From NCBI RefSeq assembly GCF_026683955.1, contig NZ_CP113343.1, forward strand, positions 1,178,001 through 1,242,000: a DNA stretch of 64,000 nt, in the 5' to 3' direction. Shown in pieces: positions 1 through 64,000 of this stretch. The stretch comes from Arthrobacter sp. MMS18-M83 (GTDB taxonomy: Bacteria; Actinomycetota; Actinomycetes; Actinomycetales; Micrococcaceae). Below the pieces are notes generated by a model. The model was not told where the DNA came from and searched no databases. It saw nothing but the letters and a program-made list of their open reading frames with translations. The translations under genes were made by a program, and so were the position numbers. Numbering within the stretch: the stretch's first letter is position 1; each line of letters opens with the position of its first letter.

Positions 1-576
1 GAGGGGGCCGGCCTGGCCAGGCCGTTGATCTTCGGCGTGTTGGGACCGCTTGTACTGCTCGGCGCGCTGGCATTGCTCTGGAAATTGTTCGGCACTTCAT
101 CGGTTGTCCGGGACCGCAAGGGCCTTGTCACCTTCTTGCGCGGAGTGCTGTACCAACTCGCGGCCATGGGAGTGGGCCTGGTGGTTGTCGCAGTCCTGCA
201 CTGGCCTCCCGGCTGGCCTCAATTCCTGGGTGCCCTTTTCGCCCTCGCGGTCACGTTCGTGAGCGGCTGGGTCCTCGGCAGTGAGGCCTTTGCCCTCTTC
301 ATCCTGGGCACCCGCGGTGGTGAGGTGGCCACCTGGATGATGTCCGGCCAGTCGGTGGAGGACCACAAGGGTTTCCTGCGCATCCACTTGGCTCCCGACG
401 GCGCGCTCACGGTGTACCCGCTGGCCATCGATGAAATCTGCCGCGATTGGGCGCTGGAAACCACGTCCGACGGCGTCCGTCCGGTGCCGGCCAAGGGCGC
501 CACTGCCGCCGGGCTCCCGGCAGTCCGGCTACTTGAAACGCCCATCTCCATCTCCCGGGAAGGAATTTCACCATGA
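1..576 (+). CDS. Membrane protein, 3' part only
   Basis: The frame is open from base 1 with no stop, so the gene begins before the window; the TTG at 25 is only the first nominal start. About 190 residues are visible. Three hydrophobic segments (roughly residues 8-28, 45-65 and 70-105, counted from base 1) are followed by a soluble tail of about 85 residues. Its stop overlaps the next ATG in ATGA, so it belongs to the operon that runs to 4896. I do not recognise the family. The tail could be the end of a larger enzyme anchored in the membrane, but nothing visible proves this. Confidence 0.6.
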   Translation, partial: EGAGLARPLIFGVLGPLVLLGALALLWKLFGTSSVVRDRKGLVTFLRGVLYQLAAMGVGLVVVAVLHWPPGWPQFLGALFALAVTFVSGWVLGSEAFALFILGTRGGEVATWMMSGQSVEDHKGFLRIHLAPDGALTVYPLAIDEICRDWALETTSDGVRPVPAKGATAAGLPAVRLLETPISISREGISP

Positions 577-1610
577 CTGTGACCCGGGCCGAGCACCACA
601 CCGAGGTCATCCCTTTCCGGGCACGCGACGACACGCCGCTCAGCCTTGTGCACGTGACTTCTCCGGTCAACCGCGGCAAGGGGCCTGTGCTGCTGGTCCA
701 TGGATCGGGAGTACGCGCAGAACTCTTTCGGCCGCCGGTCCCCACCACCGTGGTCGATGTGCTGCTGGAGGACGGTTGGGACGTCTGGATGCTCAACTGG
801 CGCGCCTCGATCGACCTCGACCCCCTCTCGTGGACGCTAGGTGACGCCGCGGTCTACGACCATCCTGCCGCCGTCGAGCACGTACTCCGGGCCACCGGCG
901 CCGAGACCCTCAAGGCCGTGATCCATTGCCAGGGCTCCACGTCGTTCGCCATGTCTGCCGCGGCGGGGCTGCTGCCGCAAGTGGACACCATCATCTCCAA
1001 CGCGGTGTCCCTGCATCCGGTGGTTCCGGCGTTCTCGCGGCTCAAGATCGACTACCTGACGCCCGTGGTGAAGCTGTTCACTCCCTACTTGTCGCCGTCG
1101 TGGGCCTACAAGTCGGAGGGCTATTTCACCCGCCTCATCCGTTTCCTGGTCAAGGCCGGCCACCACGAATGCAACAACACGGTCTGCAAGATGGTCAGCT
1201 TCACCTACGGCAGCGGCAGGCCGGCGTTGTGGTCCCATGAAAACCTCGACGACGCCACCCACGAATGGCTCAAGGGCGAGTTTGCCGAGGTACCGGTGAG
1301 CTTCTTCGAGGAAATGGGCCGCAGCATCAAGGCCGGACACATGGTGGCGGCCGGCAACCACCCCGAACTCCCGGAGAACTTCGTGGCCCAGGCTCCACAA
1401 ACCGACGCGCGGTTCGTCTTCATGGCGGGCAAGGACAACCTCTGCTTCCTGCCGGAAAGCCAAGAGCGCACCTTCGAGTTCTTCCAAGCCCACAGGCCTG
1501 GCAAGGATTCGCTGCACCTCATTCCCGGCTACGGCCATCTGGACGTCTTCTTCGGCGCCCGGGCGTGGCGGGATACCTTCCCGATCATCGTCCAGGAGCT
1601 GAACTCATGA
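573..1610 (+). CDS. Alpha/beta-fold hydrolase
   Basis: A 345-residue serine hydrolase of the alpha/beta fold. An HG oxyanion segment lies at residues 43-44. The nucleophile elbow HCQGS gives Ser at about 122, an Asp follows in MAGKDN, and the catalytic His is in GYGHLD near the C-terminus, so the triad looks complete. The N-terminus has no signal peptide, so it is probably cytoplasmic. It overlaps the gene before and the gene after by ATGA, which indicates translational coupling. The neighbours (acetoacetate-decarboxylase-family protein, patatin-like lipase) suggest lipid, sterol or ester metabolism. The substrate cannot be told from sequence. Confidence 0.85.
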   Translation: MTVTRAEHHTEVIPFRARDDTPLSLVHVTSPVNRGKGPVLLVHGSGVRAELFRPPVPTTVVDVLLEDGWDVWMLNWRASIDLDPLSWTLGDAAVYDHPAAVEHVLRATGAETLKAVIHCQGSTSFAMSAAAGLLPQVDTIISNAVSLHPVVPAFSRLKIDYLTPVVKLFTPYLSPSWAYKSEGYFTRLIRFLVKAGHHECNNTVCKMVSFTYGSGRPALWSHENLDDATHEWLKGEFAEVPVSFFEEMGRSIKAGHMVAAGNHPELPENFVAQAPQTDARFVFMAGKDNLCFLPESQERTFEFFQAHRPGKDSLHLIPGYGHLDVFFGARAWRDTFPIIVQELNS

Positions 1611-2581
1611 ACAACTTCGCCCAACTGCATGCAGCGCTGCACAGATCCGTGCAGAAAATCCTCCCTTCCCCGGTCCCCCGCCGCCAAACCGAACTCACCG
1701 GCCAGTACGCCAAAGTGGACGGGATCAAGTACGTCATGCCAGTCAATTCGGACGATTCCCCTGTGCTCATGGCGGCCTTCCCCATCAACAAGCGCGCCGC
1801 CGCCGCACTGCTCCCAGGCAAGGAAATGCGGCCATTCAGCCTGGGCGGCAAGGGCCTGCTTGTGGTCACGGTGGTCAACTACAAATCGACGGACATCGGC
1901 AAATACATCGAATATTCCCTGGCCATCGCCATCACCCACGGCAGCCGGCCCGTCCCGCCGATCCTGCCGCTCATCTTCCAAAAGACGTTCAAGCTGGGCC
2001 AGTTCGTGGTGGACCTGCCCGTCAGCACGGAAATCTCGGTCAAGGGCGGGAAGGGAATCTGGGGCATGCCCAAGCACCAAGCCAACCTCGACTTCGTGGT
2101 CACGGACACCACGGTCTCGGCCCAGTACGATCAGGACGGAATGCTGGGCTGCTACATCGAAATCGAACAGCCCGCTCCCATCGGGCTCCCGGTGAGGCTG
2201 GCCGCCTCAAACTACTGCGCCTTCCGTGGAATGCTCTGGAAATCGGACATCTATTTCGAGGCCACCGCGAATGTCGCTTTCGGCAGGCAGGCCAAGGCGC
2301 GCCTCGTCCTGGGGGACGCTCCCGGCGTCGTACCCCTCAAGACCCTGCAGGTGGGAAACAAGCCCTTGTTCACCGCGTGGCTTCCCGAAGCCCATGGAGT
2401 GTTGGACGACCACTACGAAGCGTGGTTCCTCACGGCCACGACGGAAGCGGAAGCTGCAGCCCTCCGCGGCGGAGACATGATGGACAGCGTGGTGGGCCTT
2501 GGCCAAAGCCAGGAGTGGCTGGCACCTCCGGACCGCTCCCGCGTCGCCGATTCCCAGCCTGCCCAAGGGCGGGCATCATGA
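1607..2581 (+). CDS. Acetoacetate decarboxylase family protein
   Basis: A 324-residue protein resembling the acetoacetate decarboxylase (ADC) fold: the middle carries PINK, YIEYSLAI and the segment KGIWGMPKHQ, typical of this beta-rich family. The start is the ATG at 1607, which overlaps the previous stop; the frame is open further upstream but that part is the shadow of the hydrolase. Many ADC-like proteins lack decarboxylase activity, and I did not identify a catalytic lysine pair with confidence. It is followed without a gap by a membrane-protein gene, again through ATGA. The role is likely in the same lipid or ketone pathway as its neighbours. Confidence 0.75.
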   Translation: MNNFAQLHAALHRSVQKILPSPVPRRQTELTGQYAKVDGIKYVMPVNSDDSPVLMAAFPINKRAAAALLPGKEMRPFSLGGKGLLVVTVVNYKSTDIGKYIEYSLAIAITHGSRPVPPILPLIFQKTFKLGQFVVDLPVSTEISVKGGKGIWGMPKHQANLDFVVTDTTVSAQYDQDGMLGCYIEIEQPAPIGLPVRLAASNYCAFRGMLWKSDIYFEATANVAFGRQAKARLVLGDAPGVVPLKTLQVGNKPLFTAWLPEAHGVLDDHYEAWFLTATTEAEAAALRGGDMMDSVVGLGQSQEWLAPPDRSRVADSQPAQGRAS

Positions 2582-3060
2582 ACTGGCTCCTCCTCCTGAA
2601 CGCCTTGTACTTCCTCTTCGGATCCACCATGTACGTGGGCACTATGTGGGTCCTCAAATGGTTCCTCTACCCCACCTGGCGGTCCCTCTCCCGCGACAAC
2701 GTGGACATGCACTTCGGCATCCCCACCCGCGCAGCCACCAAATTCTTCACGGTAGTAGTGCCGATCATGTTTGTCTCCGGGGCCATCCTGGTGTGGACGG
2801 AATGGGGCAGCATCCGGGTCATCCCAGCCATCATCTGCCTGCTGGGCATCATCGCGCTGACAGTGGTTGGCCAGGGAATCATCATCCCCATCAACATCAG
2901 GATCCGCGGCGGCGATTTCAAGGACGACGCAGAACTCCGCCAATTGCTACTGCGCTGGATGTTCCTCAACGACATCCGCTTCTATGTCTCCACCCTGACC
3001 TGGCTGTCCATGGTCTGGTTGCTCGTGGACCGCGGCCGGCTGCTGGCAAGCTACACGTGA
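2578..3060 (+). CDS. DUF2269-like integral membrane protein
   Basis: A 160-residue protein with four probable membrane helices: residues 1-25, about 58-78, 82-105 and 133-152. It starts at the ATG that overlaps the stop of the ADC-family gene. Its size and four-helix pattern fit small DUF2269-type membrane proteins, but this call rests on general resemblance. It has no catalytic motif that I can see. Its position inside a tightly coupled operon of lipid-type enzymes suggests it is an accessory membrane component. Confidence 0.65.
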   Translation: MNWLLLLNALYFLFGSTMYVGTMWVLKWFLYPTWRSLSRDNVDMHFGIPTRAATKFFTVVVPIMFVSGAILVWTEWGSIRVIPAIICLLGIIALTVVGQGIIIPINIRIRGGDFKDDAELRQLLLRWMFLNDIRFYVSTLTWLSMVWLLVDRGRLLASYT

Positions 3061-3067
3061 GATTCCC

Positions 3068-3550
3068 ATGAGCACAGCACACCCGCGCCCACAGCCGCAG
3101 CCGCGCCAGCACCCGCGTCCACACAAGGAACACGCTCCGGGGGTCCTGAATTGGGCTGCCGCCGATCCGTTGCGGGCCGTCCTGGCCGCCATCGCCATCA
3201 TCACCGTCTTTTCCGGGGCAGCGCAGATTCCGTTCGGCGGGGCCATTCTCCAGCTGATCGGGGCAGAGCCAACGCCTGAGGCCCACCAACTCTTCGGCAC
3301 CGTGGGGATGTTCATGGTGGTGGTCGGCGGACTGCTCCTGCACACCCTGCTCAACGCCGTGGCTTCGCACGAAGTGGTCCTGTGGTCCGGAGTGCAAAAA
3401 GCAGGCGCGTTTGCCGCCGTCGGGATCGGGGTCTTGAACGGCGTCTTCGCGCCACTAGCGCTGACTGTTGCCTTCTTTGACCTTGCGACGGCGGTGCTCT
3501 GCTTCATCTATTGGCGGGGCATTACCGTCGCCGGAAGAGTGAGTACGTGA
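3068..3550 (+). CDS. Small four-helix membrane protein
   Basis: A 160-residue protein with a Pro/His/Arg-rich cytoplasmic N-terminus (residues 1-25) followed by four hydrophobic segments, about 37-55, 72-95, 105-130 and 132-152. The family is not recognised. The start codon lies 7 bases after the previous stop, and the stop overlaps the ATG of the patatin-like gene by one base (TGATG), so it is part of the same transcript. It has no enzymatic motif. Confidence 0.65.
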   Translation: MSTAHPRPQPQPRQHPRPHKEHAPGVLNWAAADPLRAVLAAIAIITVFSGAAQIPFGGAILQLIGAEPTPEAHQLFGTVGMFMVVVGGLLLHTLLNAVASHEVVLWSGVQKAGAFAAVGIGVLNGVFAPLALTVAFFDLATAVLCFIYWRGITVAGRVST

Positions 3551-4896
3551 TGCGTTCCCTGGTGCTGGCCGGAGGCGGCATGCGTGTGGCCTGGCAGGCC
3601 GGAGTGGTGCGGGCGCTCGCTGAGGAAGGTCTGGCGTTCGATCATGTGGACGGAACGTCCGGCGGGATCCTGACAGCCGGGATGATGCTCTCCGGGGTGT
3701 CCCCGGAGGACATGTGCAACAACTGGTCCGGCGTCAACGTCAAGGATTTCGGCTCGGCCCTCCCCCTGGGCGACTACCTGAAGGGACCGTGGTCCTTGCC
3801 CGCCATTGGCGATGCCGACGGCCTCCTCAACAAAGTGTTCCCGGCGTTGGGGATCGACGCCACCGGGATCCGTCGCCGCGCGGCGGAACCGGGCGCCGTC
3901 GGAGGCTCCTTCAACGTGGTGGAGTTCGTGGAAAAACGCTGCCACCCGATCGACGCGACGGAGATCGATCCGGAGCTCATGGCAGCGGGGATGTCGCTGC
4001 CCATCTTCCTCACACCGCTGCGCAGGGACGGCAAGATCTGGACCGACGCCGTCTGGGTCCGCGATGCCAACGTCCAGGAAGCGCTGAGGCGGGGTGCGGA
4101 CGAAATCTGGCTGATCTGGTGCATCGGGAATTCCCCGTACTGGGGCGACGGTCCGCTGGAGCAGTACGTCCATATGATCGAGATGAGTGCCATGGGCGCG
4201 CTCCTTGCGGATTTCGAGGCGGCCAAGGCCACTGGACGCGAGTTTGTTCTCCATGTGGTGCGTCCGGAGCATCCCCTCCCGCTCGATCCCGAGTTCTATC
4301 TGGGCAGGATCAACGCGGACACCTTGATCGGCATGGGTTACAGGGACGCACGGAAGTACCTGGACTCGATGACCAGCGGCGGCTTGGCGAAGGATTCCTC
4401 GTGCACGGCCATGACGGAGCCTCCTGCCGGCGTCCGTTTCAACGACACTCTCCGCGGTGAAGCAGACGGCGAACCGCTGACGCTGACCGCCACCGTGGTG
4501 CTGCCATCCGCCGACGCCGGAGCCGCGCCTCAGGTGTCCGGTTTCCTCGACCACGGGCCATTCGGACCCCGGTTGTTCCTCGCGGGCGGGCGCGTTGAAA
4601 CCCAGGGGGAAACCGTCAGTTACCGTGCGCACGTGAGGCTCGACGGCGGCTGGCAGGACGTGTCGGTGACCCGCACCTTCCACGATGACCCCGGACCCGA
4701 CGCGTGGTCCGATTCCCGCCGAGCCCGGTTGGTGGTGGAGGGGCGGCTGGATACCGAAGTCCGCATGAGCCTGGGCGATGCCGCAGGGCTGATCGCCTCC
4801 GTGGAACCCGTGGGCGCCCACGGCTTCCTCGACCGGACCAAGGCGGCGGAGACCTTCGTAGCCAACGGGCTTCGGGAGCTCCTGCGGCGGTACTGA
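3550..4896 (+). CDS. Patatin-like phospholipase with extra C-terminal domain
   Basis: A 448-residue protein. The N-terminal half is a patatin-like lipase: glycine-rich oxyanion loop GGGMR at residues 8-12, nucleophile motif GTSGG with Ser37, and an Asp in WTDAVWV near residue 160 as the dyad partner. From about residue 300 to the end there is a separate beta-rich domain with no recognised lipase motif. The ATG at 3550 was chosen because it overlaps the previous stop and immediately precedes the conserved strand; a GTG lies one codon upstream. It is the last gene of the operon. Lipid acyl hydrolysis is the family role; the substrate is unknown. Confidence 0.8.
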   Translation: MRSLVLAGGGMRVAWQAGVVRALAEEGLAFDHVDGTSGGILTAGMMLSGVSPEDMCNNWSGVNVKDFGSALPLGDYLKGPWSLPAIGDADGLLNKVFPALGIDATGIRRRAAEPGAVGGSFNVVEFVEKRCHPIDATEIDPELMAAGMSLPIFLTPLRRDGKIWTDAVWVRDANVQEALRRGADEIWLIWCIGNSPYWGDGPLEQYVHMIEMSAMGALLADFEAAKATGREFVLHVVRPEHPLPLDPEFYLGRINADTLIGMGYRDARKYLDSMTSGGLAKDSSCTAMTEPPAGVRFNDTLRGEADGEPLTLTATVVLPSADAGAAPQVSGFLDHGPFGPRLFLAGGRVETQGETVSYRAHVRLDGGWQDVSVTRTFHDDPGPDAWSDSRRARLVVEGRLDTEVRMSLGDAAGLIASVEPVGAHGFLDRTKAAETFVANGLRELLRRY

Positions 4897-5059
4897 CTAG
4901 CAGCGATTTCCACATGTGACCCAGCTCATTACCGGCGGGTAACCATCAGGGAACAGGCGCCTGCGAAATGGCAACAACAGGGAAACACCACCGAAAAACC
5001 CAACGCCTACGCTGGGGACAGGCACGTACCCACAGGTCAATCCAGCGAAGGGACCCACC

Positions 5060-5953
5060 ATGTCCATCACCCCGTCCGCAGACTCCGTCCACCTCGTCAT
5101 CGCAGGAGCCGGGCCCGCAGCCCAGGCCCTCATTCGTCGGCTGGCGGGGGTAAGCACACCTTCGCAGCAGCCGGGAACCGCAGCCTTCCACGGCACCATC
5201 ACCGTTCTGAGCAACCGCGACGATTGTTCCGATGCGCTCCTGGAACTTGCTGTGCTCCCCCAGGTTTCCGTTCGCTTCGGCCAGGCCGCGAGTTTCATTG
5301 ACGCCCAGGCACGCACAGTGACCACCACCGAGGGCATGGAGTTCCCGTACGACCAATTGGTTATCGCCACCGGCTCCGCGCCGATGTTTCCGCCGGTCCA
5401 GGGCGCTGCGCGCGGCTTGAGCTACTCCACCATCGACGATGCTGAGCAGATCGGCACCGCGGTCAACGACATTACCCGGGTCCTGGGCCGTCGCCCCCTG
5501 GGAATCCTGGTGGGCACTGGTCCCGCGGCCGGCCAGGCGGAGGCTGTGCTGCGGTCCCGCGGAGTCCGGCCAGTCCGCACCACCCTGCGCCCCGCTTCCG
5601 TCATGCCTTCCGTGGCCGGTTCGGTGTTCCCGGCCACCGGGATCGTCTTCGAAGACGGAAGCAGCATGAACGGCGACCTTGTGGTCCTCGCCGAGGAACG
5701 GCTCCCCCGCAACGAGCTCGCCGAAAGCGCCGGCCTGCAAACAGCTCCCGACGGCGGCATCCGGGTAGGGCGCGACTTCACCACTTCCGTGCCGGGCATC
5801 TGGGCGATCGGCGACGCCGCCTCCTGGGACGGCATGCGCTTGGGGCTCGTCTTGTCTTCCGATGCGGCAGCGGCCCATTGCGCCGCCCGGCTTGAAGAAG
5901 ACGCCAGGTTCCGCGCTCCGAGGGCTGGGCGGACCGCCGTCGCCGCTGCCTGA
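5060..5953 (+). CDS. FAD-dependent pyridine nucleotide-disulfide-type oxidoreductase
   Basis: A 297-residue flavoprotein. The FAD-binding GAGPAA motif is at residues 15-20, a second dinucleotide loop GTGPAAG is at about 155, and the C-terminal FAD motif GIWAIGDAA is at about 250. No redox CxxC pair is visible, so it resembles the ferredoxin reductase or NirB N-terminal type rather than a disulfide reductase. It is short compared with the usual 380-420 residues and lacks the C-terminal interface domain. It stands alone, 163 bases after the patatin gene, with a GAAGGGA ribosome site in front. The electron partner is unknown. Confidence 0.75.
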   Translation: MSITPSADSVHLVIAGAGPAAQALIRRLAGVSTPSQQPGTAAFHGTITVLSNRDDCSDALLELAVLPQVSVRFGQAASFIDAQARTVTTTEGMEFPYDQLVIATGSAPMFPPVQGAARGLSYSTIDDAEQIGTAVNDITRVLGRRPLGILVGTGPAAGQAEAVLRSRGVRPVRTTLRPASVMPSVAGSVFPATGIVFEDGSSMNGDLVVLAEERLPRNELAESAGLQTAPDGGIRVGRDFTTSVPGIWAIGDAASWDGMRLGLVLSSDAAAAHCAARLEEDARFRAPRAGRTAVAAA

Positions 5954-6087
5954 CACTGGCCCGACACTTGGTATCCCCCCGTTTCAGGACAGCCTCCACG
6001 GCGGTCCGGCAGTGTGGCAAGATGGTCATTTGACGAGCCGCGACCCATGCGGCGCGAAGCCACCGGGCCCGCCACGGAAGGACCTCC

Positions 6088-6792
6088 ATGAGCAACGAAG
6101 CCTCTACCGCACTGGACAATAGTGCAAGCATCGCTTCCTACATCGACCACACTCTCCTCAAGCCGGAGGCCAGCGAGGCCGAGGTGCGCCAGGTCTGTGC
6201 GGAGGCCGCCGAGTACAAGTTCAAATCGGTGTGCGTCAATCCGATTTGGGTCAAGACTGTCACGAAGGCACTCAAGGGTTCCGGCGTGCTCACCTGCTCG
6301 GTGGTTGGCTTCCCGCTGGGTGCTACCCCCAGCGACGTCAAGGCTTTTGAAGCCCGCGGTGCCGTGCTGGACGGAGCAGATGAAATCGACATGGTGATCA
6401 ACATCGCCGCAGCCCGGGCCGGGGACAAGGGCGCATTGGTGGATGACATCACAGCGGTGGCGGAGGCGGTCCACGCGGGCGGGGCCATCCTGAAGGTCAT
6501 CATCGAGACCGCGCTGCTGAATGACGAGCAAAAGGTCCTGGCTTGCGAGGCTTCCGTGGAGGCCGGGGCGGACTTCGTCAAGACATCAACCGGCTTCAAC
6601 GGTGGCGGCGCAACGGCCGAGGACGTTGCCCTCATGCGCAAGACAGTGGGCCCTGACATCGGGGTCAAGGCCTCCGGCGGAGTGCGTTCCCTGGCTGATG
6701 CACAGGCTATGATTGCTGCTGGTGCAACACGTATCGGTGCGAGCTCCGGGATTGCCATCGTCAAGGGTGAACAAGGTTCATCCGCGTACTGA
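6088..6792 (+). CDS. deoC: Deoxyribose-phosphate aldolase
   Basis: A 234-residue class I aldolase that cleaves 2-deoxy-D-ribose 5-phosphate to glyceraldehyde 3-phosphate and acetaldehyde in deoxynucleoside catabolism. The Schiff-base lysine lies in FVKTSTGF (Lys165), with the conserved IDHTLLKP segment at residues 19-26 and the GVKASGG phosphate loop near the C-terminus. The length is normal for the family. It is cytoplasmic and has a GGAAGG ribosome site before the ATG. No other deo genes are beside it. Confidence 0.95.
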
Positions 6793-6845
6793 ATAGCCCC
6801 GCAGCCGCCAAAGTTTTTGAGCCCCTAGGGGCCGAGGAGGAAAGC

Positions 6846-7070
6846 ATGTCCCAGAACGCCAGCAAGCCCATCGAAAAAGAGAACAACCTGGGCCAGAGCA
6901 TTTTGATCTTCGCGGTCATCATGGTCCTATTCCTCGGGGCGATGTATTCGCTGTCCTTCCTGACGCTTAGCAACCCGTGGCCCATGGCCGTGTGCCTCGG
7001 CCTCTTTGCCCTTGCATTCTGGATTCCGCAAACCATCCTCGGCCGCTCCAACTCGGCCGGCGAAAGCTAA
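6846..7070 (+). CDS. Small two-helix membrane protein
   Basis: A 74-residue protein with a charged N-terminus and two hydrophobic segments (about residues 18-40 and 45-66). A very strong ribosome site, GAGGAGG, lies 6 bases upstream of the ATG. It sits 53 bases after deoC and in front of a strong hairpin, so it may be the last gene of the deoC transcript. The family is not recognised. Proteins of this size and layout are common beside deoC in Arthrobacter-type genomes, but their role is unknown. Confidence 0.7.
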   Translation: MSQNASKPIEKENNLGQSILIFAVIMVLFLGAMYSLSFLTLSNPWPMAVCLGLFALAFWIPQTILGRSNSAGES

Positions 7071-7085
7071 GACTTAACCCCAATT

Positions 7086-7118
7086 ACTGTGGCCCCGGAC
7101 CTGGTCCGGGGCCACAGT
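7086..7118 (+). terminator. Strong hairpin terminator
   Basis: A perfect 16-base inverted repeat (7086-7101 against 7103-7118, stem ACTGTGGCCCCGGACC) with almost no loop lies 16 bases after the stop of the small membrane-protein gene. There is no clear T-tract, which is usual for actinobacterial terminators. Confidence 0.8.
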
Positions 7119-7161
7119 GATTTAAGTGTGGTTCCGCCACTTTTGACCTCCTTTCAACGCG

Positions 7162-7213
7162 AACGACGGCGACTCGCCCCGAGGAACCGCCGAAAGGGCG
7201 TGTCGCCGTCGTT
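7162..7213. repeat. Inverted repeat before the decayed regulator
   Basis: Arms AACGACGGCGAC (7162-7173) and GTCGCCGTCGTT (7202-7213) are perfect complements. Inner four-base arms (7176-7179, 7196-7199) extend the pairing. It sits between the terminator and the MmyB remnant and could be a second terminator or a scar of the event that removed the front of that gene. Confidence 0.6.
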
Positions 7214-7238
7214 GTCCCACCAAGAAGGTCAGAGGGAT

Positions 7239-7560
7239 TTTTACCCAAATTGGGAGCTCGCAGCCGATACCAACGTGGCAATCCTGCGCACGCAGAGCGG
7301 ACGCAATCCTTTCGACAAACGTTTAGCAGACCTCGTCGGAGAATTGTCCATGCGCAGCGAAGAATTCCGAACCCGCTGGCGAACTCGCCTACGAATCCAT
7401 GGACCTTGCTGAAGACCCTGGCTTCAAACTTACGGTCTACCCGGCAGTACCTGGATCCCCGTCCGATGAACGCCTCCGCTTGCTTGCCAGTTGGGCCGCT
7501 ACCGAGAGAATCCAGGATCTCGCCGGTACAACCCAGCCACTTGGGGTCGACCAGCCTTGA
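7239..7560 (+). pseudogene. Remnant of an MmyB-type (XRE family) transcription regulator
   Basis: Two frames together encode the C-terminal ligand-binding domain of MmyB-like helix-turn-helix regulators. Frame one (7239 to about 7370) reads FYPNW, VAILR, GRNPFDK and LVGELSMRSEEFRTRW. The reading then jumps to another frame at about 7381, which gives ELAYESMDL, LTVYPAVPGSPSDERL and LLASWAA, and ends with TGA at 7558-7560. About 20-25 residues usually present between the two halves are missing, and the N-terminal HTH is absent. This is therefore a deletion with frame change, not one sequencing slip. The family call comes from recalled conserved segments. Confidence 0.75.
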
Positions 7561-7613
7561 ACAAGCAGCCGGGCCCCCATTGGCGATTTCCCACAGATGG
7601 ATCGCAAACCAAG

Positions 7614-7657
7614 TAGTACCACTCGTTTTTGTTGGGAAAGACGGGTAGCACCACTCG
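7614..7657 (+). promoter_or_regulatory. Direct repeats and shared 12-base motif upstream of the surface-protein operon
   Basis: Two imperfect copies of TAG(T/C)ACCACTCGTT start at 7614 and 7646, exactly 32 bases apart. Between and over them lies AAAGACGGGTAG (7637-7648), then CACC and ACTCG (7653-7657). The same 12 bases with ACTCG 5 bases on occur, in the same orientation to the downstream gene, before the minus-strand operons starting at 29287 and 34501. This is a candidate operator or activator site, about 140 bases before the ATG at 7790. Confidence 0.55.
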
Positions 7658-7670
7658 TTGTTAGTTAAAG

Positions 7671-7772
7671 ACTGCCCATGCCAGCATTTGGTCATCAAAT
7701 GAATGGGCAGTCCAAGCAGGATTGGTATTTCCGAATTCCTTGCCGCCGTCGCCTATTCCGGGGAATACCAAT
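7671..7772 (+). promoter_or_regulatory. Two consecutive hairpins in the leader of the surface-protein operon
   Basis: The first inverted repeat has outer arms ACTGCCCAT (7671-7679) and ATGGGCAGT (7703-7711) with an inner stem CATTTG/CAAATG (7685-7701). The second has arms ATTGGTATT (7721-7729) and AATACCAAT (7764-7772) and ends 3 bases before the AAGGAG ribosome site. Both lie between the shared motif and the start codon. They could be operators or RNA structures that affect translation of the first gene. Confidence 0.5.
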
Positions 7773-7789
7773 TAACAAGGAGTCTCACC

Positions 7790-8272
7790 ATGCGTAAATT
7801 GAGCAAAAAGGGAAAAGTATACGCGGTAGCAGCATCCGTTGCGCTCGTAGCGGCAAGCGGCGGAGCAGCCTTCGCATACTGGACCAACACCGGTAGCGGT
7901 GTCGCCTCCGGAGCAACAGGCACAAATCTCCCGATCACTGTCGTGCAGACCAGCTCCGTCACCGATCTAAAGCCGGGCGGCGCACCTCAGGTCTTGAGCG
8001 GCAACTTCAACAACGGCAACACCAGCCCGGTTTATGTTGCCAGCGTGACGGCAAGCATCGCGAGCGTCACCCAGGCCGCTGGTGCAGTCGGGGCCTGCGA
8101 CGCGACCGACTTCACCCTCGCCTCACCGACAGTGACCGTCGCCCACGAAGTGGCCAGCGGTACGGGTGTGGGCAGTTGGGGCGGTGCGACGCTCGCGTTC
8201 AACGACAAGCCCGGCACCAACCAGGACGGCTGCAAGGGCGCCACCGTCAACCTCACCTACACCAGCAACTAG
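7790..8272 (+). CDS. TasA/CalY-like exported protein with SipW-type signal
   Basis: A 160-residue secreted protein. The N-terminus MRKLSKKGK is followed by a hydrophobic stretch ending GGAAFAYWTNTG, which is the signal type processed by SipW-like peptidases in TasA/CalY proteins. The mature part is Thr/Ser/Val-rich and predicted to be all beta. It holds two cysteines, in CDATDF and in NQDGCKGA, that recur in the next two genes and may pair. The ATG at 7790 was chosen because AAGGAG sits 8 bases upstream and the signal peptide starts there; an upstream ATG at 7703 lies in the leader. It is the first gene of a four-gene surface operon. Fibre formation is an inference. Confidence 0.75.
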   Translation: MRKLSKKGKVYAVAASVALVAASGGAAFAYWTNTGSGVASGATGTNLPITVVQTSSVTDLKPGGAPQVLSGNFNNGNTSPVYVASVTASIASVTQAAGAVGACDATDFTLASPTVTVAHEVASGTGVGSWGGATLAFNDKPGTNQDGCKGATVNLTYTSN

Positions 8273-8278
8273 CCATTG

Positions 8279-8308
8279 AGCTGGTGGGCCCGCAACGGCC
8301 CACCAGCT
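8279..8308 (+). terminator. Hairpin between first and second surface genes
   Basis: A perfect 12-base stem AGCTGGTGGGCC / GGCCCACCAGCT with a 6-base loop lies directly after the stop codon at 8272. No T-tract follows. It may be a partial terminator or an mRNA-stabilising end that raises the amount of the first gene product over the rest of the operon. Confidence 0.7.
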
Positions 8309-8354
8309 TGTGCTGTCCTAACAGAGACGCAGAACAAACCCAGAGGAGGAACCG

Positions 8355-9200
8355 GTGCCACGCATTCCGGAGTTATTCCGATCGCCGATCCGCACCGTTC
8401 GCACGGGAGCCAAAATGCTCCTGGCAGGCCTCCTTTTGACGATCCTCACATCGGGCGTCGTGCTTGCCGCCGGTACTAATGGCAACGGCAACCAAAACCC
8501 GCCAAAAGGCATCACGCTGCAGCTTGCACCCACCAGCAGGTCCGTCACACAGGGAACCTCGGCAAGCTACAACGTCATGGTCCAGCCCACAGGCGGGTTT
8601 GCTGGCAACGTCTCACTGTCAATCTCGGGACTGCCGGCAGGCGCCACGGCAGCGTTTTCGCCTGCAGTCCTCGCCCCCGGGCCAGGGTCGGCGTCAGCGG
8701 ACCTCAACGTCTCCACTACATCCGCCACACCTCTTGGAACCTACTCCCTGAGCCTCAAGGGCACCAGCGGGACGGTACAGTCCGCCGTCGTCGTCGTTTC
8801 CTTGACGGTGACCGCCGGGCAGCACCAACCGTTCACCATCTCAGGCGGTCCCGCCGGACTCCTGACGCCAGGCTCGGCCGTGTCGATTGATCTTCAGTTG
8901 GCAAACCCTGGTAATTCCAGCCTCAACGTCACCGGCCTGACTGTTTCGGTCACGGGAGTTACCCGGACCGCACAAGCCGTGGCGAACAACCGGCCCTGCA
9001 ATCCTTCGGACTACGTCATCACCCAATTCAGCGGCAGTTATCCGATCTCTGCCCCGCCAGGCAATTCCTCGCTCTCGACGAGCGGCATCCCGGCGGCTCG
9101 GTGGCCACAGATAAGAATGCTGGACACCTCGCTCAACCAGGACGGTTGCAAAGGCGCAACCATCCAGCTTTCCTACTCCGGAACGGGACAGGGCAACTGA
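8355..9200 (+). CDS. Exported Ig-like protein with TasA-like C-terminal segment
   Basis: A 281-residue secreted protein. It starts with GTG at 8355, chosen because GAGGAGGA lies 5 bases upstream. Signal segment: residues about 15-38, ending LAAG. Residues about 48-155 form a bacterial Ig-like beta-sandwich (ITLQLAPTS... to ...VVSLTV). Residues about 160-281 resemble the mature part of the gene before, with matching cysteine contexts CNPSDY and LNQDGCKGA. It therefore looks like an Ig domain fused to the same two-cysteine module. Likely attached to or assembled at the cell surface; the partner is unknown. Confidence 0.7.
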   Translation: MPRIPELFRSPIRTVRTGAKMLLAGLLLTILTSGVVLAAGTNGNGNQNPPKGITLQLAPTSRSVTQGTSASYNVMVQPTGGFAGNVSLSISGLPAGATAAFSPAVLAPGPGSASADLNVSTTSATPLGTYSLSLKGTSGTVQSAVVVVSLTVTAGQHQPFTISGGPAGLLTPGSAVSIDLQLANPGNSSLNVTGLTVSVTGVTRTAQAVANNRPCNPSDYVITQFSGSYPISAPPGNSSLSTSGIPAARWPQIRMLDTSLNQDGCKGATIQLSYSGTGQGN

Positions 9201-9201
9201 A

Positions 9202-9726
9202 ATGCGGGCAGCTGACATGAAAGCGAACAGGTGGATGAAGACCGGCTCCTTGGCGGCAGCCAAAGCGGCCGTGACGGCTGCCCTGCTGAGCCTGTTGTTG
9301 GGAGTCGGATCGGCCTACGCCTATTGGTCAACCATCGGGATCGGCAGCGGCTCGGCCGCCAACGGCACCATGCAGACGGTGACCGTGGACGCTTTGGTGG
9401 CCGGTGACAGTCCCGCAACCACCCTTGTCCCGGGAGGTACCGCGGACGTCATCGTGCGGGCGAGCAATCCAAATGCCTTCACGGTGCAGGTGTACAGTTT
9501 CACCGCCAACGGAGCCGCTACCGCGGATTCATCCCACCCGCTGTGCACCACCACGGGCGTGACGTTCAACGCCCCGGCCGCGCCTCTCACGCCGACGGTG
9601 TCCATACCAGCGAACACTTCCGTTCTGATCACCCTGCCCGCAGCCGCATCGATGTCGACGGCTTCGCAATCCAGCTGCCAGGGCGCCGTATTCCACCTTC
9701 CAGTGACGATGGCGGTCCGCAAATGA
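9202..9726 (+). CDS. Exported protein with SipW-type signal
   Basis: A 174-residue secreted protein. The hydrophobic segment at residues 18-40 ends SAYAYWST, the same Ala-Tyr-Trp cleavage context as the first gene of the operon. The mature part is a short beta-rich domain with two cysteines, in LCTTTGV and SSCQGAVF, that match the spacing pattern of the two upstream proteins. The first ATG (9202) lies one base after the previous stop; an ATG at 9217 is an alternative and leaves the signal intact. Its stop overlaps the next ATG (ATGA). Probably a minor subunit or cap of the same surface structure. Confidence 0.7.
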   Translation: MRAADMKANRWMKTGSLAAAKAAVTAALLSLLLGVGSAYAYWSTIGIGSGSAANGTMQTVTVDALVAGDSPATTLVPGGTADVIVRASNPNAFTVQVYSFTANGAATADSSHPLCTTTGVTFNAPAAPLTPTVSIPANTSVLITLPAAASMSTASQSSCQGAVFHLPVTMAVRK

Positions 9727-11246
9727 ACAGGCCCAAGCACTCTGCAGGACTCGGATCCAGGTATGCACTCCGCCGTCGCGTGACGTGGACGCTATTGGCA
9801 GTCCTGTTCATTTCCTGGGGCGGCCCGGCGGCCAGCGCCTTCTGGCAATCGCTGAGCAGCAGCAATTTCGGCGCGGCCAAAGCAGACACCATGCCGCAGG
9901 GCGGCGCTCCGGTGGCCTCACTGAACGGTACAAATACCACGGTCAACTGGGCGGCCGTGGCCACACCGGGCGGACACGCAGTAGCGGGCTACACCGTGGC
10001 CCGCTACTCGTCGCCCTCCGGCGGTACCAAAATCGCCGCTGGAGGAGGCTGCGCAGGAACGGTGTCCGGCCTCAGCTGCGTAGAACAAAACCTGCCCGGC
10101 GGGACCTGGTATTACACAGTCACACCAGTCATCTCTTTGTGGACAGGTGCGGAGAGTGTACGGAGCGCAGGCGTAACTGTTGATACGACTCCGCCCACCG
10201 TCGGCGTGACTTCAATTTCCCCGGCGCCGAATGGCGCGGGCTTCAACCGCACCAGTACTGTCACCGTCAACCTCGCCGCCGTTGACAATACAGGCGGTTC
10301 CGGTGTTGCAAACATCAAGTACTCGGTCGACGGCGGCACCACTGTGACGGTCAACGCGGCCACAGCCGCGGTGAATGTCAGCGGCGGCGACGGCACCCAC
10401 ACGGTGTCCTACTTCGCCACGGACGTCGCGGGGAACGCCAGCACACCGCAGACCCAAACCGTCAAGATCGATACCATTTTGCCCGTCGTCGGGGTCACCT
10501 CAATCTCGCCAACGCCAAACTCCCGGGGCTATTACGCCACCAGCCCGGTGACAGTGAACCTCGGTGCGACGGACGTCGGCGGTTCGGGCGTAGCATCCAT
10601 CACCTACCAGGTGGACACCGGCACCCAAGTCACCGTCGCCGGCGCAACCGCCTCCGTGAGCGTCACGGGGGAGGCCGCCCACAACATTTCCTACTTCGCT
10701 ACCGATGCGGCCGGCAACTCCAGTGGCAGCCAAACGCAGGCCATAGCCATCGACTTTCCCCCGACGGTCAGCTCCGTTACCTTAGGCAGCGGCGGCGCCA
10801 CCGCAAAGAAGGCCGACGCGGGAGACACGCTCACCATCGTCTTTTCGACGGACATGGACCCACACACTCTGTGCAGCGGCTGGAACTCCTCGTCCCCCAA
10901 CCAGACCGTGGACGGGACCGCTAGTATCGGCACGGACGAAGTACTGAGATTCACCAGCACGGGCAGCACAACCTGCACGGCACCGTCATTCGGCAGCGTG
11001 GCCCTTGTCGCCGTCTACAACACCAGCACCACGTCGCCCCTGAACTTCACAGCGTCCACCATGGCCTGGACCCAGTCCACCGGGACACTTGTCATCACCC
11101 TCGGCGGGAGCGCTTCGGGGGGCGGTGTCGCAGGAACGAACGTCCAACAGAAAACGCCGACCTACACCCCCTCGTCAGGCGCTGCGGATAAGGCAGGCAA
11201 CCCTCTGACCGGGACCTTCACGGCTAGCTCTCCCTCGAAGTTCTGA
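9723..11246 (+). CDS. Large exported protein with repeated Ig-like (OmpL47-type) domains
   Basis: A 507-residue secreted protein. The start is the ATG at 9723 that overlaps the previous stop; the frame extends upstream but only as shadow. The signal segment (residues 20-40) ends ASAFWQS. Residues about 50-135 are fibronectin-III-like. Two tandem repeats of about 95 residues follow (about 140-235 and 238-330), each with VGVTSISP, a GGSGVA turn and SYFATDVAGN, the pattern of OmpL47-type or Ig-like adhesion domains. The last 170 residues form another beta-rich domain. No sortase motif is visible. The likely role is adhesion or surface scaffold; the substrate is unknown. Confidence 0.7.
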   Translation: MNRPKHSAGLGSRYALRRRVTWTLLAVLFISWGGPAASAFWQSLSSSNFGAAKADTMPQGGAPVASLNGTNTTVNWAAVATPGGHAVAGYTVARYSSPSGGTKIAAGGGCAGTVSGLSCVEQNLPGGTWYYTVTPVISLWTGAESVRSAGVTVDTTPPTVGVTSISPAPNGAGFNRTSTVTVNLAAVDNTGGSGVANIKYSVDGGTTVTVNAATAAVNVSGGDGTHTVSYFATDVAGNASTPQTQTVKIDTILPVVGVTSISPTPNSRGYYATSPVTVNLGATDVGGSGVASITYQVDTGTQVTVAGATASVSVTGEAAHNISYFATDAAGNSSGSQTQAIAIDFPPTVSSVTLGSGGATAKKADAGDTLTIVFSTDMDPHTLCSGWNSSSPNQTVDGTASIGTDEVLRFTSTGSTTCTAPSFGSVALVAVYNTSTTSPLNFTASTMAWTQSTGTLVITLGGSASGGGVAGTNVQQKTPTYTPSSGAADKAGNPLTGTFTASSPSKF

Positions 11247-11255
11247 GATCCACCG

Positions 11256-12062
11256 TCAGCCGCCCAGGCCCAGCACGAGGGCCTGGACGGCTGGCCACTG
11301 GTTCCGGACCAGTGTCCAGGCCGCCAAGGCAAGGCCAACCATGGCGTAGCCGCCCACCGGAATCAGGACCAGCCACTCCCGCCGCGAACCGGCCTTGCCT
11401 AGCAGCGGAATGGAGAATGCGCCATTGGCCCGCCAGATCCCGCTGACCAAGGGCAGTTTGCGCCAGAACTTCGGCGGCTTGATGACGATCGGCCACAGCA
11501 GCGGCACTCCTCCGGTGGTGATCATGTCACCCACAATGTGGACCGTGACGCCGGTCAGCATGGACAAGGGCAGCCAGCTCCACTGATGCGGAGCGAACCA
11601 CGTGACCAGACCGGCCATGGCTAGGCCGAAAACCCAGTTGGCGATCCAGCCGGTATTCGGGAACAGCTTGAGGGCCTTCGCTGCCAGGTTGATCATGAAC
11701 ATACATAACAGCCCGGCGCCCACGGATAACCGGCCCACGGGTGTATCCAGCTGGAACTGGGCAGCCATGGCCGCGAGCACCACAAAGGCCGAAGCGCCCA
11801 AAAGTGAATGGGTTCCCTGCCGGTGCCCTCCGCTGGCCTTCTCAATCCCGACGGCGATCACGTTGGACAGCGGCGGCAGCGAGTGGGCAATGGTGCTGGC
11901 ACGGTGGTCCCAATCGCACACCAAGGCAGTCCCCGCCGTCGTCATCGCTCCAATGAGGATTCCGGTGGCGTCCAAGGGGTACCAGCCCAAGGCGTACGGG
12001 CCGGTTGACGCAATAGCTATCCACGCCGCGGCCCCGGACGCGGCGTGGTGTCCTCCCATCAT
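11256..12062 (-). CDS. DUF457/YdjM-type membrane-bound metal-dependent hydrolase
   Basis: A 268-residue protein with several hydrophobic helices and conserved His/Asp positions: GGHHAASG at the N-terminus, CDWDHRAST at about residue 48, and HIVGDMITTGG at about 175, which is the pattern of the LexA-regulated YdjM/DUF457 family. The start was placed at the ATG pair 12057-12062, because they lie 4 bases after the mfd stop and begin the conserved segment. Coupled translation with mfd is likely. A role in DNA damage or membrane metabolism is suggested only by family and neighbour. It faces the surface operon tail to tail, with 9 bases between the two stop codons. Confidence 0.75.
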   Translation of the reverse strand: MMGGHHAASGAAAWIAIASTGPYALGWYPLDATGILIGAMTTAGTALVCDWDHRASTIAHSLPPLSNVIAVGIEKASGGHRQGTHSLLGASAFVVLAAMAAQFQLDTPVGRLSVGAGLLCMFMINLAAKALKLFPNTGWIANWVFGLAMAGLVTWFAPHQWSWLPLSMLTGVTVHIVGDMITTGGVPLLWPIVIKPPKFWRKLPLVSGIWRANGAFSIPLLGKAGSRREWLVLIPVGGYAMVGLALAAWTLVRNQWPAVQALVLGLGG

Positions 12063-12066
12063 CGCT

Positions 12067-15000
12067 TTAGCCTGCGGTCTGCGAAGCGGGCGAAGCCGCG
12101 AAGATAGCTTCAATCACGGTGTTGGCCCACTCCAGGATCTCGGCGTCCTGCAGGTCCCGGCCACCGATCCTCGCCGTCTTGGGCTTGGGGATCAGCACGG
12201 CGTCGAGGGCCGGCTTGGTCTGCGAGCCCGGGTACATGCGGTTAAGGCGCATGACTTTGGACTCGGGCAGCTGGGCGGGCGAGAAGCGGATGAAGTTGCC
12301 TTGGAGCGCGATGTCGGACAGCCCGGCTTCGCGGGCCCCCACCCGGAAGCGGGCGACGGCGATCAAGTTCTTCGCGGGCAGCGGCGGCTCACCGTAACGG
12401 TCCACGAGTTCCGCCAGGACCTCGTCGATGGCCTCGTTGGTGATGGCTGCGGCCAGCTTCCGGTAGGCCTCGAGGCGCAGGCGCTCTCCCGGCACGTAGT
12501 CGTGCGGCAAGTGCGCGTTGACGGGCAACTCGATCTTCATGTCGGCGGCCTTCTCTTCGGCCTCCCCGCGGTACTCGGCCACGGCTTCACCGACAAGGCG
12601 GATGTAGAGATCGAAGCCAACGCCCTGGATGTGTCCGGACTGTTCTCCGCCCAGCAGGTTGCCTGCGCCGCGGATTTCGAGGTCCTTCATGGCCAACTGC
12701 ATGCCTGCGCCGAGTTCGTTGTGGGCGGCGACGGCTTTGAGCCGTTCGAGGGCCACCTCGCCCAAGGGCTTCTCCGAGGGGTACAGGAAGTAGGCGTAGG
12801 CGCGTTCGCGGCCCCGGCCCACCCTGCCACGTAACTGATGGAGCTGGGAGAGGCCATACTTGTCCGCACCGTCCACAATCAGGGTGTTGGCATTGGAAAT
12901 ATCCAGGCCGGTCTCAATGATGGTGGTGCAGACAAGGACGTCAAAGCGCTTCTCCCAGAAGTCCACGATGATCTTTTCCAGGCGGCTCTCGGACATTTGC
13001 CCGTGCGCCACTTCCACCCGGGCTTCGGGGACCAGTTCCCGGATCTGGGCGGCGATGCGTTCAATCGAGGACACGCGGTTGTGGACGAAGAACACCTGGC
13101 CTTCGCGCATGAGTTCGCGCCGGATCGCCGCCGAGGTCTGCTTATTGGTGAACGGCCCCACGTACGTCAGCACCGGGTGCCGCTCCTCCGGCGGTGTGGC
13201 CAGCGTGGACGTTTCGCGGATACCTGTCAGCGACATCTCGAGCGTCCGCGGGATCGGCGTCGCACTCATGGCGAGGACGTCCACATTGGTGCGCATCTTC
13301 TTGAGGGCTTCCTTGTGCTCCACCCCGAAGCGCTGCTCCTCATCGACGATCACCAAGCCAAGGTCCTTGAACTCGAAGTCCTTGGACAGCAGGCGGTGCG
13401 TGCCGATGACCACATCCACGGAGCCGTTCTTGACCCCCTCTATGGTTTCCTTGGCTTCCTTCGCACCTTGGAACCGGGACAACGGCTTGACGCGCAGGGG
13501 GAATCCGGAGAAGCGCTCGGTGAACGTTTCATAGTGCTGCTGGGCGAGCAGCGTGGTGGGAACCAGGACTGCAACCTGCTTGCCGTCCTGCACGGCCTTG
13601 AACGCGGCGCGGACGGCGATCTCGGTCTTTCCATACCCGACGTCGCCCGAGACCAGGCGGTCCATCGGGATCTCGCGCTCCATGTCGGCCTTGACCTCGT
13701 TGATGGTGGTGAGCTGGTCCGGCGTCTCCACATACGGGAACGCCTCCTCCAGCTCCCGCTGCCACGGGGTGTCCGGCGCGAAGGCATGTCCGCGCGACGC
13801 CATGCGTGCCGAGTACAGCCGGATGAGTTCCCCCGCGATTTCCTTGACGGCTTTGCGAGCCTTCGACTTGGTGCTCGCCCAGTCCGCCCCGCCCATCTTG
13901 CTCAACGACGGCGTGTCTCCGCCAACGTAGCGGGTCACCTGGTCCAGCTGGTCCGTCGGGACGAAAAGCCGGTCGCCGGGGGCGCCGCGCTTGGACGCCG
14001 CGTACTCGAGCACGAGGTATTCCCGGAGACCTGCATCTCCCCCGGAGGGACCTGCAGAGGACCCCGCCACCTTGCGCTGGATCAGCTCCACGAACTTCCC
14101 GATTCCGTGCTGTTCGTGGACCACGAAATCGCCGGCGTGCAACTGGAGGGGATCGACGGCATTGCGCCGCTTGGAGGGCATGCGCCGCATGTCCTTCGTG
14201 GACCCGGCCGATGTGCGGCCCAGGAGGTCCGCTTCCGTAAGCAGCCCTAGCTTGAGGCCGTCCAGGACAAAACCGCGGCCGACGGCGGCCGTAGTCACCT
14301 CAATGATGCCTGCCTGGGGTTCGTGCGCCAGGGATTCGACGCGGGAACACGGAATGTCTGCATCATGGAACAACTCGGCGAGGCGCTGGGCCGGGCCCGG
14401 TCCGTCCGTGGCCACCACAATGCGCCACTGGTCGCGCACGTGGGACCCGATGAATTCGAGCATCTCCGCGACGTCGCCTTGGTAGCCGCGCGGTTCGCGG
14501 GCGTGCAGGTTCAAGACGTCGATGTCGAGAACCAGCTCTTCGTCCGTCGCCAAGGACGTAATGGACCACCAGGAGACGGAGTGGGCCAGAGCCGCACTCC
14601 GGGTGTCCGTCAAAGACTGGAAGCTGGCCGCGTGCAGATCCGTCGCGGCCTGCGAGGCCAGATCGAGAGGCGCGGTCCCGCCGTCGGACGCTGTGGACCA
14701 TGCCGCCTCAAGGAACTCCTCGTTGGTGGCCGCGAGGTCGTGCGCGCGGGTACGGACCTTCTCCGGTTCGATGACCACACCGATCGAGCCGGCGGGCAAC
14801 TGGTCCACGAAAGGCACCATCGCGTCCACGAGGACGGGGGCCAATGACTCCATGCCCTCGACGGCGATGCCGCCTGCGATCTTTTCCAGCATGTCCGCGG
14901 CTGCCGGCATGTCAGCCTTGAGCCTGGCGGCCCGGGACATGACGGACGGCGTTATGAGGATTTCCCGGCACGGCGGGGCGTGCAGTTCGGTGGGGTGGTG

Positions 15001-15771
15001 CACGGCCGGACCGGAGAGCGAACGCTGGTCGGCCACAGCGAACCAGCGCATTTGGTCCACCTCGTCACCGAAGAATTCCACCCTGATCGGGTGGTCCTCG
15101 GTAGGCGGAAAAACGTCCAAAATACCGCCCCTGACGGCGAATTCACCCCGGTGGGTAACCATGTCCACGCGCGAATAGGCAGCGTCGGCAAGGCGCCGTA
15201 CCACGTCGCTGAAGGGCATTTCCTGCCCTACCCTCAACGTCACCGGAACCAGTTCCCCCAGGCCCGCCACGACCGGCTGGACCACAGCGCGAACCGGCGC
15301 CACGACCACCCGCAGGGGACCCGCCGTCGAGGTTTCCGGGTGGGCCAAACGGCGCAGGACTGAGAGCCTGCGGCCCACCGTGTCCGAGCGGGGCGAGAGC
15401 CTTTCGTGTGGCAAGGTCTCCCAGCTGGGGAAGGCCACCACCGAATCCGCCGGAAGATAGGCCGCCAGTGCCGCCGTCAGATCCTCGGCTTCGCGTCCCG
15501 TGGCCGTCACAGCCAAAACCACCGCGCTGTCTTCAAAGCCTTGGGAGGCGAGGCCATCGGCCATTTCCGCCAGGAGCGCCGCCCTCAAGCCTGCGGGGGC
15601 GCTGATCTGGTAGTCAGAGCTGCGTTCGGTGAAGGCCCGCGAAGCCTCGGGCCTGACCCGCGCGAACGTCCGGTCCTCGCCCAGGGCACGCCGCAATCCG
15701 TCGAGGGATGCGACAGCGCCGGGGTGGCTGATTCCGGAGTTAACCGTTGACGGATGGCCTTTAGGGCTCAT
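12067..15771 (-). CDS. mfd: Transcription-repair coupling factor
   Basis: A 1234-residue ATP-dependent translocase that removes stalled RNA polymerase from damaged DNA and recruits UvrA. In order it has a UvrB-like N-terminal region, a CarD-like RNA polymerase interaction domain near residue 560 (GDFVVHEQHGIGKF), the SF2 motor with Walker A GDVGYGKTE near 700, a DEEQ box (VIVDEEQRFG), and the C-terminal TRCF domain. The start is the ATG at 15771: GAGGAG lies 8 bases before it, while the in-frame GTG at 15780 directly abuts that site. The length is normal for actinobacteria. Confidence 0.97.
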   Translation of the reverse strand: MSPKGHPSTVNSGISHPGAVASLDGLRRALGEDRTFARVRPEASRAFTERSSDYQISAPAGLRAALLAEMADGLASQGFEDSAVVLAVTATGREAEDLTAALAAYLPADSVVAFPSWETLPHERLSPRSDTVGRRLSVLRRLAHPETSTAGPLRVVVAPVRAVVQPVVAGLGELVPVTLRVGQEMPFSDVVRRLADAAYSRVDMVTHRGEFAVRGGILDVFPPTEDHPIRVEFFGDEVDQMRWFAVADQRSLSGPAVHHPTELHAPPCREILITPSVMSRAARLKADMPAAADMLEKIAGGIAVEGMESLAPVLVDAMVPFVDQLPAGSIGVVIEPEKVRTRAHDLAATNEEFLEAAWSTASDGGTAPLDLASQAATDLHAASFQSLTDTRSAALAHSVSWWSITSLATDEELVLDIDVLNLHAREPRGYQGDVAEMLEFIGSHVRDQWRIVVATDGPGPAQRLAELFHDADIPCSRVESLAHEPQAGIIEVTTAAVGRGFVLDGLKLGLLTEADLLGRTSAGSTKDMRRMPSKRRNAVDPLQLHAGDFVVHEQHGIGKFVELIQRKVAGSSAGPSGGDAGLREYLVLEYAASKRGAPGDRLFVPTDQLDQVTRYVGGDTPSLSKMGGADWASTKSKARKAVKEIAGELIRLYSARMASRGHAFAPDTPWQRELEEAFPYVETPDQLTTINEVKADMEREIPMDRLVSGDVGYGKTEIAVRAAFKAVQDGKQVAVLVPTTLLAQQHYETFTERFSGFPLRVKPLSRFQGAKEAKETIEGVKNGSVDVVIGTHRLLSKDFEFKDLGLVIVDEEQRFGVEHKEALKKMRTNVDVLAMSATPIPRTLEMSLTGIRETSTLATPPEERHPVLTYVGPFTNKQTSAAIRRELMREGQVFFVHNRVSSIERIAAQIRELVPEARVEVAHGQMSESRLEKIIVDFWEKRFDVLVCTTIIETGLDISNANTLIVDGADKYGLSQLHQLRGRVGRGRERAYAYFLYPSEKPLGEVALERLKAVAAHNELGAGMQLAMKDLEIRGAGNLLGGEQSGHIQGVGFDLYIRLVGEAVAEYRGEAEEKAADMKIELPVNAHLPHDYVPGERLRLEAYRKLAAAITNEAIDEVLAELVDRYGEPPLPAKNLIAVARFRVGAREAGLSDIALQGNFIRFSPAQLPESKVMRLNRMYPGSQTKPALDAVLIPKPKTARIGGRDLQDAEILEWANTVIEAIFAASPASQTAG

Positions 15772-15875
15772 GGATGGCACTCCTCGGAAGAGGGAAGTCG
15801 GATGGGGGAAGGCAACACGAAAACCCGAAATTCTCTCGAATCCCGGGGCGTTCCTAGCCTACCTCGCCCACACCG

Positions 15876-15881
15876 TAGGAT
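15876..15881 (+). promoter_or_regulatory. Candidate -10 box for the DUF2505 gene
   Basis: TAGGAT at 15876-15881 lies about 50 bases before the ATG at 15931, in the divergent gap between mfd and the DUF2505 gene. It matches the actinobacterial TANNNT -10 pattern. The -35 region is poor. Confidence 0.35.
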
Positions 15882-15930
15882 GTTTGGGAGCCGCAAGAGC
15901 TTTCAACCGAGATATTCACGGAGGACCCCC

Positions 15931-16428
15931 ATGGCCCTGAACGCATCCACCACCCTGCCCTACGGCGTCGACCGCGTAGCCGCTACTTTCATCGACGAAG
16001 ACTTCCTGCGCCATACGAGCGAGTATGTCGGCGGCACTTTGGAATCATTCCAGATCGACGGCGATGTCGCCGGCGCCTTCACCACCATCACGGTCCGCAC
16101 CCTGCCCACCACGCGCCTCCCGGAGATCGCCCGCAAGTTCGTGGGCGAGAAGCTCACCGTCACCCAGACCGAGAAGTGGGATGCCCCGACGGCCGATGGC
16201 TCCCGGACCAGCAACATCTCCTTGAAGATCTCCGGCGCCCCGCTCGATGTCACCGCGGTGCAGAACCTGGTGGCCGACGGCGGCAACACCCGCGTCGAGC
16301 TCGAAGGTGCCGTCACGTCGTCGGTTCCGTTCCTCGGCGGCAAGATAGCCGAAGCGGCCGAACCGATGGTTGGCAAGGCCTTGAACATCCAGTCCCAGCA
16401 GGCGCAGGCCTGGCTCGAAAGCCACTAG
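15931..16428 (+). CDS. DUF2505 domain protein
   Basis: A 165-residue cytoplasmic protein that fits the DUF2505 family of actinobacteria, a START/SRPBCC-like fold of unknown ligand. Visible marks are YGVDRVAATFIDEDFLRH near the N-terminus and PFLGGKIAEAAEP at about residue 130, a typical end of SRPBCC proteins. The ATG at 15931 follows GGAGGA by 6 bases; earlier in-frame starts overlap the mfd promoter and were not used. The next gene follows with one base between the stop and its GTG. Confidence 0.8.
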   Translation: MALNASTTLPYGVDRVAATFIDEDFLRHTSEYVGGTLESFQIDGDVAGAFTTITVRTLPTTRLPEIARKFVGEKLTVTQTEKWDAPTADGSRTSNISLKISGAPLDVTAVQNLVADGGNTRVELEGAVTSSVPFLGGKIAEAAEPMVGKALNIQSQQAQAWLESH

Positions 16429-16429
16429 C

Positions 16430-16651
16430 GTGAAGCTGGCAGCCGGGCTCTCCATTGTGCTGATCGTCGCGGGGGCGTGGTCCCTGATCGTTTGGCCGCA
16501 GTTCCTGCGCCGCGTCACGGCAGACCCGCGTGCCCGCGACGCCAACGGGAAAGCCACGAAGTTCCTCACGGTCCATGTCGTCCTGGTCACCATCTCCATG
16601 GTGCTTGGACTCGCGACGGCGGTCATCGGAGTAGCGGGCCTGCTCGCCTAA
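16430..16651 (+). CDS. SCO4848-like small membrane protein
   Basis: A 73-residue protein with two membrane helices (residues 4-22 and 48-70) joined by a charged loop. Start GTG at 16430, one base after the DUF2505 stop. Size and pattern resemble the SCO4848 family of actinobacterial membrane proteins; that family name is recalled, not tested. It is followed by a long palindrome that carries the IS481-family insertion, so its terminator has been split. Confidence 0.6.
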   Translation: MKLAAGLSIVLIVAGAWSLIVWPQFLRRVTADPRARDANGKATKFLTVHVVLVTISMVLGLATAVIGVAGLLA

Positions 16652-16684
16652 CGCCCCTCCGAGCCCAACTAGCTCGCATTTGTT

Positions 16685-16699
16685 GTCGTTATAAGCCCT
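16685..16699. repeat. Target site duplication, left copy
   Basis: GTCGTTATAAGCCCT is found again at 18138-18152 on the other side of the IS. A 15-base duplication is within the range known for IS481-family elements. Confidence 0.85.
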
Positions 16700-16760
16700 T
16701 GTCATGTCTCGGGACCTCGTGGACAGTTCATGTCTCATGACCTTGTGGACGGTTGATGTC

Positions 16761-18038
16761 TCATGATTTCGTGGACACTTCGTCCGTGGGTGGTTTGAGG
16801 CGCGGGTAGCGTGTCCGTTTCCGGCGTGCTCCGGCGGGGTCTGCTGCGATGCCTGAGGGTTTGCCGTTGCCGACGTAGCGGGTGCCTTTGACAGGCAGGG
16901 GGTGGGTGGTGATCTCGGTGCCGCGGGTGTCGAAGAACATGATCTCGGCGTGGTCGTAAACGATGTGCACGGTGCTCCCGGCCAGGTCCTGGCCGATGTT
17001 GAACGCGGTTCCCAGCACGGTAACGCGGCCGTCGTTCCTGACGAGCCGTTGCGTGCTCCGTGCCGGTGCCGGGACGGTCATGGCGGGTTCCGGGAGGGCC
17101 GGTGCGGGTGTTTTCGGGGTCGCGTCCCAGGCTTCCTGCGGGGTCAGGGCCCCGGGCAGGGCCTGGTGTTCGCGTTCGGTGTTGTAGTAGTGGTCGAAGG
17201 TATCGATCTGGGCTTGCAGGACGGGAATCGACGGGGCCGGCGGCTGGCGGTGCAGGTACTGGTGCAGGGTGCGGTGGAAGCGTTCGTTCTTGCCCTGGGT
17301 GGTGGGTTTGCCCGGTCTGCCGGTGATCGGTTCCACACCGTGGGATTTGAGGAACTCCACGAGTGCGCCGGTGCGTCCGCGGCGGGTCGGGTTCAGGGCC
17401 GCGCCGTTGTCGGAGAGGAATTTCTCCGGCACGCCGTGGCGTTCGATGGCCAGGGCGACGACGGCGATCGCGGCCTCGCTCGTTTCCCCGGTGGCCGCCA
17501 GGGAGGCCAGGGCCAGGCGGGAGTGGTCATCGAGGAGCTGGAAGACCGCCACGGTCTTCCCGTCGGCCAGCCGCCACTCGGTCGCGTCGATCTGCCAGCA
17601 CGCGTTCGGTTGCGGGTAGACGAACCGCTGGTAGGCGCTGCGGGGCTTCTTCCGCGGCTCGGGCACCACGACACCGGCCCGGTCGAAGATCCTGGCCACC
17701 GTCGCCCGGGACGGCGGGGCGAAGCCTTGCCGGGACAGCTTTGCGATTACCGACAACGGGCCGTGATCCAGCCCCTTGGCCTCAAGATCCGCCCGGGTGG
17801 CCAGCAGGAGTTCGACCATCGCCGGTGCCGTGGCTTTCGGGCTGGTCAACGGCACCGGGCGCTTGATCTCCAGGGCCTTCACCGGCCCGACGCGTCCGGC
17901 CGCCGTGCGGACCTTGTAGAACCAGGCACGCGAGACACCGTGTTCGGTGCAGAACGCGCTCACGGCACCGCGTGGCGCATCGGCCGGCCACGTAGCAACG
18001 GCATGACGGACACTGATCTTCGGGGCGGGTTTGCTCAT
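16761..18038 (-). CDS. IS481-family transposase
   Basis: A DDE integrase-type transposase of 425 residues. The N-terminal HTH region (about residues 5-45, with GVSRAWFYK) is followed by the catalytic core: first Asp in WQIDATEW, second in FLSDNGAAL, Glu in KNERFHRTL. The conserved DDHSR segment lies between. A C-terminal tail of about 100 residues follows. The ATG at 18038 is preferred over the TTG at 18050. Its start codon lies within a 16-base hairpin. The last codons are encoded by the innermost left terminal repeat. Confidence 0.9.
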   Translation of the reverse strand: MSKPAPKISVRHAVATWPADAPRGAVSAFCTEHGVSRAWFYKVRTAAGRVGPVKALEIKRPVPLTSPKATAPAMVELLLATRADLEAKGLDHGPLSVIAKLSRQGFAPPSRATVARIFDRAGVVVPEPRKKPRSAYQRFVYPQPNACWQIDATEWRLADGKTVAVFQLLDDHSRLALASLAATGETSEAAIAVVALAIERHGVPEKFLSDNGAALNPTRRGRTGALVEFLKSHGVEPITGRPGKPTTQGKNERFHRTLHQYLHRQPPAPSIPVLQAQIDTFDHYYNTEREHQALPGALTPQEAWDATPKTPAPALPEPAMTVPAPARSTQRLVRNDGRVTVLGTAFNIGQDLAGSTVHIVYDHAEIMFFDTRGTEITTHPLPVKGTRYVGNGKPSGIAADPAGARRKRTRYPRLKPPTDEVSTKS

Positions 18039-18060
18039 GAACCAGAGCAAACCCGCCCCG
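18021..18060 (-). promoter_or_regulatory. Hairpin over the transposase start codon
   Basis: Arms 18021-18036 and 18045-18060 are perfect 16-base complements (CGGGGCGGGTTTGCTC and its partner) with an 8-base loop. The start codon at 18036-18038 sits at the loop edge. In an RNA that enters from outside, this would hide the start, a known way by which insertion sequences limit transposase made from readthrough transcripts. Confidence 0.6.
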
Positions 18061-18137
18061 TCTGTCTACGAGGTCCTGAGACACACTGTCCACGAAGTCA
18101 TGAGACATAAGTGTCCATTAAGTCATGAGACTCCACA

Positions 18138-18152
18138 GTCGTTATAAGCCCT
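18138..18152. repeat. Target site duplication, right copy
   Basis: Identical to 16685-16699; marks the right edge of the IS481-family element. Confidence 0.85.
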
Positions 18153-18214
18153 TATAACGACAACAAATGCGAGCCAGTTGGGGGGCTTCGGCTAAAATGG
18201 AGTTCAGGTGCGCC

Positions 18215-18255
18215 GGGAAGTCTGGTCGGCAATAGTTTTGTCGACCGAGCTTCCC
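18215..18255 (+). promoter_or_regulatory. Structured leader upstream of nhaA
   Basis: GGGAAG (18215-18220) pairs with CTTCCC (18250-18255). The stem continues inward through two wobble pairs, one mismatch and five Watson-Crick pairs to a loop of about 13 bases. It ends 19 bases before the nhaA ATG, just before the CAGGAG ribosome site. It could be a regulatory RNA element. I do not recognise it as one of the known nhaA-associated RNA motifs. Confidence 0.4.
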
Positions 18256-18274
18256 AACCTCCACAGGAGCCACC

Positions 18275-19618
18275 ATGGCGAATCGCCCACTCCCTGCTGC
18301 CTCTTCCAGGGTTTTCAGCCGCTCCAGCTTCCCCGAGTACCAGCGGGTCCTGGCCATCCTTCGCACCGAAACCGTTGGTGGCGCGCTCCTGCTAGCCGCC
18401 ACGGTGGCCGCCCTCGTCTGGGCCAATTCGCCACTTGCCGATGGCTACTTCGCCCTGCGCGATGTCAAGATCGGCTACGCCCCATGGCATCTGGAGCTGA
18501 GCCTGGGCCACTGGGCGTCTGACGGACTCCTGGCCGTGTTCTTCTTCATCGCCGGACTGGAGCTGAAGCGCGAATTCTTGGCCGGGGAATTGCGAAGGCC
18601 TGCAAAAGCGATCGTCCCAGTAGCGGCGGCTGTGGGCGGAGTGGCCCTTCCCGCTCTCATTTACGTGCTCCTCAATCTCGGCTCGGGCGCGGAAACGCTC
18701 AAGGGCTGGGCCATCCCTACTGCCACGGACATCGCCTTCGCCTTGGCCGTCCTTGCCGTCATCAATACGCATCTGCCAGCGGCCTTGCGAACCTTCTTGC
18801 TGACGCTGGCCGTGGTGGACGACTTGATCGCCATCGGCATCATCGCGTTTTTCTATTCGGGCGGCCTCGAGCCCCTCATGCTGCTGGCCGCCGCCGTGCC
18901 GCTTGCCCTCTTTGCCTTCCTCGTGAACAAGCCTGTCCAGAAGCGCGTCCGCAGTTGGTACCTGCTGCTCCCCCTTGCCGCGGCCACCTGGGCCATGGTC
19001 CATGCTTCGGGAATCCACGCCACCGTGGCCGGGGTCCTGCTAGCCTTCGCCGTACCGGTGAGGGCCTCAGGAAAGGAGGGCGAGCCCGCGGCCGGACTCG
19101 CGGAAACCTTCGAGCACAGGCTGCGTCCCTTGTCGGCAGGCTTTGCCGTGCCCGTGTTCGCCTTCTTTTCTGCTGGCGTGGCGCTGGGCGGCGGCGAGGG
19201 ACTGGGCGCTGCCTTGCGCGATCCGGTGGCGGTGGGCATCGTGCTGGCCCTTGTAGTGGGCAAGACGGCGGGCGTCTTCTGCACCACATTCCTCATCACC
19301 AAGACCACCCGCGCGCGCCTTGACGACGGCCTCGCGTGGATCGACGTCGCAGGGCTGGCCACGCTGGCGGGTGTCGGTTTCACCGTTTCGCTCCTGATCG
19401 CCGAGCTCGGCTTCGGTACCGATTCCCCGCACGATGACCACGCGAAAGTGGCCATACTGGCCGGTTCCCTGGTCGCGGCGGTGCTTGCCGCCGTCGTGCT
19501 CAAAGCCCGTAACCGGCACTACCGCCGCGTGGCGCGGGAGGAACAGGCGGACGACGACGGCGACGGCGTGCCGGACGCCTTTACCCGCGCCCAAGACGCC
19601 CGGTCCGCAAACGAGTAG
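18275..19618 (+). CDS. nhaA: Na+/H+ antiporter NhaA
   Basis: A 447-residue inner-membrane antiporter that exchanges sodium for protons in pH and salt control. Family marks: [18 protein letters not shown] at about residue 85, the [11 protein letters not shown] helix at about 150, and the paired aspartates in [10 protein letters not shown] at about residue 190 that bind the cation. Eleven or twelve membrane segments are apparent. The C-terminus has a charged, Asp-rich tail. The start ATG follows CAGGAG by 6 bases. Confidence 0.95.
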
Positions 19619-19638
19619 CCGATATTTCAAATGGAGTA

Positions 19639-19842
19639 ATGAGGCTTCCAAGTAGGGTGGTTGGCACGCTATTTGAGCGGTATCGGCAGGAATACCTTGC
19701 TGATATGGACGCGAATAGTATGGAACGAGTGTGGCATGGGGCCCACAGGAAAGCCCAAGAGAAGAACTGGTCATTGATCTTTGTTTGGGCGATTCTCGGT
19801 CTCATGTCGATTTCGGTGCTCATCGCAGCGGTACCCAAATGA
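19639..19842 (+). CDS. Small single-helix membrane protein
   Basis: A 67-residue protein with a charged, probably cytoplasmic N-terminal 42 residues and one membrane helix at about 44-64. The ATG follows TGGAGT by 2-3 bases, so the ribosome site is close. It lies 20 bases after nhaA on the same strand and in front of a hairpin. The family is not recognised. Confidence 0.5.
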   Translation: MRLPSRVVGTLFERYRQEYLADMDANSMERVWHGAHRKAQEKNWSLIFVWAILGLMSISVLIAAVPK

Positions 19843-19867
19843 TGCGATGACTAGGCCAACGGTACAA

Positions 19868-19903
19868 AAAAGCTCGGGCCGGTTTTAGCGGGTCCGAGCT
19901 TTT
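19868..19903 (+). terminator. Rho-independent terminator
   Basis: AAAAGCTCGG (19868-19877) pairs with CCGAGCTTTT (19894-19903), followed by TTCTTTG; A-rich before and T-rich after. Closes the nhaA transcript. Confidence 0.75.
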
Positions 19904-19984
19904 CTTTGTCTCCTGCATTTCCAAGGTTGCGCGGCCATGCCCAGCCGCTATCGCCGAGCTTGACTGCGTTATGGCCTTCGGCCT

Positions 19985-20122
19985 TTAGTGCATCGCGCCC
20001 ATGGAGGCGGAAAGAATCGTCACCGCGACGAGCGCGAGCAACAATCCCACAACCACAAATTCCGCCCTGCGGACCCGATGCTGGCTCCGGCGCCATTCGC
20101 GCCTGCTCTCCAAGGTGATCAT
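19985..20122 (-). CDS. Possible 45-residue membrane protein
   Basis: A short open frame reads MITLESRREWRRSQ, a basic stretch, then a hydrophobic helix EFVVVGLLLALVAVTILSA and a short tail. The positive-inside layout (Arg-rich N-terminus then helix) and GC-rich third positions favour a real gene. No clear ribosome site is visible, and it stands alone between the nhaA terminator and sufU. Treat as tentative. Confidence 0.35.
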   Translation of the reverse strand: MITLESRREWRRSQHRVRRAEFVVVGLLLALVAVTILSASMGAMH

Positions 20123-20191
20123 GGTCCGAGGCTAAATCCGGGCCACGAGTCCAAAATAGAGTGGACGCTACTCGACCTGGGCCCAGCCGCG

Positions 20192-20689
20192 CTAGAGAAC
20201 CCGGGACACCTCTTGGCCTGCCTCAGCCTGGCGTAGCGCGTCTTCCGCAGCCACCCACGCGAGCATGGCGCACTTTACCCGGGCCGGATACTTGGCAACC
20301 CCGGCCAGCGCGGCAGCATCCTGTAGGAGTTCCTCATCCGCTTCCAGCTTGCCGCGCGAGCGCATCAATTCGCGAAAATGATCAATGGTCCTTCGAAGGG
20401 ACGCCGCGGACATTCCTGGTGCCATTTCACTGAGTATGGAGGCTGACGCCATCGAAATGGCACAGCCATCGCCACTCCAGTGGATTTCAGTGACGCCCAG
20501 TCCGTCTCCGGCAGCACCGACACTGAGCCGCAGGGTGATTTCGTCCCCGCAGATGGGATTGAGCTGGTGACTCTGCCCCGTGCCGGCCGTACCCATCGCG
20601 GCGGCCGGCAGTTCAGCCAGGTCTCCCCCGCTGCGGGTCTTGGAGTGCTCCAGGATCAGCTGTTGGTACAAGGAGTCCAGACCACTCAT
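20192..20689 (-). CDS. sufU: Iron-sulfur cluster assembly sulfurtransferase SufU
   Basis: A 165-residue partner of SufS that accepts sulfur from the desulfurase. The three conserved cysteines are visible in NPICGDEI, GDGCAIS and RVKCAML; in the family these bind zinc and relay sulfur. The ATG at 20689 was chosen because it overlaps the sufS stop (ATGA) and begins the conserved SGLDSLYQQLILEH; the longer open frame is sufS shadow. The two genes form an operon. Confidence 0.93.
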   Translation of the reverse strand: MSGLDSLYQQLILEHSKTRSGGDLAELPAAAMGTAGTGQSHQLNPICGDEITLRLSVGAAGDGLGVTEIHWSGDGCAISMASASILSEMAPGMSAASLRRTIDHFRELMRSRGKLEADEELLQDAAALAGVAKYPARVKCAMLAWVAAEDALRQAEAGQEVSRVL

Positions 20690-22020
20690 GACTTGGCTCC
20701 AGGCGCCGCTACCCCGAAGTATGGGCGAATCCCGGCAACCGCCCCAATCAACAGGTCTACTTCCTCGGATGTGGTGTACAGGTAAGTACTGGCCCTGGTA
20801 GAGGCAGTCAGGCCTAGCCTGCGGTGCAGGGGCTGCGCACAATGGTGGCCGACCCGGACTGCGATGCCCAGATTATCGAGGTACTGCCCCACATCGTGGG
20901 CGTGCACTCCTGCGACGTCGAACGCGGCAAGCCCGGTCCGTTCTTCTCCTGGCCCTGGTCCCAGCACGCGCACGCCGTCGATGGCGCTGAGGCCCGTGAC
21001 AAGCCTTTGGCCAAGCTCCGCCTCACGAAGGGCCACCCGCTGCATCCCTGTTTCAGCGAGGTAGTTCACCGCCGCGGCCAGGGCCACAGCCTGCGAAATG
21101 GGCTGCGTTCCGGCCTCGAAACGCTGGGGCGCGGGCAAGTACTGGGCTTGTTCCATCGTCACCGTGGTGATCATGGAACCACCAGTCAGGAACGGTGGCA
21201 TCGCGTTGAGCAGCTCGCTGCGGCCGTAGACCGCGCCGATTCCCGTAGGTCCCAGCATTTTGTGGCCGGAAAACACGGCGAAGTCAACGTCCAAGGCCTT
21301 GAAATCCAAGGGGAGGTGCGGCGCGGACTGGCAGGCGTCCAGGACCACCAAGGCACCCACTTCCCGCGCCATCCGGACCAATACGTCCACCGGGTTGATG
21401 TTGCCGAGCACGTTGGAAGTGTGGGTGAAGGCCAGGATCCTGGTGCGCGCGGTAACCAGGCGCGATGCTTCCTCAAGCCTCAGCACACCGGCGTCGTCAA
21501 TGGGAATGTACCTGAGGGTGGCGCCGGTGCGCCGGCACAGTTCCTGCCATGGGATCAGGTTGGCGTGGTGTTCCATTTCGGTGACAAGCACTTCGTCGCC
21601 CGGCTTGAGGGCAAAGGGCCCGGCTTCCGCACCCGACCGGCCCACGCTGGCGTTCGAAAACGAGTAGGCCAGTAGGTTCAGCCCTGCGGTGGCATTAGTC
21701 GTCCAGATCAGCTCATCATCCTGCACGCCCACAAAACGTGCCACGGTAGCCCGTGCGTCTTCGAAAGCGTCCGTTGCTTCGACGGCGAGGTGATGGGCAC
21801 CCCGATGGACAGCGGAGTTTCGCTGCTCGTAGAATTCCTGCTCCGCCTCCAGCACACTTCGAGGGTTCTGCGAAGTGGCACCCGAATCCAGATAGACCAG
21901 GGGTTTGCCATTGATTTCCTGCTCAAGAACAGGGAAATCATTGCGGATACGACGGACTTCGTCGTCATCGAGTGCGGAAACCTGGGCATCTCCCCGCGCG
22001 GGGGTGGAAACCATCGTCAA
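20686..22020 (-). CDS. sufS: Cysteine desulfurase SufS
   Basis: A PLP enzyme of 444 residues that takes sulfur from cysteine for Fe-S cluster building. The PLP lysine is in FSGHKMLGPTG, the catalytic loop cysteine in VGHHCAQPLH, and YLDSGATSQNP near the N-terminus is typical of group II. The start is either TTG at 22020 or ATG at 22014; AAGGAG lies 8 bases before the TTG but 14 before the ATG, so TTG fits better. It lies 122 bases downstream of the giant LuxR regulator gene on the same strand. Confidence 0.95.
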   Translation of the reverse strand: MTMVSTPARGDAQVSALDDDEVRRIRNDFPVLEQEINGKPLVYLDSGATSQNPRSVLEAEQEFYEQRNSAVHRGAHHLAVEATDAFEDARATVARFVGVQDDELIWTTNATAGLNLLAYSFSNASVGRSGAEAGPFALKPGDEVLVTEMEHHANLIPWQELCRRTGATLRYIPIDDAGVLRLEEASRLVTARTRILAFTHTSNVLGNINPVDVLVRMAREVGALVVLDACQSAPHLPLDFKALDVDFAVFSGHKMLGPTGIGAVYGRSELLNAMPPFLTGGSMITTVTMEQAQYLPAPQRFEAGTQPISQAVALAAAVNYLAETGMQRVALREAELGQRLVTGLSAIDGVRVLGPGPGEERTGLAAFDVAGVHAHDVGQYLDNLGIAVRVGHHCAQPLHRRLGLTASTRASTYLYTTSEEVDLLIGAVAGIRPYFGVAAPGAKS

Positions 22021-22142
22021 AACCGGTGCTCCTTGTTAGGAATACGTGGCAATCGCCAGCGGCTGACCGCCAGGAGTGGCGGCGTCACCTAGTAATTGTC
22101 CCACCATTTGGCTTCGCTGCCTCATCCGCGGAGCTGCCCAGC

Positions 22143-24827
22143 CTACTCCTCCGGCTTCGCCAACTCGTCCCATAGCTCCGAGAGCTTCTGCCGGCGTGAG
22201 ACGCCGAGCTTCCCGTAAACCCGCTGAAGGTGCGCATTGACAGTATTTACCGCGATACCCAAACGAGCGGCCACCTCCGCGCTGCTCAACCCGGAGGCGA
22301 CCAAGGCAGTCACCTCGCGTTCGCGCTGGGAGAGCTTGACGATCCCTGGAAGAATAGAGGACCTGGACTCCGGACCTTCCAGTCCGAGTTCGTCGTGAGC
22401 AAACACGTCCTCTTGGTCAAAAGCCCGGTCTTGTTGCGGCGCACCCGTGCTCGCTTCTTCTTCTTCTGCACCCAGCCCTGGTCCGTGTCCCATTTCCTGT
22501 CCTCCTTCCTGTCCTGGCTGCCCTCCGGGCTCGACACTCCACACAACCTCGGACACCCCTGGACCCATCTGCCGGTAGCCTCGGCTGCCGGTACGCGCGG
22601 CCAAGCCCAGGTTCAGCATTTCGAGTGCCCGGTGTCCCTTCTTTGCAGCCGAACCCGCAAGTTGAAGGAGCTTCCTGTGTGAATGTTCCGCACCAATCAG
22701 CACTGACCGTGCTGCGGATGAATAGCTTTCAGCGAGCTGCGATGCCAGGTAATTTCCTGAACTGCGGCGCGAATCGTAGGCCGCCAGGGCGCGACGCACC
22801 TGGTTGACATCTCCCAGCAGCCAGGCAGCTGCGGCAAGTCCACCGAGGGCCGGTGGCAGAAGCCCCTCAGGATCAGCTTCGTCCAGCCGGGCCTTGGCCT
22901 GGCGGAACTGTTCACAAGCCAGTTCCAAGCTCCCCTGCCTGGCGAGCACCAGCGCCCTGTAAAGGTGGGCAGCCCCGCCGAAATAGCTCATCCGGTTGCT
23001 GTAGCTGGAACTGCCGACGCAGAACATTTCGGAGCCGCCCCATTGCCCGCGCCAGATCAAATTCGATCCGTGGATGGTCAAGACGGCGGAGAGGAAGTCC
23101 ACAGGGCACCGGGGCAGCCTCCCCAAAGCTTCGAGGGCCGACGTCGAGAGAGCGACGGCGTCCGAGAACCTCCCGCTGACGGCGAGCCCTTGGGAGACAA
23201 GCGCCATCAAAAGCACCGCGGCCTGGGTAGGCGGTGGCGGATGGTTCTCCGAACGCAGTCCAGGGTCGATCAATTGGCCACGGCAAAGCCTCTGGAACAG
23301 CTCGCTACCGGCCGAAGGCCAGCTTCCGTTCTGCGCATCCAGATACAGCTGGAGGACGTCCAGTTCGTCCCGGACGGCCGTCTGGCCTAGATAGGCCGGC
23401 TCGCCCGGCTGGACCCCGACGGCGGCAGTCTCCAGCCGCCGTCGGGCATCCTGTAGAACCGACTGCAGCACATTTGCCCCCGGCGAAGTCGGCATGAGGG
23501 CACGCAGCAGGAGCCACACGGCGTGGGCGAAGTCCGCGGTCAAGACGTCAGGGGTGTTCGCGACCAAACCTTTCAGGACCGTGACAGCCCCGGGGAAATC
23601 CCTAGCGTGATACAGGGCCCTTGCCAGCTCCACTCTTGCGACCAGCCCGAGTTCCGGTGCCCGCACCGCATCCGCAGACCGCCGGGCCCGCCCGTTATCG
23701 TGAATGTCGTTCGCCGCAATCGCCACGGCCAGAAGGTCAGCGTCGGCTACCGGCAATCGGCTTTCCTGTTCGAGCTCCACCCGGCGGAACAGCGTCCAGA
23801 GCGAGTCATCCGCAACCGGTATGGAGATCTTGTAGATGCTTCGCCGAAGTTCCAAGATCCGGGCTGGCCCCAGCTGCTGCCGGGCGAGCCTCCCTTCGTT
23901 CGCGTGGCTGAGGGAAGCCGTCTCCTGGTTGTCTTTCTGGACACGGACCGTGCCGTCACCCGTGAGTGCTTCCATGGCCCGCTTTTGGCCAAGCTGTTCG
24001 AGGATGGCCATCGGTATCGGCTCCCCCGCCGCCAAAAGGTCCACAACCTGACGCTGCGGCACGGAATATCCCTCAAGTCGGTGCCGGGTCAGCTCAAGCG
24101 CCTGCGAACCATCCGGGCGGATCGGTCCGGACAGCATCCAGGAATCAGCCTGCTCCACGATCTCGCCACGCGCTGCGGCTTCGTCCAAGAGCAACTTCGC
24201 GGCCTGCAGGTTTCCTCCGGTGGCGGCATGGATGTCCCGGACCAGGCTCCGCGCGGCGTGCCCTCCGAGACGGTCATCGAGGAACTCGCGAAGCTGGTCC
24301 TGGGTGAGATCGTCCAGGGTCACCACCGAAAGCTGCCGCGAAACGACGGATTCCATCAGTTCCATTCTCAGCGGCCGGTCTGAGCGGTGGGTCGCGATCA
24401 TGCGGATGTCGGGATCACCAAGGAGCTGGCTCAAGAGCCAAAGGGACATGTCGTCCAGAAAATCGATGTTGTCCAGCACCAGCAGGGCAGAGGATCCGGG
24501 TGTGGAAACGCTGCGCACCGCTTTGCGGCAAGCCGCCACGATGGAACCCGGCCACACCTTGGAGCTGGCTGGCAGGTCCGGAACAAGGGCCATGGCGATT
24601 CCAAACGGGATGTCCGCGAACGACTCGGACACGTTGCGGGCGATCACGCTGAACGACCCGCGAAGCACTGAAGCCGCTGCGTCCAAGAGGGTAGTCATTC
24701 CCGAGCCGCTCGGGCCTGAGATGACGATCCCTGCTGGTTCCGGCCCTGACAAGGCAATGACAATCTCTTGAAGCTCTGCTGCCCGAATAATCGGGGGCGA
24801 GGTGTGGGTCCCTTCAGTATCGTCCAT
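22143..24827 (-). CDS. Giant LuxR-family (LAL) regulator with altered Walker A
   Basis: An 894-residue LAL/MalT-type regulator. N-terminal P-loop domain: the Walker A reads GPSGSGMTT, with Met where Lys is expected, and Walker B is ALLVLDNIDFLDD. A long helical, TPR-like middle follows. Before the HTH there is an unusual stretch of about 60 residues rich in Gly, Glu, Gln and Pro. The C-terminal LuxR HTH (about residues 830-890) reads LSQREREV, SSAEVAARLGIAVNTVNAHLQRVYGKLGV. The recognition helix NTVNAHLQ differs from the RTVEGHLY of the four paralogues at 34983-46117. ATP use is doubtful with this P-loop. It forms the left edge of the exopolysaccharide island and points towards sufS. Confidence 0.85.
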   Translation of the reverse strand: MDDTEGTHTSPPIIRAAELQEIVIALSGPEPAGIVISGPSGSGMTTLLDAAASVLRGSFSVIARNVSESFADIPFGIAMALVPDLPASSKVWPGSIVAACRKAVRSVSTPGSSALLVLDNIDFLDDMSLWLLSQLLGDPDIRMIATHRSDRPLRMELMESVVSRQLSVVTLDDLTQDQLREFLDDRLGGHAARSLVRDIHAATGGNLQAAKLLLDEAAARGEIVEQADSWMLSGPIRPDGSQALELTRHRLEGYSVPQRQVVDLLAAGEPIPMAILEQLGQKRAMEALTGDGTVRVQKDNQETASLSHANEGRLARQQLGPARILELRRSIYKISIPVADDSLWTLFRRVELEQESRLPVADADLLAVAIAANDIHDNGRARRSADAVRAPELGLVARVELARALYHARDFPGAVTVLKGLVANTPDVLTADFAHAVWLLLRALMPTSPGANVLQSVLQDARRRLETAAVGVQPGEPAYLGQTAVRDELDVLQLYLDAQNGSWPSAGSELFQRLCRGQLIDPGLRSENHPPPPTQAAVLLMALVSQGLAVSGRFSDAVALSTSALEALGRLPRCPVDFLSAVLTIHGSNLIWRGQWGGSEMFCVGSSSYSNRMSYFGGAAHLYRALVLARQGSLELACEQFRQAKARLDEADPEGLLPPALGGLAAAAWLLGDVNQVRRALAAYDSRRSSGNYLASQLAESYSSAARSVLIGAEHSHRKLLQLAGSAAKKGHRALEMLNLGLAARTGSRGYRQMGPGVSEVVWSVEPGGQPGQEGGQEMGHGPGLGAEEEEASTGAPQQDRAFDQEDVFAHDELGLEGPESRSSILPGIVKLSQREREVTALVASGLSSAEVAARLGIAVNTVNAHLQRVYGKLGVSRRQKLSELWDELAKPEE

Positions 24828-25258
24828 GGTCCTGTCTTATCTTCGGGCCGCCGGACACGCGTTCCTGACGGCCGCGGCACGGACCGGTGTCATTTCAAAA
24901 CGTTACCCGCGGGTTTCTGTCCTGGATTGAGTGGTAACTACTTGGTTTTCCAGGGCCACTTGCACCACATCCAGGGGCTCCACGCAGGCTTGCGAAGGGG
25001 AACCTTTGCCCGGCTTTCGAGGCCGGATGTATAGCCCCTGTTACCGTCCTGTGATCTGACTGTGTAAGCTGGTGCCGCAAGAGTAAGTTCTGGCTGGCTA
25101 CTTCTGGGGAGTCGAAGCGCAGCCTTTTTTCACAACAACTCTGTCGCCACACACCATTTGGCCGTGTACGACCCTGCGGCATTTTTTGCCTGCAGATCGC
25201 CCTACCGGTTGCCTAGGTCTCGTATGTCTATGTCCCCAACAGATATGTCACCCAAAAT
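24828..25258. other. 431-base divergent intergenic region
   Basis: Lies between the minus-strand LAL gene and the plus-strand secreted-protein gene, so it should hold both promoters. AT content rises towards the plus-strand gene. A TTACCCGCGGG stretch at 24902 contains a weak match to the TACYCGT half-site described elsewhere. I see no convincing gene, terminator or full copy of the 12-base shared motif. Confidence 0.5.
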
Positions 25259-26344
25259 ATGAAACACCTGTTCACAGCACTCATCGCCGTGGCGCTACTG
25301 GCCTTCGGCGGGCTGGCCACCATCTCCGCCGTCCAGTCGTCACACAAATCCTCCTACCAGGCAGACGACCGGGATTCGAGCACGCCTACAAGCCCCTCGC
25401 TTTCCGCTTCCTCCGCCCCCCAGCGCATTTCGACGCCGACACCGACGCCGACGCCGAGCAATGTTCCGGCCGAGACGTCGGCCGCCACTCCCGCCCCTGC
25501 CGCCGCGGCGGCGCCGGCTCCCGCAGCAACAGCCGCTAGTGCACCCGTTGCCGCGCCTGCTCCTTTGGCTGCCACGGGCGGGAACTACCCCCTGCACACC
25601 AATATCGTGAGCACCAGCTTCTGGGTCGGCGAAATCTTCAATGCCAGCCTCTCGGACGGCTCACAAGTCTGCTCCACTTTCAATGGCCAGTGGGCACTCC
25701 AGCACACCGGCGTTAACCTCGGGACCACCCCTGCAAGCGCCAGCGGCTGCCCGGGCAGCCCCTACGGCGGTTGCGATGGTGTCACTTCCGGCACCGGCAC
25801 GAGCTTCCAGTGCGTCACGGAAAAGCGCGTGGCCAGTAATGGATACTTCCCGCTGCACCAGCCCAAGCCTTTGCAGAACCCGTTCTACCTGGATCTGCCC
25901 TACGACGACGTCAATGACAGCGTCGCTTTCGCTGAGCGTTGCAACGTCATTCCGTGGGCGGCAGCAGACAACGCCGCAACGGGCGTCAACCACTGCGCGG
26001 ACTCGAGCTACAGCTACATGAAGAACGCATGGGTTCAGATCACCGGCCCCAATGGCGGCGTTTGCTACGGGCAAGTTGAGGATGCGGGACCTTCCAGCGG
26101 TTCCCTCTACCACGACTCCGCCTACGTGTTCGGGGCAAACAACGCCCGTCCCGCCAACAAGCAGTTCTCCGGCGACCCGAGCCAAGGCGCAGGCATGGAC
26201 GTGTCCCCTGCCCTGAACGGCTGCCTGGGCTTCGCTGAGTTGAACGGCGACAATGACCACGTATCGTGGCGCTTCGTGGATCGCGCCAGCGTGCCCGCCG
26301 GACCGTGGCTCACCGTTGTCACCACCGCGGGAGTCACCAACTAA
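25259..26344 (+). CDS. Secreted protein with probable double-psi beta-barrel C-terminus (copy A)
   Basis: A 361-residue exported protein. The signal segment is at residues 1-25. Residues about 35-105 are a Ser/Thr/Pro/Ala-rich linker with TP repeats. The rest is a conserved domain with FWVGEIF, YGGCDG, ENPFYLDLPYDDVND-like LQNPFYLDLPYDDVND, CYGQVEDAGP and, at the end, GMDVSPALNGCLGF with VSWRFV and GPW. The DVSPA...VSWRFV ending resembles the double-psi barrel of expansin and RlpA-like proteins, suggesting polysaccharide binding or loosening; this is inference. A second copy lies at 31188-31958. Eight or more cysteines suggest disulfides. Confidence 0.7.
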   Translation: MKHLFTALIAVALLAFGGLATISAVQSSHKSSYQADDRDSSTPTSPSLSASSAPQRISTPTPTPTPSNVPAETSAATPAPAAAAAPAPAATAASAPVAAPAPLAATGGNYPLHTNIVSTSFWVGEIFNASLSDGSQVCSTFNGQWALQHTGVNLGTTPASASGCPGSPYGGCDGVTSGTGTSFQCVTEKRVASNGYFPLHQPKPLQNPFYLDLPYDDVNDSVAFAERCNVIPWAAADNAATGVNHCADSSYSYMKNAWVQITGPNGGVCYGQVEDAGPSSGSLYHDSAYVFGANNARPANKQFSGDPSQGAGMDVSPALNGCLGFAELNGDNDHVSWRFVDRASVPAGPWLTVVTTAGVTN

Positions 26345-26363
26345 GGAACAACCCGCTTCCACG

Positions 26364-26403
26364 GCCTCTTAGTCAGCGGGCCTCTTGGTCCGCAAAAAGA
26401 GGC
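26364..26403. terminator. Hairpin after secreted protein A
   Basis: GCCTCTT (26364-26370) pairs with AAGAGGC (26397-26403), enclosing a smaller hairpin (GCGG...CCGC). It begins 20 bases after the stop of the plus-strand gene. Confidence 0.55.
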
Positions 26404-26419
26404 TATCCCTGGAACGGGT

Positions 26420-26464
26420 GGACGCCCATGTCCCGGCTGTCATGGCTGCGTGGCATGGGCGTCC
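26420..26464. terminator. Hairpin between convergent genes
   Basis: GGACGCCCATG (26420-26430) and CATGGGCGTCC (26454-26464) are perfect 11-base complements. It lies between the plus-strand secreted-protein gene and the end of the minus-strand glycosyltransferase at 26502, so it could serve both transcripts. Confidence 0.6.
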
Positions 26465-26501
26465 GCGTGTCCAGGACTTGTCACCTCGGCGGTCAGTAGC
26501 C

Positions 26502-27881
26502 CTAGCCGACCCTTGCCACCGGCGATCCGGCCGCCCCCATTTCCTGGGACGGGCGTTGGATCCTTCGAACCGGGCTGACCCAAACTCCCGACGAACGTGA
26601 CGAGTACGCCCTCGGCAATACCTGGAGGCAAATGATTGCATCCAGGATCCGCATCAGGGGAAACAGGGGAGCCATCAGCAAGAGGCGCGGGCTACGCATC
26701 GAGACGGCGGCAAGGATTGTCAGGAAGAAGTCCGGCAGGAAGACTCCGATGAGAACGTCCTGGGGCCGCAGGACACCTGATAGGAAGACGAATATCTCAG
26801 ATCGATCGCCAAAGATCCAGACCTCGACGGCGGCGACGAACGATAGCAGGAAAGCCGGCACCAGCAGCACCAAGAAAAGGGAACTGGCTACGAGCTCAAC
26901 AATGTATAGCCCAAGGACGAACCAGAATCTGCTGAACTTCAGGCCGTGCCGCCTGACCGTCTGCCAGAAGCCGAGGATCCACCGCCTCACCTGCTTGACG
27001 TAGTCCTTAAGATTGTCCGGATCCTGCGTGTACGCGACAGCCGCGGACGGATGGAATGCGATCCGTCCCAGCTTCTTCGCATGGATTTCAAAGGTCATGT
27101 TGAAGTCTTCAATCACCAGTCCCGGCGCCAGGACCTCTATTTTGCTGAGCGCGCTGGTTCTGTACATGCTGGCAAATCCCGGAACGATCGAAACGACATT
27201 GGCGCCCCGTGCTGCTTGGCCGTATTTGAGCAGCAGTTGGACCACGATGTACAAGCGCTCCCGGTAGGCCACCAGGAAGCGGCCAATCGCCGTCGGAGAT
27301 TGCGGACTCATGATTGACTTGGCGCGTCCCGCGACTGCGACCACGGTGGGATCGGAAAACAGCGGCAGCCCCGTTTCGAGATAGTCCGGGGCCGGGCGGG
27401 TGTCCGCGTCCAGAAGCATGACCACCTTGAACCGCTTGCACAGATCGAAATGGGCGATTCCCGCCGCGAGCGCGCCTGCCTTACCCCGGTTCGGTTCAAG
27501 CTCCAGCACTTTTACCCCTGCGGACCGCGCAATGGCTGCGGTGTCGTCAGTGGACATGTCCGAGACGACGTGGATGTTGCGTCGAGGGACCAAAGCGGAC
27601 GCGGCAAGGATTGTCTCTTTGATGACGAGCGCCTCATTATGGGCGGCTACGAGGACTGCGACATTCGAAGGGTAGATTCGGACTCCCTTTGAACGATGAC
27701 GGCCCCGCTGACGCTGAGGGATCGGCGCCTTGCCGCCACGCAGCGAGGCGATCCACCCACGGACCCGGTAGGACAATCCGCGAGCCCGCCACGACTCCTC
27801 ACCTGCGAGACGTACCAGCCCGGCGAGGGACCAGAAAATCGTGCTGACCCCCAGAACCAAAAGGATCGAAAGAACTATCAC
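26502..27881 (-). CDS. Processive family 2 glycosyltransferase (PgaC/IcaA/hyaluronan synthase type)
   Basis: A 459-residue membrane synthase. An N-terminal membrane helix (residues 1-22) is followed by the GT2 domain: VAVLVAAHNEA at about 75, the DxD in MLLDADTRP at about 155, the acceptor motif VIEDFNMTFE at about 255 and QVRRW at about 305, then three or four C-terminal membrane helices. This set is the mark of processive beta-glycan synthases that polymerise and export in one step, such as poly-N-acetylglucosamine synthase. Its ATG overlaps the deacetylase stop (ATGA), the pairing seen in ica/pga loci. The exact sugar is not certain. Confidence 0.85.
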   Translation of the reverse strand: MIVLSILLVLGVSTIFWSLAGLVRLAGEESWRARGLSYRVRGWIASLRGGKAPIPQRQRGRHRSKGVRIYPSNVAVLVAAHNEALVIKETILAASALVPRRNIHVVSDMSTDDTAAIARSAGVKVLELEPNRGKAGALAAGIAHFDLCKRFKVVMLLDADTRPAPDYLETGLPLFSDPTVVAVAGRAKSIMSPQSPTAIGRFLVAYRERLYIVVQLLLKYGQAARGANVVSIVPGFASMYRTSALSKIEVLAPGLVIEDFNMTFEIHAKKLGRIAFHPSAAVAYTQDPDNLKDYVKQVRRWILGFWQTVRRHGLKFSRFWFVLGLYIVELVASSLFLVLLVPAFLLSFVAAVEVWIFGDRSEIFVFLSGVLRPQDVLIGVFLPDFFLTILAAVSMRSPRLLLMAPLFPLMRILDAIICLQVLPRAYSSRSSGVWVSPVRRIQRPSQEMGAAGSPVARVG

Positions 27882-29287
27882 GGCGACGGAGCTCCCACTG
27901 TGTCGTACATTTCGTAATCATCGGTAGCAAGCTGGCCATCGCTGAAGAGGTTCAATCCAAAGCTGAGGGCCTCGGCTCCTGCCGGAACGGGTGGCGTTTC
28001 CCAGATTGCCTGCTCGTAACTGGTGTTGGCCGCAAACCAGGGACTGGCCGTCCAGTACGTCCACGTGCCCAGCTTGTTGCGGTAATACACTTCGAACTGC
28101 GTCTTCGCAGTGGACTGGTACCACGCCCGGAGCGAATAGCTGTGGCCGGTACCCACGCTCGGGGCACATGCCCCGAGATCGAGGACGGGAAGCAATTTGG
28201 CGTCACCAGACGAATATTCGCTCACGTCCAGACGACGGGCCACCGCACCAGTGTGGCCCGGGGTCAATGTGCTGAGTACTGCAGCGTTCTTGCCGTAGGA
28301 CGAAACCTGCCAGCATTGCGGTAGGCCATACTTTCCCGCGATTTCCAGCCCCGGATTCAGGATGGCGTTCTTGCCTGGTGCGGCGGGTGCGGCCACCGGA
28401 CCGTTCACCACTGATTTCGCCACGCCACCGATTACGTCATGTACCGTGCGCACGGCCATGGTCCCTTGTTGGGTCTTGGCCGCCAACCAGGTGGCGAACT
28501 GTTCGAACAGCGCGGGACTGACGGAGCGGGGACTACCGCTGTTGTCAATGTCGTAGAAGGTCAGCTGTAACCAGCCCCCGGCCTTTTCGGCCTGCACTAC
28601 TGTCTCCTCTAGGTCGGCCAACGTCCAGTTGCTGCCGACCTCCGATGTTGCGCGCGTCCGGAAGACGTCGGCGGGGCGGACAGTCTCTGCTGCAGCGCAA
28701 CCCACGCAGTCAACGGGCGTGTTTATCTCGCCGAGACCTCGCGCGCTGTTGTAGCCGCATCCAGCAACGAGCTCCTCCGACTTGGCCGTTGAAGCCGCAA
28801 ACGGATAGGCAAAGGACGTGACCTTAAAGCCCCAATCCGTGAGGTTCACTCGATCGTTGCAAATCTGCCTCGACGCTTCGTCCGGTTCCACCGAAGTCAC
28901 ATCGGCAAGAGTGATTGTGTGGCCACCGATCTCATTTTGATTAGTGGCCAGACTGTGGAGATTCTCGATCGTCATGAAACCGGGTGCGCCCACAAATCCT
29001 GAATCGATGAAGAAAGTGCCCCGGAGGCCGTGGTCCTTGAGGATCCGGGCGGCCTCCATCTGGTTTGCCCGGCCTGAATCAAACGTCAGGCTGACAGAAG
29101 AAAGCGGGGCGGCTGAAGCCGTGGGGTCAGGCTGGGAGGAGTCAACCGGAGTCTGGCTTCCTTTGAGCAGCGACGTTGCGCCCGTCAACAGGAGCAACAC
29201 TGAGACCCACGAGACGGCCCACAGGCCTACCCGTTTCCTGGACGTCCGGACCGGACCGGACGCGAAGTCCTTCCCCCCGGAGCTCAT
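27878..29287 (-). CDS. Exported NodB-type polysaccharide deacetylase lacking two metal ligands
   Basis: A 469-residue protein with a membrane anchor or signal at residues 20-42, a NodB domain (about 62-300) and a C-terminal beta-sandwich (about 310-469). The NodB fold is clear: SLTFD at residue 66, RGTFFIDSGFV at 89, EIGGHT at 119, FAYPFA at about 155. Motif 1, however, reads TFDSG instead of TFDDG, and motif 2 reads HTITL instead of H-x3-H, so the second Asp and second His that bind the metal are replaced (Ser71, Leu127). It may be inactive or bind its glycan without cutting. The partner synthase follows with ATGA overlap. Confidence 0.8.
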   Translation of the reverse strand: MSSGGKDFASGPVRTSRKRVGLWAVSWVSVLLLLTGATSLLKGSQTPVDSSQPDPTASAAPLSSVSLTFDSGRANQMEAARILKDHGLRGTFFIDSGFVGAPGFMTIENLHSLATNQNEIGGHTITLADVTSVEPDEASRQICNDRVNLTDWGFKVTSFAYPFAASTAKSEELVAGCGYNSARGLGEINTPVDCVGCAAAETVRPADVFRTRATSEVGSNWTLADLEETVVQAEKAGGWLQLTFYDIDNSGSPRSVSPALFEQFATWLAAKTQQGTMAVRTVHDVIGGVAKSVVNGPVAAPAAPGKNAILNPGLEIAGKYGLPQCWQVSSYGKNAAVLSTLTPGHTGAVARRLDVSEYSSGDAKLLPVLDLGACAPSVGTGHSYSLRAWYQSTAKTQFEVYYRNKLGTWTYWTASPWFAANTSYEQAIWETPPVPAGAEALSFGLNLFSDGQLATDDYEMYDTVGAPSP

Positions 29288-29553
29288 CGCCGAGCCTCAG
29301 CGAGTAGGTTCCTGAAGGGGCCGGTGGCGACTGGGGGAAGCCTCGGTCTCAAAGGCTTATTCACCACCGGCCCCCGCTCAGGGGCCCTCTCTATGAGGGC
29401 GCGCTGCCAGGAGGCAACGCCATCAATTGGCGATGGATCGTTGGGAGGGAACGCGCTGGAACCCTCGAGGACTGACTCGAATCCGAGGCAATCGCCTTCT
29501 CGGATCAACCCGTTGGGTCCTGATGCCGCTCGGACCAGAGCGTCCTTTTCCAT
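29284..29553 (-). CDS. Possible small upstream gene coupled to the deacetylase
   Basis: An open frame of 89 residues beginning MEKDALVRA. Its stop overlaps the deacetylase ATG in ATGA, and it lies between the shared 12-base motif (29639-29650) and the deacetylase. Another ATG-like start exists at 29589. It has no signal peptide and no known family; it is Pro/Arg-rich near its end. A similar small frame occupies the same place before the dehydrogenase at 34501. It could be a real small protein, a leader peptide, or the deacetylase mRNA leader only. Confidence 0.35.
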   Translation of the reverse strand: MEKDALVRAASGPNGLIREGDCLGFESVLEGSSAFPPNDPSPIDGVASWQRALIERAPERGPVVNKPLRPRLPPVATGPFRNLLAEARR

Positions 29554-29628
29554 TTTGAGACCTGTCTCTCCCCCGTTGCCCTCAACCAACCGACACCATC
29601 AGCCTATGGAGTCGGCAGACGACGGACA

Positions 29629-29650
29629 CGAGTACGCTCTACCCGTCTTT
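29629..29650 (-). promoter_or_regulatory. Shared motif upstream of the deacetylase/synthase operon
   Basis: On the minus strand the 12 bases AAAGACGGGTAG (29650-29639) are followed after 5 bases by ACTCG (29633-29629). Read as ACGGGTA and TACTCGT it is a near-perfect dyad with a 5-base spacer. It lies 352 bases before the deacetylase start and 86 bases before the small upstream frame. It could also serve the plus-strand GH18 gene. Confidence 0.55.
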
Positions 29651-29801
29651 ACACTCAACCTTTGGCTTCTGAACAACGCGACTACTCGTGCGCCACGTAC
29701 CGGATCCGCCGGATCAAACACCAATCCGGAAGCACGGGCGAATCCGATATGTTCGTGGTCAAATGGTGCATCAAAGCAGTTATCAAGGATGGCGGAAGAG
29801 A

Positions 29802-30965
29802 GTGTCCAAGAAACGGGGAGCCGGCGCTTCCGTTGCGGCAGAGGCAGGCAACGCACGGGACGTCCGTGGCTTGTCCGGCCCGCCCCGTGGACGCCGCCGC
29901 CAGCTGTCAAGCCTTGCACGGGTCTGCGTCGCCGCAGGCCTGGTCGTGGCCGGGGTCGGGGGCTTTCTCGCGTGGCGCGTAGCCACGAACGCAAACGGCG
30001 CGTTCCAGCCGCCATGGTTTTCCGGTTACGTCGATGTCACGGTAGTCCCTCAGTACCCCTTCGACGCGCCCCTGGGGGAGGCCACCAAGAATGTCACGCT
30101 GGCGTTTGTGGTGGCAAACGCCGGACAGGACTGCACGCCTAGCTGGGGTAGCACATACAGCCTCGACGCCGCGAAAGCTTCGCTCAAGCTCGAGGAACGC
30201 ATCGCCAAGCTTCGGTCAAACGGTGGCGCGATCGCGGTGTCCTTCGGCGGTTCGGTGAACAGTGAGCTCGCCAACTCCTGCCAGAACGTCGCGGAGCTGG
30301 AAGGGGCCTACCGGACAGTCCTGGAGCGCTATGACCCCGCGACCATCGACTTTGATATCGAAGGCACCAATCTCACCGACAGCGCTGCCTGGCAGCGCCG
30401 CGCCGCAGTTGTCGCCGCATTGCAGAAGGAGCGAAACAACGCGGGACACTCCCTTGCTGTCTGGCTGACACTTCCAGTCACGCCGCAAGGATTGACCGAC
30501 GTCGGAACCTCCGCCGTCGATCAAATGCTATCCGCCGGTGTTCAGCTGGCTGGCGTTAACATCATGACGATGAACTACGGCTCAAGCCGAAGTACGTCGC
30601 AGAGCATGCTTGATGCCGGTACGTCGGCAGCCCAGGCCACCCACGAGCAACTCAGCATCATCTATCAGCGTGCAGGAATGAACCTCGACGGCGAGCAGAT
30701 CTGGAGGAAGATGGGGTTGACCCCGATGATCGGCCGGAACGATCTCCCGGGCGAAGTGTTTGACCTGGATGCGGCGCGCGGGTTGAACTCCTTTGCCCTC
30801 AGCAAGGGAGTGACACGGGTGTCCATGTGGTCCCTGAACCGGGACATGTCCTGCGCGCAGGCCACCTCGGAAGGACCGGCCAGCCACATATGCAGCGGGA
30901 TCAACCAAGGAAGCCAACGCTTCTCCGATGTGCTGGGTGCAGGTTTCCAAGGCAGACTGCCCTGA
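29802..30965 (+). CDS. Membrane-anchored GH18 (chitinase-like) glycoside hydrolase
   Basis: A protein of about 387 residues. The Arg-rich N-terminus is followed by one hydrophobic helix (about residues 38-58), so it is anchored or exported. The GH18 barrel is recognised from AVSFGGSVNSE at about 145 and the catalytic motif TIDFDIEG (Glu187), followed by VNIMTMNYG and a C-terminal VSMWSLNRD strand. The start is uncertain: GTG at 29802 is preferred, with ATG at 29763 and 29688 possible. Divergent from the deacetylase operon. In this setting it may trim a GlcNAc-containing polymer; that is inference. Confidence 0.8.
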   Translation: MSKKRGAGASVAAEAGNARDVRGLSGPPRGRRRQLSSLARVCVAAGLVVAGVGGFLAWRVATNANGAFQPPWFSGYVDVTVVPQYPFDAPLGEATKNVTLAFVVANAGQDCTPSWGSTYSLDAAKASLKLEERIAKLRSNGGAIAVSFGGSVNSELANSCQNVAELEGAYRTVLERYDPATIDFDIEGTNLTDSAAWQRRAAVVAALQKERNNAGHSLAVWLTLPVTPQGLTDVGTSAVDQMLSAGVQLAGVNIMTMNYGSSRSTSQSMLDAGTSAAQATHEQLSIIYQRAGMNLDGEQIWRKMGLTPMIGRNDLPGEVFDLDAARGLNSFALSKGVTRVSMWSLNRDMSCAQATSEGPASHICSGINQGSQRFSDVLGAGFQGRLP

Positions 30966-31171
30966 GCCTGCCGCTCAACACCTGCCGCCCAAACAAAGGT
31001 TCAGACCAGGCCAGGATGTTCCGTTCCGGCCCTGTTTTTGGCTTCGGCCGGGCGGGCAAGGTGCCGGCCGTTACCGCGCCTGAAAAGCCTCTTAAGCCAT
31101 TCCATGGATACCTCCAGTTTTCAAGGGATTGTTAGAGGGATTGCCCGGACCTGATTGTTTCGGACCGCCCG

Positions 31172-31188
31172 GGCCAGGCCGCCTGGCC
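31172..31188 (-). terminator. Hairpin at the end of the dehydrogenase operon
   Basis: GGCCAGG (31172-31178) and CCTGGCC (31182-31188) pair with a 3-base loop, directly at the stop codon of the minus-strand secreted-protein gene. The rest of the 222-base gap to the GH18 gene shows no gene. Confidence 0.5.
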
Positions 31189-31958
31189 TACTTCACTTGG
31201 CTGACCGTGACGATGTCCAGCCACGGCCCCGACGGAACCTGGTCCCGAGGCACGAACTGCCAATCGACTTTGTCCGATTCACCGTCGAGCTCGGAAAAGC
31301 CGAGACACCCATTGAGCGCCGGCGAGACGTCCATGCCGGCCCCGTTGAACTTTGTGTTGACAGGCCGGGCGTCTTTGGAGCCAAAAACGTAGTTCTTGTC
31401 GTGGTATTGGCCGGGGCCGGCGTCTTCGATCTGCCCGTAGCATTCATGGCCGCCCTTGCGGATCCTGACCCACTGGTTCTTCATGTAACTGAAGGAGCGG
31501 TTCTTCTCATTGCCCGCAAAGCCAGGGTCGTTGGCCCATGGAATCACACTGGCTCGTTCGGCAAAAGCTGTGGCATCGTTGACGTCGTCATAGGGAAGAT
31601 CCAGGTAAAACGGGTTCTCCTTCGGAGTCATGTTGGTCGGCGCAAACCCCTTGGCCTGCGTTCTCGCCTCGGTAGTGCAGCCGTTCTTGATGACACCGTC
31701 ACAGCCTCCATAGCTCTGCATCCACTGGGAGTCGTAAGTGGACGTCACCTGGCTGCCATCAGCCGCCTTGGGGTCGAAGATCTCCCCTACCCAAAAGGTT
31801 GTTGCCACGATTCCCGTGTGCCACGGGAATCGCCCGGCGGCCGTGGATAAGGGACTCGGCCCCGGGGCCGGCCCAGTGCACGCTGCAGTCAGCAGGGCCA
31901 GGACCGCAGCCACTCCAGCGAGACCAGGGCGCCCGGGTCCGGATCCTGAGGGATTCAC
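31188..31958 (-). CDS. Lipoprotein with probable double-psi beta-barrel C-terminus (copy B)
   Basis: A 256-residue lipoprotein related to the protein at 25259-26344. Lipobox LTAAC at about residue 23. The conserved domain carries FWVGEIFD, YGGCDG, ENPFYLDLPYDDVND, CYGQIEDAGPG, FNGAGMDVSPALNGCLGF and VDWQFV...GPW. The start is GTG at 31958, because AGGAG lies 6 bases upstream and the signal follows at once; the long frame upstream is not coding. It lacks the Pro/Ala linker of copy A. It is last in the dehydrogenase-epimerase operon, about 120 bases after the epimerase. A cell-surface glycan-binding role is inferred. Confidence 0.75.
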   Translation of the reverse strand: MNPSGSGPGRPGLAGVAAVLALLTAACTGPAPGPSPLSTAAGRFPWHTGIVATTFWVGEIFDPKAADGSQVTSTYDSQWMQSYGGCDGVIKNGCTTEARTQAKGFAPTNMTPKENPFYLDLPYDDVNDATAFAERASVIPWANDPGFAGNEKNRSFSYMKNQWVRIRKGGHECYGQIEDAGPGQYHDKNYVFGSKDARPVNTKFNGAGMDVSPALNGCLGFSELDGESDKVDWQFVPRDQVPSGPWLDIVTVSQVK

Positions 31959-32079
31959 ATCGTGCTCCTGGGAGTGGGTTCGGGAGGTCGTTCGTCTGAC
32001 GCGGGCGGGCGGCCGGTTAGCGGATCCTCCACCTACCCGGCCACCTGTCCATACGATGTAGGCAATCTTGCTCCCTCGC

Positions 32080-33084
32080 TCAAGAGGCCAGGGTGACCTT
32101 CCAACCCGAAGGATCCAGGACTTTCGCCGGCTTGTAGTCGGCGGCGACGTTAAGGATGATTTCATCGAGGGTAGTCTTCGGGTTGAAGCCAACAAGCTCG
32201 CGGGACCTGCTGTTGTCCGGAACGCGCCGGCGCATGTCCTCGTACCCCTCGGAGTAGGCCTCCTCATAGGGAACCAGGGTGATGGGACTTTCGCTCCCCA
32301 GGAGTTCAACGATCCGTTGGGCCAGTGTCAGAATGGAAATCTCGTAGCTCCCACCGAGGTTGAACGCATTCCCATAGGCCAGCGGTTCCTCGGAAATACG
32401 GGCGATGGCAGGAACGATATCACCGACGTAGGAGAAGCACCTCGTCTGCTGGCCGTCTCCGTACACCGTCAGAGGTTCACCGACGAGCGCCTGCCGCACA
32501 AGTCGCGGGACAACCATTCCATACCGGCCTGTCTGGCGAGGTCCTACCGTGTTGAAGAGCCGCACGATAGCAACTGGCAAGCCGAATTGGCGCCAGTATG
32601 CATGCGCAAACGCCTCGTCAATGCCTTTCGCCGCAGCATAAGTCCACCTCGACTTGAGCGCAGATCCAAGGATGCGGTCCGCCTCCTCCGAAAGGCTGTC
32701 CGAAGTGTTCTTGCCGTAGATCTCGCTGGTGGATGCCAGCAGCAGCGAGGCACCCGACTCCAGGACAGAGTCCAGGACCACTTCCGTGCCATGGATATTC
32801 GTGCGGAGGCTCTCTAGAGGGTGGTCCACAATCAGATTCACGCCGACGGCGGCCGCCAGGTGGAAGACCCTGTCGGCACCGGCAACAACTTTGTCCACGG
32901 CGTCCCGGTCGAGAATGGTGCCCTCCACGAAGTGGAAGTTCCTGTGGCCGATCACGCCCTTGAGATTCTCGAGGCGTCCCGTAGACAAGTTGTCCAAGAC
33001 CGCTACTTCGTCGCCGGCCGCCAACAGATACTCAACGAGGTGGCTGCCGATGAATCCGGCACCGCCGGTTATTGCTGTTTTCAT
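32080..33084 (-). CDS. NAD-dependent nucleotide-sugar epimerase/decarboxylase
   Basis: A 334-residue extended SDR enzyme. The NAD loop GGAGFIGSH is at residues 7-15, the catalytic Tyr and Lys are in YAAAKG at about 149-154, with Ser/Thr in STSEIYG at about 118. TVYGDGQQTRCFSYV at about 205 is typical of UDP-glucuronate decarboxylase and UDP-sugar 4-epimerases. It acts in the cytoplasm to make a sugar precursor. The UDP-sugar dehydrogenase lies just upstream, so oxidation followed by epimerisation or decarboxylation is plausible; the product is not fixed by sequence alone. Confidence 0.85.
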   Translation of the reverse strand: MKTAITGGAGFIGSHLVEYLLAAGDEVAVLDNLSTGRLENLKGVIGHRNFHFVEGTILDRDAVDKVVAGADRVFHLAAAVGVNLIVDHPLESLRTNIHGTEVVLDSVLESGASLLLASTSEIYGKNTSDSLSEEADRILGSALKSRWTYAAAKGIDEAFAHAYWRQFGLPVAIVRLFNTVGPRQTGRYGMVVPRLVRQALVGEPLTVYGDGQQTRCFSYVGDIVPAIARISEEPLAYGNAFNLGGSYEISILTLAQRIVELLGSESPITLVPYEEAYSEGYEDMRRRVPDNSRSRELVGFNPKTTLDEIILNVAADYKPAKVLDPSGWKVTLAS

Positions 33085-33115
33085 TTCTCCTGCTTCCGTC
33101 TAAAACCTGGTGGAT

Positions 33116-34501
33116 CTAGAGCCGGGTTACGTTATCGGCTTTGGGCAAGCGGTACGTGGTGTCCAGGACTGCGGAGGCTCCGGCCAGCCAGTCAAGGTCC
33201 ATCTGGCTGTGCCTTGTGTGCAGGATCACCAAATCCGCCCCCCAGTCAGCAGGCGATTGCTCGGATTGGAGGGTTCCGCCATGGCCGTCGGGCGCCGTCT
33301 GGCACCAGGGATCGGAGTACGCGACTTCCGCTCCGTCGGCGATCAAGGCTGCGATGATCTCCAACGCCGGGGATTCCCGAAGATCTTCGACATCGGGCTT
33401 GTAGGCAACCCCGAGGACCATCACGCGCGCGCCGGCAACACCGTGGTTTCGGTCGGACAGGATGCGCCGGGCCTTTTCCACAACCTTGTGCGGCCTACCC
33501 GCAATTCCTGCCATAGCTTGTTCGATCACTGGCGCCGTCAAGCGGGCTTTGCGCAATTGCCACAGCAAGTAGTGAGGGTCGCAGGGGATGCAATGTCCGC
33601 CGACGCCGGGACCAGGTGTGAACGGCATGAATCCGTATGGCTTGGTGGAGGCCGCATCGATGACGTCCATGACTTCCATGTTGAGTTCATGGCAGATATC
33701 GGCGAACTCGTTCGCCAAGGCGATATTGACGGCCCGGAAGGTGTTTTCCACCAGCTTTGTCATTTCGGCGACGTCCGCCGACGGGACTACATGGACCAAC
33801 TTGGTGCTCGCGCTCAGAAGCCGCTCAGCAGCTTCACCGCAGGCCTGGGTCACACCGCCCACTACCCGGGGAACGTCTTCGTGTGAGAACGAGTCCACCC
33901 CGGGATTGATGCGTTCCGGCGAGAACGCGACAAACACGTCCCTGCCGGGGATGAGGCCCTTGGCAGCCAGCGGCAATGCCAGCAGGTCGCGCGTGGATCC
34001 CACATACGTTGTGGAGGTCAGCATCAACAGCTGGCCAGTGGTGGCAAAGTCGACCACGGAGGCGCAGGCAGCGCGGAGAATACCGAGATCCGGGACCAAA
34101 TACTCGTCAACCGGGGTCGGAACGCAAACAACCACGGCCGCCGCGCGGGCAAGCAATGATAAATCGCTGCTCAACATGAACGTCGGGTCCAAGAGTGCGT
34201 TGCTGAGCCGCTCCTTGTCGGAATCCAGAAGATCTGCCCGCTGCTCGCGGATTACGGCCAGCCGTGCATCGGACACATCCAGGCCCAGGACTCTGCGGCC
34301 GGAGGCGTTGATGGCCAAAGCCGTGGGCAGGCCCACGTAGCCCATGCCCACGATCGCCACGTCGAAAGTGAATGCCTGGTCCTGCGTGGTTGTGGCCTGG
34401 GTTACGCCTCCCTCCGGCCATGCCGGTGCCGGCGCGTGCACGGACTGAGAGTTCCCGTTGAGCGCTGTCTTGAGGGTCTTAACCTTCGTGTTCGGTGCCA
34501 T
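33116..34501 (-). CDS. UDP-sugar 6-dehydrogenase (WecC/WbpA type)
   Basis: A 461-residue enzyme of the UDP-glucose/UDP-ManNAc dehydrogenase family. NAD loop VGMGYVGLPTA at about residue 52, VCVPTPV at about 118, the lysine in MTKLVENTFRAVNIAL, and the catalytic cysteine in GGHCIPCDP at about 308. The long N-terminal extension (about 45 residues) is poorly conserved. It makes a uronic acid sugar, so the exported polymer may be acidic. The ATG at 34501 follows GGAGG by 10 bases and lies 2 bases after the stop of a small upstream frame. Confidence 0.88.
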   Translation of the reverse strand: MAPNTKVKTLKTALNGNSQSVHAPAPAWPEGGVTQATTTQDQAFTFDVAIVGMGYVGLPTALAINASGRRVLGLDVSDARLAVIREQRADLLDSDKERLSNALLDPTFMLSSDLSLLARAAAVVVCVPTPVDEYLVPDLGILRAACASVVDFATTGQLLMLTSTTYVGSTRDLLALPLAAKGLIPGRDVFVAFSPERINPGVDSFSHEDVPRVVGGVTQACGEAAERLLSASTKLVHVVPSADVAEMTKLVENTFRAVNIALANEFADICHELNMEVMDVIDAASTKPYGFMPFTPGPGVGGHCIPCDPHYLLWQLRKARLTAPVIEQAMAGIAGRPHKVVEKARRILSDRNHGVAGARVMVLGVAYKPDVEDLRESPALEIIAALIADGAEVAYSDPWCQTAPDGHGGTLQSEQSPADWGADLVILHTRHSQMDLDWLAGASAVLDTTYRLPKADNVTRL

Positions 34502-34503
34502 GG

Positions 34504-34713
34504 TCAGTCGACCTCCAGGTGCCTGATGTCTCCAGTGTGAATAAAAGCCGGCGACGAAACGGGATGTGCCCTGGTCTCAGAGGGCACGTGACCACCCGCC
34601 GCCGGCTCGCTTGTGGGGGTACCCGCCGAATGCGGGATACCGATCGCATCGGAGCTAATTTCTCGCCGGATTACCGGGTGGTCTTCCTGTAGCAAAGAAT
34701 TCTTCCTGCGTTT
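34504..34713 (-). CDS. Possible small upstream gene before the UDP-sugar dehydrogenase
   Basis: An open frame of 69 residues (MKRRKNSLLQEDHP...) ends 2 bases before the dehydrogenase ATG. It sits between the shared 12-base motif and the operon, as does the small frame at 29284-29553. The first codons follow GGTCTC in both cases. The peptide is hydrophilic and matches no family I know. It could be a true small protein or a translated leader that couples into the dehydrogenase. Confidence 0.35.
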   Translation of the reverse strand, partial: KRRKNSLLQEDHPVIRREISSDAIGIPHSAGTPTSEPAAGGHVPSETRAHPVSSPAFIHTGDIRHLEVD

Positions 34714-34793
34714 CATCTCGAGACCCACTTGTCCCCAATTGCGTGGCGGTTGCCATCAAGAAAGAGCGTATTAACTAACCCCTAGGGCGGGCG

Positions 34794-34853
34794 CGAGTGG
34801 GCTCTACCCGTCTTTGGACGCGCTGTGACGCCCGAATCCGCAGACTACCCGTC
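34794..34853 (-). promoter_or_regulatory. Shared motif upstream of the dehydrogenase/epimerase operon
   Basis: On the minus strand AAAGACGGGTAG (34815-34804) is followed after 5 bases by ACTCG (34798-34794). A second partial copy, GACGGGTAG, lies 30-40 bases upstream (34853-34845). A TTAGTTAA stretch follows further downstream, as it does after the copy at 7637. It lies about 300 bases before the dehydrogenase start. No coding frame is convincing between 34714 and 34982. Confidence 0.55.
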
Positions 34854-34982
34854 CAGGCATTCTTAACCACTCGATTCGGTACTCGCTTTGGTCCCGGCAC
34901 CCTTGTTATCCAGGCGCGGACGACGGCGGAGGGAGACTGCGCGGCAAACGTCCTCCGGGCCAATGGGCACCGGAGTTTACCG

Positions 34983-37663
34983 CTAGCCCAGGTTCTCCGT
35001 ACCGTCGGCACCGTTCATCAGGTCTTCACGGTGGCTAATGCCCAGCTTGGCAAACATCCGGTAGAGGTGGCCTTCAACGGTGCGCAATGACAGGCCCAAG
35101 CTGACCGCAATGTCCTTATTGCTTGATCCCGACCGCACAAGCGTTGCGATTTCCTGCTCTCGCCGGGTGAGCTTCTGGAGGTCGGGGGAGCTCCCCTCGT
35201 TCGCCGGACCTGCCTTGTCGAGTGCAGCGGTGCGGCGCTTGAGAAGTCGCTGTCCCTCAAGCTGGCGCGCTTTGTCCCCCCTGCTTTCCAGTATCCGAAG
35301 GGCGTGAACCGCACAATCAGCTGCGGCGAGTTCCAGCCCCTCCCTGGACGCCGATTCGCTAAGCTCAATGAGTCGATCCGCGTCCTTGTGCGTGAGGGCC
35401 AGCCCGACGCTCAGGGCAAACTCCGCGGTGCGGCCTTCACTGCCCTCGGCTACCGCGGTCAGCCTGCGCGAGACGCTCGGGTCTCCCAATCTCAGGACCA
35501 ACATCAGGATGTCAATCTCAGCGCCTATTGCGCCGTCCGCGGCGGCCGAATCCGCAAGGGACATGAGCCGCGCGATCGCCACTTGCGAGCCGGTCTGTTC
35601 GGCTCTCGCCACTGCCGCATGGCCCTGGGCCAGCAGCGAGGGATGCACACCGTCCCGGATCATTGCGTCGTACTCGCTAGAGTACGACGCAGCGGTGTCG
35701 CGGCGTTTCAGGACCGACGCCGCGTACGCGGCGGCAGCAACGGCGTCGGGCAGGTCACTACCCATGTCAGAGACCCGCAGCATGCTGACCGCTTGACGAA
35801 GCCTTGGCAGCGCAACCCCCAGGTCTCCCCTGCGCAAGTCCACTAGTCCGGCTGCCAGGTGGAGCATCCCGCCCGAATAGATCAGCGAGTTCGGACCTTG
35901 GGAAACATGATTCCTGAGGAATGCGTCGAGAACGTCAAATTCACCCGCCTGTTGTAGGGCCAAGATGTAGCAGCGCATGACAAAGCCCGCGTATTGGAGG
36001 CTCCAATCGCCGTTCGTGGCGACCATCTCCTGGATGCTCATCAGAATCTGGAGGGCAGAGACCGGCCGGCCCGTGACCGCCATGGCCTCCGCGAGGAGTG
36101 CGCCCGCCACCAGGCGGGACTCGTCGTCGTCGGTTTCGTTCCAAATCTGGCGGAGCTCACGTTCCGTCTCGACATAGTGGCCTTCCGCTTGGAGGCCTTG
36201 CAGCGAAAGAAGCCTGCTTCCCAGCTTTCCGCGTTCTAGTTCCGCGGGGTCAATGCCCTGCGGAGCCTCAGCGAGCCTGGCGAGGGCCGCCTCCCATTCG
36301 TAGGCTGCCTGCTTGATGGCGTTCGGCCCGACGCCTTGGCGTCCGGCAAGTTGGGCCGCTAACATCGATGCGTGCCGGAGCGTCCGCGGATCACTTGTCC
36401 GGTCCACTACCCCGGCAAGAGACGACACCGATCCCCGAATATCACCGCGGTACCATTTTGCCCGTGCCACCTCTACTTGGGCGGCGAGTCGCAGGGACGG
36501 ATCCTTGATCGCGCTGGCCACCCGTTCCACGTAACTAGGGATGAACAGCCGATTTGCCAGTTGCGTCGCTTCCAGGATGTCTGCATCCGGGACCTTGGTG
36601 CCCGATTCCAACCCCCATGAAACGTAGCGCAGCAGGCCGTCCATGGTCTGCGGTTTGGCACCCATCAGGTCCACGATGCGCCGTCGGATGGTCATGCTGT
36701 GGGCAGTGGGGACCAGCTGGCGGATCACTTCGCCGACCAGCGGCTGGGCCAACCGGACATGCCGTGCGGGGTCGGACGCGATCTCTATGAAATGCAGTTC
36801 CTGCAGTTCATCCACGGCGTTGGAGTAGCTTGCCTGTTGCACCACGTTCAGCGGAACGGGCTCTGCCAACGCGACGGTCTCCAGGGTCTCACGCAGTTCG
36901 GGTCCCAGGAGGAGGATCTGGTTTCTCACCAGGTCCATCAAACGCACGCTTGTTCCCCGAAGCTCACCTGAAAGCATCCAGGCGTCGTTGCGGCAGACCA
37001 ACTGGCCAAGTGACTTGGCGTGGTCAATGAGTTCCAGCAAGAACATCGGGTTTCCGCCGGAGTACTTGCAGAGGAGGGCGCTGGCGCCTTGGACGACGGG
37101 CCCGTCCAAGGCCTGGGCGCAAAGTTGGTTTACTTCCTGCTCGTTGAGGGGATGCAAGTCGAAGCGGTCCACGAGTCCTTCGGACCACATCGAGAAAACT
37201 TCTGCTGGGGGGCAGGATACGGACGGCACAAGAACACGACTTTGGCCGCTTCCGCCGCCGCCAGCTGTGCCAGGACAGCCACGCTGCTGTCGTCGATGTG
37301 GTGTGCGTCCTCAACGATCAGGACGGCCGGTGCCGGGTGCGGCTGCCCTGCCGGGTTCAATGCCGCGACGACAGCCCTGAGGACGGACAACGGCTCGTTG
37401 ATCTGGCCCGGGGTCAGGGCGGTCAGCAATGGCGCCAAGGCCGCAAAGGGTACCGATGACAGAGTCGGGCCGGCAAATACCCTGAAGGGGCGGACTCGGT
37501 GGCCCAGTTCATGGACCACTTCGTTAATCAGTGCAGTCTTGCCGATGCCTGCATCGCCGAAAAGCAGCACACCCGGACCGTTGACATCCAAAAGGCAATC
37601 GACGACGGCGGCCATGACGCTGAATCGTCCAACCAACGGTTCGGTGGAAACCACCTCAGTCAT
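34983..37663 (-). pseudogene. Giant LuxR-family (LAL) regulator with a frameshift
   Basis: Two frames together give a full LAL regulator of about 893 residues. Frame one starts at ATG 37663 (MTEVVSTEP) with a canonical Walker A GDAGIGKTA and Walker B VLIVEDAHHIDD. It leaves the homologous sequence after AAKVVFL. The second frame takes over near 37200-37229 (PSVSCPPAEVFSMW) and runs to the HTH, LTRREQEI, RTVEGHLYRMFAKLGI. The shift equals the loss of one base and lies at or near a run of six C in the coding strand (37204-37209). It may be a mutation, a sequencing error or phase variation. Its ATG overlaps the stop of the next LAL gene. Confidence 0.75.
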
Positions 37664-40446
37664 TGCGCACCACCTTCAACGCTCCCAAGGGCAAAGCTCA
37701 GTTCCGAGCGTTCTACGATCTTCAGCTTGCCGAAGATCTGGTAGAGGTGCCCCTCTACCGTCCGCACTGAAACGTGGAGCTTCGCGGCGATACCCTTGTT
37801 GCTTTCCCGCTTCGCCGCCAGCTTTGCAATCTCCAACTCGCGCGCAGTCAGCTTCAGTCCCTCTTGGTGGCCACTCTGCGGGGTGCGCAGATGCTGCCTG
37901 CAGGTCTCCGCGAGCTGCCGTGCCTTCCGAAGTGCCGTCTTGTCCAATGGGACGTGTTCCAGATGCAACACGGTCTCGGCGATGTCGAAGGCGAACCTCT
38001 CGTTCTGCATGTCTTCGGCCAACCGTGCTGCATCGAGAAGAAGCTCGGCACTGCCCGACATCATCGCTTTCGCGTACACGGCACACAGGTCCGCGAATCG
38101 TCCTTGGCAACGGAGTGCCGAGTCCAGCAGCCTGGGAGCGGCCGCCACAGCACCCAGACGAACCGCTGAGCTGAGGCAAAATATCTCGTGACCGGGCGCA
38201 CCCTCGTTCCGGTCGGCGTCGGCCAGTCGGAGAAGTTCCTCAATGGCGGTTTCGGGGCCTTCGAGGCGCTCCCGGGCCAACGCCTCGAGGTACTTTTGCA
38301 TCCGTTCCTTCCGCCACGTCGGCCTGCGCTGCTGGGTGGACGCTTCCTTCAGGTAGCGCAAGGCTTGGTCGGGCTCACCCTGTAACGCCGACGCGTAGGC
38401 AGCCGCAGTGCAGGCGATATCCAGCATGCCTTCGTTGTCCTGGACACGCAGCTGGCTTATCACCGGAATGAGCGCTTCCATGCCGTCTTGGGCCCGGCCC
38501 TGGAGGCAAAGGAAGATCGCTTTGGGAAGGTCAATGGCCGTGGGGAGTGCCTCGGCCGACGAGACCAAGACGTCGTCGTCCGGCTGGACCATTTCCCCTG
38601 CTTTGTCCCACCTTCCGGCAAGCACGAAGGCGAACCTGAGGCGCGATGTCGCGCGCCGGGCCGCCGCGACGGAAACAGCAGGATCATGACAGTCGGCCAT
38701 CAGCAGCTCGGCCATGTCCGCCGCCTCGGATTGCCGACCCGTCAAGGCCCAGGCCTCGCACAGCCAGCTTCCGGCGAGTAGACGGAACTCCGTGCCGTGG
38801 GACTCAAAGTCTTGAAGCACCTCTTCCAGGTTTACCGCCATCTCGGCGTAGGAACCCGAATAGCTGGCTGCCTGCGATTCGGCCAGGACAAGTTCCTCCC
38901 GAAGTTCGGCGATATCCTGCCCTCCGCCGGCGGTCGCAGCTTCGTCGTCCAGGCGCCGTCGGACGTGTTCCAAGGTTTCGCAGGCCTGGGCAGTGGTTTC
39001 GCTTCGGGCCAGAAGGACCGAGCTCTCGGCGAGTTTGAACCGCACCCATTCAGGCAAGGTGGCCTCATCCCCGGGTCCTTCCCGGTGTTGCTTCAAGACG
39101 TTCCGGGCACCGGTCACGTCGCCCAGTGTCATCAATGCGTGGGCTTCCTCGGCTACAGCCGCAGGCATCAGGGAGTGGTTTGGAATGGACCGGACCAAGC
39201 GCAAGGCCAGCCTCGCGTCAAGTTGCCGATTGGCCACGTTCGCAGCGTCAAGAGCTTCATTCGTACCGAGTTCGGCTCCGCAGTCCAATGCCCAAGAAGC
39301 CATGTGCAGCAACATCAGGCGCTGGCCAAGGGACGGATTCGTCGCTTGGGCCAACATGTCCCGCAGTTCGTTGCTGCGGCCGGGAGGAACGTTCGCCCGG
39401 ACCACGTCGCCCACGAGTTGGCTTTGCAGCCTGGCCATCCTGGGCAGCGAATCGTCCACCAGAAGGACGCCCCTTTTCTCAAGGGAATCCACATCGTCCG
39501 GTGACGCGAGCGCCAGCAGGGATTCCAGGGGGACGGCCTTTGCCAATGACAGGATCTCCAGGACTTTGCGCTCGCCGCTGCCCATCCGGCCAAGCCGGGT
39601 GGTGATGAGATCCGTGATTGCCCGGCCGTGCAGTTCGCTCCGTGACGTCAGTACCCAGACGCCGTCGCGCTTCAGAAGCGCTCCCGATTCGGAGAGCTCT
39701 GCCGCGAGCATCTTGAGGTAGTGGGGGTTGCCTCCGCTGGCTGCCCAAATGGCGTGGGCACCCGACGGTGAGACCTTTGCTCCCAGCCCGGCCTCGAGCC
39801 AGACGTGTGATTCATGGAAAGTAAGTGGTTTGAGGTCTATCCGGTGCAGGAAGCCGTCGCCGCAGAGCCTCGTGATCTCGCCACAGAGCCGCTGCGGATC
39901 AGTGCAGGTCAGGACAAGCTGTGCAGCGCCGTTCCGCGCGAGTTGGGCCACCGTCATGGCCGCCAACTCATCCAGCTCGGCCGCATTTTCAATGACCAGG
40001 TACACCGGCTTTCCCTCGGCACGCTCACGGAGTAAGGCGGTGAGGGCTGACAACACCAGCACCGGATGGGCCAGGTACCCCGGGTCAAGATCGCTCAAGA
40101 GAATATTGAGGGCGCCGTACGGTGATCCCGCCAACGCGGCGCTGCCACGGATGACGACGACGAACGAATGCCCGCGAATTTCGTTGACCGCACGGGTGGT
40201 CAAGTAGCTCTTGCCGCTCCCGGACGGCCCCGTAACGAGTACGCCACCCTTGGATGCCGCGAGCGCAAGTGCGATGTCGTCAACAGTGGCCCTGGGTCCA
40301 ATCGGCGGCCACGCCATCGAGACCACCGACTTGCCTTCGCCGCCCTCCTGTGGGGATGGAGACGAAGATGCGTCGAATGCCTGGTACCGCGACCCGTTTC
40401 CGGACCGAGCGGCGTGGACCGTGGATGCACTGCCTGCTGTCAACAT
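37660..40446 (-). CDS. Giant LuxR-family (LAL) regulator
   Basis: A protein of about 928 residues. P-loop domain with canonical Walker A GPSGSGKSY, while the Walker B region reads PVYLVIENAAELDE, with Glu-Asn in place of the usual Asp-Asp. A long TPR-like middle follows. The C-terminal LuxR HTH reads LTARELEIAKLAAK, SNKGIAAKLHVSVRTVEGHLYQIFGKL. The ATG at 40446 is preferred; TTG at 40485 is possible. Its stop overlaps the start of the frameshifted LAL gene (ATGA), so the two are one transcript. An inverted repeat of TACTC-type lies 100 bases before the start. Confidence 0.85.
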   Translation of the reverse strand: MLTAGSASTVHAARSGNGSRYQAFDASSSPSPQEGGEGKSVVSMAWPPIGPRATVDDIALALAASKGGVLVTGPSGSGKSYLTTRAVNEIRGHSFVVVIRGSAALAGSPYGALNILLSDLDPGYLAHPVLVLSALTALLRERAEGKPVYLVIENAAELDELAAMTVAQLARNGAAQLVLTCTDPQRLCGEITRLCGDGFLHRIDLKPLTFHESHVWLEAGLGAKVSPSGAHAIWAASGGNPHYLKMLAAELSESGALLKRDGVWVLTSRSELHGRAITDLITTRLGRMGSGERKVLEILSLAKAVPLESLLALASPDDVDSLEKRGVLLVDDSLPRMARLQSQLVGDVVRANVPPGRSNELRDMLAQATNPSLGQRLMLLHMASWALDCGAELGTNEALDAANVANRQLDARLALRLVRSIPNHSLMPAAVAEEAHALMTLGDVTGARNVLKQHREGPGDEATLPEWVRFKLAESSVLLARSETTAQACETLEHVRRRLDDEAATAGGGQDIAELREELVLAESQAASYSGSYAEMAVNLEEVLQDFESHGTEFRLLAGSWLCEAWALTGRQSEAADMAELLMADCHDPAVSVAAARRATSRLRFAFVLAGRWDKAGEMVQPDDDVLVSSAEALPTAIDLPKAIFLCLQGRAQDGMEALIPVISQLRVQDNEGMLDIACTAAAYASALQGEPDQALRYLKEASTQQRRPTWRKERMQKYLEALARERLEGPETAIEELLRLADADRNEGAPGHEIFCLSSAVRLGAVAAAPRLLDSALRCQGRFADLCAVYAKAMMSGSAELLLDAARLAEDMQNERFAFDIAETVLHLEHVPLDKTALRKARQLAETCRQHLRTPQSGHQEGLKLTARELEIAKLAAKRESNKGIAAKLHVSVRTVEGHLYQIFGKLKIVERSELSFALGSVEGGAQ

Positions 40447-40522
40447 GAGCGAGACCCCCAGTGATCGAGTGGTGACACCCCCCAATTAACCAGCTAGGCG
40501 TCAGCCCTACACCAGTAGTGAG

Positions 40523-40594
40523 TACTCGACTTTCATACGGCCCGATACTCGTATGCGGGTATGAGTACCCCTGCCGCGGGTCGTGGCTACTCGG
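40523..40594 (-). promoter_or_regulatory. Clustered TACTC sites in the LAL promoter gap
   Basis: TACTCG occurs at 40523, 40546 and 40588. The middle copy forms an inverted repeat, TACTCGTAT (40546-40554) and GTATGAGTA (40559-40567). The half-site TACTCGT matches one arm of the dyad in the shared motif before the exopolysaccharide operons. It lies in the 213-base gap between two LAL genes, upstream of the one that starts at 40446. Confidence 0.45.
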
Positions 40595-40659
40595 CGCCGG
40601 CAGTAGCGTTCCCATCGAATCGAGAGTGCGCTACTAATGCTTTGGGTCCGTCTTCCGGT

Positions 40660-43419
40660 TCAGCCGGCGTCGGGCGTGCCTCGCACGACGGCGACAGCCC
40701 CGGCAAGTTCGTCCCTTCCGGTGATCCCCAATTTCGAGTAGCACCGGTACAGATGTCCTTCGACAGTGCGGACCGAGATAAGCAACGTGTCCGCAATCTG
40801 CCGGTCGCTGAGGCCCTGGACCGCCAGATTGACAATGTCCCATTCCCTCTTGGTCAGTCTTGGTGACACGGATTCGTGCTGTGTTTCCTCGCGTTCCTGA
40901 CCCAATTCTTCGTTGCAGCGCGCCAGCCCCGCGCGTGCAACCGCCGTGAGCTCTTTGGTGCGTCCGTCATCCGGGGCATCCAGCGCCAAGCTGTAAGACC
41001 TCGCGGCCAGGTGGTAGACAGCGGCCGATTGAAGCTTCTCCCCCGCGGACAAGTACCGGGCAGCACCCCCGAATTTGAGTGCCAGCCCGTACTCAGCGAG
41101 GGATTGGGCCCATGCGCCCTCAGTTGCGGCCGCAGTTTCGCAAAACCGGTCCAGCCTGTTGGTGTCCCCCAGGCCAAGCGCCAGCTCCAGGGCATGCAGT
41201 TCAAGGAAGGTGGCGCCTTTTTTCGCTGCATCGTCGGCGTTGACATACAACCCTTCGACGCCGGAGCCGTCACCTTTGAGGAGTTCAATCGCGGCTTCGA
41301 AAAAGTTGCTTGCTTGGGCATTGAGAAGATACATGCCGTGTTGCCCCCAGGACTTGTAGTCCGCCCTGAACCGTTCAGCTTCAGGCAACCCGGCGCCGGC
41401 TGCCGCATAGAATGCCATTGCGGCACACAGACCGAAAAGATTCTGCGGATCGCTGTCTCTCAGGGCTTCGAGGCCGGCAGTGAGCAGCGGCAAGGCATCG
41501 CCGGATTTTCCCTGCCTAATGGCAACATAGCCGAGCACTACGTAAGCTGCCCCGCCAAAGGAAGCCATGGCGACACCTGAGGATTCGTAGTAGCTGTCGA
41601 GGAGCTTTTGAGCGTCCGCCCAGTCCCCGGCAGCCAAAGCGCAAATGACGTGGCGGGCAGCGATGAACTCGGGGACGAAGAATATGTCGTTCTCCGGGGG
41701 CTGTTCCACGGCGGCAGCTTCCAACGCCAGCAGCTTCCCCTGGCGCCCGAAGCCGAGGGCGCAGAGCCGCTCTGACTTCAGGGACAACGCCAAAGCCTTG
41801 AATAGAACCGCCAAGGAGCCTTCTACGGATCGTTCCTGAAGGAGGACGCGCTCCAGGTCCGGGCCCATCCGCCGGTATTCACCGTCCAACGAACCAGCAA
41901 CCATGTCCATGAGGGAAACAGCAAGTGGCACAGCGGCTTTCACGTCCGGTGTCTGCTGCCCCTGGAGGCCTGGCCGCTGCTCGCCCCTTTCACGGAGAGC
42001 ATTGGTATCGGCCAGGATCAAGGAAGCGGGTTGCCCCACCGCGGCACGCGTGACGGCACGAAGCAGGCTGTCGAATATTAGGTGGGAGGGTCCGGCGTCG
42101 CCGTCCAGGGTTTCTTGGGTCAGGACTGCTGCGGCCTCGTCGCGGCGGCCAAGATTGAAGTACGATCTGGCCATGATTGCCTGAGCAACCGTTTGCCACT
42201 GCATATCCTGGACGGCGGTCGCCATGCGCAATGCCGTCTCGCTTTGAAGGAGCCTCCCGGCAAGGACCGCCGCTCTGATCAAGAGACGGTCGGGCACGTC
42301 TGCCCCGCAGTCAAGAGACCACGTAACCATCCGGAGGAGGGAGTCCGGGTTGTCTTCGAAAACGTCCATCCGGGAAACTAATTGTCGGTGCAGTTGCAGG
42401 CTCTGGGCAGCTGGGACGACGCTGCGCAGTACCTCTCCGTAGACGGGAGAGACAAGCCGGAGGGTTGGCAACCCATTGCCGGATGGCTTGATCAAATGCT
42501 GGTCCACTAACTCCTGCACCGCCGTTTCACCGGCGACAACGTTGATCAGCTTCTCGTCCACCGGCTCGGCCAGTGCGATCAAGCTCAGGGCATCCCTGCC
42601 TGCGGGCGAAATGCGCATCAGCTGAAGCTTAACCACAGCTTCCAGCTTGACGGTGTGGATGGGTGTTGCGGCTGTCTTGAGCCAAACACCGTGCCGCTGA
42701 ACAAGCGAACCCGAGCTTTCGGCTTCCCGAACAAGGGTCTTCAACAACAGGGTGTTGCCTCCGGCCTCTGTCCAGAATCCATGGCTCGTGCTGCTCAGCA
42801 CGATTCCCCCCAACAAGGCCTCGCACAGTGCGTGGCCTTGCTCAGCCGTCAGGGGCTCTAAGTCAAACCACTCAGCACTTCCCTCGTGCCACAGTCGCAA
42901 GAGAAGTCCCGGAACCCCCGGCCGGGGGACGCACGCGGCCACGATTTTGGCCCATCCTGCCTGAACAAGCTCAGTAAGCATCTCGCACGTGGCATCGTCC
43001 AAATAGTGCGCATCATCGACCAGGAGCAAAGCTGGACTAGTATCTTTGCGGATGCTCTCAAGGTGAGCCCAAAGGGCGCGCAGCACGGCGACGCGGGAGG
43101 AAATGTCGGCAACGGAGAGTTGTGCAAGATACGGGGCCAACACCCCATAAGGGACGGCAGTAAGTGAGGGACTTCCATGAATCGGGACTACCGCAAAGTC
43201 CTTGCCAAAGATACTCCCGAGCTGGGCTAGAAGCGCGGACGCTCCAAGGCCTGAATCGCCCACGATGAAGACAGCCGAACAGTCGTCCGCACGGATTGCG
43301 GCAGTAATTCCAGGGAGCAAATGCCCATAGTCCAGCCAAGGTTCAAGCGGCCTCGTGCCGCTTTCTCCGGCAAGACCATGCACCGCCGCGGCGTTGTCAT
43401 GCCTGCGCGGTTCCTTCAA
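40660..43419 (-). CDS. Giant LuxR-family (LAL) regulator with Walker A Lys replaced by Ala
   Basis: A protein of about 919 residues. The P-loop reads GDSGLGASALL, with Ala where Lys is expected, while Walker B LLLVDDAHYLDD is canonical. A helical TPR-like middle follows. The HTH at the C-terminus reads LTKREWDIVNLAVQG, SDRQIADTLLISVRTVEGHLYRCYSKLGI. The start is uncertain. ATG at 43476 overlaps the previous gene by 80 bases with AT-rich codons unlike the rest. TTG at 43419, preceded by GGAG, is preferred. Nucleotide binding without hydrolysis, or none, is likely. Confidence 0.82.
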   Translation of the reverse strand: MKEPRRHDNAAAVHGLAGESGTRPLEPWLDYGHLLPGITAAIRADDCSAVFIVGDSGLGASALLAQLGSIFGKDFAVVPIHGSPSLTAVPYGVLAPYLAQLSVADISSRVAVLRALWAHLESIRKDTSPALLLVDDAHYLDDATCEMLTELVQAGWAKIVAACVPRPGVPGLLLRLWHEGSAEWFDLEPLTAEQGHALCEALLGGIVLSSTSHGFWTEAGGNTLLLKTLVREAESSGSLVQRHGVWLKTAATPIHTVKLEAVVKLQLMRISPAGRDALSLIALAEPVDEKLINVVAGETAVQELVDQHLIKPSGNGLPTLRLVSPVYGEVLRSVVPAAQSLQLHRQLVSRMDVFEDNPDSLLRMVTWSLDCGADVPDRLLIRAAVLAGRLLQSETALRMATAVQDMQWQTVAQAIMARSYFNLGRRDEAAAVLTQETLDGDAGPSHLIFDSLLRAVTRAAVGQPASLILADTNALRERGEQRPGLQGQQTPDVKAAVPLAVSLMDMVAGSLDGEYRRMGPDLERVLLQERSVEGSLAVLFKALALSLKSERLCALGFGRQGKLLALEAAAVEQPPENDIFFVPEFIAARHVICALAAGDWADAQKLLDSYYESSGVAMASFGGAAYVVLGYVAIRQGKSGDALPLLTAGLEALRDSDPQNLFGLCAAMAFYAAAGAGLPEAERFRADYKSWGQHGMYLLNAQASNFFEAAIELLKGDGSGVEGLYVNADDAAKKGATFLELHALELALGLGDTNRLDRFCETAAATEGAWAQSLAEYGLALKFGGAARYLSAGEKLQSAAVYHLAARSYSLALDAPDDGRTKELTAVARAGLARCNEELGQEREETQHESVSPRLTKREWDIVNLAVQGLSDRQIADTLLISVRTVEGHLYRCYSKLGITGRDELAGAVAVVRGTPDAG

Positions 43420-46117
43420 GCTCGCTCCTTGATGAGATGCCCATTTTCGTGAAGATTTGATAGAGGTGGCCTTCAACTGTTCGGACGGAAACCTGCAGTT
43501 GGTTGGCCACCTCCTTGTTACTCAACCCTTGACTGGCCATCTTTGCAACCTGCCGCTCCCTTTCCGTCAGTTCGGGTCCGAAAGTATGTGGTGTCAGGGG
43601 CAGTACCGGAACGGTGCCGACCAGGCGGTCCAACCGTTGCTGGGCGAGCCGGGCGGATGACGAATCGCCGGCTTCCCGGGCGATGTCCAATGCCAGGACG
43701 GCGCAACGCGACTCCACCGCATCCAACTTCAGCTCCTGGGCAACGGAGGCGGCAAGCAGCAAGGTCTTCGGGTCCTTCTTTCGGCTTCCTTCCGCCACCA
43801 TCCGGTTCACCGCCGCCATTTTGCCTTGGCGGCGCGATGAAACCTGCTCCAAAAGCAAAAGCTCGTCGTCAGTACCGTGGACGGTGGCCCCGAAAAGGCT
43901 GATGGACGCCGTTGTGGTCCGTCCTTTCGCCAGGTCCCGGTTGGCCGACTCGATCAGGCTCTGCTTCGCTCCAGGATCCTTCAACCAACGCCGCGCCATC
44001 TTGACACAGAATTCGGCCATCCATGCGGGAAACCACGCCGTCTCCCCTTGCCCTTTTTCCGCCAATTCGAGAAACGTCCGGGATTCTTTCACATCGCCAG
44101 CCTGCGCATAGGCAAAGGCCAACGCAGAGTAAGCCAGTGCGGGTCCATAGTAGTTGCGTCTGATCTCCAACTGCGCCTGGGCTCCCAGAAGGGTGTCAAT
44201 CGCCACTGCGGCCCGTCCGGCGTAGGTGTAGGAGACCCCCAAGGCAAGCTCGGCGGCGCCGCCGAGGTAGTGGATGTTCTTCGGCTGGTGGTCGAGTGTC
44301 GCTGTCAGCATCCTGGCCAACTCCTCCCATTGTCCGCTGCACAGCAGGGCGGCAAACAGGCCTTCGGACAACCAGTTGTGCAACCGGGGTTGCGCCTTTG
44401 CCCGCTGTATTTTGTGCTTGAGCTCGCGCGCCAGTTCGATTGCCTCCATTTCCCTGCCAAGTACTGCCCAGGCCATCGTCAGCAGGCTCCCGCAACTCAA
44501 CCGTTGTTGGAGATCGCTGCCATCCCGGTATTCCTGTTCCAAGGCTTCAGCAACTTCCGAATACTCGCCCTGATGGACCTGAAGCTCAAAACGGGCGAGC
44601 TTAAGCATTCCACGTGCTCGCTCAAGTTCGGCGGCATCGGTAACGCCCTCTTGTGACCTACGGGCAAGGTCCTCCTCGGCATCAGCGACCAGGCCGGGAA
44701 TTTGCACGTGCCCACCCGGAATCCACAACAGCGCGCTGCAGAGCTCCTGGACATAGTCCGCATAGTCATACGCCGAAAGGCGCCGAAGTTGCTCGGGCGT
44801 CACATCCTTCAAAGCGGCGATCGCAGCCTCATGCTCGGCCAGGATCACGTGGGAAACACAGCGTTGCTGGGCCGCGGCCACCCACTCCTTGTCTTCCCGC
44901 CCAATCTGCCGGGCACATTCCAAGGCGAACCAAGGATCGAATTGCCTGTTCGCGGCCGTCGCAGCGGCCAGGGCCACCGCGGGTTCCAACGTTTCGCGTA
45001 CGTTCAGCGTGGAGGAGGCAAACCCCAGAAGGGCCTCGGCGTCCAGGTCCTCCGTAATGCCACCGATAACCCCAGCGGCTAGCCGGCGCAGTTCATTCCG
45101 TCGTGGCAGGTCCATCCATCCTCGAATGACCTCGCCCATGTACTCGTCGCGCAGCGCCACAAGGCGGGCGCCTGACGGTTCGATGCGAAGATAACCGGAC
45201 CACTCCATCTCCGCAACCACTTCAGGTTCCAGGACGTCCAACAGCACGGCGAGTGGGGCCGTCCGGATAAGGGCAAGCAACTCCAGCGCTTCCTGGACCG
45301 CCGGGCTCTCCCGAGCAAGTCGGGAACGGACCAGATCGGTCAGGACTTCGGCGGAAGAAAGATGGATTTCGCCTTTCATCGCCCAAACTTGTCCGGCCAG
45401 ATGCAGGTTGCCCGAGCGGAGCTGCTCGGTGACGATGGCTTGGAGCACCAAGGGATTTCCACCGCTGGCTGCATGCAGGGCGCTTGCGGCAGTCGCGGTC
45501 ACTCGTTTCCCAAGGACGCCCGTGAGCAATTTGGCCACTTCCGCCCGGGAAAAAACCTGGAGCGGAACTTCGTGGAGCAGTCCGTCCTTCAGCAACCTGA
45601 TCAGGTCTTCCGGCATGTCAGTGACTTGGCGGACAGTAACGAGGACTTTCGCCGTGCCACTAATTAACAAGTGCACTAGGGCAGCCGTGCTCATGGTGTC
45701 CATTGCGGGAAGTTCCGATAGGACCAACAGCACCTCACGCCCCGCGGCGTCCGAACTTATCATTTGCGATATGCCGTGGATGATCGCTCCGGGGGAATCT
45801 CCAGCATCAGCGGGCAATCGGGCGAGCAGATGTGCCAGCGACCCAAACGGAGTTGTGGTGTCCGCTGAACCGTGGAGGTGCACTACGTGTGCCTTTGGAG
45901 AGAGCCTCGCCTCTACGGAGCGGGCGAACGTCGCTTTGCCAACGCCTGGTGCTCCAACTACCACCACTCCATAAAAAGATGGCTCGCCGAGCGCTTCTAT
46001 AACCGTGTTCTGAAGATCCTGCCGGACCAGTGACGACCATTTCCGACGTTCTGCAGCGCCAAGGGCTTGCCGCTCCGTTGGGTGCCGCCCTATTTCGGAT
46101 TCCGGTGTTGCTCGCAA
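43397..46117 (-). CDS. Giant LuxR-family (LAL) regulator, first of the array
   Basis: A 906-residue LAL protein. Walker A GAPGVGKAT keeps the Lys, but Walker B reads VLLVLSELPAMD, without the Asp pair. The long helical middle is followed by the HTH LTERERQVAKMASQGL, SNKEVANQLQVSVRTVEGHLYQIFTKMGI. The only start with enough length is TTG at 46117, with a weak ribosome site. It is the right edge of the island; the core gene pth lies 234 bases upstream. The gap 46118-46350 holds a TTGACT box near 46235 but no well-spaced -10, and a short GCCAGGG/CCCTGGC hairpin at 46303-46318 that may end pth. Confidence 0.83.
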   Translation of the reverse strand: MRATPESEIGRHPTERQALGAAERRKWSSLVRQDLQNTVIEALGEPSFYGVVVVGAPGVGKATFARSVEARLSPKAHVVHLHGSADTTTPFGSLAHLLARLPADAGDSPGAIIHGISQMISSDAAGREVLLVLSELPAMDTMSTAALVHLLISGTAKVLVTVRQVTDMPEDLIRLLKDGLLHEVPLQVFSRAEVAKLLTGVLGKRVTATAASALHAASGGNPLVLQAIVTEQLRSGNLHLAGQVWAMKGEIHLSSAEVLTDLVRSRLARESPAVQEALELLALIRTAPLAVLLDVLEPEVVAEMEWSGYLRIEPSGARLVALRDEYMGEVIRGWMDLPRRNELRRLAAGVIGGITEDLDAEALLGFASSTLNVRETLEPAVALAAATAANRQFDPWFALECARQIGREDKEWVAAAQQRCVSHVILAEHEAAIAALKDVTPEQLRRLSAYDYADYVQELCSALLWIPGGHVQIPGLVADAEEDLARRSQEGVTDAAELERARGMLKLARFELQVHQGEYSEVAEALEQEYRDGSDLQQRLSCGSLLTMAWAVLGREMEAIELARELKHKIQRAKAQPRLHNWLSEGLFAALLCSGQWEELARMLTATLDHQPKNIHYLGGAAELALGVSYTYAGRAAVAIDTLLGAQAQLEIRRNYYGPALAYSALAFAYAQAGDVKESRTFLELAEKGQGETAWFPAWMAEFCVKMARRWLKDPGAKQSLIESANRDLAKGRTTTASISLFGATVHGTDDELLLLEQVSSRRQGKMAAVNRMVAEGSRKKDPKTLLLAASVAQELKLDAVESRCAVLALDIAREAGDSSSARLAQQRLDRLVGTVPVLPLTPHTFGPELTERERQVAKMASQGLSNKEVANQLQVSVRTVEGHLYQIFTKMGISSRSELEGTAQA

Positions 46118-46350
46118 TTTAGATCACGCTACCTTCGTAGCTCTGGCGGACGTGACGTTCAGCGGGTCGTTTGCTTTCGTATTTCCCTTCAGCCCCAGCA
46201 GTGATTTGCAAAGTATCATAGCGATCCCCGCGAATCAATTAGTCAACCGGCGAGCCATCAGGCTACTTGTTAAGCAATTGAATTGGGTACTTGGAATCAA
46301 CCGCCAGGGTTCCCTGGCCGAGCGAAGCGAGGCAAGGGAGGCGGTGGGGA

Positions 46351-46935
46351 CTAGGCCTTCACGGCGTGAAATCTCTGCTGGGCGGCAAGCAGACCCTCAG
46401 TCATCAATACTTCAACGGCGTCTGCCGCTTCATCCAGGAGGAATGGCAGCTCTTTCTTTTCCGAGGATCCAAAATCCCTGAGGACATAATCCGCCGTGTC
46501 CATCCGGCCAGGCGGCCTGCCGACGCCCACACGGACCCGCAAGTAGTCCTTGGTTGCCAAAGCCTTGGAGATATCCCGCAGGCCGTTGTGGCCGCCTTCT
46601 CCACCGCCGATCTTCAACTTGACGGTGTTGAAGGGAATATCAATTTCGTCGTGCACCGCAATCACGTGGTCCGGAGCGATATCAAAGAACTTGGCGAGGC
46701 CGGAAACCGGCCCCCCGGAAACGTTCATATAGCTCATTGGTTTCGCCAGCACCACCCTCGGCCCCCCTATCCCGAGCCTGCCCTCCACGACTTGCGCCCG
46801 GGACTTGTGGGTCTTGAAACTTCCGCCCATGCGCGAAGCAAGTTCGTCCAGGACCATCTGGCCGACGTTGTGGCGGTTGTGGCTGTATTCACTGCCGGGA
46901 TTGCCAAGGCCGACAATCAGCCAAGTGTCTGTCAT
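46351..46935 (-). CDS. pth: Peptidyl-tRNA hydrolase
   Basis: A 194-residue cytoplasmic enzyme that recycles peptidyl-tRNA released from stalled ribosomes. Family marks: [20 protein letters not shown] at residues 6-25 with the catalytic His, [10 protein letters not shown] at about 65, HDEIDIPF at about 95, and [13 protein letters not shown] at about 109. Length normal. It follows rplY after a clear terminator. Confidence 0.96.
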
Positions 46936-46975
46936 GGAGTCATCCTAGGGAATCAAGAGGGTGGACTGAAAAAGA

Positions 46976-47007
46976 AGTGGCCGGGACCCCTCAGGGACCC
47001 GGCCACT
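46976..47007 (-). terminator. Rho-independent terminator after rplY
   Basis: AGTGGCCGGG (46976-46985) pairs with CCCGGCCACT (46998-47007) with a short inner stem. On the minus strand it is followed by TTCTTTTT. It lies 50 bases after the rplY stop. Confidence 0.85.
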
Positions 47008-47056
47008 CGCAAAGGCGTATGCCGCAACTAGTCGGAACGACTACTAAACAGAAAGA

Positions 47057-47629
47057 CTACTCAGCAGCAGGAGCTGCCTCTTCCTCGGCTTCCGAAGTGG
47101 CCTCCGAGATGTGGATGATGAGCGTCTCGGGATCGGTCAGCAGTTCCGAACCGCTCGGCAGGACGATGTCCGAGGCGTGGACGTGCTCGCCGGCCTTGCG
47201 GCCTTCGATGCTGATTTCGACGAACGTCGGCAGGTGCGTAGCCTCGGCTTCGAGGGAAACCGTGGTGGCTTCCTGGTTGGCGACGGCGCCGATGGCAGCT
47301 TCACCGATAACGTGCACGGAAACGTCAACGGTAACCTTTTCGCCCTTGCGGACGGTCAGGAGGTCGATGTGCTCGATGATCTGCTTGATCGGATCGCGCT
47401 GGATGTCCTTCACCAGGGCAAGGTGCTCCTCGCCGTTGATGTCCAGGGACAGCAGGGCGTTGGAAACGCGGACGGCCAGCGTGGCGGCGCGGCCTGGCAG
47501 GTTGATGTGCATGGGCTCTGCGCCGTGACCGTAGACGACGGCCGGGATCTGGCCGGCCGAACGGGCGCGGCGGGCGAAACCCTTGCCGAATTCGGTGCGC
47601 AGTTCTGCTGCGAGCTTCTGCTCAGACAT
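47057..47629 (-). CDS. rplY: Ribosomal protein bL25 (long Ctc form)
   Basis: A 190-residue protein: an N-terminal 5S rRNA-binding L25 domain (LRTEFGKGFARRARSAGQIPAVVYG at residues 8-32) and a C-terminal TL5/Ctc beta domain, ending in an acidic, Glu/Ala-rich tail. The ATG at 47629 follows AAGGAG by 6 bases; the longer open frame upstream is not needed. The 268-base gap before it (to prs) holds no gene and should carry the promoter or readthrough from prs. Confidence 0.95.
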   Translation of the reverse strand: MSEQKLAAELRTEFGKGFARRARSAGQIPAVVYGHGAEPMHINLPGRAATLAVRVSNALLSLDINGEEHLALVKDIQRDPIKQIIEHIDLLTVRKGEKVTVDVSVHVIGEAAIGAVANQEATTVSLEAEATHLPTFVEISIEGRKAGEHVHASDIVLPSGSELLTDPETLIIHISEATSEAEEEAAPAAE

Positions 47630-47897
47630 GTGTACTCCTTGATTACTGTGGCGCCGGCACAATGCCAGGCAAGTCGATCAGCAAGGGCGGAGGTCTGTGG
47701 TGACCTTCCACGCCCAGCGGAATCCCAGCCGCAGGAGCAGCCGGTCCGCCTTCGTTGAAGGAGATTCAGACCCAGTCGATAACGGAGACCCGCAATCCGG
47801 AATCACGTAGAAACGCGATCCGGATGTGCTCTCCCTCGCCAAGGTATCCCCAAGAGCTTAGCAGTCCCGCCCCGATTGCCGAAAACCGAGGAAGCCG

Positions 47898-48878
47898 TTA
47901 AGCGTTGCCGTCGAACAGGCTGGTGACAGAGCCGTCGTCGAACACTTCGCGGATGGCGCGTGCAATCAATGGTGCGATCGACAGCACGGTGAGTTGCGGG
48001 AAGCGCTTGTCTGCCGGAATGGGCAGCGTATTTGTGACAACAACCTCGCGGGCACCGGAATCCGCCAACCGCTGCGCCGCCGGTTCGGAGAACACTGCGT
48101 GCGTGCAGGCGATGATGACGTCCTTGGCACCGGCGTTCTTGAGGACCTGTACAGCGCCGGAGATCGTTCCACCGGTGTCGATCATGTCGTCAATCAGCAC
48201 GCAGGTGCGGCCTTCGATCTGCCCGACGACGGTCTTCGAGACTGCCTGGTTCGGCACCGTGAGGTCGCGGCTCTTGTGGACGAACGCCAGGGGCGCGCCG
48301 CCCAGGCGCTCGGCCCACTGTTCTGCCACACGGACGCGTCCGGTGTCCGGCGAAACAACGGTGATATTGTCTGCTTCAACCTTGGTACGGATGTAGTCGG
48401 CCAGCAGCGGGATCGCCATGAGGTGATCCACCGGGCCGTCGAAGAACCCCTGGATCTGGGACGTGTGAAGGTCAACCGACATGATCCGGTCCGCACCGGC
48501 GGTCTTGTAGAGGTCCGCCACCAGTCGGGCGGAGATCGGCTCGCGACCACGGCCCTTCTTGTCCTGGCGGGCGTAGGGGTAGAACGGAGAAACCACGGTG
48601 ATCCGCTTTGCCGAAGCGCGCTTCAGCGAATCGATCATGATCAGCTGCTCCATGAGCCAGTTGTTCAGTGGGGCCGGGTGTGCCTGGATGACGAAGGCAT
48701 CGGTGCCGCGGACGCTCTCCGCCGATCGCACGTAGATTTCACCGTTGGCGAAGTCATAAGCGTCGATAGGCAGGAGTTCCGTGTCCAGCTCCTTGGCGAT
48801 TTCCTGCGCCAGCTCGGGGTGCGCCCGTCCGGCAGCGAGAACTAGTTTCTTCTCGCCGTGTGCGGTAATTTCGCTCAT
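47898..48878 (-). CDS. prs: Ribose-phosphate pyrophosphokinase
   Basis: A 326-residue enzyme that makes PRPP from ribose 5-phosphate and ATP for nucleotide, His and Trp synthesis. Marks: FANGEIYVR at residue 43, YPYARQDKK at about 100, the DLHTSQIQGFF segment at about 135, and the PRPP loop LIDDMIDTGGT at about 225. Its ATG overlaps the glmU stop (ATGA). Confidence 0.97.
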   Translation of the reverse strand: MSEITAHGEKKLVLAAGRAHPELAQEIAKELDTELLPIDAYDFANGEIYVRSAESVRGTDAFVIQAHPAPLNNWLMEQLIMIDSLKRASAKRITVVSPFYPYARQDKKGRGREPISARLVADLYKTAGADRIMSVDLHTSQIQGFFDGPVDHLMAIPLLADYIRTKVEADNITVVSPDTGRVRVAEQWAERLGGAPLAFVHKSRDLTVPNQAVSKTVVGQIEGRTCVLIDDMIDTGGTISGAVQVLKNAGAKDVIIACTHAVFSEPAAQRLADSGAREVVVTNTLPIPADKRFPQLTVLSIAPLIARAIREVFDDGSVTSLFDGNA

Positions 48879-50374
48879 GCCTGTATGCCCTCTTCTGTGA
48901 TTTCCTGGGTACTTGATGAATCGGGGGTGGCAGCGGAGCCCAGCGCGGCTTGCGCCAACCGGGCCGAGTTACTGCCCTGGCGGTTGGCGATGACCCAGCC
49001 TTCGGCGTTGCGCTGAGGGGCAACGCTCAGAGTGAGGGCTCCGGCGGGAACGTCCTTGCGTATGATGGCGCCAGCGCCGCTGTAGGCGCCGTCGCCAATC
49101 GTCACAGGAGCCACGAAGACCGTGTTGGAACCGGTCCGCACACCGGAGCCGATCACCGTGCGGTGCTTCTTCTCGCCGTCGTAGTTTGCCGTGATGTTGC
49201 CGCAGCCGATGTTGGTGTCCTCGCCGATCTCAGCGTCGCCGGCATAGCCGAGGTGGGACAGCTTGGAGCCGCGGCCGATGGTCACGTTCTTGGTTTCGTA
49301 GAAAGCGCCGATCTTGCCGGTCTCACCCAGGACCGTGCCCGGTCGCAGGTACGTGAACGGACCCACACTGGCCCTGGCACCGATCGTGGATCCTGAGCCG
49401 TGGGTGCGGGTAACCTTCGCGCATTCACCCACCGAAACGTCGGTGAGGGTCGTGTCTGGGCCGACGACGGCGTCGCGCGCCACAGTGGTGGCGCCGTGAA
49501 GCTGAGTGTTCGGCAGGAGACGGACATCTTCGTCCAGGGTGACGGTGGAATCGATCCAGGTGGTGGCCGGGTCAACGACCGTGACGCCGGCACGCATCCA
49601 GGCTTCGATGATCCGGCGGTTGTGCTCGGCTCCGAGCGCGGCCAACTGGACGCGGTCGTTGGCACCTTCCACCTGCCAGCGGTCCTTGGTGATGACGGCG
49701 GAAACCCGGCCTCCGGCGTCGCGCGCCAGTTCGAGGACGTCGGTGAGGTACTTTTCGCGCTGGATGTTCTCGATGGTCACCTTGTGCAGCTGCGTGCGAA
49801 GAACCTGTGCGTCAAAAGCGTAGATCCCCGAGTTGACCTCGCGGATGGAGCGCTCGGCGTCGCTGGCGTCTTTGTGTTCGCGGATGCCCAGCACTGTGCC
49901 GTCCTCGCCACGAAGGATGCGGCCGTATCCATTGGCGTCGTCGAGGATGGCGGTCAAGACCGTCACGGCGTTGCCCTCGGATTCGTGCGTGGCCACAAGC
50001 TCGGAGAGGAGGGAACCGGTCAGCAAAGGAACATCGCCGTACGTGACCACTACCGTTCCGGTGAGTTCGGCCTTCGCATCGAGGGCGTCAAAGGCTACCT
50101 CGACGGCACGGCCGGTTCCGGGAACATCGTCCTGGTCCACAATGACGGCGTCGGGATCGATCAGCTCAACATGCTCGGCGACGAGGTCCCGTTCGTGGCG
50201 GACAACCAAGGCCAGCCGTTGCGGATCGATGGAACGTGCGGCAAGGATGGCATGCGCCACCATGGAACGTCCACCGATTTCGTGGAGGATTTTGGGAGTC
50301 CGCGACTTCATGCGCGTACCGGCTCCGGCGGCTAGGACGATTACAGCGGCGGGGCCAGTAGTATCGGGGCTCAC
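48875..50374 (-). CDS. glmU: Bifunctional GlcN-1-P acetyltransferase / GlcNAc-1-P uridyltransferase
   Basis: A 499-residue cytoplasmic enzyme that makes UDP-GlcNAc, the precursor for peptidoglycan and for GlcNAc polymers. The N-terminal uridyltransferase has LAAGAGTRMKS at residue 14. The C-terminal left-handed beta-helix acetyltransferase starts at about residue 270 with hexapeptide repeats (IGEDTNIGCGNITANYDG at about 405). The tail after 470 is Ala/Ser-rich. It is downstream of tRNA-Gln and overlaps prs. It supplies the likely substrate for the GT2 synthase at 26502. Confidence 0.97.
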   Translation of the reverse strand: MSPDTTGPAAVIVLAAGAGTRMKSRTPKILHEIGGRSMVAHAILAARSIDPQRLALVVRHERDLVAEHVELIDPDAVIVDQDDVPGTGRAVEVAFDALDAKAELTGTVVVTYGDVPLLTGSLLSELVATHESEGNAVTVLTAILDDANGYGRILRGEDGTVLGIREHKDASDAERSIREVNSGIYAFDAQVLRTQLHKVTIENIQREKYLTDVLELARDAGGRVSAVITKDRWQVEGANDRVQLAALGAEHNRRIIEAWMRAGVTVVDPATTWIDSTVTLDEDVRLLPNTQLHGATTVARDAVVGPDTTLTDVSVGECAKVTRTHGSGSTIGARASVGPFTYLRPGTVLGETGKIGAFYETKNVTIGRGSKLSHLGYAGDAEIGEDTNIGCGNITANYDGEKKHRTVIGSGVRTGSNTVFVAPVTIGDGAYSGAGAIIRKDVPAGALTLSVAPQRNAEGWVIANRQGSNSARLAQAALGSAATPDSSSTQEITEEGIQA

Positions 50375-50528
50375 GAAGTCGCTCTCCTTGCTCGGTTACG
50401 TCCGGGCGAACCCGGCTGCGGCATCTGCTCTATCCTACTCTTGCCGATTCACGGCCTTCCGCGCAGCCAATGGACAGCTTCGGGAGAGACAGTGCCTTCA
50501 GAGGCGGTGCCGGCAGATCACCGACAAG

Positions 50529-50600
50529 TTCCGCCCATAGGATTCGAACCTATACTCCACGGCTCCAAAGGCCGGGGTGCTGCCATTACACCAGGGCGGA
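50529..50600 (-). tRNA. tRNA-Gln (anticodon TTG)
   Basis: A 72-base cloverleaf on the minus strand: acceptor TCCGCCC/GGGCGGA with discriminator A, D-arm GGTGTAATGGCAGCACC, anticodon arm CGGC-CTTTGGA-GCCG with TTG at positions 34-36, and T-arm with GGTTCGAATCC. CCA is not encoded. It lies upstream of glmU. Confidence 0.95.
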
Positions 50601-50789
50601 CCGTGTGCGCGTGGCCCTTGCGGACGCACAGCCCGCGGGTTCCCCGCTTGACCGGGTCGCACACACAAGAATCTAGTTTGCCATGACCATCGCAGTGTTC
50701 GCGACTTGGCTCATCATCGAGTCCTTTCCGACCGTGCTGACGGTTCCTCCACGAGCCGCTTCACGCTTGACGTAAGGCATGATAGATGC

Positions 50790-51476
50790 GTGAGCAACAG
50801 CACAGGACTTCCGCGGCGCTCGACGGGTTCCAGGGTGATCAACCACCCGCCCTCAAGCCAGGTTGTACGTGCCCGGATGACTGGATCCCAACGCCGTTCC
50901 CAGCTCATCGAGATCGGCCGGGGACTGTTCGCGGCCCGCGGCCTTGATGCCACCACCATTGATGAAATCGCAGCGGCCGCAGGAGTGTCCAAGCCTGTCA
51001 TTTACGAGCACTTCGGCTCGAAGGAAGGCCTCTACACGCAGGTGGTGGAGATCGAATTCCGCATCCTGCTGGAGGCCATTAACGAGTCCCTGGCCGCCGA
51101 AGCCAAACCACGCGTCCTCGTTGAACAGGCGGCACTTGCCTTGCTTGGCTACATCGAAGAGCGGAGCGACGGTTTCCGGATCCTCATGCGGGACGCCCCG
51201 CCTTCCCAGCCTGAAGGCGCCTTCTCCACCCTGCTCTCCCATGTGGCGGACCGCGTGGAAAACCTGCTCGCCGACGAATTCTCCCGGCGCGGTTTCAGCG
51301 CAGCCGACGGCGCCATGTACGCCCAGATGCTCGTGGGCATGGTGGCTATGACCGGCCAGTGGTGGCTCGACCACCGCGAGCCGGACAAACGCGCAGTAGC
51401 CGCGCACCTGGTTAACTTGGCCTGGAACGGACTGACAGGCCTGCAAAAAGAACCGGAGCTGCGGAGCGAGGGCTAG
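50790..51476 (+). CDS. TetR-family transcription regulator
   Basis: A 228-residue regulator. The HTH is at about residues 38-85: QLIEIGRGLFAARGLDATTIDEIAAAAGVSKPVIYEHFGSKEGLY, the classic TetR pattern. The C-terminal ligand domain has no ligand-specific mark. GTG at 50790 was chosen; an ATG at 50877 is an alternative. A GATAGAT -10-like box lies only a few bases before the GTG, so the mRNA may be leaderless. It stands divergent from tRNA-Gln with no obvious target beside it. Confidence 0.85.
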   Translation: MSNSTGLPRRSTGSRVINHPPSSQVVRARMTGSQRRSQLIEIGRGLFAARGLDATTIDEIAAAAGVSKPVIYEHFGSKEGLYTQVVEIEFRILLEAINESLAAEAKPRVLVEQAALALLGYIEERSDGFRILMRDAPPSQPEGAFSTLLSHVADRVENLLADEFSRRGFSAADGAMYAQMLVGMVAMTGQWWLDHREPDKRAVAAHLVNLAWNGLTGLQKEPELRSEG

Positions 51477-52126
51477 GTTCTGGTTCCCCCTGGGTCCTGC
51501 CTCGGTTGTCTCCGCTGCTGGTCACCTTACGGCGCATCCGTGGTCGCCTACGCGGAGCAACGCCCCTCGCCGCAGCACCGCTCTTGCCAATCTTCCGTTC
51601 GGGCCGCCGGCGCGCGCCTCGACTTTCGACTCCTGTGTACCTCGTCGACACGCAAAATCCCTGGCGACACTGGAATCCACGCGTCGGATTCCTCTTTCCG
51701 TGTCATGGGCAAATTTGGGTGTCGAAATCCGCCGAAACCATCCGCCGTCCCATTCCCTACCGCGCCACCCTTTCCCTACCGCCTCGAGTTCCACGGACCC
51801 AGTCCCCTTCCCGCCTTTGGCGAACGAGGCCGGCAGTCCACCGCCCCGTTTGACCGCCGGACGGCGGTTCTTCGGAAAGGAGCGCATCGCGACGCAACGG
51901 GCTAGGGAGCTCGCCCAGCGAGCGAGTAGTCCCTTTGCGTTGTGTCTAACCCAGATTTTTCATCTGCCGCTGGTGGGCCGGCCGGGGGCGGCGTTGATCG
52001 CTGATCGGCTGTGATCTGGATTTTGGCGGGGCTGGAGTGGCCCTGGTGCCGCCGGGATCGGCGCGGATTTCCACTTCTCCGTTGGGTGTTTGTTCTGTGT
52101 CGTGGCGGTTGGAACCTTGGACCTGG
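51477..52126. other. Gap between TetR gene and IS1380-family transposase
   Basis: No frame has convincing codon bias or a known motif. A short GC-rich hairpin (GACCGCCG/CGGCGGTT at about 51851-51868) may be a terminator. From about 51930 the sequence probably belongs to the left end of the IS1380-family element, but I could not fix its inverted repeat. Confidence 0.4.
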
Positions 52127-53563
52127 CTACGTAGGCTTTGCCGGGGCGCTTTTCAGTCGCGCTGGGAGGTCTTTGATCCGGTCCAGCAGGACGGTGATGA
52201 GCTGTTTCTCCGGTGCCCTGTCTGGCAGGAGCAAGGTCCTCCGGCGGGCGCGGGTGATGATTTTCCCGGCGGTCGCGAAGAGCCGGTAGCGCCAGCGTTT
52301 GATGTCCCAGGACCTGGCGTGGTGGCCTTCCGGGAGGGCGGTGAGCTGCAGCCAGGAGGTGAGGTTCAATGCCAGGGCGGCGATGTTGGCCCAGGCCTGG
52401 TTCGCGGCGAAATCGTAGAACGGCAGCTTGCCCAGGCCGGTGTTCTTCAGGGTCTTGATCCGGTTCTCGCACCGGCCCCGGGCCCGGTGCCGGGCATCCA
52501 GGAACGGTCCGTGCCAGCGCGGTGCGTTCGTCAGGAACGCGGTGATGCGGTGCCCGTCCAGATCCAGCAGGGTCGGGGCCGCGCCGGGGTGCAGCGGCTC
52601 GGCCCGCAGGTAGATGTTCGTGCCCGGCGGGTAGTCCTTCAGCGGGATCACTTCGGTGGCGTTGATGACCCACGCGTTCGTGCGGTCGGTCCCGTGCTGG
52701 TCCAGGGCCGGTTGCCAGTACTGTTTGTCGTTGATCCAGTCGATCATGTGGGCTTTGGCTGCCGGGACCGGATACGAGACGGAGAACTGCACGCCCAAGG
52801 AGTGCAGGTGCCAGAGGAACTTCCGCGAGGCGCCGGCACTGTCGGTGCGGACCAGGATCCTCTGCCCGTCCAGCTTCCCATCGGGGAAGAAGCTCTCGGG
52901 CAACTGGGCCGTGGCGGTCTCGAAGACACGGATATGGTCATCGGCGCTGTTCGCCCCCGCGCTGCCGGGCCGCAACACGCAGGCGAGGATTTCCCCGGTG
53001 CCGTTGCCCGTGCCGTAATCGATGCTGGCGATGAACGGGGAGAAACCGTACCCGCCTTTGTACGTGCCCGCGGCCAGTTCCTTGTCACTGTGCGAGGTCA
53101 CCAACGTGGCATCCAAGTCAACGATCAAGGGATCGGCGGCGGTTGCCTGGCCGCCGGGTTCGAAGTTCCCTGCAGCGTCCCAGGCCCTGGACCGCAGTTC
53201 CCGGGTCAGGGTCTCGAAGCCGTAGCTGAACAGTTCGGGGTTGGCGACGGTGCGTTCGAAAAACCGGGACACGGTCGCGTTCGAGGGCACCGGCCCGAAG
53301 ATCCCGGGCGAGGAACGCAGCATGTCCAGGTCGCTGACGTGCTCGCCGCCGCCAGCGAGCATCAGGGCCAGGGAAGCGATGAGCCGGCCGGGCCGGTGTC
53401 GGGCGCCGGAAGGAGCGAACTGGCCAAGCCGGTCCTCGCAGAGTCCGCGGAAACCCAGCGCGTCGATCAATTCCGTCAGAATCTTCGTTCCGGCGTGGGA
53501 CACCAGTGACTGGCCGGTGAAGCCAACCGCTGCAGCAGGGAAAAGCCGGGTAAAATGATGCAT
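52127..53563 (-). CDS. IS1380-family transposase
   Basis: A transposase of 478 residues. The DDE core is visible: LIVDLDATLV at about 147, VRTDSAGAS at about 240 and GRCENRIKTLKN at about 365, the last a hallmark of IS1380. The ATG at 53563 follows AGGAG by 10 bases; GTG at 53581 is an alternative. No frameshift, so probably functional. The element must extend beyond the gene on both sides, into a hairpin at 53561-53637 on the right. Confidence 0.88.
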   Translation of the reverse strand: MHHFTRLFPAAAVGFTGQSLVSHAGTKILTELIDALGFRGLCEDRLGQFAPSGARHRPGRLIASLALMLAGGGEHVSDLDMLRSSPGIFGPVPSNATVSRFFERTVANPELFSYGFETLTRELRSRAWDAAGNFEPGGQATAADPLIVDLDATLVTSHSDKELAAGTYKGGYGFSPFIASIDYGTGNGTGEILACVLRPGSAGANSADDHIRVFETATAQLPESFFPDGKLDGQRILVRTDSAGASRKFLWHLHSLGVQFSVSYPVPAAKAHMIDWINDKQYWQPALDQHGTDRTNAWVINATEVIPLKDYPPGTNIYLRAEPLHPGAAPTLLDLDGHRITAFLTNAPRWHGPFLDARHRARGRCENRIKTLKNTGLGKLPFYDFAANQAWANIAALALNLTSWLQLTALPEGHHARSWDIKRWRYRLFATAGKIITRARRRTLLLPDRAPEKQLITVLLDRIKDLPARLKSAPAKPT

Positions 53564-53637
53564 CGAAAGGGTGCTCCTCACGATCAGGAAAATATGGCGT
53601 CGAATACCACTATTTTCCCAGCTCAGAGCACCCTTTC
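53564..53637. repeat. Nested inverted repeat before the IS1380-family transposase
   Basis: GAAAGGGTGCTC (53565-53576) is mirrored by GAGCACCCTTTC (53626-53637). Inside, GGAAAATATGG pairs with CCACTATTTTCC with one bulge. It covers the promoter and ribosome site of the transposase and probably lies near the right end of the element. A control of expression is possible. Confidence 0.55.
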
Positions 53638-53752
53638 ACTGCTTTAACGCGCCACTCGCGCCAGCTGGCCACGAAAACCCCGGGCTAAGCGACGCCGAAG
53701 GACCGTTGTCCGGCCCCGGCACCAGTCGCGCGGCTCAGTCGCCCCCGCCGAC

Positions 53753-55591
53753 CTACTCCCCCAGCACCTCCGCCGCCTCGAGCCACTCGAGTTCCAGGAC
53801 TTCCTTTTCTTCGAGGAGTTCCTGCAACTTGGTGTTCAGTTCGGCGAGCGCGTCGAAGTCCCCGGCTTGGGACTTGGCGGCCATCTGGACGTGGAGTTTC
53901 TCTTCTTGCTGGGCGATCTTGCCTAACTGGCGGTCGATCCTGTTCAGTTCCTTCCGGGCCTCACGCTTCTCTGCCTCGCTGGGACCCGCCGCGGCGGTCG
54001 AAGCTGAGCCGCTTGCCGCCGTCGGGCGGCTGCTCCCGCTCGAGGCGCCGCCGGACACTGCACCGCTCGCGAGCGCGGCTTCGCGCAATTCCAAGTACTG
54101 GTCCACCCCGCCCGGAAGCCCGCGCAGCTTGCCGTCGCCCAGGAGTGCCATTTGGGAATCGGTGACGCGTTCCAGGAGGTAGCGGTCGTGGCTGACGACG
54201 ACGAGCGTACCCGGCCAGCCATCCAGGACGTCCTCGACGGCGGCCAGGGTATCGGTATCGAGGTCGTTGGTGGGTTCGTCGAGCATCAGGACGTTGGGCT
54301 CGCCCACCAGCAGGCGCAAGAGTTGCAGGCGGCGCCGCTCACCGCCGGAAAGGTCGGACACCGGAGTCCACTGCTTTTCCTTCGTGAACCCGAGTTGCTC
54401 TACGAGCTGCCCGGCCGTGAACTCCTTGCCACCCACGCTGAACGAGCGCTTTTCGCGCTCGATGACCTCGATCACGCGAAGGTCGGATACGTCGTCGATC
54501 TCCTTGACGTCTTGGCTGAGCACCGCGGTGACAACAGTCTTGCCCCGCTTGACTTTGCCTGAACTCGGCGCGATCTCCCCGTTGAGCAGCCTCAGCAGCG
54601 TGGATTTTCCGGCACCGTTGACGCCCACCAGTCCGAGCCGCTGCCCCGGCGCGAGGCGGAGGGTGACGTTGTCGAAGAGCTTCTTGCCGGCGTCGCCGCC
54701 CACAAAATCAAGCGAGACCCCCTCAAGGTCCAGCACGTCCTTGCCGAGCCGGGCGGTTGCCATCTTGCTCAAGGCCACGGAGTCGCGCGGATCGGGAACA
54801 TCGGCGATCAGCTCGTTGGCGGCCTCAATACGGAACTTGGGCTTCGACGTGCGGGCCGGGGCGCCACGACGCAGCCACGCCAGCTCCTTCTTGACCAGCT
54901 GTTGACGCTTGCTTTCGACGACGGATGCGCTACGGTCGCGCTCGGCGCGGGCCAGCACGTAGGCCGCATAGCCGCCGTCGAACGGGTCCACCATGGCGTC
55001 ATGCACTTCCCAGGTCCGGTTGCAGACTTCGTCCAGGAACCAACGGTCGTGGGTCACCACAAGGAACGCGCCTTGGTTGGCCCGCCACCGGGTCTTCAGA
55101 TGCCGGGAGAGCCAAGCCACGCCTTCCACATCGAGGTGGTTGGTGGGTTCGTCGAGCATGATGACGTCGTGGTCCTCGATAAGGAGTTTGGCCAAGGCCA
55201 CTCGGCGCTTCTGTCCGCCGGAAAGTGCGTGCACGTTGGCGTGCCAATCGACGTCGGCCACGAGGCCGCCCATGATTTCGCGGATTTTGGGGTTGGCGGC
55301 CCATTCGTGGTCCGCCTGGTCACCGACGATCGCGGCCCCCACGGTGAGGTCGCCGTCGAGCACGTCGGACTGGTCGAGGTAACCGACATTCACGTCGCCT
55401 CGTTTGGTCACGCGACCGGAGTCCGGCGTCGATCGCAATGCCAGCAAGCGCATGAGCGTGGATTTGCCGTCGCCGTTGCGCCCAACCATGCCGATCCTGT
55501 CGCCGTCCTCCAAACCAAGGGTTACGCCGTCGAGGATGGTGCGGGTTGCGAACGAAACGGTGAGGTTTTCACCGCCGAGCAGGTGGGCCAC
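53753..55591 (-). CDS. ABC-F family ATPase (Uup-like)
   Basis: A 612-residue soluble protein with two ABC domains. Walker A GRNGDGKS at about 36 and GVNGAGKS at about 330. Signatures LSGGQ at about 124 and LSGGE at about 440. Walker B LDEPTN twice. A C-terminal coiled-coil rich in Glu, Lys and Leu (about 535-605) follows a Ser/Ala-rich linker, as in Uup. No membrane helices, so it is a ribosome- or DNA-linked ABC-F rather than a transporter. Start GTG at 55591. Confidence 0.9.
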   Translation of the reverse strand: MAHLLGGENLTVSFATRTILDGVTLGLEDGDRIGMVGRNGDGKSTLMRLLALRSTPDSGRVTKRGDVNVGYLDQSDVLDGDLTVGAAIVGDQADHEWAANPKIREIMGGLVADVDWHANVHALSGGQKRRVALAKLLIEDHDVIMLDEPTNHLDVEGVAWLSRHLKTRWRANQGAFLVVTHDRWFLDEVCNRTWEVHDAMVDPFDGGYAAYVLARAERDRSASVVESKRQQLVKKELAWLRRGAPARTSKPKFRIEAANELIADVPDPRDSVALSKMATARLGKDVLDLEGVSLDFVGGDAGKKLFDNVTLRLAPGQRLGLVGVNGAGKSTLLRLLNGEIAPSSGKVKRGKTVVTAVLSQDVKEIDDVSDLRVIEVIEREKRSFSVGGKEFTAGQLVEQLGFTKEKQWTPVSDLSGGERRRLQLLRLLVGEPNVLMLDEPTNDLDTDTLAAVEDVLDGWPGTLVVVSHDRYLLERVTDSQMALLGDGKLRGLPGGVDQYLELREAALASGAVSGGASSGSSRPTAASGSASTAAAGPSEAEKREARKELNRIDRQLGKIAQQEEKLHVQMAAKSQAGDFDALAELNTKLQELLEEKEVLELEWLEAAEVLGE

Positions 55592-55661
55592 TGGGTACTA
55601 CTTTCTGGTGTGAACAATCAGGAAAATCGCTGCTTGTCGAAAAAATTGCCAAGGCGGGTTG

Positions 55662-56639
55662 TCATAGGAGGGTATCGGAGATGATCCGTGCGCCGGGAAC
55701 CGGTCCGTGAACAGCAAGGGCGTTGTGCCCCAGATGCCGCAGGTCGTCGGCGAGTCCCTGGGCCGCGGAAGGGTTGTGCGCGAGCAAGGCCACAGTGGGG
55801 CCCGAACCGGAAACGATCCCTGCGAGGGCGCCGTTCGACTCCCCTAGCCCGATGGTGTCCCGCAATTGCGGAGCCAGCTCGATCGAGGCGCGTTGGAGGT
55901 CGTTGATGAGGACCTTGCTCAGGGCGCCCGGATCTCCGTTGCGCAGCGCCTGCAGGATCTTGGCATCGACCTCGAGCGGTTCGGGGATGTCGAGTCCCTC
56001 GGCATTCCGGAGTCTGTCCAGCGCGTGGAAGACCTCGGGCGTGGAGAGTCCGTAGTCGGCGCAGACCAAGACCCAGTCCATTTGCGCTTTTGCAAGGGCC
56101 GGTGACAATTCGTCGCCGACGCCAAGCCCGACGGCGGTGCCTCCAAGCAGCGAGAACGGCACGTCCGCGCCCAACTCAGCCGCAAGATGGGCAAGTTCTT
56201 CGCGTGATAAGCCACTGTTCCAAAGGGCATCACAGGCCAGCAGGGTGGCCGCTGCATCAGCGGAGCCGCCCCCCATGCCTCCCGCGACCGGGACGCGCTT
56301 GGTGATTTCCAAGTGCACACCGGTGGCCTTCTCCGAAACGTCCCTCATGATGGCGGCGGCTTTGTAGGCCAGGTTCCGCTCGTCCAGGGGGATGTCCACC
56401 CCGTCGAGGTCCAGGGTGCTTGATGGACTGATGCTGACCGTGATTCCCTGCCCCTCAGTGCTCGTGGCGGCGACTTCCTCATACAGGGACACCGCGAGAT
56501 ACACGCTGGCGACAGAGTGGTAGCCGTCCGGCCGCAACGGGCCAACGTTGAGGGAGACGTTCACCTTGCCGGGCGCCCGGACGCGAACCGTCCGTGCGAC
56601 GAAGCGGCCGCGGTTCACACCGCTGATTGCCGGATTCAT
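55662..56639 (-). CDS. ispE: 4-diphosphocytidyl-2-C-methyl-D-erythritol kinase
   Basis: A 325-residue GHMP kinase of the MEP isoprenoid pathway. [12 protein letters not shown] at residue 23 carries the substrate Lys, the ATP loop reads [17 protein letters not shown] at about 118, and the third GHMP motif is [11 protein letters not shown] at about 288. Its ATG overlaps the rsmA stop (ATGA). Confidence 0.95.
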
Positions 56640-57517
56640 GCGTCCAGGGGGTGGCGGGCCTCGGCGATGCGGACAAACCCGTTGATATCGAGGACCTCTC
56701 CGCGGGCAGTCGGATCAACGCCGGCGGCCACGATGAAACGTTCGGCTTCGGCCGCGCTTCCTGCCCAGCCTGCCAAGGCCGCTCGGAGCGTCTTTCGGCG
56801 CTGGGCAAACGCGGCATCGATGACGGCGAAAACCTGCTCGCGGGTGGCGTGTGTTGCCGGTGGCGCGCCGCGCGTAAAGGACACCAGTCCGGAATGGATC
56901 TTCGGGGCCGGCCAGAAGACATTCATGCCAATTACTCCGGCCTTGCGCATGTGTCCGTACCAAGCGGCTTTGACCGACGGGACACCGTAGATTTTGGAAC
57001 CCGGGCCCGCAGCCAGCCGGTCCGCCACCTCGTCCTGGACCATGACGAGCCCGTGTTGCAAGCTCGGGAAATGCTGCAGGAGGTGCAGGACCACGGGCAC
57101 CGCCACGTTGTAGGGCAGATTGGCCACGAGGGCGGTGGGCTGCACGGGAAGCTCGGTGACCTTCATGGCGTCGGAAAGGACAAGGTGGAAATCATCCACC
57201 GAGTCCGGGCGCCACTCGCGGACCGTCTCCGGCAACTTGCCGGCCAATACGGGATCGATTTCGACGGCGACAACTGTTTTGGCGGCGTCGAGCAGGCCGA
57301 GCGTCAACGAACCCAGCCCCGGTCCGACCTCCAAGACGGTTTCTTGGGGATCAATACGGGCGGCGGAGACGATCCTCCGGATGGTGTTGCCGTCAATGAC
57401 AAAGTTCTGGCCGAGGGTTTTGGTTGGGCGGACACCGATTTCTTCGGCGAGCCGTCGGATGTCCGCAGCCCCCAGAAGGGGTGCGACGGCGGCGTGTTCG
57501 GAATTCGGTTCAGTCAC
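56636..57517 (-). CDS. rsmA: 16S rRNA (A1518/A1519) dimethyltransferase
   Basis: A 293-residue SAM-dependent methyltransferase (KsgA). [10 protein letters not shown] at residue 34, SAM motif [13 protein letters not shown] at about 61, VVAVEIDP at about 85, and catalytic motif [11 protein letters not shown] at about 128. Normal length. Lies downstream of the rpfB terminator in the conserved order rpfB-rsmA-ispE. Confidence 0.96.
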
Positions 57518-57581
57518 CTAGGTATCGTATCGTCTGCCTGACTCGCGGCAGCGCCCCTCTGCCACCTTCGCGTGCGAAAAA

Positions 57582-57608
57582 GCCGGGCCCGGAGATTCCG
57601 GACCCGGC
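57582..57608 (-). terminator. Rho-independent terminator after rpfB
   Basis: GCCGGGCCCGG (57582-57592) pairs with CCGGACCCGGC (57598-57608) around a 5-base loop. On the minus strand TTTTT follows. It lies 15 bases after the rpfB stop. Confidence 0.85.
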
Positions 57609-57623
57609 CAATTTCATCGATGC

Positions 57624-58799
57624 TTAGCGGGAAGCTGCCCAGCCGCAGCCCCACGGTCCGAGGCCGCGCTGCGCGTAGACGCGGTTGGCGATGTCAATCT
57701 GCTGGGCCTTGCTGGCGGCGGCTGCGTTGGGAGCGTAGGCACCACCGCCGGAGCCGATCCAGGTCTGGATGTCGAACTGCAGGCCGCCGTAGTAGCCGTT
57801 GCCCGTGTTGATGGCCCAGTTTCCACCGGACTCGCACTGGGCAACCTTGTCCCACATGGCCTCGTTCGGTGCGCCAGTAGGTCCGGAGGCAACTGCCGCG
57901 GCGGCAGCAGGCTTGGGGCGCTCCTTGGTTCCGACAGTCACCTTCGCGGAAACAGGGTTAACGGTGACGTCCGAGGAGACCAGGGTCCGGGACGCTTCAC
58001 GACCATCCACCAGGACGAGCTTGAACTTCTTGCTGAGCAGCCCGAGGACGCCTTCCTGGGTCACGGTCTTCTGGTCTGTGAACTGAGCCGGGTCTTGCGT
58101 GGTGACGGTATCGAAGGGAACGTTTTCCGTCTCGGTGGCGGTCTTGCTGGTGTCCACACGGGAAACCTTGATCACCATGTTCTGGACAACGGGGGCCGAG
58201 TTGGGTTGCGAAACGCGGTCGTTCGGGCCGAGCACGACGCCGGCGTCGCTGAGGACGGTGCCGACGTCAGCCGCCGTCGTGGTCTTTGCCGAGCTTTGAC
58301 CATCCACGATCAGGCTGATCGCCTTAGGGGTCATGATCGAGACGAACGATCCGGAAACTGCCAGCTGGGTGTCTTTTGGCTGGGAGACGGCCGATGCGCT
58401 CGCGACGCCGAGTTCAGAAACGAGCCCCTCGACGTTGGGAGCCGTAGTGTTGACCGTCCGCTGTGCGCCGTCAAGGCTGACGGTGACGGCCTTGGCCAGG
58501 TTGACGTTGATGATGGAACCGTTCTGCACCGAGGCGTCCAAAGCCGGGGAAACCCGGTCTTCAGCCTTCAGATCGACCTTGGCTGCCTTGACCACTTGGT
58601 CAACTGTGTTGCCGAAGGTCTGGACGGAACTCACTTTGCCGTCGACGTTGAGGGTGACTGACTTGTTGCTGCCTGTAAAAGCAACCACACCGAGCACCAG
58701 TGCCGAAAGCACCAGCAGCTGCGCACCGACTTTGACGAAACTGAACTTGCCGCCCGTGGTGAAGAACTTAACCATGTTTGCCCGTAACTTTTGGACCAT
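57624..58799 (-). CDS. rpfB: Resuscitation-promoting factor RpfB-like
   Basis: A 391-residue secreted or membrane-anchored muralytic enzyme. The signal/anchor is at about residues 22-44. Three DUF348 repeats follow (about 45-90, 105-150 and 158-205), then a G5 domain (about 210-290), an Ala-rich linker, and the lysozyme-like Rpf domain (about 308-391) with catalytic Glu in QCESGGNW and GYYGGLQF. The order of domains matches RpfB of mycobacteria. It wakes dormant cells by cutting peptidoglycan. ATG at 58799; a second ATG at 58775 is possible. Confidence 0.93.
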
Positions 58800-58969
58800 C
58801 CGGGCACGGGGAAAAGCGCACAGGGGCCTCCTGCCGCGGCCCTTGGGTGCAGGCCGAAGCCGTGCAGGAGGACTGCGGCGGAGTTGTGCGCCGCCACACT
58901 CAATTCAACTGAAACACCAATTGCGAACGGAGTAAGTTGTCCGATGGCCTTCCCCGACCCCGGCTACTG

Positions 58970-59003
58970 GTTACCCACTGTAACCGAAGCGTTATAAAGT
59001 GAC
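58970..59003. promoter_or_regulatory. Tandem GTWAC-like boxes upstream of rpfB
   Basis: On the plus strand GTTAC (58970), GTAAC (58980), GTTAT (58991) and GTGAC (58999) are spaced about one helix turn apart. GGTTAC and GTAACC also form an inverted repeat. This resembles the tandem boxes bound by MtrA in actinobacteria, which is known to control rpf genes. It lies 170-200 bases before the rpfB start. Confidence 0.45.
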
Positions 59004-59042
59004 CAAGATTTTTACATACCGGGTATGCAGAGCAATTGCAGC

Positions 59043-59927
59043 TCAGTCCCACGATCCGTAGGTTGCCACCGTGTTTTGGGCCAGTTGGGAACACAGGGTG
59101 GAGAGCTCGGTTCCGGTCACTTCAGCCATGGAACGGACCGTGTAAGGCACCATGTAGCTCGCGTTGGGGCGGCCCCGGTGGGGATGCGGCGTCAGGAACG
59201 GGGAGTCGGTTTCTACGAGTACGAGTTCCGGATCTGCGATGGCGAGCGCGTCTCTCAGGTTTGCGGCGTTCTTGAAGGTCATGGTGCCGGCAAAGGACAT
59301 GTACCAGCCGTTCGTGTTGCATATCCGCGCCAGTTCCGCATCACCCGAGAAGCAATGGAACACCACCCGCTCCGGGGCGCCCTCTTCCCGGAGCACCTGG
59401 ACGACGTCGTCATGGGCGTCACGGTCGTGGATCTGGAGGGTGAGATCAAGCCTCTTCGCGATGTCGATGTGGCGGCGGAAAGAGTGGCGCTGGTGCACCA
59501 GGCCGTCGCCGTGGGTGCGGAAGAAATCAAGCCCGGTTTCGCCGATCGCGCGGACCCTCGGATGGGCCGCAAGTTCTTCGATCTCCGCGAGCGCTGATTC
59601 CAGCTCTCCGCGGCCGGCGTAGACCGGAGCGTCGTTGGGGTGGATGGCGACTGCCCCGAGGAGACGCCGGTCCGCGTCCAGCGCTTGGACCGTGAACCGC
59701 GATGACTCGAGGTCGCAGCCCACTTGCACGGCACCCTGGACCCCCACGGCTTCGGCGGCGTCCAAAGCATCCGCGACGGCTACGTCCAGCAGGCCGTGCC
59801 GGAAGTCGAGATGCGTGTGGTTGTCCATCACCGGGACCGGCAGCGGCTCGGGAGCCGGCGGGTATTCCTTACGGGAGTCGCCGGTTTCAGGCGCACGGTA
59901 GGGAGCCGGTGGGAGGGAGTTGCACAT
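59043..59927 (-). CDS. tatD: TatD-family metal-dependent hydrolase
   Basis: A 294-residue TIM-barrel nuclease. DNHTHLDF at residue 35 gives the metal His pair, GETGLDFFR at about 135 the bridging Glu, then QIHDRDAHDD at about 175, HCFSG at about 195 and VETDSPFLTP at about 244. The first 30 residues are a Pro-rich extension not usual in the family; an ATG at MDNHTH is an alternative start. It lies upstream of rpfB as in related actinobacteria. Confidence 0.92.
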   Translation of the reverse strand: MCNSLPPAPYRAPETGDSRKEYPPAPEPLPVPVMDNHTHLDFRHGLLDVAVADALDAAEAVGVQGAVQVGCDLESSRFTVQALDADRRLLGAVAIHPNDAPVYAGRGELESALAEIEELAAHPRVRAIGETGLDFFRTHGDGLVHQRHSFRRHIDIAKRLDLTLQIHDRDAHDDVVQVLREEGAPERVVFHCFSGDAELARICNTNGWYMSFAGTMTFKNAANLRDALAIADPELVLVETDSPFLTPHPHRGRPNASYMVPYTVRSMAEVTGTELSTLCSQLAQNTVATYGSWD

Positions 59928-60095
59928 GCTCTCACCCTATCTTTCCTTCCTGAACCCCTCGCGGTCCTTGCCTGATCCCTCCCCTTTCCCACCCTCCGGA
60001 ACCTCCCTCTGTCTGCGGTGGGCCTAGGCTGGGTAGTCTGGTACAAAAGGCGGTATATCCCGGCCAGGGCACCGCGGCCCGGCAGGGGTTCTGTC

Positions 60096-61190
60096 ATGGC
60101 TGAGGGGTTGTCCATGGATTCAAAGCGACACGGTACCGTTGATGAGCCATTGCTGCGGGACGAGGCTGTTGTCGCCTTGCCGCCCGAACGCGAGACCCTC
60201 AACGGCCACAAGCTGCCGGTCATGGATCCTTCGCAATTCCACGCTGCGAGCGAGAAGATCCTGGCGGCAATCAACAAAGTCATCGACGGCAAAGCCGAAG
60301 CCGCCAAACTTGCCCTGACCGTGCTCCTCGCCCAGGGCCACCTGCTCGTGGAGGATGTGCCTGGCGTCGGCAAGACCCTGCTCGCCAAGACCCTGGCACG
60401 CACCATCGATTGCAAAGTCAGCCGGATCCAGTTCACCCCGGACCTTCTTCCTTCGGATGTCACGGGCGTCTCCATCTACAACCAGTCATCACGGCAGTTC
60501 GAGTTCCGGATGGGCGCGGTGTTCGCCAACATCGTGATCGGAGACGAAATCAATCGGGCCTCCGCCAAAACCCAGTCCGCCCTGCTCGAATGCATGGAAG
60601 AACACCAGGTGACAGTGGACGGCCATTCCTACCAGCTGGCCGAGCCGTTCATGGTGGTTGCGACGCAGAACCCCATCGAAATGGAAGGAACGTATCCACT
60701 GCCTGAGGCGCAGCGGGACCGTTTCATGGCCCGCATCTCGATGGGCTACCCGGACAAGCTCTCCGAGATCGAGATGCTCGAGACGCACCAGGCGGTCTCA
60801 CCACTCGCGAAAGTCACCCCCGTGGTCACTTCCTCGGATGTCGCCGCCATGATCGCCACGGTGCAGCAGGTCTTCGTCTCCCAAGCCGTCAAGGAATACA
60901 CGGTTGCCTTGGGGCGGGCCACGCGGGACAGCGCGCGCCTGCGTCTCGGAGCCAGCCCGCGCTCCCTGCTGCAACTACTGCGGGCCGCCAAGGCGACTGC
61001 CGCCCTTGACGGACGGAATTTCGTCCTTCCGGACGACGTCATTTCCGTGGCCGAATCGGTCTTGGCGCACCGCATCATCCTTGACCGCAAGGCCGCGAGT
61101 TCCGGTGACACTCCGCAAAGCATCATCCGGGCGATCCTGGCCTCGCTCCCGGTAAGCCAGGACGCTGGCGCGGAACGCCGCGGCAGCTAG
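60096..61190 (+). CDS. MoxR-family AAA+ ATPase
   Basis: A 364-residue cytoplasmic chaperone-like ATPase. Walker A EDVPGVGKT at about 85, Walker B VIGDEINRA at about 150, sensor 1 ATQNPIE at about 190, and the C-terminal lid helix region. The ATG at 60096 follows AGGGG by 7 bases; earlier in-frame starts lack a site. It heads the conserved moxR-DUF58-transglutaminase cluster, which is thought to act on cell-envelope or metal-loading targets. Confidence 0.92.
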   Translation: MAEGLSMDSKRHGTVDEPLLRDEAVVALPPERETLNGHKLPVMDPSQFHAASEKILAAINKVIDGKAEAAKLALTVLLAQGHLLVEDVPGVGKTLLAKTLARTIDCKVSRIQFTPDLLPSDVTGVSIYNQSSRQFEFRMGAVFANIVIGDEINRASAKTQSALLECMEEHQVTVDGHSYQLAEPFMVVATQNPIEMEGTYPLPEAQRDRFMARISMGYPDKLSEIEMLETHQAVSPLAKVTPVVTSSDVAAMIATVQQVFVSQAVKEYTVALGRATRDSARLRLGASPRSLLQLLRAAKATAALDGRNFVLPDDVISVAESVLAHRIILDRKAASSGDTPQSIIRAILASLPVSQDAGAERRGS

Positions 61191-61213
61191 GCGGATGTCC
61201 GGAGGGGGCACAC

Positions 61214-62632
61214 ATGGCACTGATGGATCTACTTCCCAAGCATCTGTTCACCAACCGTGGCTGGGGGCTGCTGGCCAGCGGCGTTGGCGCCCTGCTCCTG
61301 GCCCAAATCATGGGCAGGCGCGACCTGCTGGCCCTCGGTATACTGCTGATAGTGCTGCCGCTGGTGTCCCTTGCCGGGGTTCGCATCCTCAAGCCGCGCT
61401 TTCAGGTGTTCCGCGAATTCAATCCGTCTTCCGTTGAAACATCTTCCACGGCAACAGTGCGGCTGGCCGTGGCACGGACCGGCGCAGCCACTGGCCCGGT
61501 GATCATGGAAGAGCAGTTGTCGCCGCGCTTCGGCGAACCTCCTGCCTTCCGCTTTCCCGCCCGTTCCGCTTCCGGCGGCACGAGCCGGTACGAATACCAT
61601 TTGCGCTCGGGCAAGCGCGGCCAGTTCAGGATCGGTCCGGTCACCGCCGAGTTCTGCGATCCCTTTGGCTTGTCGCTGCACCGGCACGCGATCGACGACG
61701 GCGACATCCTCACCGTGACGCCTTCCGCCGTCGAGCTCCCCGCCACGGGCCTCGCAGGGGCACGCGGAAACGACGGCGTGACCGCCACACGAATCCGTGC
61801 GAATCCCAGCGACGACGATGTCATGACCCGCGAATATCGGCATGGCGACCCCATGCGCCGTGTCCACTGGGCAGCGACCGCGCGGCACGGGGAACTCATG
61901 GTGCGGCAGGAAGAGTCCGTGACTACGCCTGAGGCGACCATCATTATGGACCAGCGCTATTCCGCCTTTGTTTCGGGTTCGGGGGCCACCTTCGGTCCGG
62001 CCCATGAAGACGCCTTCGAACTGGTCAGCAGCGACAACTTCGAGTGGGTCGTGACGGCGGCCATGTCGATCAGCGCCCACCTTGCCGATCGGAACTACTC
62101 GCTGAGGTTCCTCGACGCCGCCGGGAATCCGGCATTCCGCAACTCCCACTCGGCCCCGGATCCCGAAACCGAGGAATTCAGCGGCTTGTGCGGCCTGCAA
62201 TCCATTGCCGAGAGCCTGGCCGCAATTCAGCTCACCGGCGCACGGCATGTCCATGGCGAGCGCCGCAGGGAGGCCGCCGACGTCGTTGACGGTGTTGAGG
62301 CGCCCTTCGACGACCACCTGATGGATAAACTGGCGGCACACCGCCTGCGCGGCCCCCTTCTCGCGTTGCTCGGAAATATGCCGCTCGCCGAGGCCCGTGC
62401 CTTGGCGCCCGCCGCCGGCTACGGAGCCAATGCCTTCGCACTGGTGGTCACGGACCATCCCCACCATGCCCAGCCGATCATCGAAGCCTTGAAGCTGGGC
62501 GGCTGGCGGGCCGTCGCCGTCAGCTCGAGAACGGATCTTCCTGCCGCATGGGCAGGTTTCGATCAAGGAGAGATTCTCGCGGCCGCTGCCGCAGCGATGG
62601 ACGTCCGGCGCGGAGCGGCGGTGCCGCGATGA
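61214..62632 (+). CDS. DUF58 domain membrane protein
   Basis: A 472-residue protein with two N-terminal membrane helices (about 15-33 and 38-55), a beta-rich domain, and the DUF58/VWA-like core at about 190-240 (REYRHGDPMRRVHWAATARHGELMVRQ), the family signature. AGGGGG lies before the ATG. Its stop overlaps the next ATG (ATGA). It usually works as a partner of MoxR. Confidence 0.9.
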   Translation: MALMDLLPKHLFTNRGWGLLASGVGALLLAQIMGRRDLLALGILLIVLPLVSLAGVRILKPRFQVFREFNPSSVETSSTATVRLAVARTGAATGPVIMEEQLSPRFGEPPAFRFPARSASGGTSRYEYHLRSGKRGQFRIGPVTAEFCDPFGLSLHRHAIDDGDILTVTPSAVELPATGLAGARGNDGVTATRIRANPSDDDVMTREYRHGDPMRRVHWAATARHGELMVRQEESVTTPEATIIMDQRYSAFVSGSGATFGPAHEDAFELVSSDNFEWVVTAAMSISAHLADRNYSLRFLDAAGNPAFRNSHSAPDPETEEFSGLCGLQSIAESLAAIQLTGARHVHGERRREAADVVDGVEAPFDDHLMDKLAAHRLRGPLLALLGNMPLAEARALAPAAGYGANAFALVVTDHPHHAQPIIEALKLGGWRAVAVSSRTDLPAAWAGFDQGEILAAAAAAMDVRRGAAVPR

Positions 62633-64000
62633 CAACCACCTCCCGGCACGAGACTCCAGGACGGACTCCACGTTCGGCGTCGACGAGCACCGGCGAGGGA
62701 GGAGCTTCCTCCGGTGGCCCGGGGAAGGTACCCCGCGCCCGAAAGCCGGGGCCCCGAGCCTACCCGTGGGCTATGTCCGCGGCCATCGCTATCGCCGTCC
62801 TCGGGACAGCGCTCTCGCTCAATGGTGTCTTCAGGGGCTGGGCTTGGTTAGTTCCTGCGATCACCACGGTGTGTACCGTCGCAATGACGCTGGCTGTTCT
62901 CCGTGCATTAAGGGCGCACGCGCTTCTCATCACTTTGGGCGGGCTCGTCTCGTTGGCGTTCATCCTGACCTCCACCTTCTTCCGCCAACAGAGCATCGCG
63001 GGCTTCGTGCCCTCCGGTGAGACATATGCCCAGTTCGGCAAGTTCCTGAAACGCGCGGGCGAAACTGTCGTCTCGGAGACTGCTCCCGTGGCCCCGAACG
63101 CCGGAATCGTGTTTGTCGCGTGCGCGAGCCTGGGCTTGGTGGTTGTCCTCATCGATGCATTGGCGGTTCCACTCGGAATGCCTGCCACAAGCGGTTTGGG
63201 TCTTCTGGCCGTCCTCGTTTTCCCGGCCACCATCAAGCCGCAAGGCGCGGGGCTGCTCGGGTTCCTTGCCACTGCCGTCGGTTTCATCCTGATCCTGGGG
63301 TGCAGCCAGTGGTTCGCGCCGGATTGGCGGCTACAGACTGACAATCCGCGCGGCGCGGGGCAGCTCAAGCGATCGACGGTGATCGGTGCCGTGGCCCTGG
63401 TTCTCGGGCTGCTGCTGCCCTTGGCGGTTCCAGGCTTCGAGCGCGGAACGTTTCCGGTGGGCTCGCGCCTGAACCCCTGGGGCGTCTCCAACGGCTTGAA
63501 CCCGATGATCACGCTCGGCAACAGCCTGCGGAATCCTACTGGCGACGGCCGCATCACCTACGCCACGAGTTCCACTGCCCCCGTTTACCTGCGTTCTGTC
63601 ACTATTGACAAGTTCGACGGCGATACCTGGGCGCCGGACGACCGCGAAGCTTCCCGGCGCATCGGCCCCGGCCGGGTGGCACCGGACTATCCGCTCCCCT
63701 CCGATTTGGTGCGCCAGCTGACGGTGATAGATACCGGGCAGTTCACCAGTCCCTACCTGCCGGTTCCTTATGCTCCAACGGCCGTGAACGGGCTGAGCGG
63801 ACGCTGGTCCTGGGATCCCGAAACCCTCGGCATCCGCGCCGAGGATACCAACACGCGGAACCAGCAGTACACGGTATTTTCGGCGTTGCCAGCCCTGACC
63901 TCAGCGACGTTGAGCCAGGACAATGCCCGGCCCACGTCCATCTCGCAGGATTTCATCCAAGTGCCAAACAACGTTCCGGACATTGTGAAGAACACGGCCA
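62629..64000 (+). CDS. Transglutaminase-like TgpA-type membrane protein, 5' part
   Basis: An open frame from the ATG at 62629 to the window edge, at least 457 residues. A Ser/Gly/Pro/Arg-rich cytoplasmic N-terminus (about 45 residues) is followed by about six membrane helices between residues 47 and 275 and then an extracellular domain (YATSSTAPVYLRSVTIDKFDGDTW at about 305). This is the DUF3488/TgpA N-terminal arrangement; the transglutaminase core with its Cys-His-Asp triad would lie beyond the window. It is coupled to the DUF58 gene by ATGA. Confidence 0.85.
   Translation, partial: MTTTSRHETPGRTPRSASTSTGEGGASSGGPGKVPRARKPGPRAYPWAMSAAIAIAVLGTALSLNGVFRGWAWLVPAITTVCTVAMTLAVLRALRAHALLITLGGLVSLAFILTSTFFRQQSIAGFVPSGETYAQFGKFLKRAGETVVSETAPVAPNAGIVFVACASLGLVVVLIDALAVPLGMPATSGLGLLAVLVFPATIKPQGAGLLGFLATAVGFILILGCSQWFAPDWRLQTDNPRGAGQLKRSTVIGAVALVLGLLLPLAVPGFERGTFPVGSRLNPWGVSNGLNPMITLGNSLRNPTGDGRITYATSSTAPVYLRSVTIDKFDGDTWAPDDREASRRIGPGRVAPDYPLPSDLVRQLTVIDTGQFTSPYLPVPYAPTAVNGLSGRWSWDPETLGIRAEDTNTRNQQYTVFSALPALTSATLSQDNARPTSISQDFIQVPNNVPDIVKNTA

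Follow-up and report, generated by a model that had tools for sequence, protein, structure and literature searches.

An inverted-repeat promoter element with the core CGRGTA-N5-YACTCG recurs across a 64,000-nucleotide stretch of Arthrobacter sp. MMS18-M83 (here denoted the window), and it is probably the operator of LAL-type activators (STAND ATPase plus GerE) whose genes belong to the same cluster; LAL3-LAL2 are the likeliest candidates, with LAL4 and LAL5 as paralogues. The element precedes matrix-polysaccharide, surface-protein and regulator genes, and one circuit may thus control much of the outer coat. An earlier note had reported a 12-base motif, AAAGACGGGTAG, followed by ACTCG before three operons. 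The 12-mer is present exactly at 7637-7648 (plus strand), 29639-29650 (minus strand) and 34804-34815 (minus strand), with ACTCG 4 bases further on in the plus-strand copy and 5 bases further on in the two minus-strand copies (ends at 7657, 29629 and 34794), and all three copies face the operon downstream, as described. These three sites are all real, but they are not the only ones; the note had overlooked further copies before tasA (7610-7625), LAL1 (24928-24944) and LAL3 (40512-40528), as well as the upstream half-sites and the -10 described below.

The note had considered chance occurrence unlikely and had proposed a genome search, which bore this out. A whole-genome scan for GACGGGTAG-N3-6-ACTCG returned 3 matches in 5.11 Mb, all at the three promoters inside the window, and none for the reversed-pattern control. 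If all bases were equally frequent, chance would produce a given 12-mer about 0.6 times per 5.1 Mb genome (both strands) and about 0.008 times per 64 kb; allowing up to two mismatches, the 12-mer alone matched 7 times in the window, whereas shuffles gave 2.49 and a single one of 100 reached 7. Loosened motifs searched without the -10 were not enriched in the genome itself, CRRGTAG-N3-5-ACTCG giving 15 matches (4 in the window) against 19 in the control and ACGRGTA-N4,5-YACTCG giving 4 against 3, as would be expected if the copies reflected chance or simple common ancestry of duplicated promoters. We give that explanation next to no credence, because inclusion of the -10 (TANNNT) yielded 131 matches in 54 of 150 genus genomes against 1 control match, and because 42 representative sites sharing <62% identity over the promoter keep their phase and spacing. 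Without the -10, the strict motif matched 62 times in 32 of the 150 genomes against 25 for the control, some matches lying inside genes. Two loosened-motif matches outside the window, at 4464457 and 4740940 (both minus strand), are intergenic in the gene calls and are possible sites; a third, at 1064989, is also intergenic, yet has a near-copy elsewhere. Five GACGGGTAGGAGTACTCG matches recur at one sequence, and the three whose surroundings were checked (L035, L045, L052) fall within a gene and appear to be spurious.

The geometry identifies the motif, as read from sequence, as a promoter element, since the core ends where a -35 box would start. TANNNT lies 22-23 nt past the core in 24 of 25 dehydrogenase promoters of relatives. 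These 25 loci hold another 22 cores downstream of the dehydrogenase, and TANNNT follows all 22 at that distance as well; three of the loci (L100, which is incomplete, L105 and L106) have no such further core. Random positions satisfied this rule in 34 of 10,000 cases. A -10 at this distance would place the transcription start about 34-36 nt after the core. Upstream of the 42 representative sites we counted 66 half-sites in the same orientation, 51 of them in helical phase where 19 are expected, compared with 8 (2 in phase) in the opposite orientation and 8 (2 in phase) for a reversed pattern. These arrays extend over about seven helical turns. Columns outside the selection are conserved as well, with A at -3 in 38 of 42 sites and G two bases past ACTCG in 40 of 42. 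The fixed distance to a conserved TANNNT could also mean that the element is part of an alternative sigma factor promoter and not an operator, but the conserved block is a dyad situated upstream of the -35, the hexamer at the -35 position is poor and the half-sites are phased; we know of no sigma promoter that requires an upstream dyad or phased half-sites, and we regard this reading as very unlikely.

Both polysaccharide operons are on the minus strand. The operator of the deacetylase/synthase operon, AAAGACGGGTAGAGCGTACTCG, occupies 29629-29650, with a predicted -10, TAGGCT, at 29601-29606 and an upstream half-site, CGAGTA, at 29683-29688, separated from the core by 43 bp, or four turns. The operon includes a polysaccharide deacetylase-like gene (27878-29287; PF01522) and a gene for a family-2 glycosyltransferase resembling polysaccharide synthases (26502-27881; PF13641, with TIGR03937 under its cut-off). 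In the UDP-sugar dehydrogenase operon the operator AAAGACGGGTAGAGCCCACTCG (34794-34815) is followed by a predicted -10, TACGCT (34765-34770), and preceded by half-sites spanning 34846-34885, namely CGGGTA (34846-34851), CGAGTG (34868-34873) and CGAGTA (34880-34885), at 41, 63 and 75 bp from the core; it encodes a nucleotide-sugar dehydrogenase (33116-34501; TIGR03026) and an NAD-dependent sugar epimerase/dehydratase (32080-33084). Among relatives, 25 of 41 loci have the core at the dehydrogenase promoter, the 41 being the 56 loci found minus the 15 most distant (L124-L138, 32-40% identity).

The element also precedes LAL genes, all on the minus strand and, by Pfam, with a C-terminal GerE domain and in most cases AAA domains. 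The LAL3-LAL2 promoter, CGAGTA-N5-TACTGG-N22-TTAATT (40484-40528), has half-sites at 40546-40551 and 40588-40593; in an alignment of the window with 11 hand-picked loci the core is present in 12 of 12 and TTAATT in 10 of 12. LAL3 (37660-40446) and LAL2 (34983-37663; its frame is broken in the window and is a single 893-aa frame in L091 and others) are the candidate regulators. LAL1, an AAA-type ATPase with GerE (22143-24827), has the promoter CAAGTA-N5-CACTCA-N22-TAACGT (24900-24944), and the same site was present in the one relative examined (L043). Because LAL4 (40660-43476) and LAL5 (43397-46117) share the recognition helix RTVEGHLY, for which we make no claim of specificity, the regulator could also be one of these paralogues; the LAL1 helix, NTVNAHL, differs.

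Across the genus, sites were found in 42 of 57 genomes with a LAL3 relative (E<=1e-120) versus 12 of 93 others (Fisher 4e-14, a value that overstates independence, as many of the 150 genomes are close kin). Genomes with such a relative contain 119 of the 131 sites, and 15 of these 57 genomes have no strict match. As judged from these sequences, the link between the LAL genes and the element is an association. Inverted half-site pairs suit any GerE dimer, and the element might be the operator of another GerE-type regulator, for example a NarL-family response regulator encoded elsewhere, with the LAL genes merely travelling with the polysaccharide genes. Consistent with this, sites occur in 12 genomes that have no strong LAL3 relative (in 11 of them a weaker LAL relative is present at E<=1e-60, in G029 none), and L105 has the core with neither a -10 nor a LAL gene within 10 kb. 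Against it, the core stands in the LAL3-LAL2 promoter itself, the number of sites tracks LAL3 relatives, and half-site arrays of some seven turns suit a multimerising STAND protein; we consider this alternative improbable. From the co-occurrence and the sites in the LALs' own promoter we infer that LAL proteins bind the element. In agreement with this, the Curtobacterium/Herbiconiux clusters (L112-L115) have a LAL with a different recognition helix, RTVELRL, and lack a core upstream of the dehydrogenase.

We propose that a LAL dimer would sit on the core CGRGTA-N5-YACTCG, its right half abutting the poor -35, and that more protomers would occupy half-sites of the same orientation that are displaced upstream by one or more helical turns. 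On induction the STAND protein would multimerise and recruit RNA polymerase to TANNNT. The regulon would comprise genes for matrix polysaccharide, genes for other exported proteins and, in a feedback loop, the LAL genes.

The tasA operon departs from this pattern. It contains a gene for a small exported protein (7790-8272, plus strand) that we take, from its look, to be TasA/camelysin-like, Pfam and NCBIfam having given no match for it, and further genes in the same direction (8355-11246; 8355-9200, 9202-9726 and 9543-11246). Its proximal operator, AAAGACGGGTAG-CACC-ACTCG (7637-7657, core CGGGTA-N4-CACTCG at 7642-7657), lies 32 bp, or three helical turns, downstream of a distal one, CAAGTA-N4-CACTCG (7610-7625). 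The dyad that had been proposed for the motif fits, except that the spacer at tasA is N4 and a -10 is missing from the standard position. Among nine chosen orthologues (six closest and three syntenic) the proximal operator is kept in 9 of 9, some with single-base departures, the distance between operators is 32-33, N4 spacing is found in 9 of 9 aligned promoters, and none of the nine has TANNNT in the 50 nt that follow the proximal operator. These last two features, together with an A/T-rich stretch kept a few bases past the operator, would suit repression of tasA by the same regulator, the proximal operator crowding the -10-like TTAGTTAAAG (7661-7670) and the cell switching from protein fibre to polysaccharide. 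Since the promoter scan showed no sigma-70-like site at TTAGTTAAAG (its sole result at tasA was an unconvincing site overlapping the start), and tandem sites are typical of activation too, repression seems to us a minority prospect. In a relaxed scan, 4 of the 30 tasA-like loci examined had a site, and the tasA site is thus a feature of a clade and not of all TasA-like genes. Two hairpins are predicted in the tasA leader (z -2.25; 6 of 200 shuffles were equally good).

The expectation that the motif would fall only before surface or polysaccharide genes was borne out in part. A domain scan of ten chosen downstream proteins placed 9 among extracellular or polysaccharide-acting kinds (BNR, YncE-type propeller (twice), galactose-oxidase-like, LysM, heparinase II/III-like, LGFP/PKD, FIMAH and cutinase/RCC1) and 1 among sugar-type oxidoreductases. 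Exclusivity is unsupported, because 7 of 20 sites in 19 fetched regions overlap an ORF by crude gene calls; some sites have no recognisable exported gene downstream. A signal-peptide heuristic was uninformative (20 of 40 downstream versus 171 of 441 background genes).

Both polysaccharide leaders contain a covarying RNA hairpin (model R1; 29313-29378, 74.2 bits, before the deacetylase and 34540-34611, 63.1 bits, before the dehydrogenase, both minus strand); all 150 genus genomes that were searched contain it. The element often occurs together with this RNA, of which stand-alone copies exist as well, for example at 3748-3813 of L215. An Rfam scan over the leader RNA gave nothing at the gathering score, and at E<=5 only matches far under it, such as mir-4667 and rydB; the hairpin thus represents a covarying RNA family without an Rfam match. 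Its loop, GAGACC, is complementary to GGUCUC ahead of start codons: GGTCTC stands directly before an ATG at 29557-29562 and 34720-34725 in the two leaders (minus strand), and the start of LAL3 was set at the ATG after such a GGTCTC. GTCTC followed by NTG within 7 nt was found in 24 of 49 site-driven leaders, whereas control stretches taken from further upstream had it in 3 of 49. For 33 chosen RNA copies, the 480 nt on the upstream side contained GTCTC-N1-9-ATG in 20 cases, against 1 for the reversed pentamer. The remaining copies speak against the pairing, 9 having GTCTC without a near ATG and 4 having no GTCTC, as does GGCCTC in place of GGTCTC in the dehydrogenase leaders of L093-L095. Loop and GGUCUC are otherwise nearly invariant, and covariation therefore lends the pairing no support. 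The leader RNA may be regulatory. Tentatively, and with more doubt than confidence, we envisage a two-layer circuit across the family, in which LALs would act via phased operator arrays and many transcripts would carry, or consist of, the new structured RNA, its loop pairing with GGUCUC before the start codons of leader ORFs, LAL3 and, less perfectly, tasA, thereby coupling matrix-gene transcription to translation of regulon and regulator.

LAL regulators are common in actinobacteria, and to our knowledge few of their operators are known. One report terms these regulators poorly studied (PMC3282765). The element offers a precise predicted LAL operator with a specified geometry and a defined set of genes under it, and with variants that occur naturally (N4 versus N5, differing recognition helices). 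It further hints that Arthrobacter-like soil bacteria have a matrix programme akin to the one in Bacillus. In Bacillus subtilis, eps and tapA-sipW-tasA are co-regulated by SinR/RemA; there, as perhaps here, one regulatory logic serves matrix polysaccharide and a TasA-like fibre, but regulators and DNA sites are unrelated, and with the identity of the fibre here putative the parallel is functional only.

Among LAL-related systems, PimR (SARP-LAL) is described as binding CGGCAAG via its SARP domain, without the C-terminal LuxR helix (PMC5930380). It resembles our candidates in its direct repeats one turn (11 bp) apart and in being a large ATPase regulator, and differs in that the window LALs have a GerE domain and the core found here is inverted and lies at the -35; the half-site is not that of the CGGCAAG repeats, and Pfam gave no match to a SARP-type domain in the window LALs. 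By analogy, the operators of MalT-type LAL regulators come closest in architecture among those known. E. coli MalT is reported to be a STAND activator that multimerises and binds cooperatively to several boxes (PMC4381067), as predicted here, where the phased same-orientation half-sites would supply the boxes; box sequence and arrangement differ, and five LAL genes lie in one region here. In Actinoplanes sp. SE50/110, the operator of MalT, also a LAL, is reported as TCATCC-N5-GGATGA, a repeat that covers the -35 and stops 34.4 +/- 1.0 nt short of the start site (PMC7567727), in a regional gene cluster enclosing two MalT-like LuxR genes. Inverted hexamers separated by N5 are found at both polysaccharide promoters and, with small departures, at LAL1 and LAL3, whereas tasA has N4, and the predicted -10 would imply a similar position here. 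The MalT half-site GGATGA / GGGGA(T/G)GAGG is absent from the element, whose half-sites are CGRGTA/YACTCG. In contrast to the maltose-responsive metabolic targets of the Actinoplanes protein, the element precedes genes for matrix and exported proteins and carries a phased upstream half-site array.

The three copies of the shared motif (7637-7657, 29650-29629 on the minus strand and 34815-34794 on the minus strand) lie exactly where the earlier note had placed them, before the operons of an exported protein, of the deacetylase/synthase and of the UDP-sugar dehydrogenase. The whole-genome search that it had called for, run here with GACGGGTAG-N3-6-ACTCG, found three matches in 5,112,324 bases, all inside the window, and the reversed pattern found none in the same bases. 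A search with the dehydrogenase retrieved 56 loci from relatives, 41 of which, with at least 57% identity, were analysed; the best-matching named relative is Arthrobacter sp. MI7-26 (97%). The aligned promoters share a block, AAAGACGGGTA-N5-YACTCG, followed by a conserved TANNNT. This inverted-repeat core is found upstream of the dehydrogenase in 25/41 loci (L083-L106 and L123), with TANNNT 22-23 nt past it in 24 of the 25, the exception being L105. TANNNT stands at the same distance in all 22 cores farther along these loci, which are deacetylase promoters wherever the gene context was inspected, and at 34 of 10,000 random positions. Since the hexamer after ACTCG (for example TGTCCG, TGCCGC or CGCCCG) occupies the predicted place of a -35 box, the dyad would lie directly next to that position, an arrangement known from class II activation. 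In several relatives the epimerase and the small secreted gene flank an additional deacetylase-like gene (653 aa in L033) that the window lacks (31188-33084 compared with L033 6583-10524).

The 161 instances in the fetched loci were reduced to 42 representatives whose promoters are less than 62% identical. These contain 66 half-sites (single hexamers of the core, C[GA][AG]GT[AG]) in the same orientation 8-80 bp upstream of the core, with peaks at 21-23, 41-44, 63-66 and 74-78 bp. Whole helical turns, defined as 21 of the 73 positions in this range, hold 51 of the 66 half-sites against 19 expected; the binomial value of 5e-16 is too small, because the representatives still include related promoters, but the phasing is plain nonetheless. 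Half-sites in the opposite orientation number eight, two of them in phase, and the reversed pattern gave the same counts.

The window encodes five large LuxR-type regulators (LAL1-LAL5) with GerE domains, most also with AAA-type domains. The recognition helix RTVEGHLY is common to LAL2-LAL5 and differs in LAL1. LAL3 and LAL2 adjoin, and the pair directly precedes the dehydrogenase operon. At 37130-37229 the LAL2 coding region breaks into two frames that overlap, while relatives have a single 893-aa frame; the break is either a sequencing error or a recent inactivation. In 23/25 site-bearing loci the upstream sequence contains LAL frames that end in GerE-type fashion and, by best match, include the LAL3-LAL2 pair or its nearest equivalent; L105 has the core with no LAL within 10 kb, and in L123 the core is accompanied by broken LAL frames. 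By the GerE-end rule the 16 analysed loci without the core have no LAL, L110 and L116 having little upstream sequence; L112-L115, among these 16, do carry LAL, with another recognition helix. Across 150 genus genomes, sites occur in 42/57 with a strong LAL3 relative vs 12/93 without (Fisher 4e-14). The LAL3-LAL2 promoter reads CGAGTA-N5-TACTGG in 12/12 aligned sequences (CGAGTA-N5-TACTCG in one), with a -10-like TTAATT 22 nt past the core in 10/12, and the LAL1 promoter reads CAAGTA-N5-CACTCA-N22-TAACGT. These sites suggest that these LAL genes are under feedback through operators in their own promoters.

Including the -10 element, CGGGTA-N5-YACTCG-N22,23-TANNNT gave 131 matches in 54/150 genus genomes and one in the control. 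Six are in the strain's own genome, two of them the polysaccharide promoters; the others, at 65410 (-), 929478 (-), 4958770 (+) and 4972229 (-), precede genes with BNR, YncE-type propeller, galactose-oxidase-like and YncE-type domains (domain scan). Six chosen proteins after sites of other genomes carry LysM, heparinase II/III-like, LGFP/PKD, FIMAH, sugar-oxidoreductase and cutinase/RCC1 domains. The site at 65410 overlaps another ORF in our own gene calls. Such genes do not follow every site: in the fetched regions 7/20 sites overlap an ORF of these crude calls, and two families of conserved sites, one in L190/L215/L216 and the other in L196/L217/L218, have no recognisable exported gene after them. 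In L040 (~3855, -), L042 (~3877, -) and L155 (~2907, +), after a second TasA-like operon, an operator and -10 element precede a stretch of ~130 nt ending in an inverted repeat, possibly a small RNA.

The site before tasA (7790-8272, +; a small exported TasA/camelysin-like protein, named from its appearance) is missing from the 131 matches because its spacer is N4. Both tasA operators have N4 spacers, lie 32-33 bp (three helical turns) apart and are kept in 9/9 chosen orthologues, in which no TANNNT was found within 50 nt past the proximal copy. The same regulator may act differently here, perhaps as a repressor. A relaxed scan of 30 tasA-like loci found the site in only four. The tasA leader (7668-7792) is predicted to fold into two strong hairpins, the first of which relatives preserve only in part.

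One folded RNA is shared by the leaders of the two polysaccharide operons (29313-29378 and 34540-34611, both minus strand). It has a long G+C-rich stem and an inner hairpin; the loop is UGAGACC in most copies, and many also have CCCCAG on the 3' side. Among 18 diverse copies, two-sided changes occur at 14/20 pairs, and 94.7% of pairing cells pair vs 30-57% when slid. A larger set of 71 matches, which give 57 distinct rows, are fitted to the model and include six weak reverse-strand matches, showed two-sided changes at 14/20 pairs and 96.5% vs 35-59%. Rfam at its thresholds has no family matching this RNA. A search with the model at E<=0.001 gave one or more copies in 150/150 genus genomes, each genome's best at 1.2e-9 or lower, and matches, some weak, in 91/194 family genomes from 17/32 genera. 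The core lies within 480 nt upstream of 24/33 chosen copies (reversed pattern, none), also in another genus (L141). Of the genus copies the 30 best were fetched; 16 of them adjoin a LAL gene, and those whose placement was read lie downstream of it. Copies of this covarying hairpin family that begin right at a site promoter (L190/L207/L215 and L191; for example L215 3748-3813, -, and L191 1550-1619, +) may be small RNAs. The GAGACC of the loop is complementary to GGTCTC, which stands a few bases before ATG in both leaders (29557-29562 and 34720-34725, minus strand) and at LAL3 (40451-40456, -); at tasA the start codon is preceded in this way by AGTCTC (7781-7786, +). GTCTC-N1-7-NTG occurs in 24/49 site-driven leaders vs 3/49 control stretches. 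We hypothesise from this complementarity that the loop pairs with GGTCTC before start codons.

A search of the openly accessible Arthrobacter literature on LuxR/LAL regulators, exopolysaccharide, TasA and small or structured RNA found no description of the element or the RNA, and the accessible text of an Arthrobacter luxR paper (PMC9659744) mentions no such site. A multimerising STAND activator would fit best, for which we infer binding, activation and an inducer. E. coli MalT is reported to form multimers once induced and to bind cooperatively to its boxes (PMC4381067), and the site bound by Actinoplanes MalT is TCATCC-N5-GGATGA, with a 3' end that lies 34.4 +/- 1.0 nt upstream of the transcription start (PMC7567727). 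The half-site described here differs from that of MalT, so the element is not a MalT box, though it is proposed to work like one.
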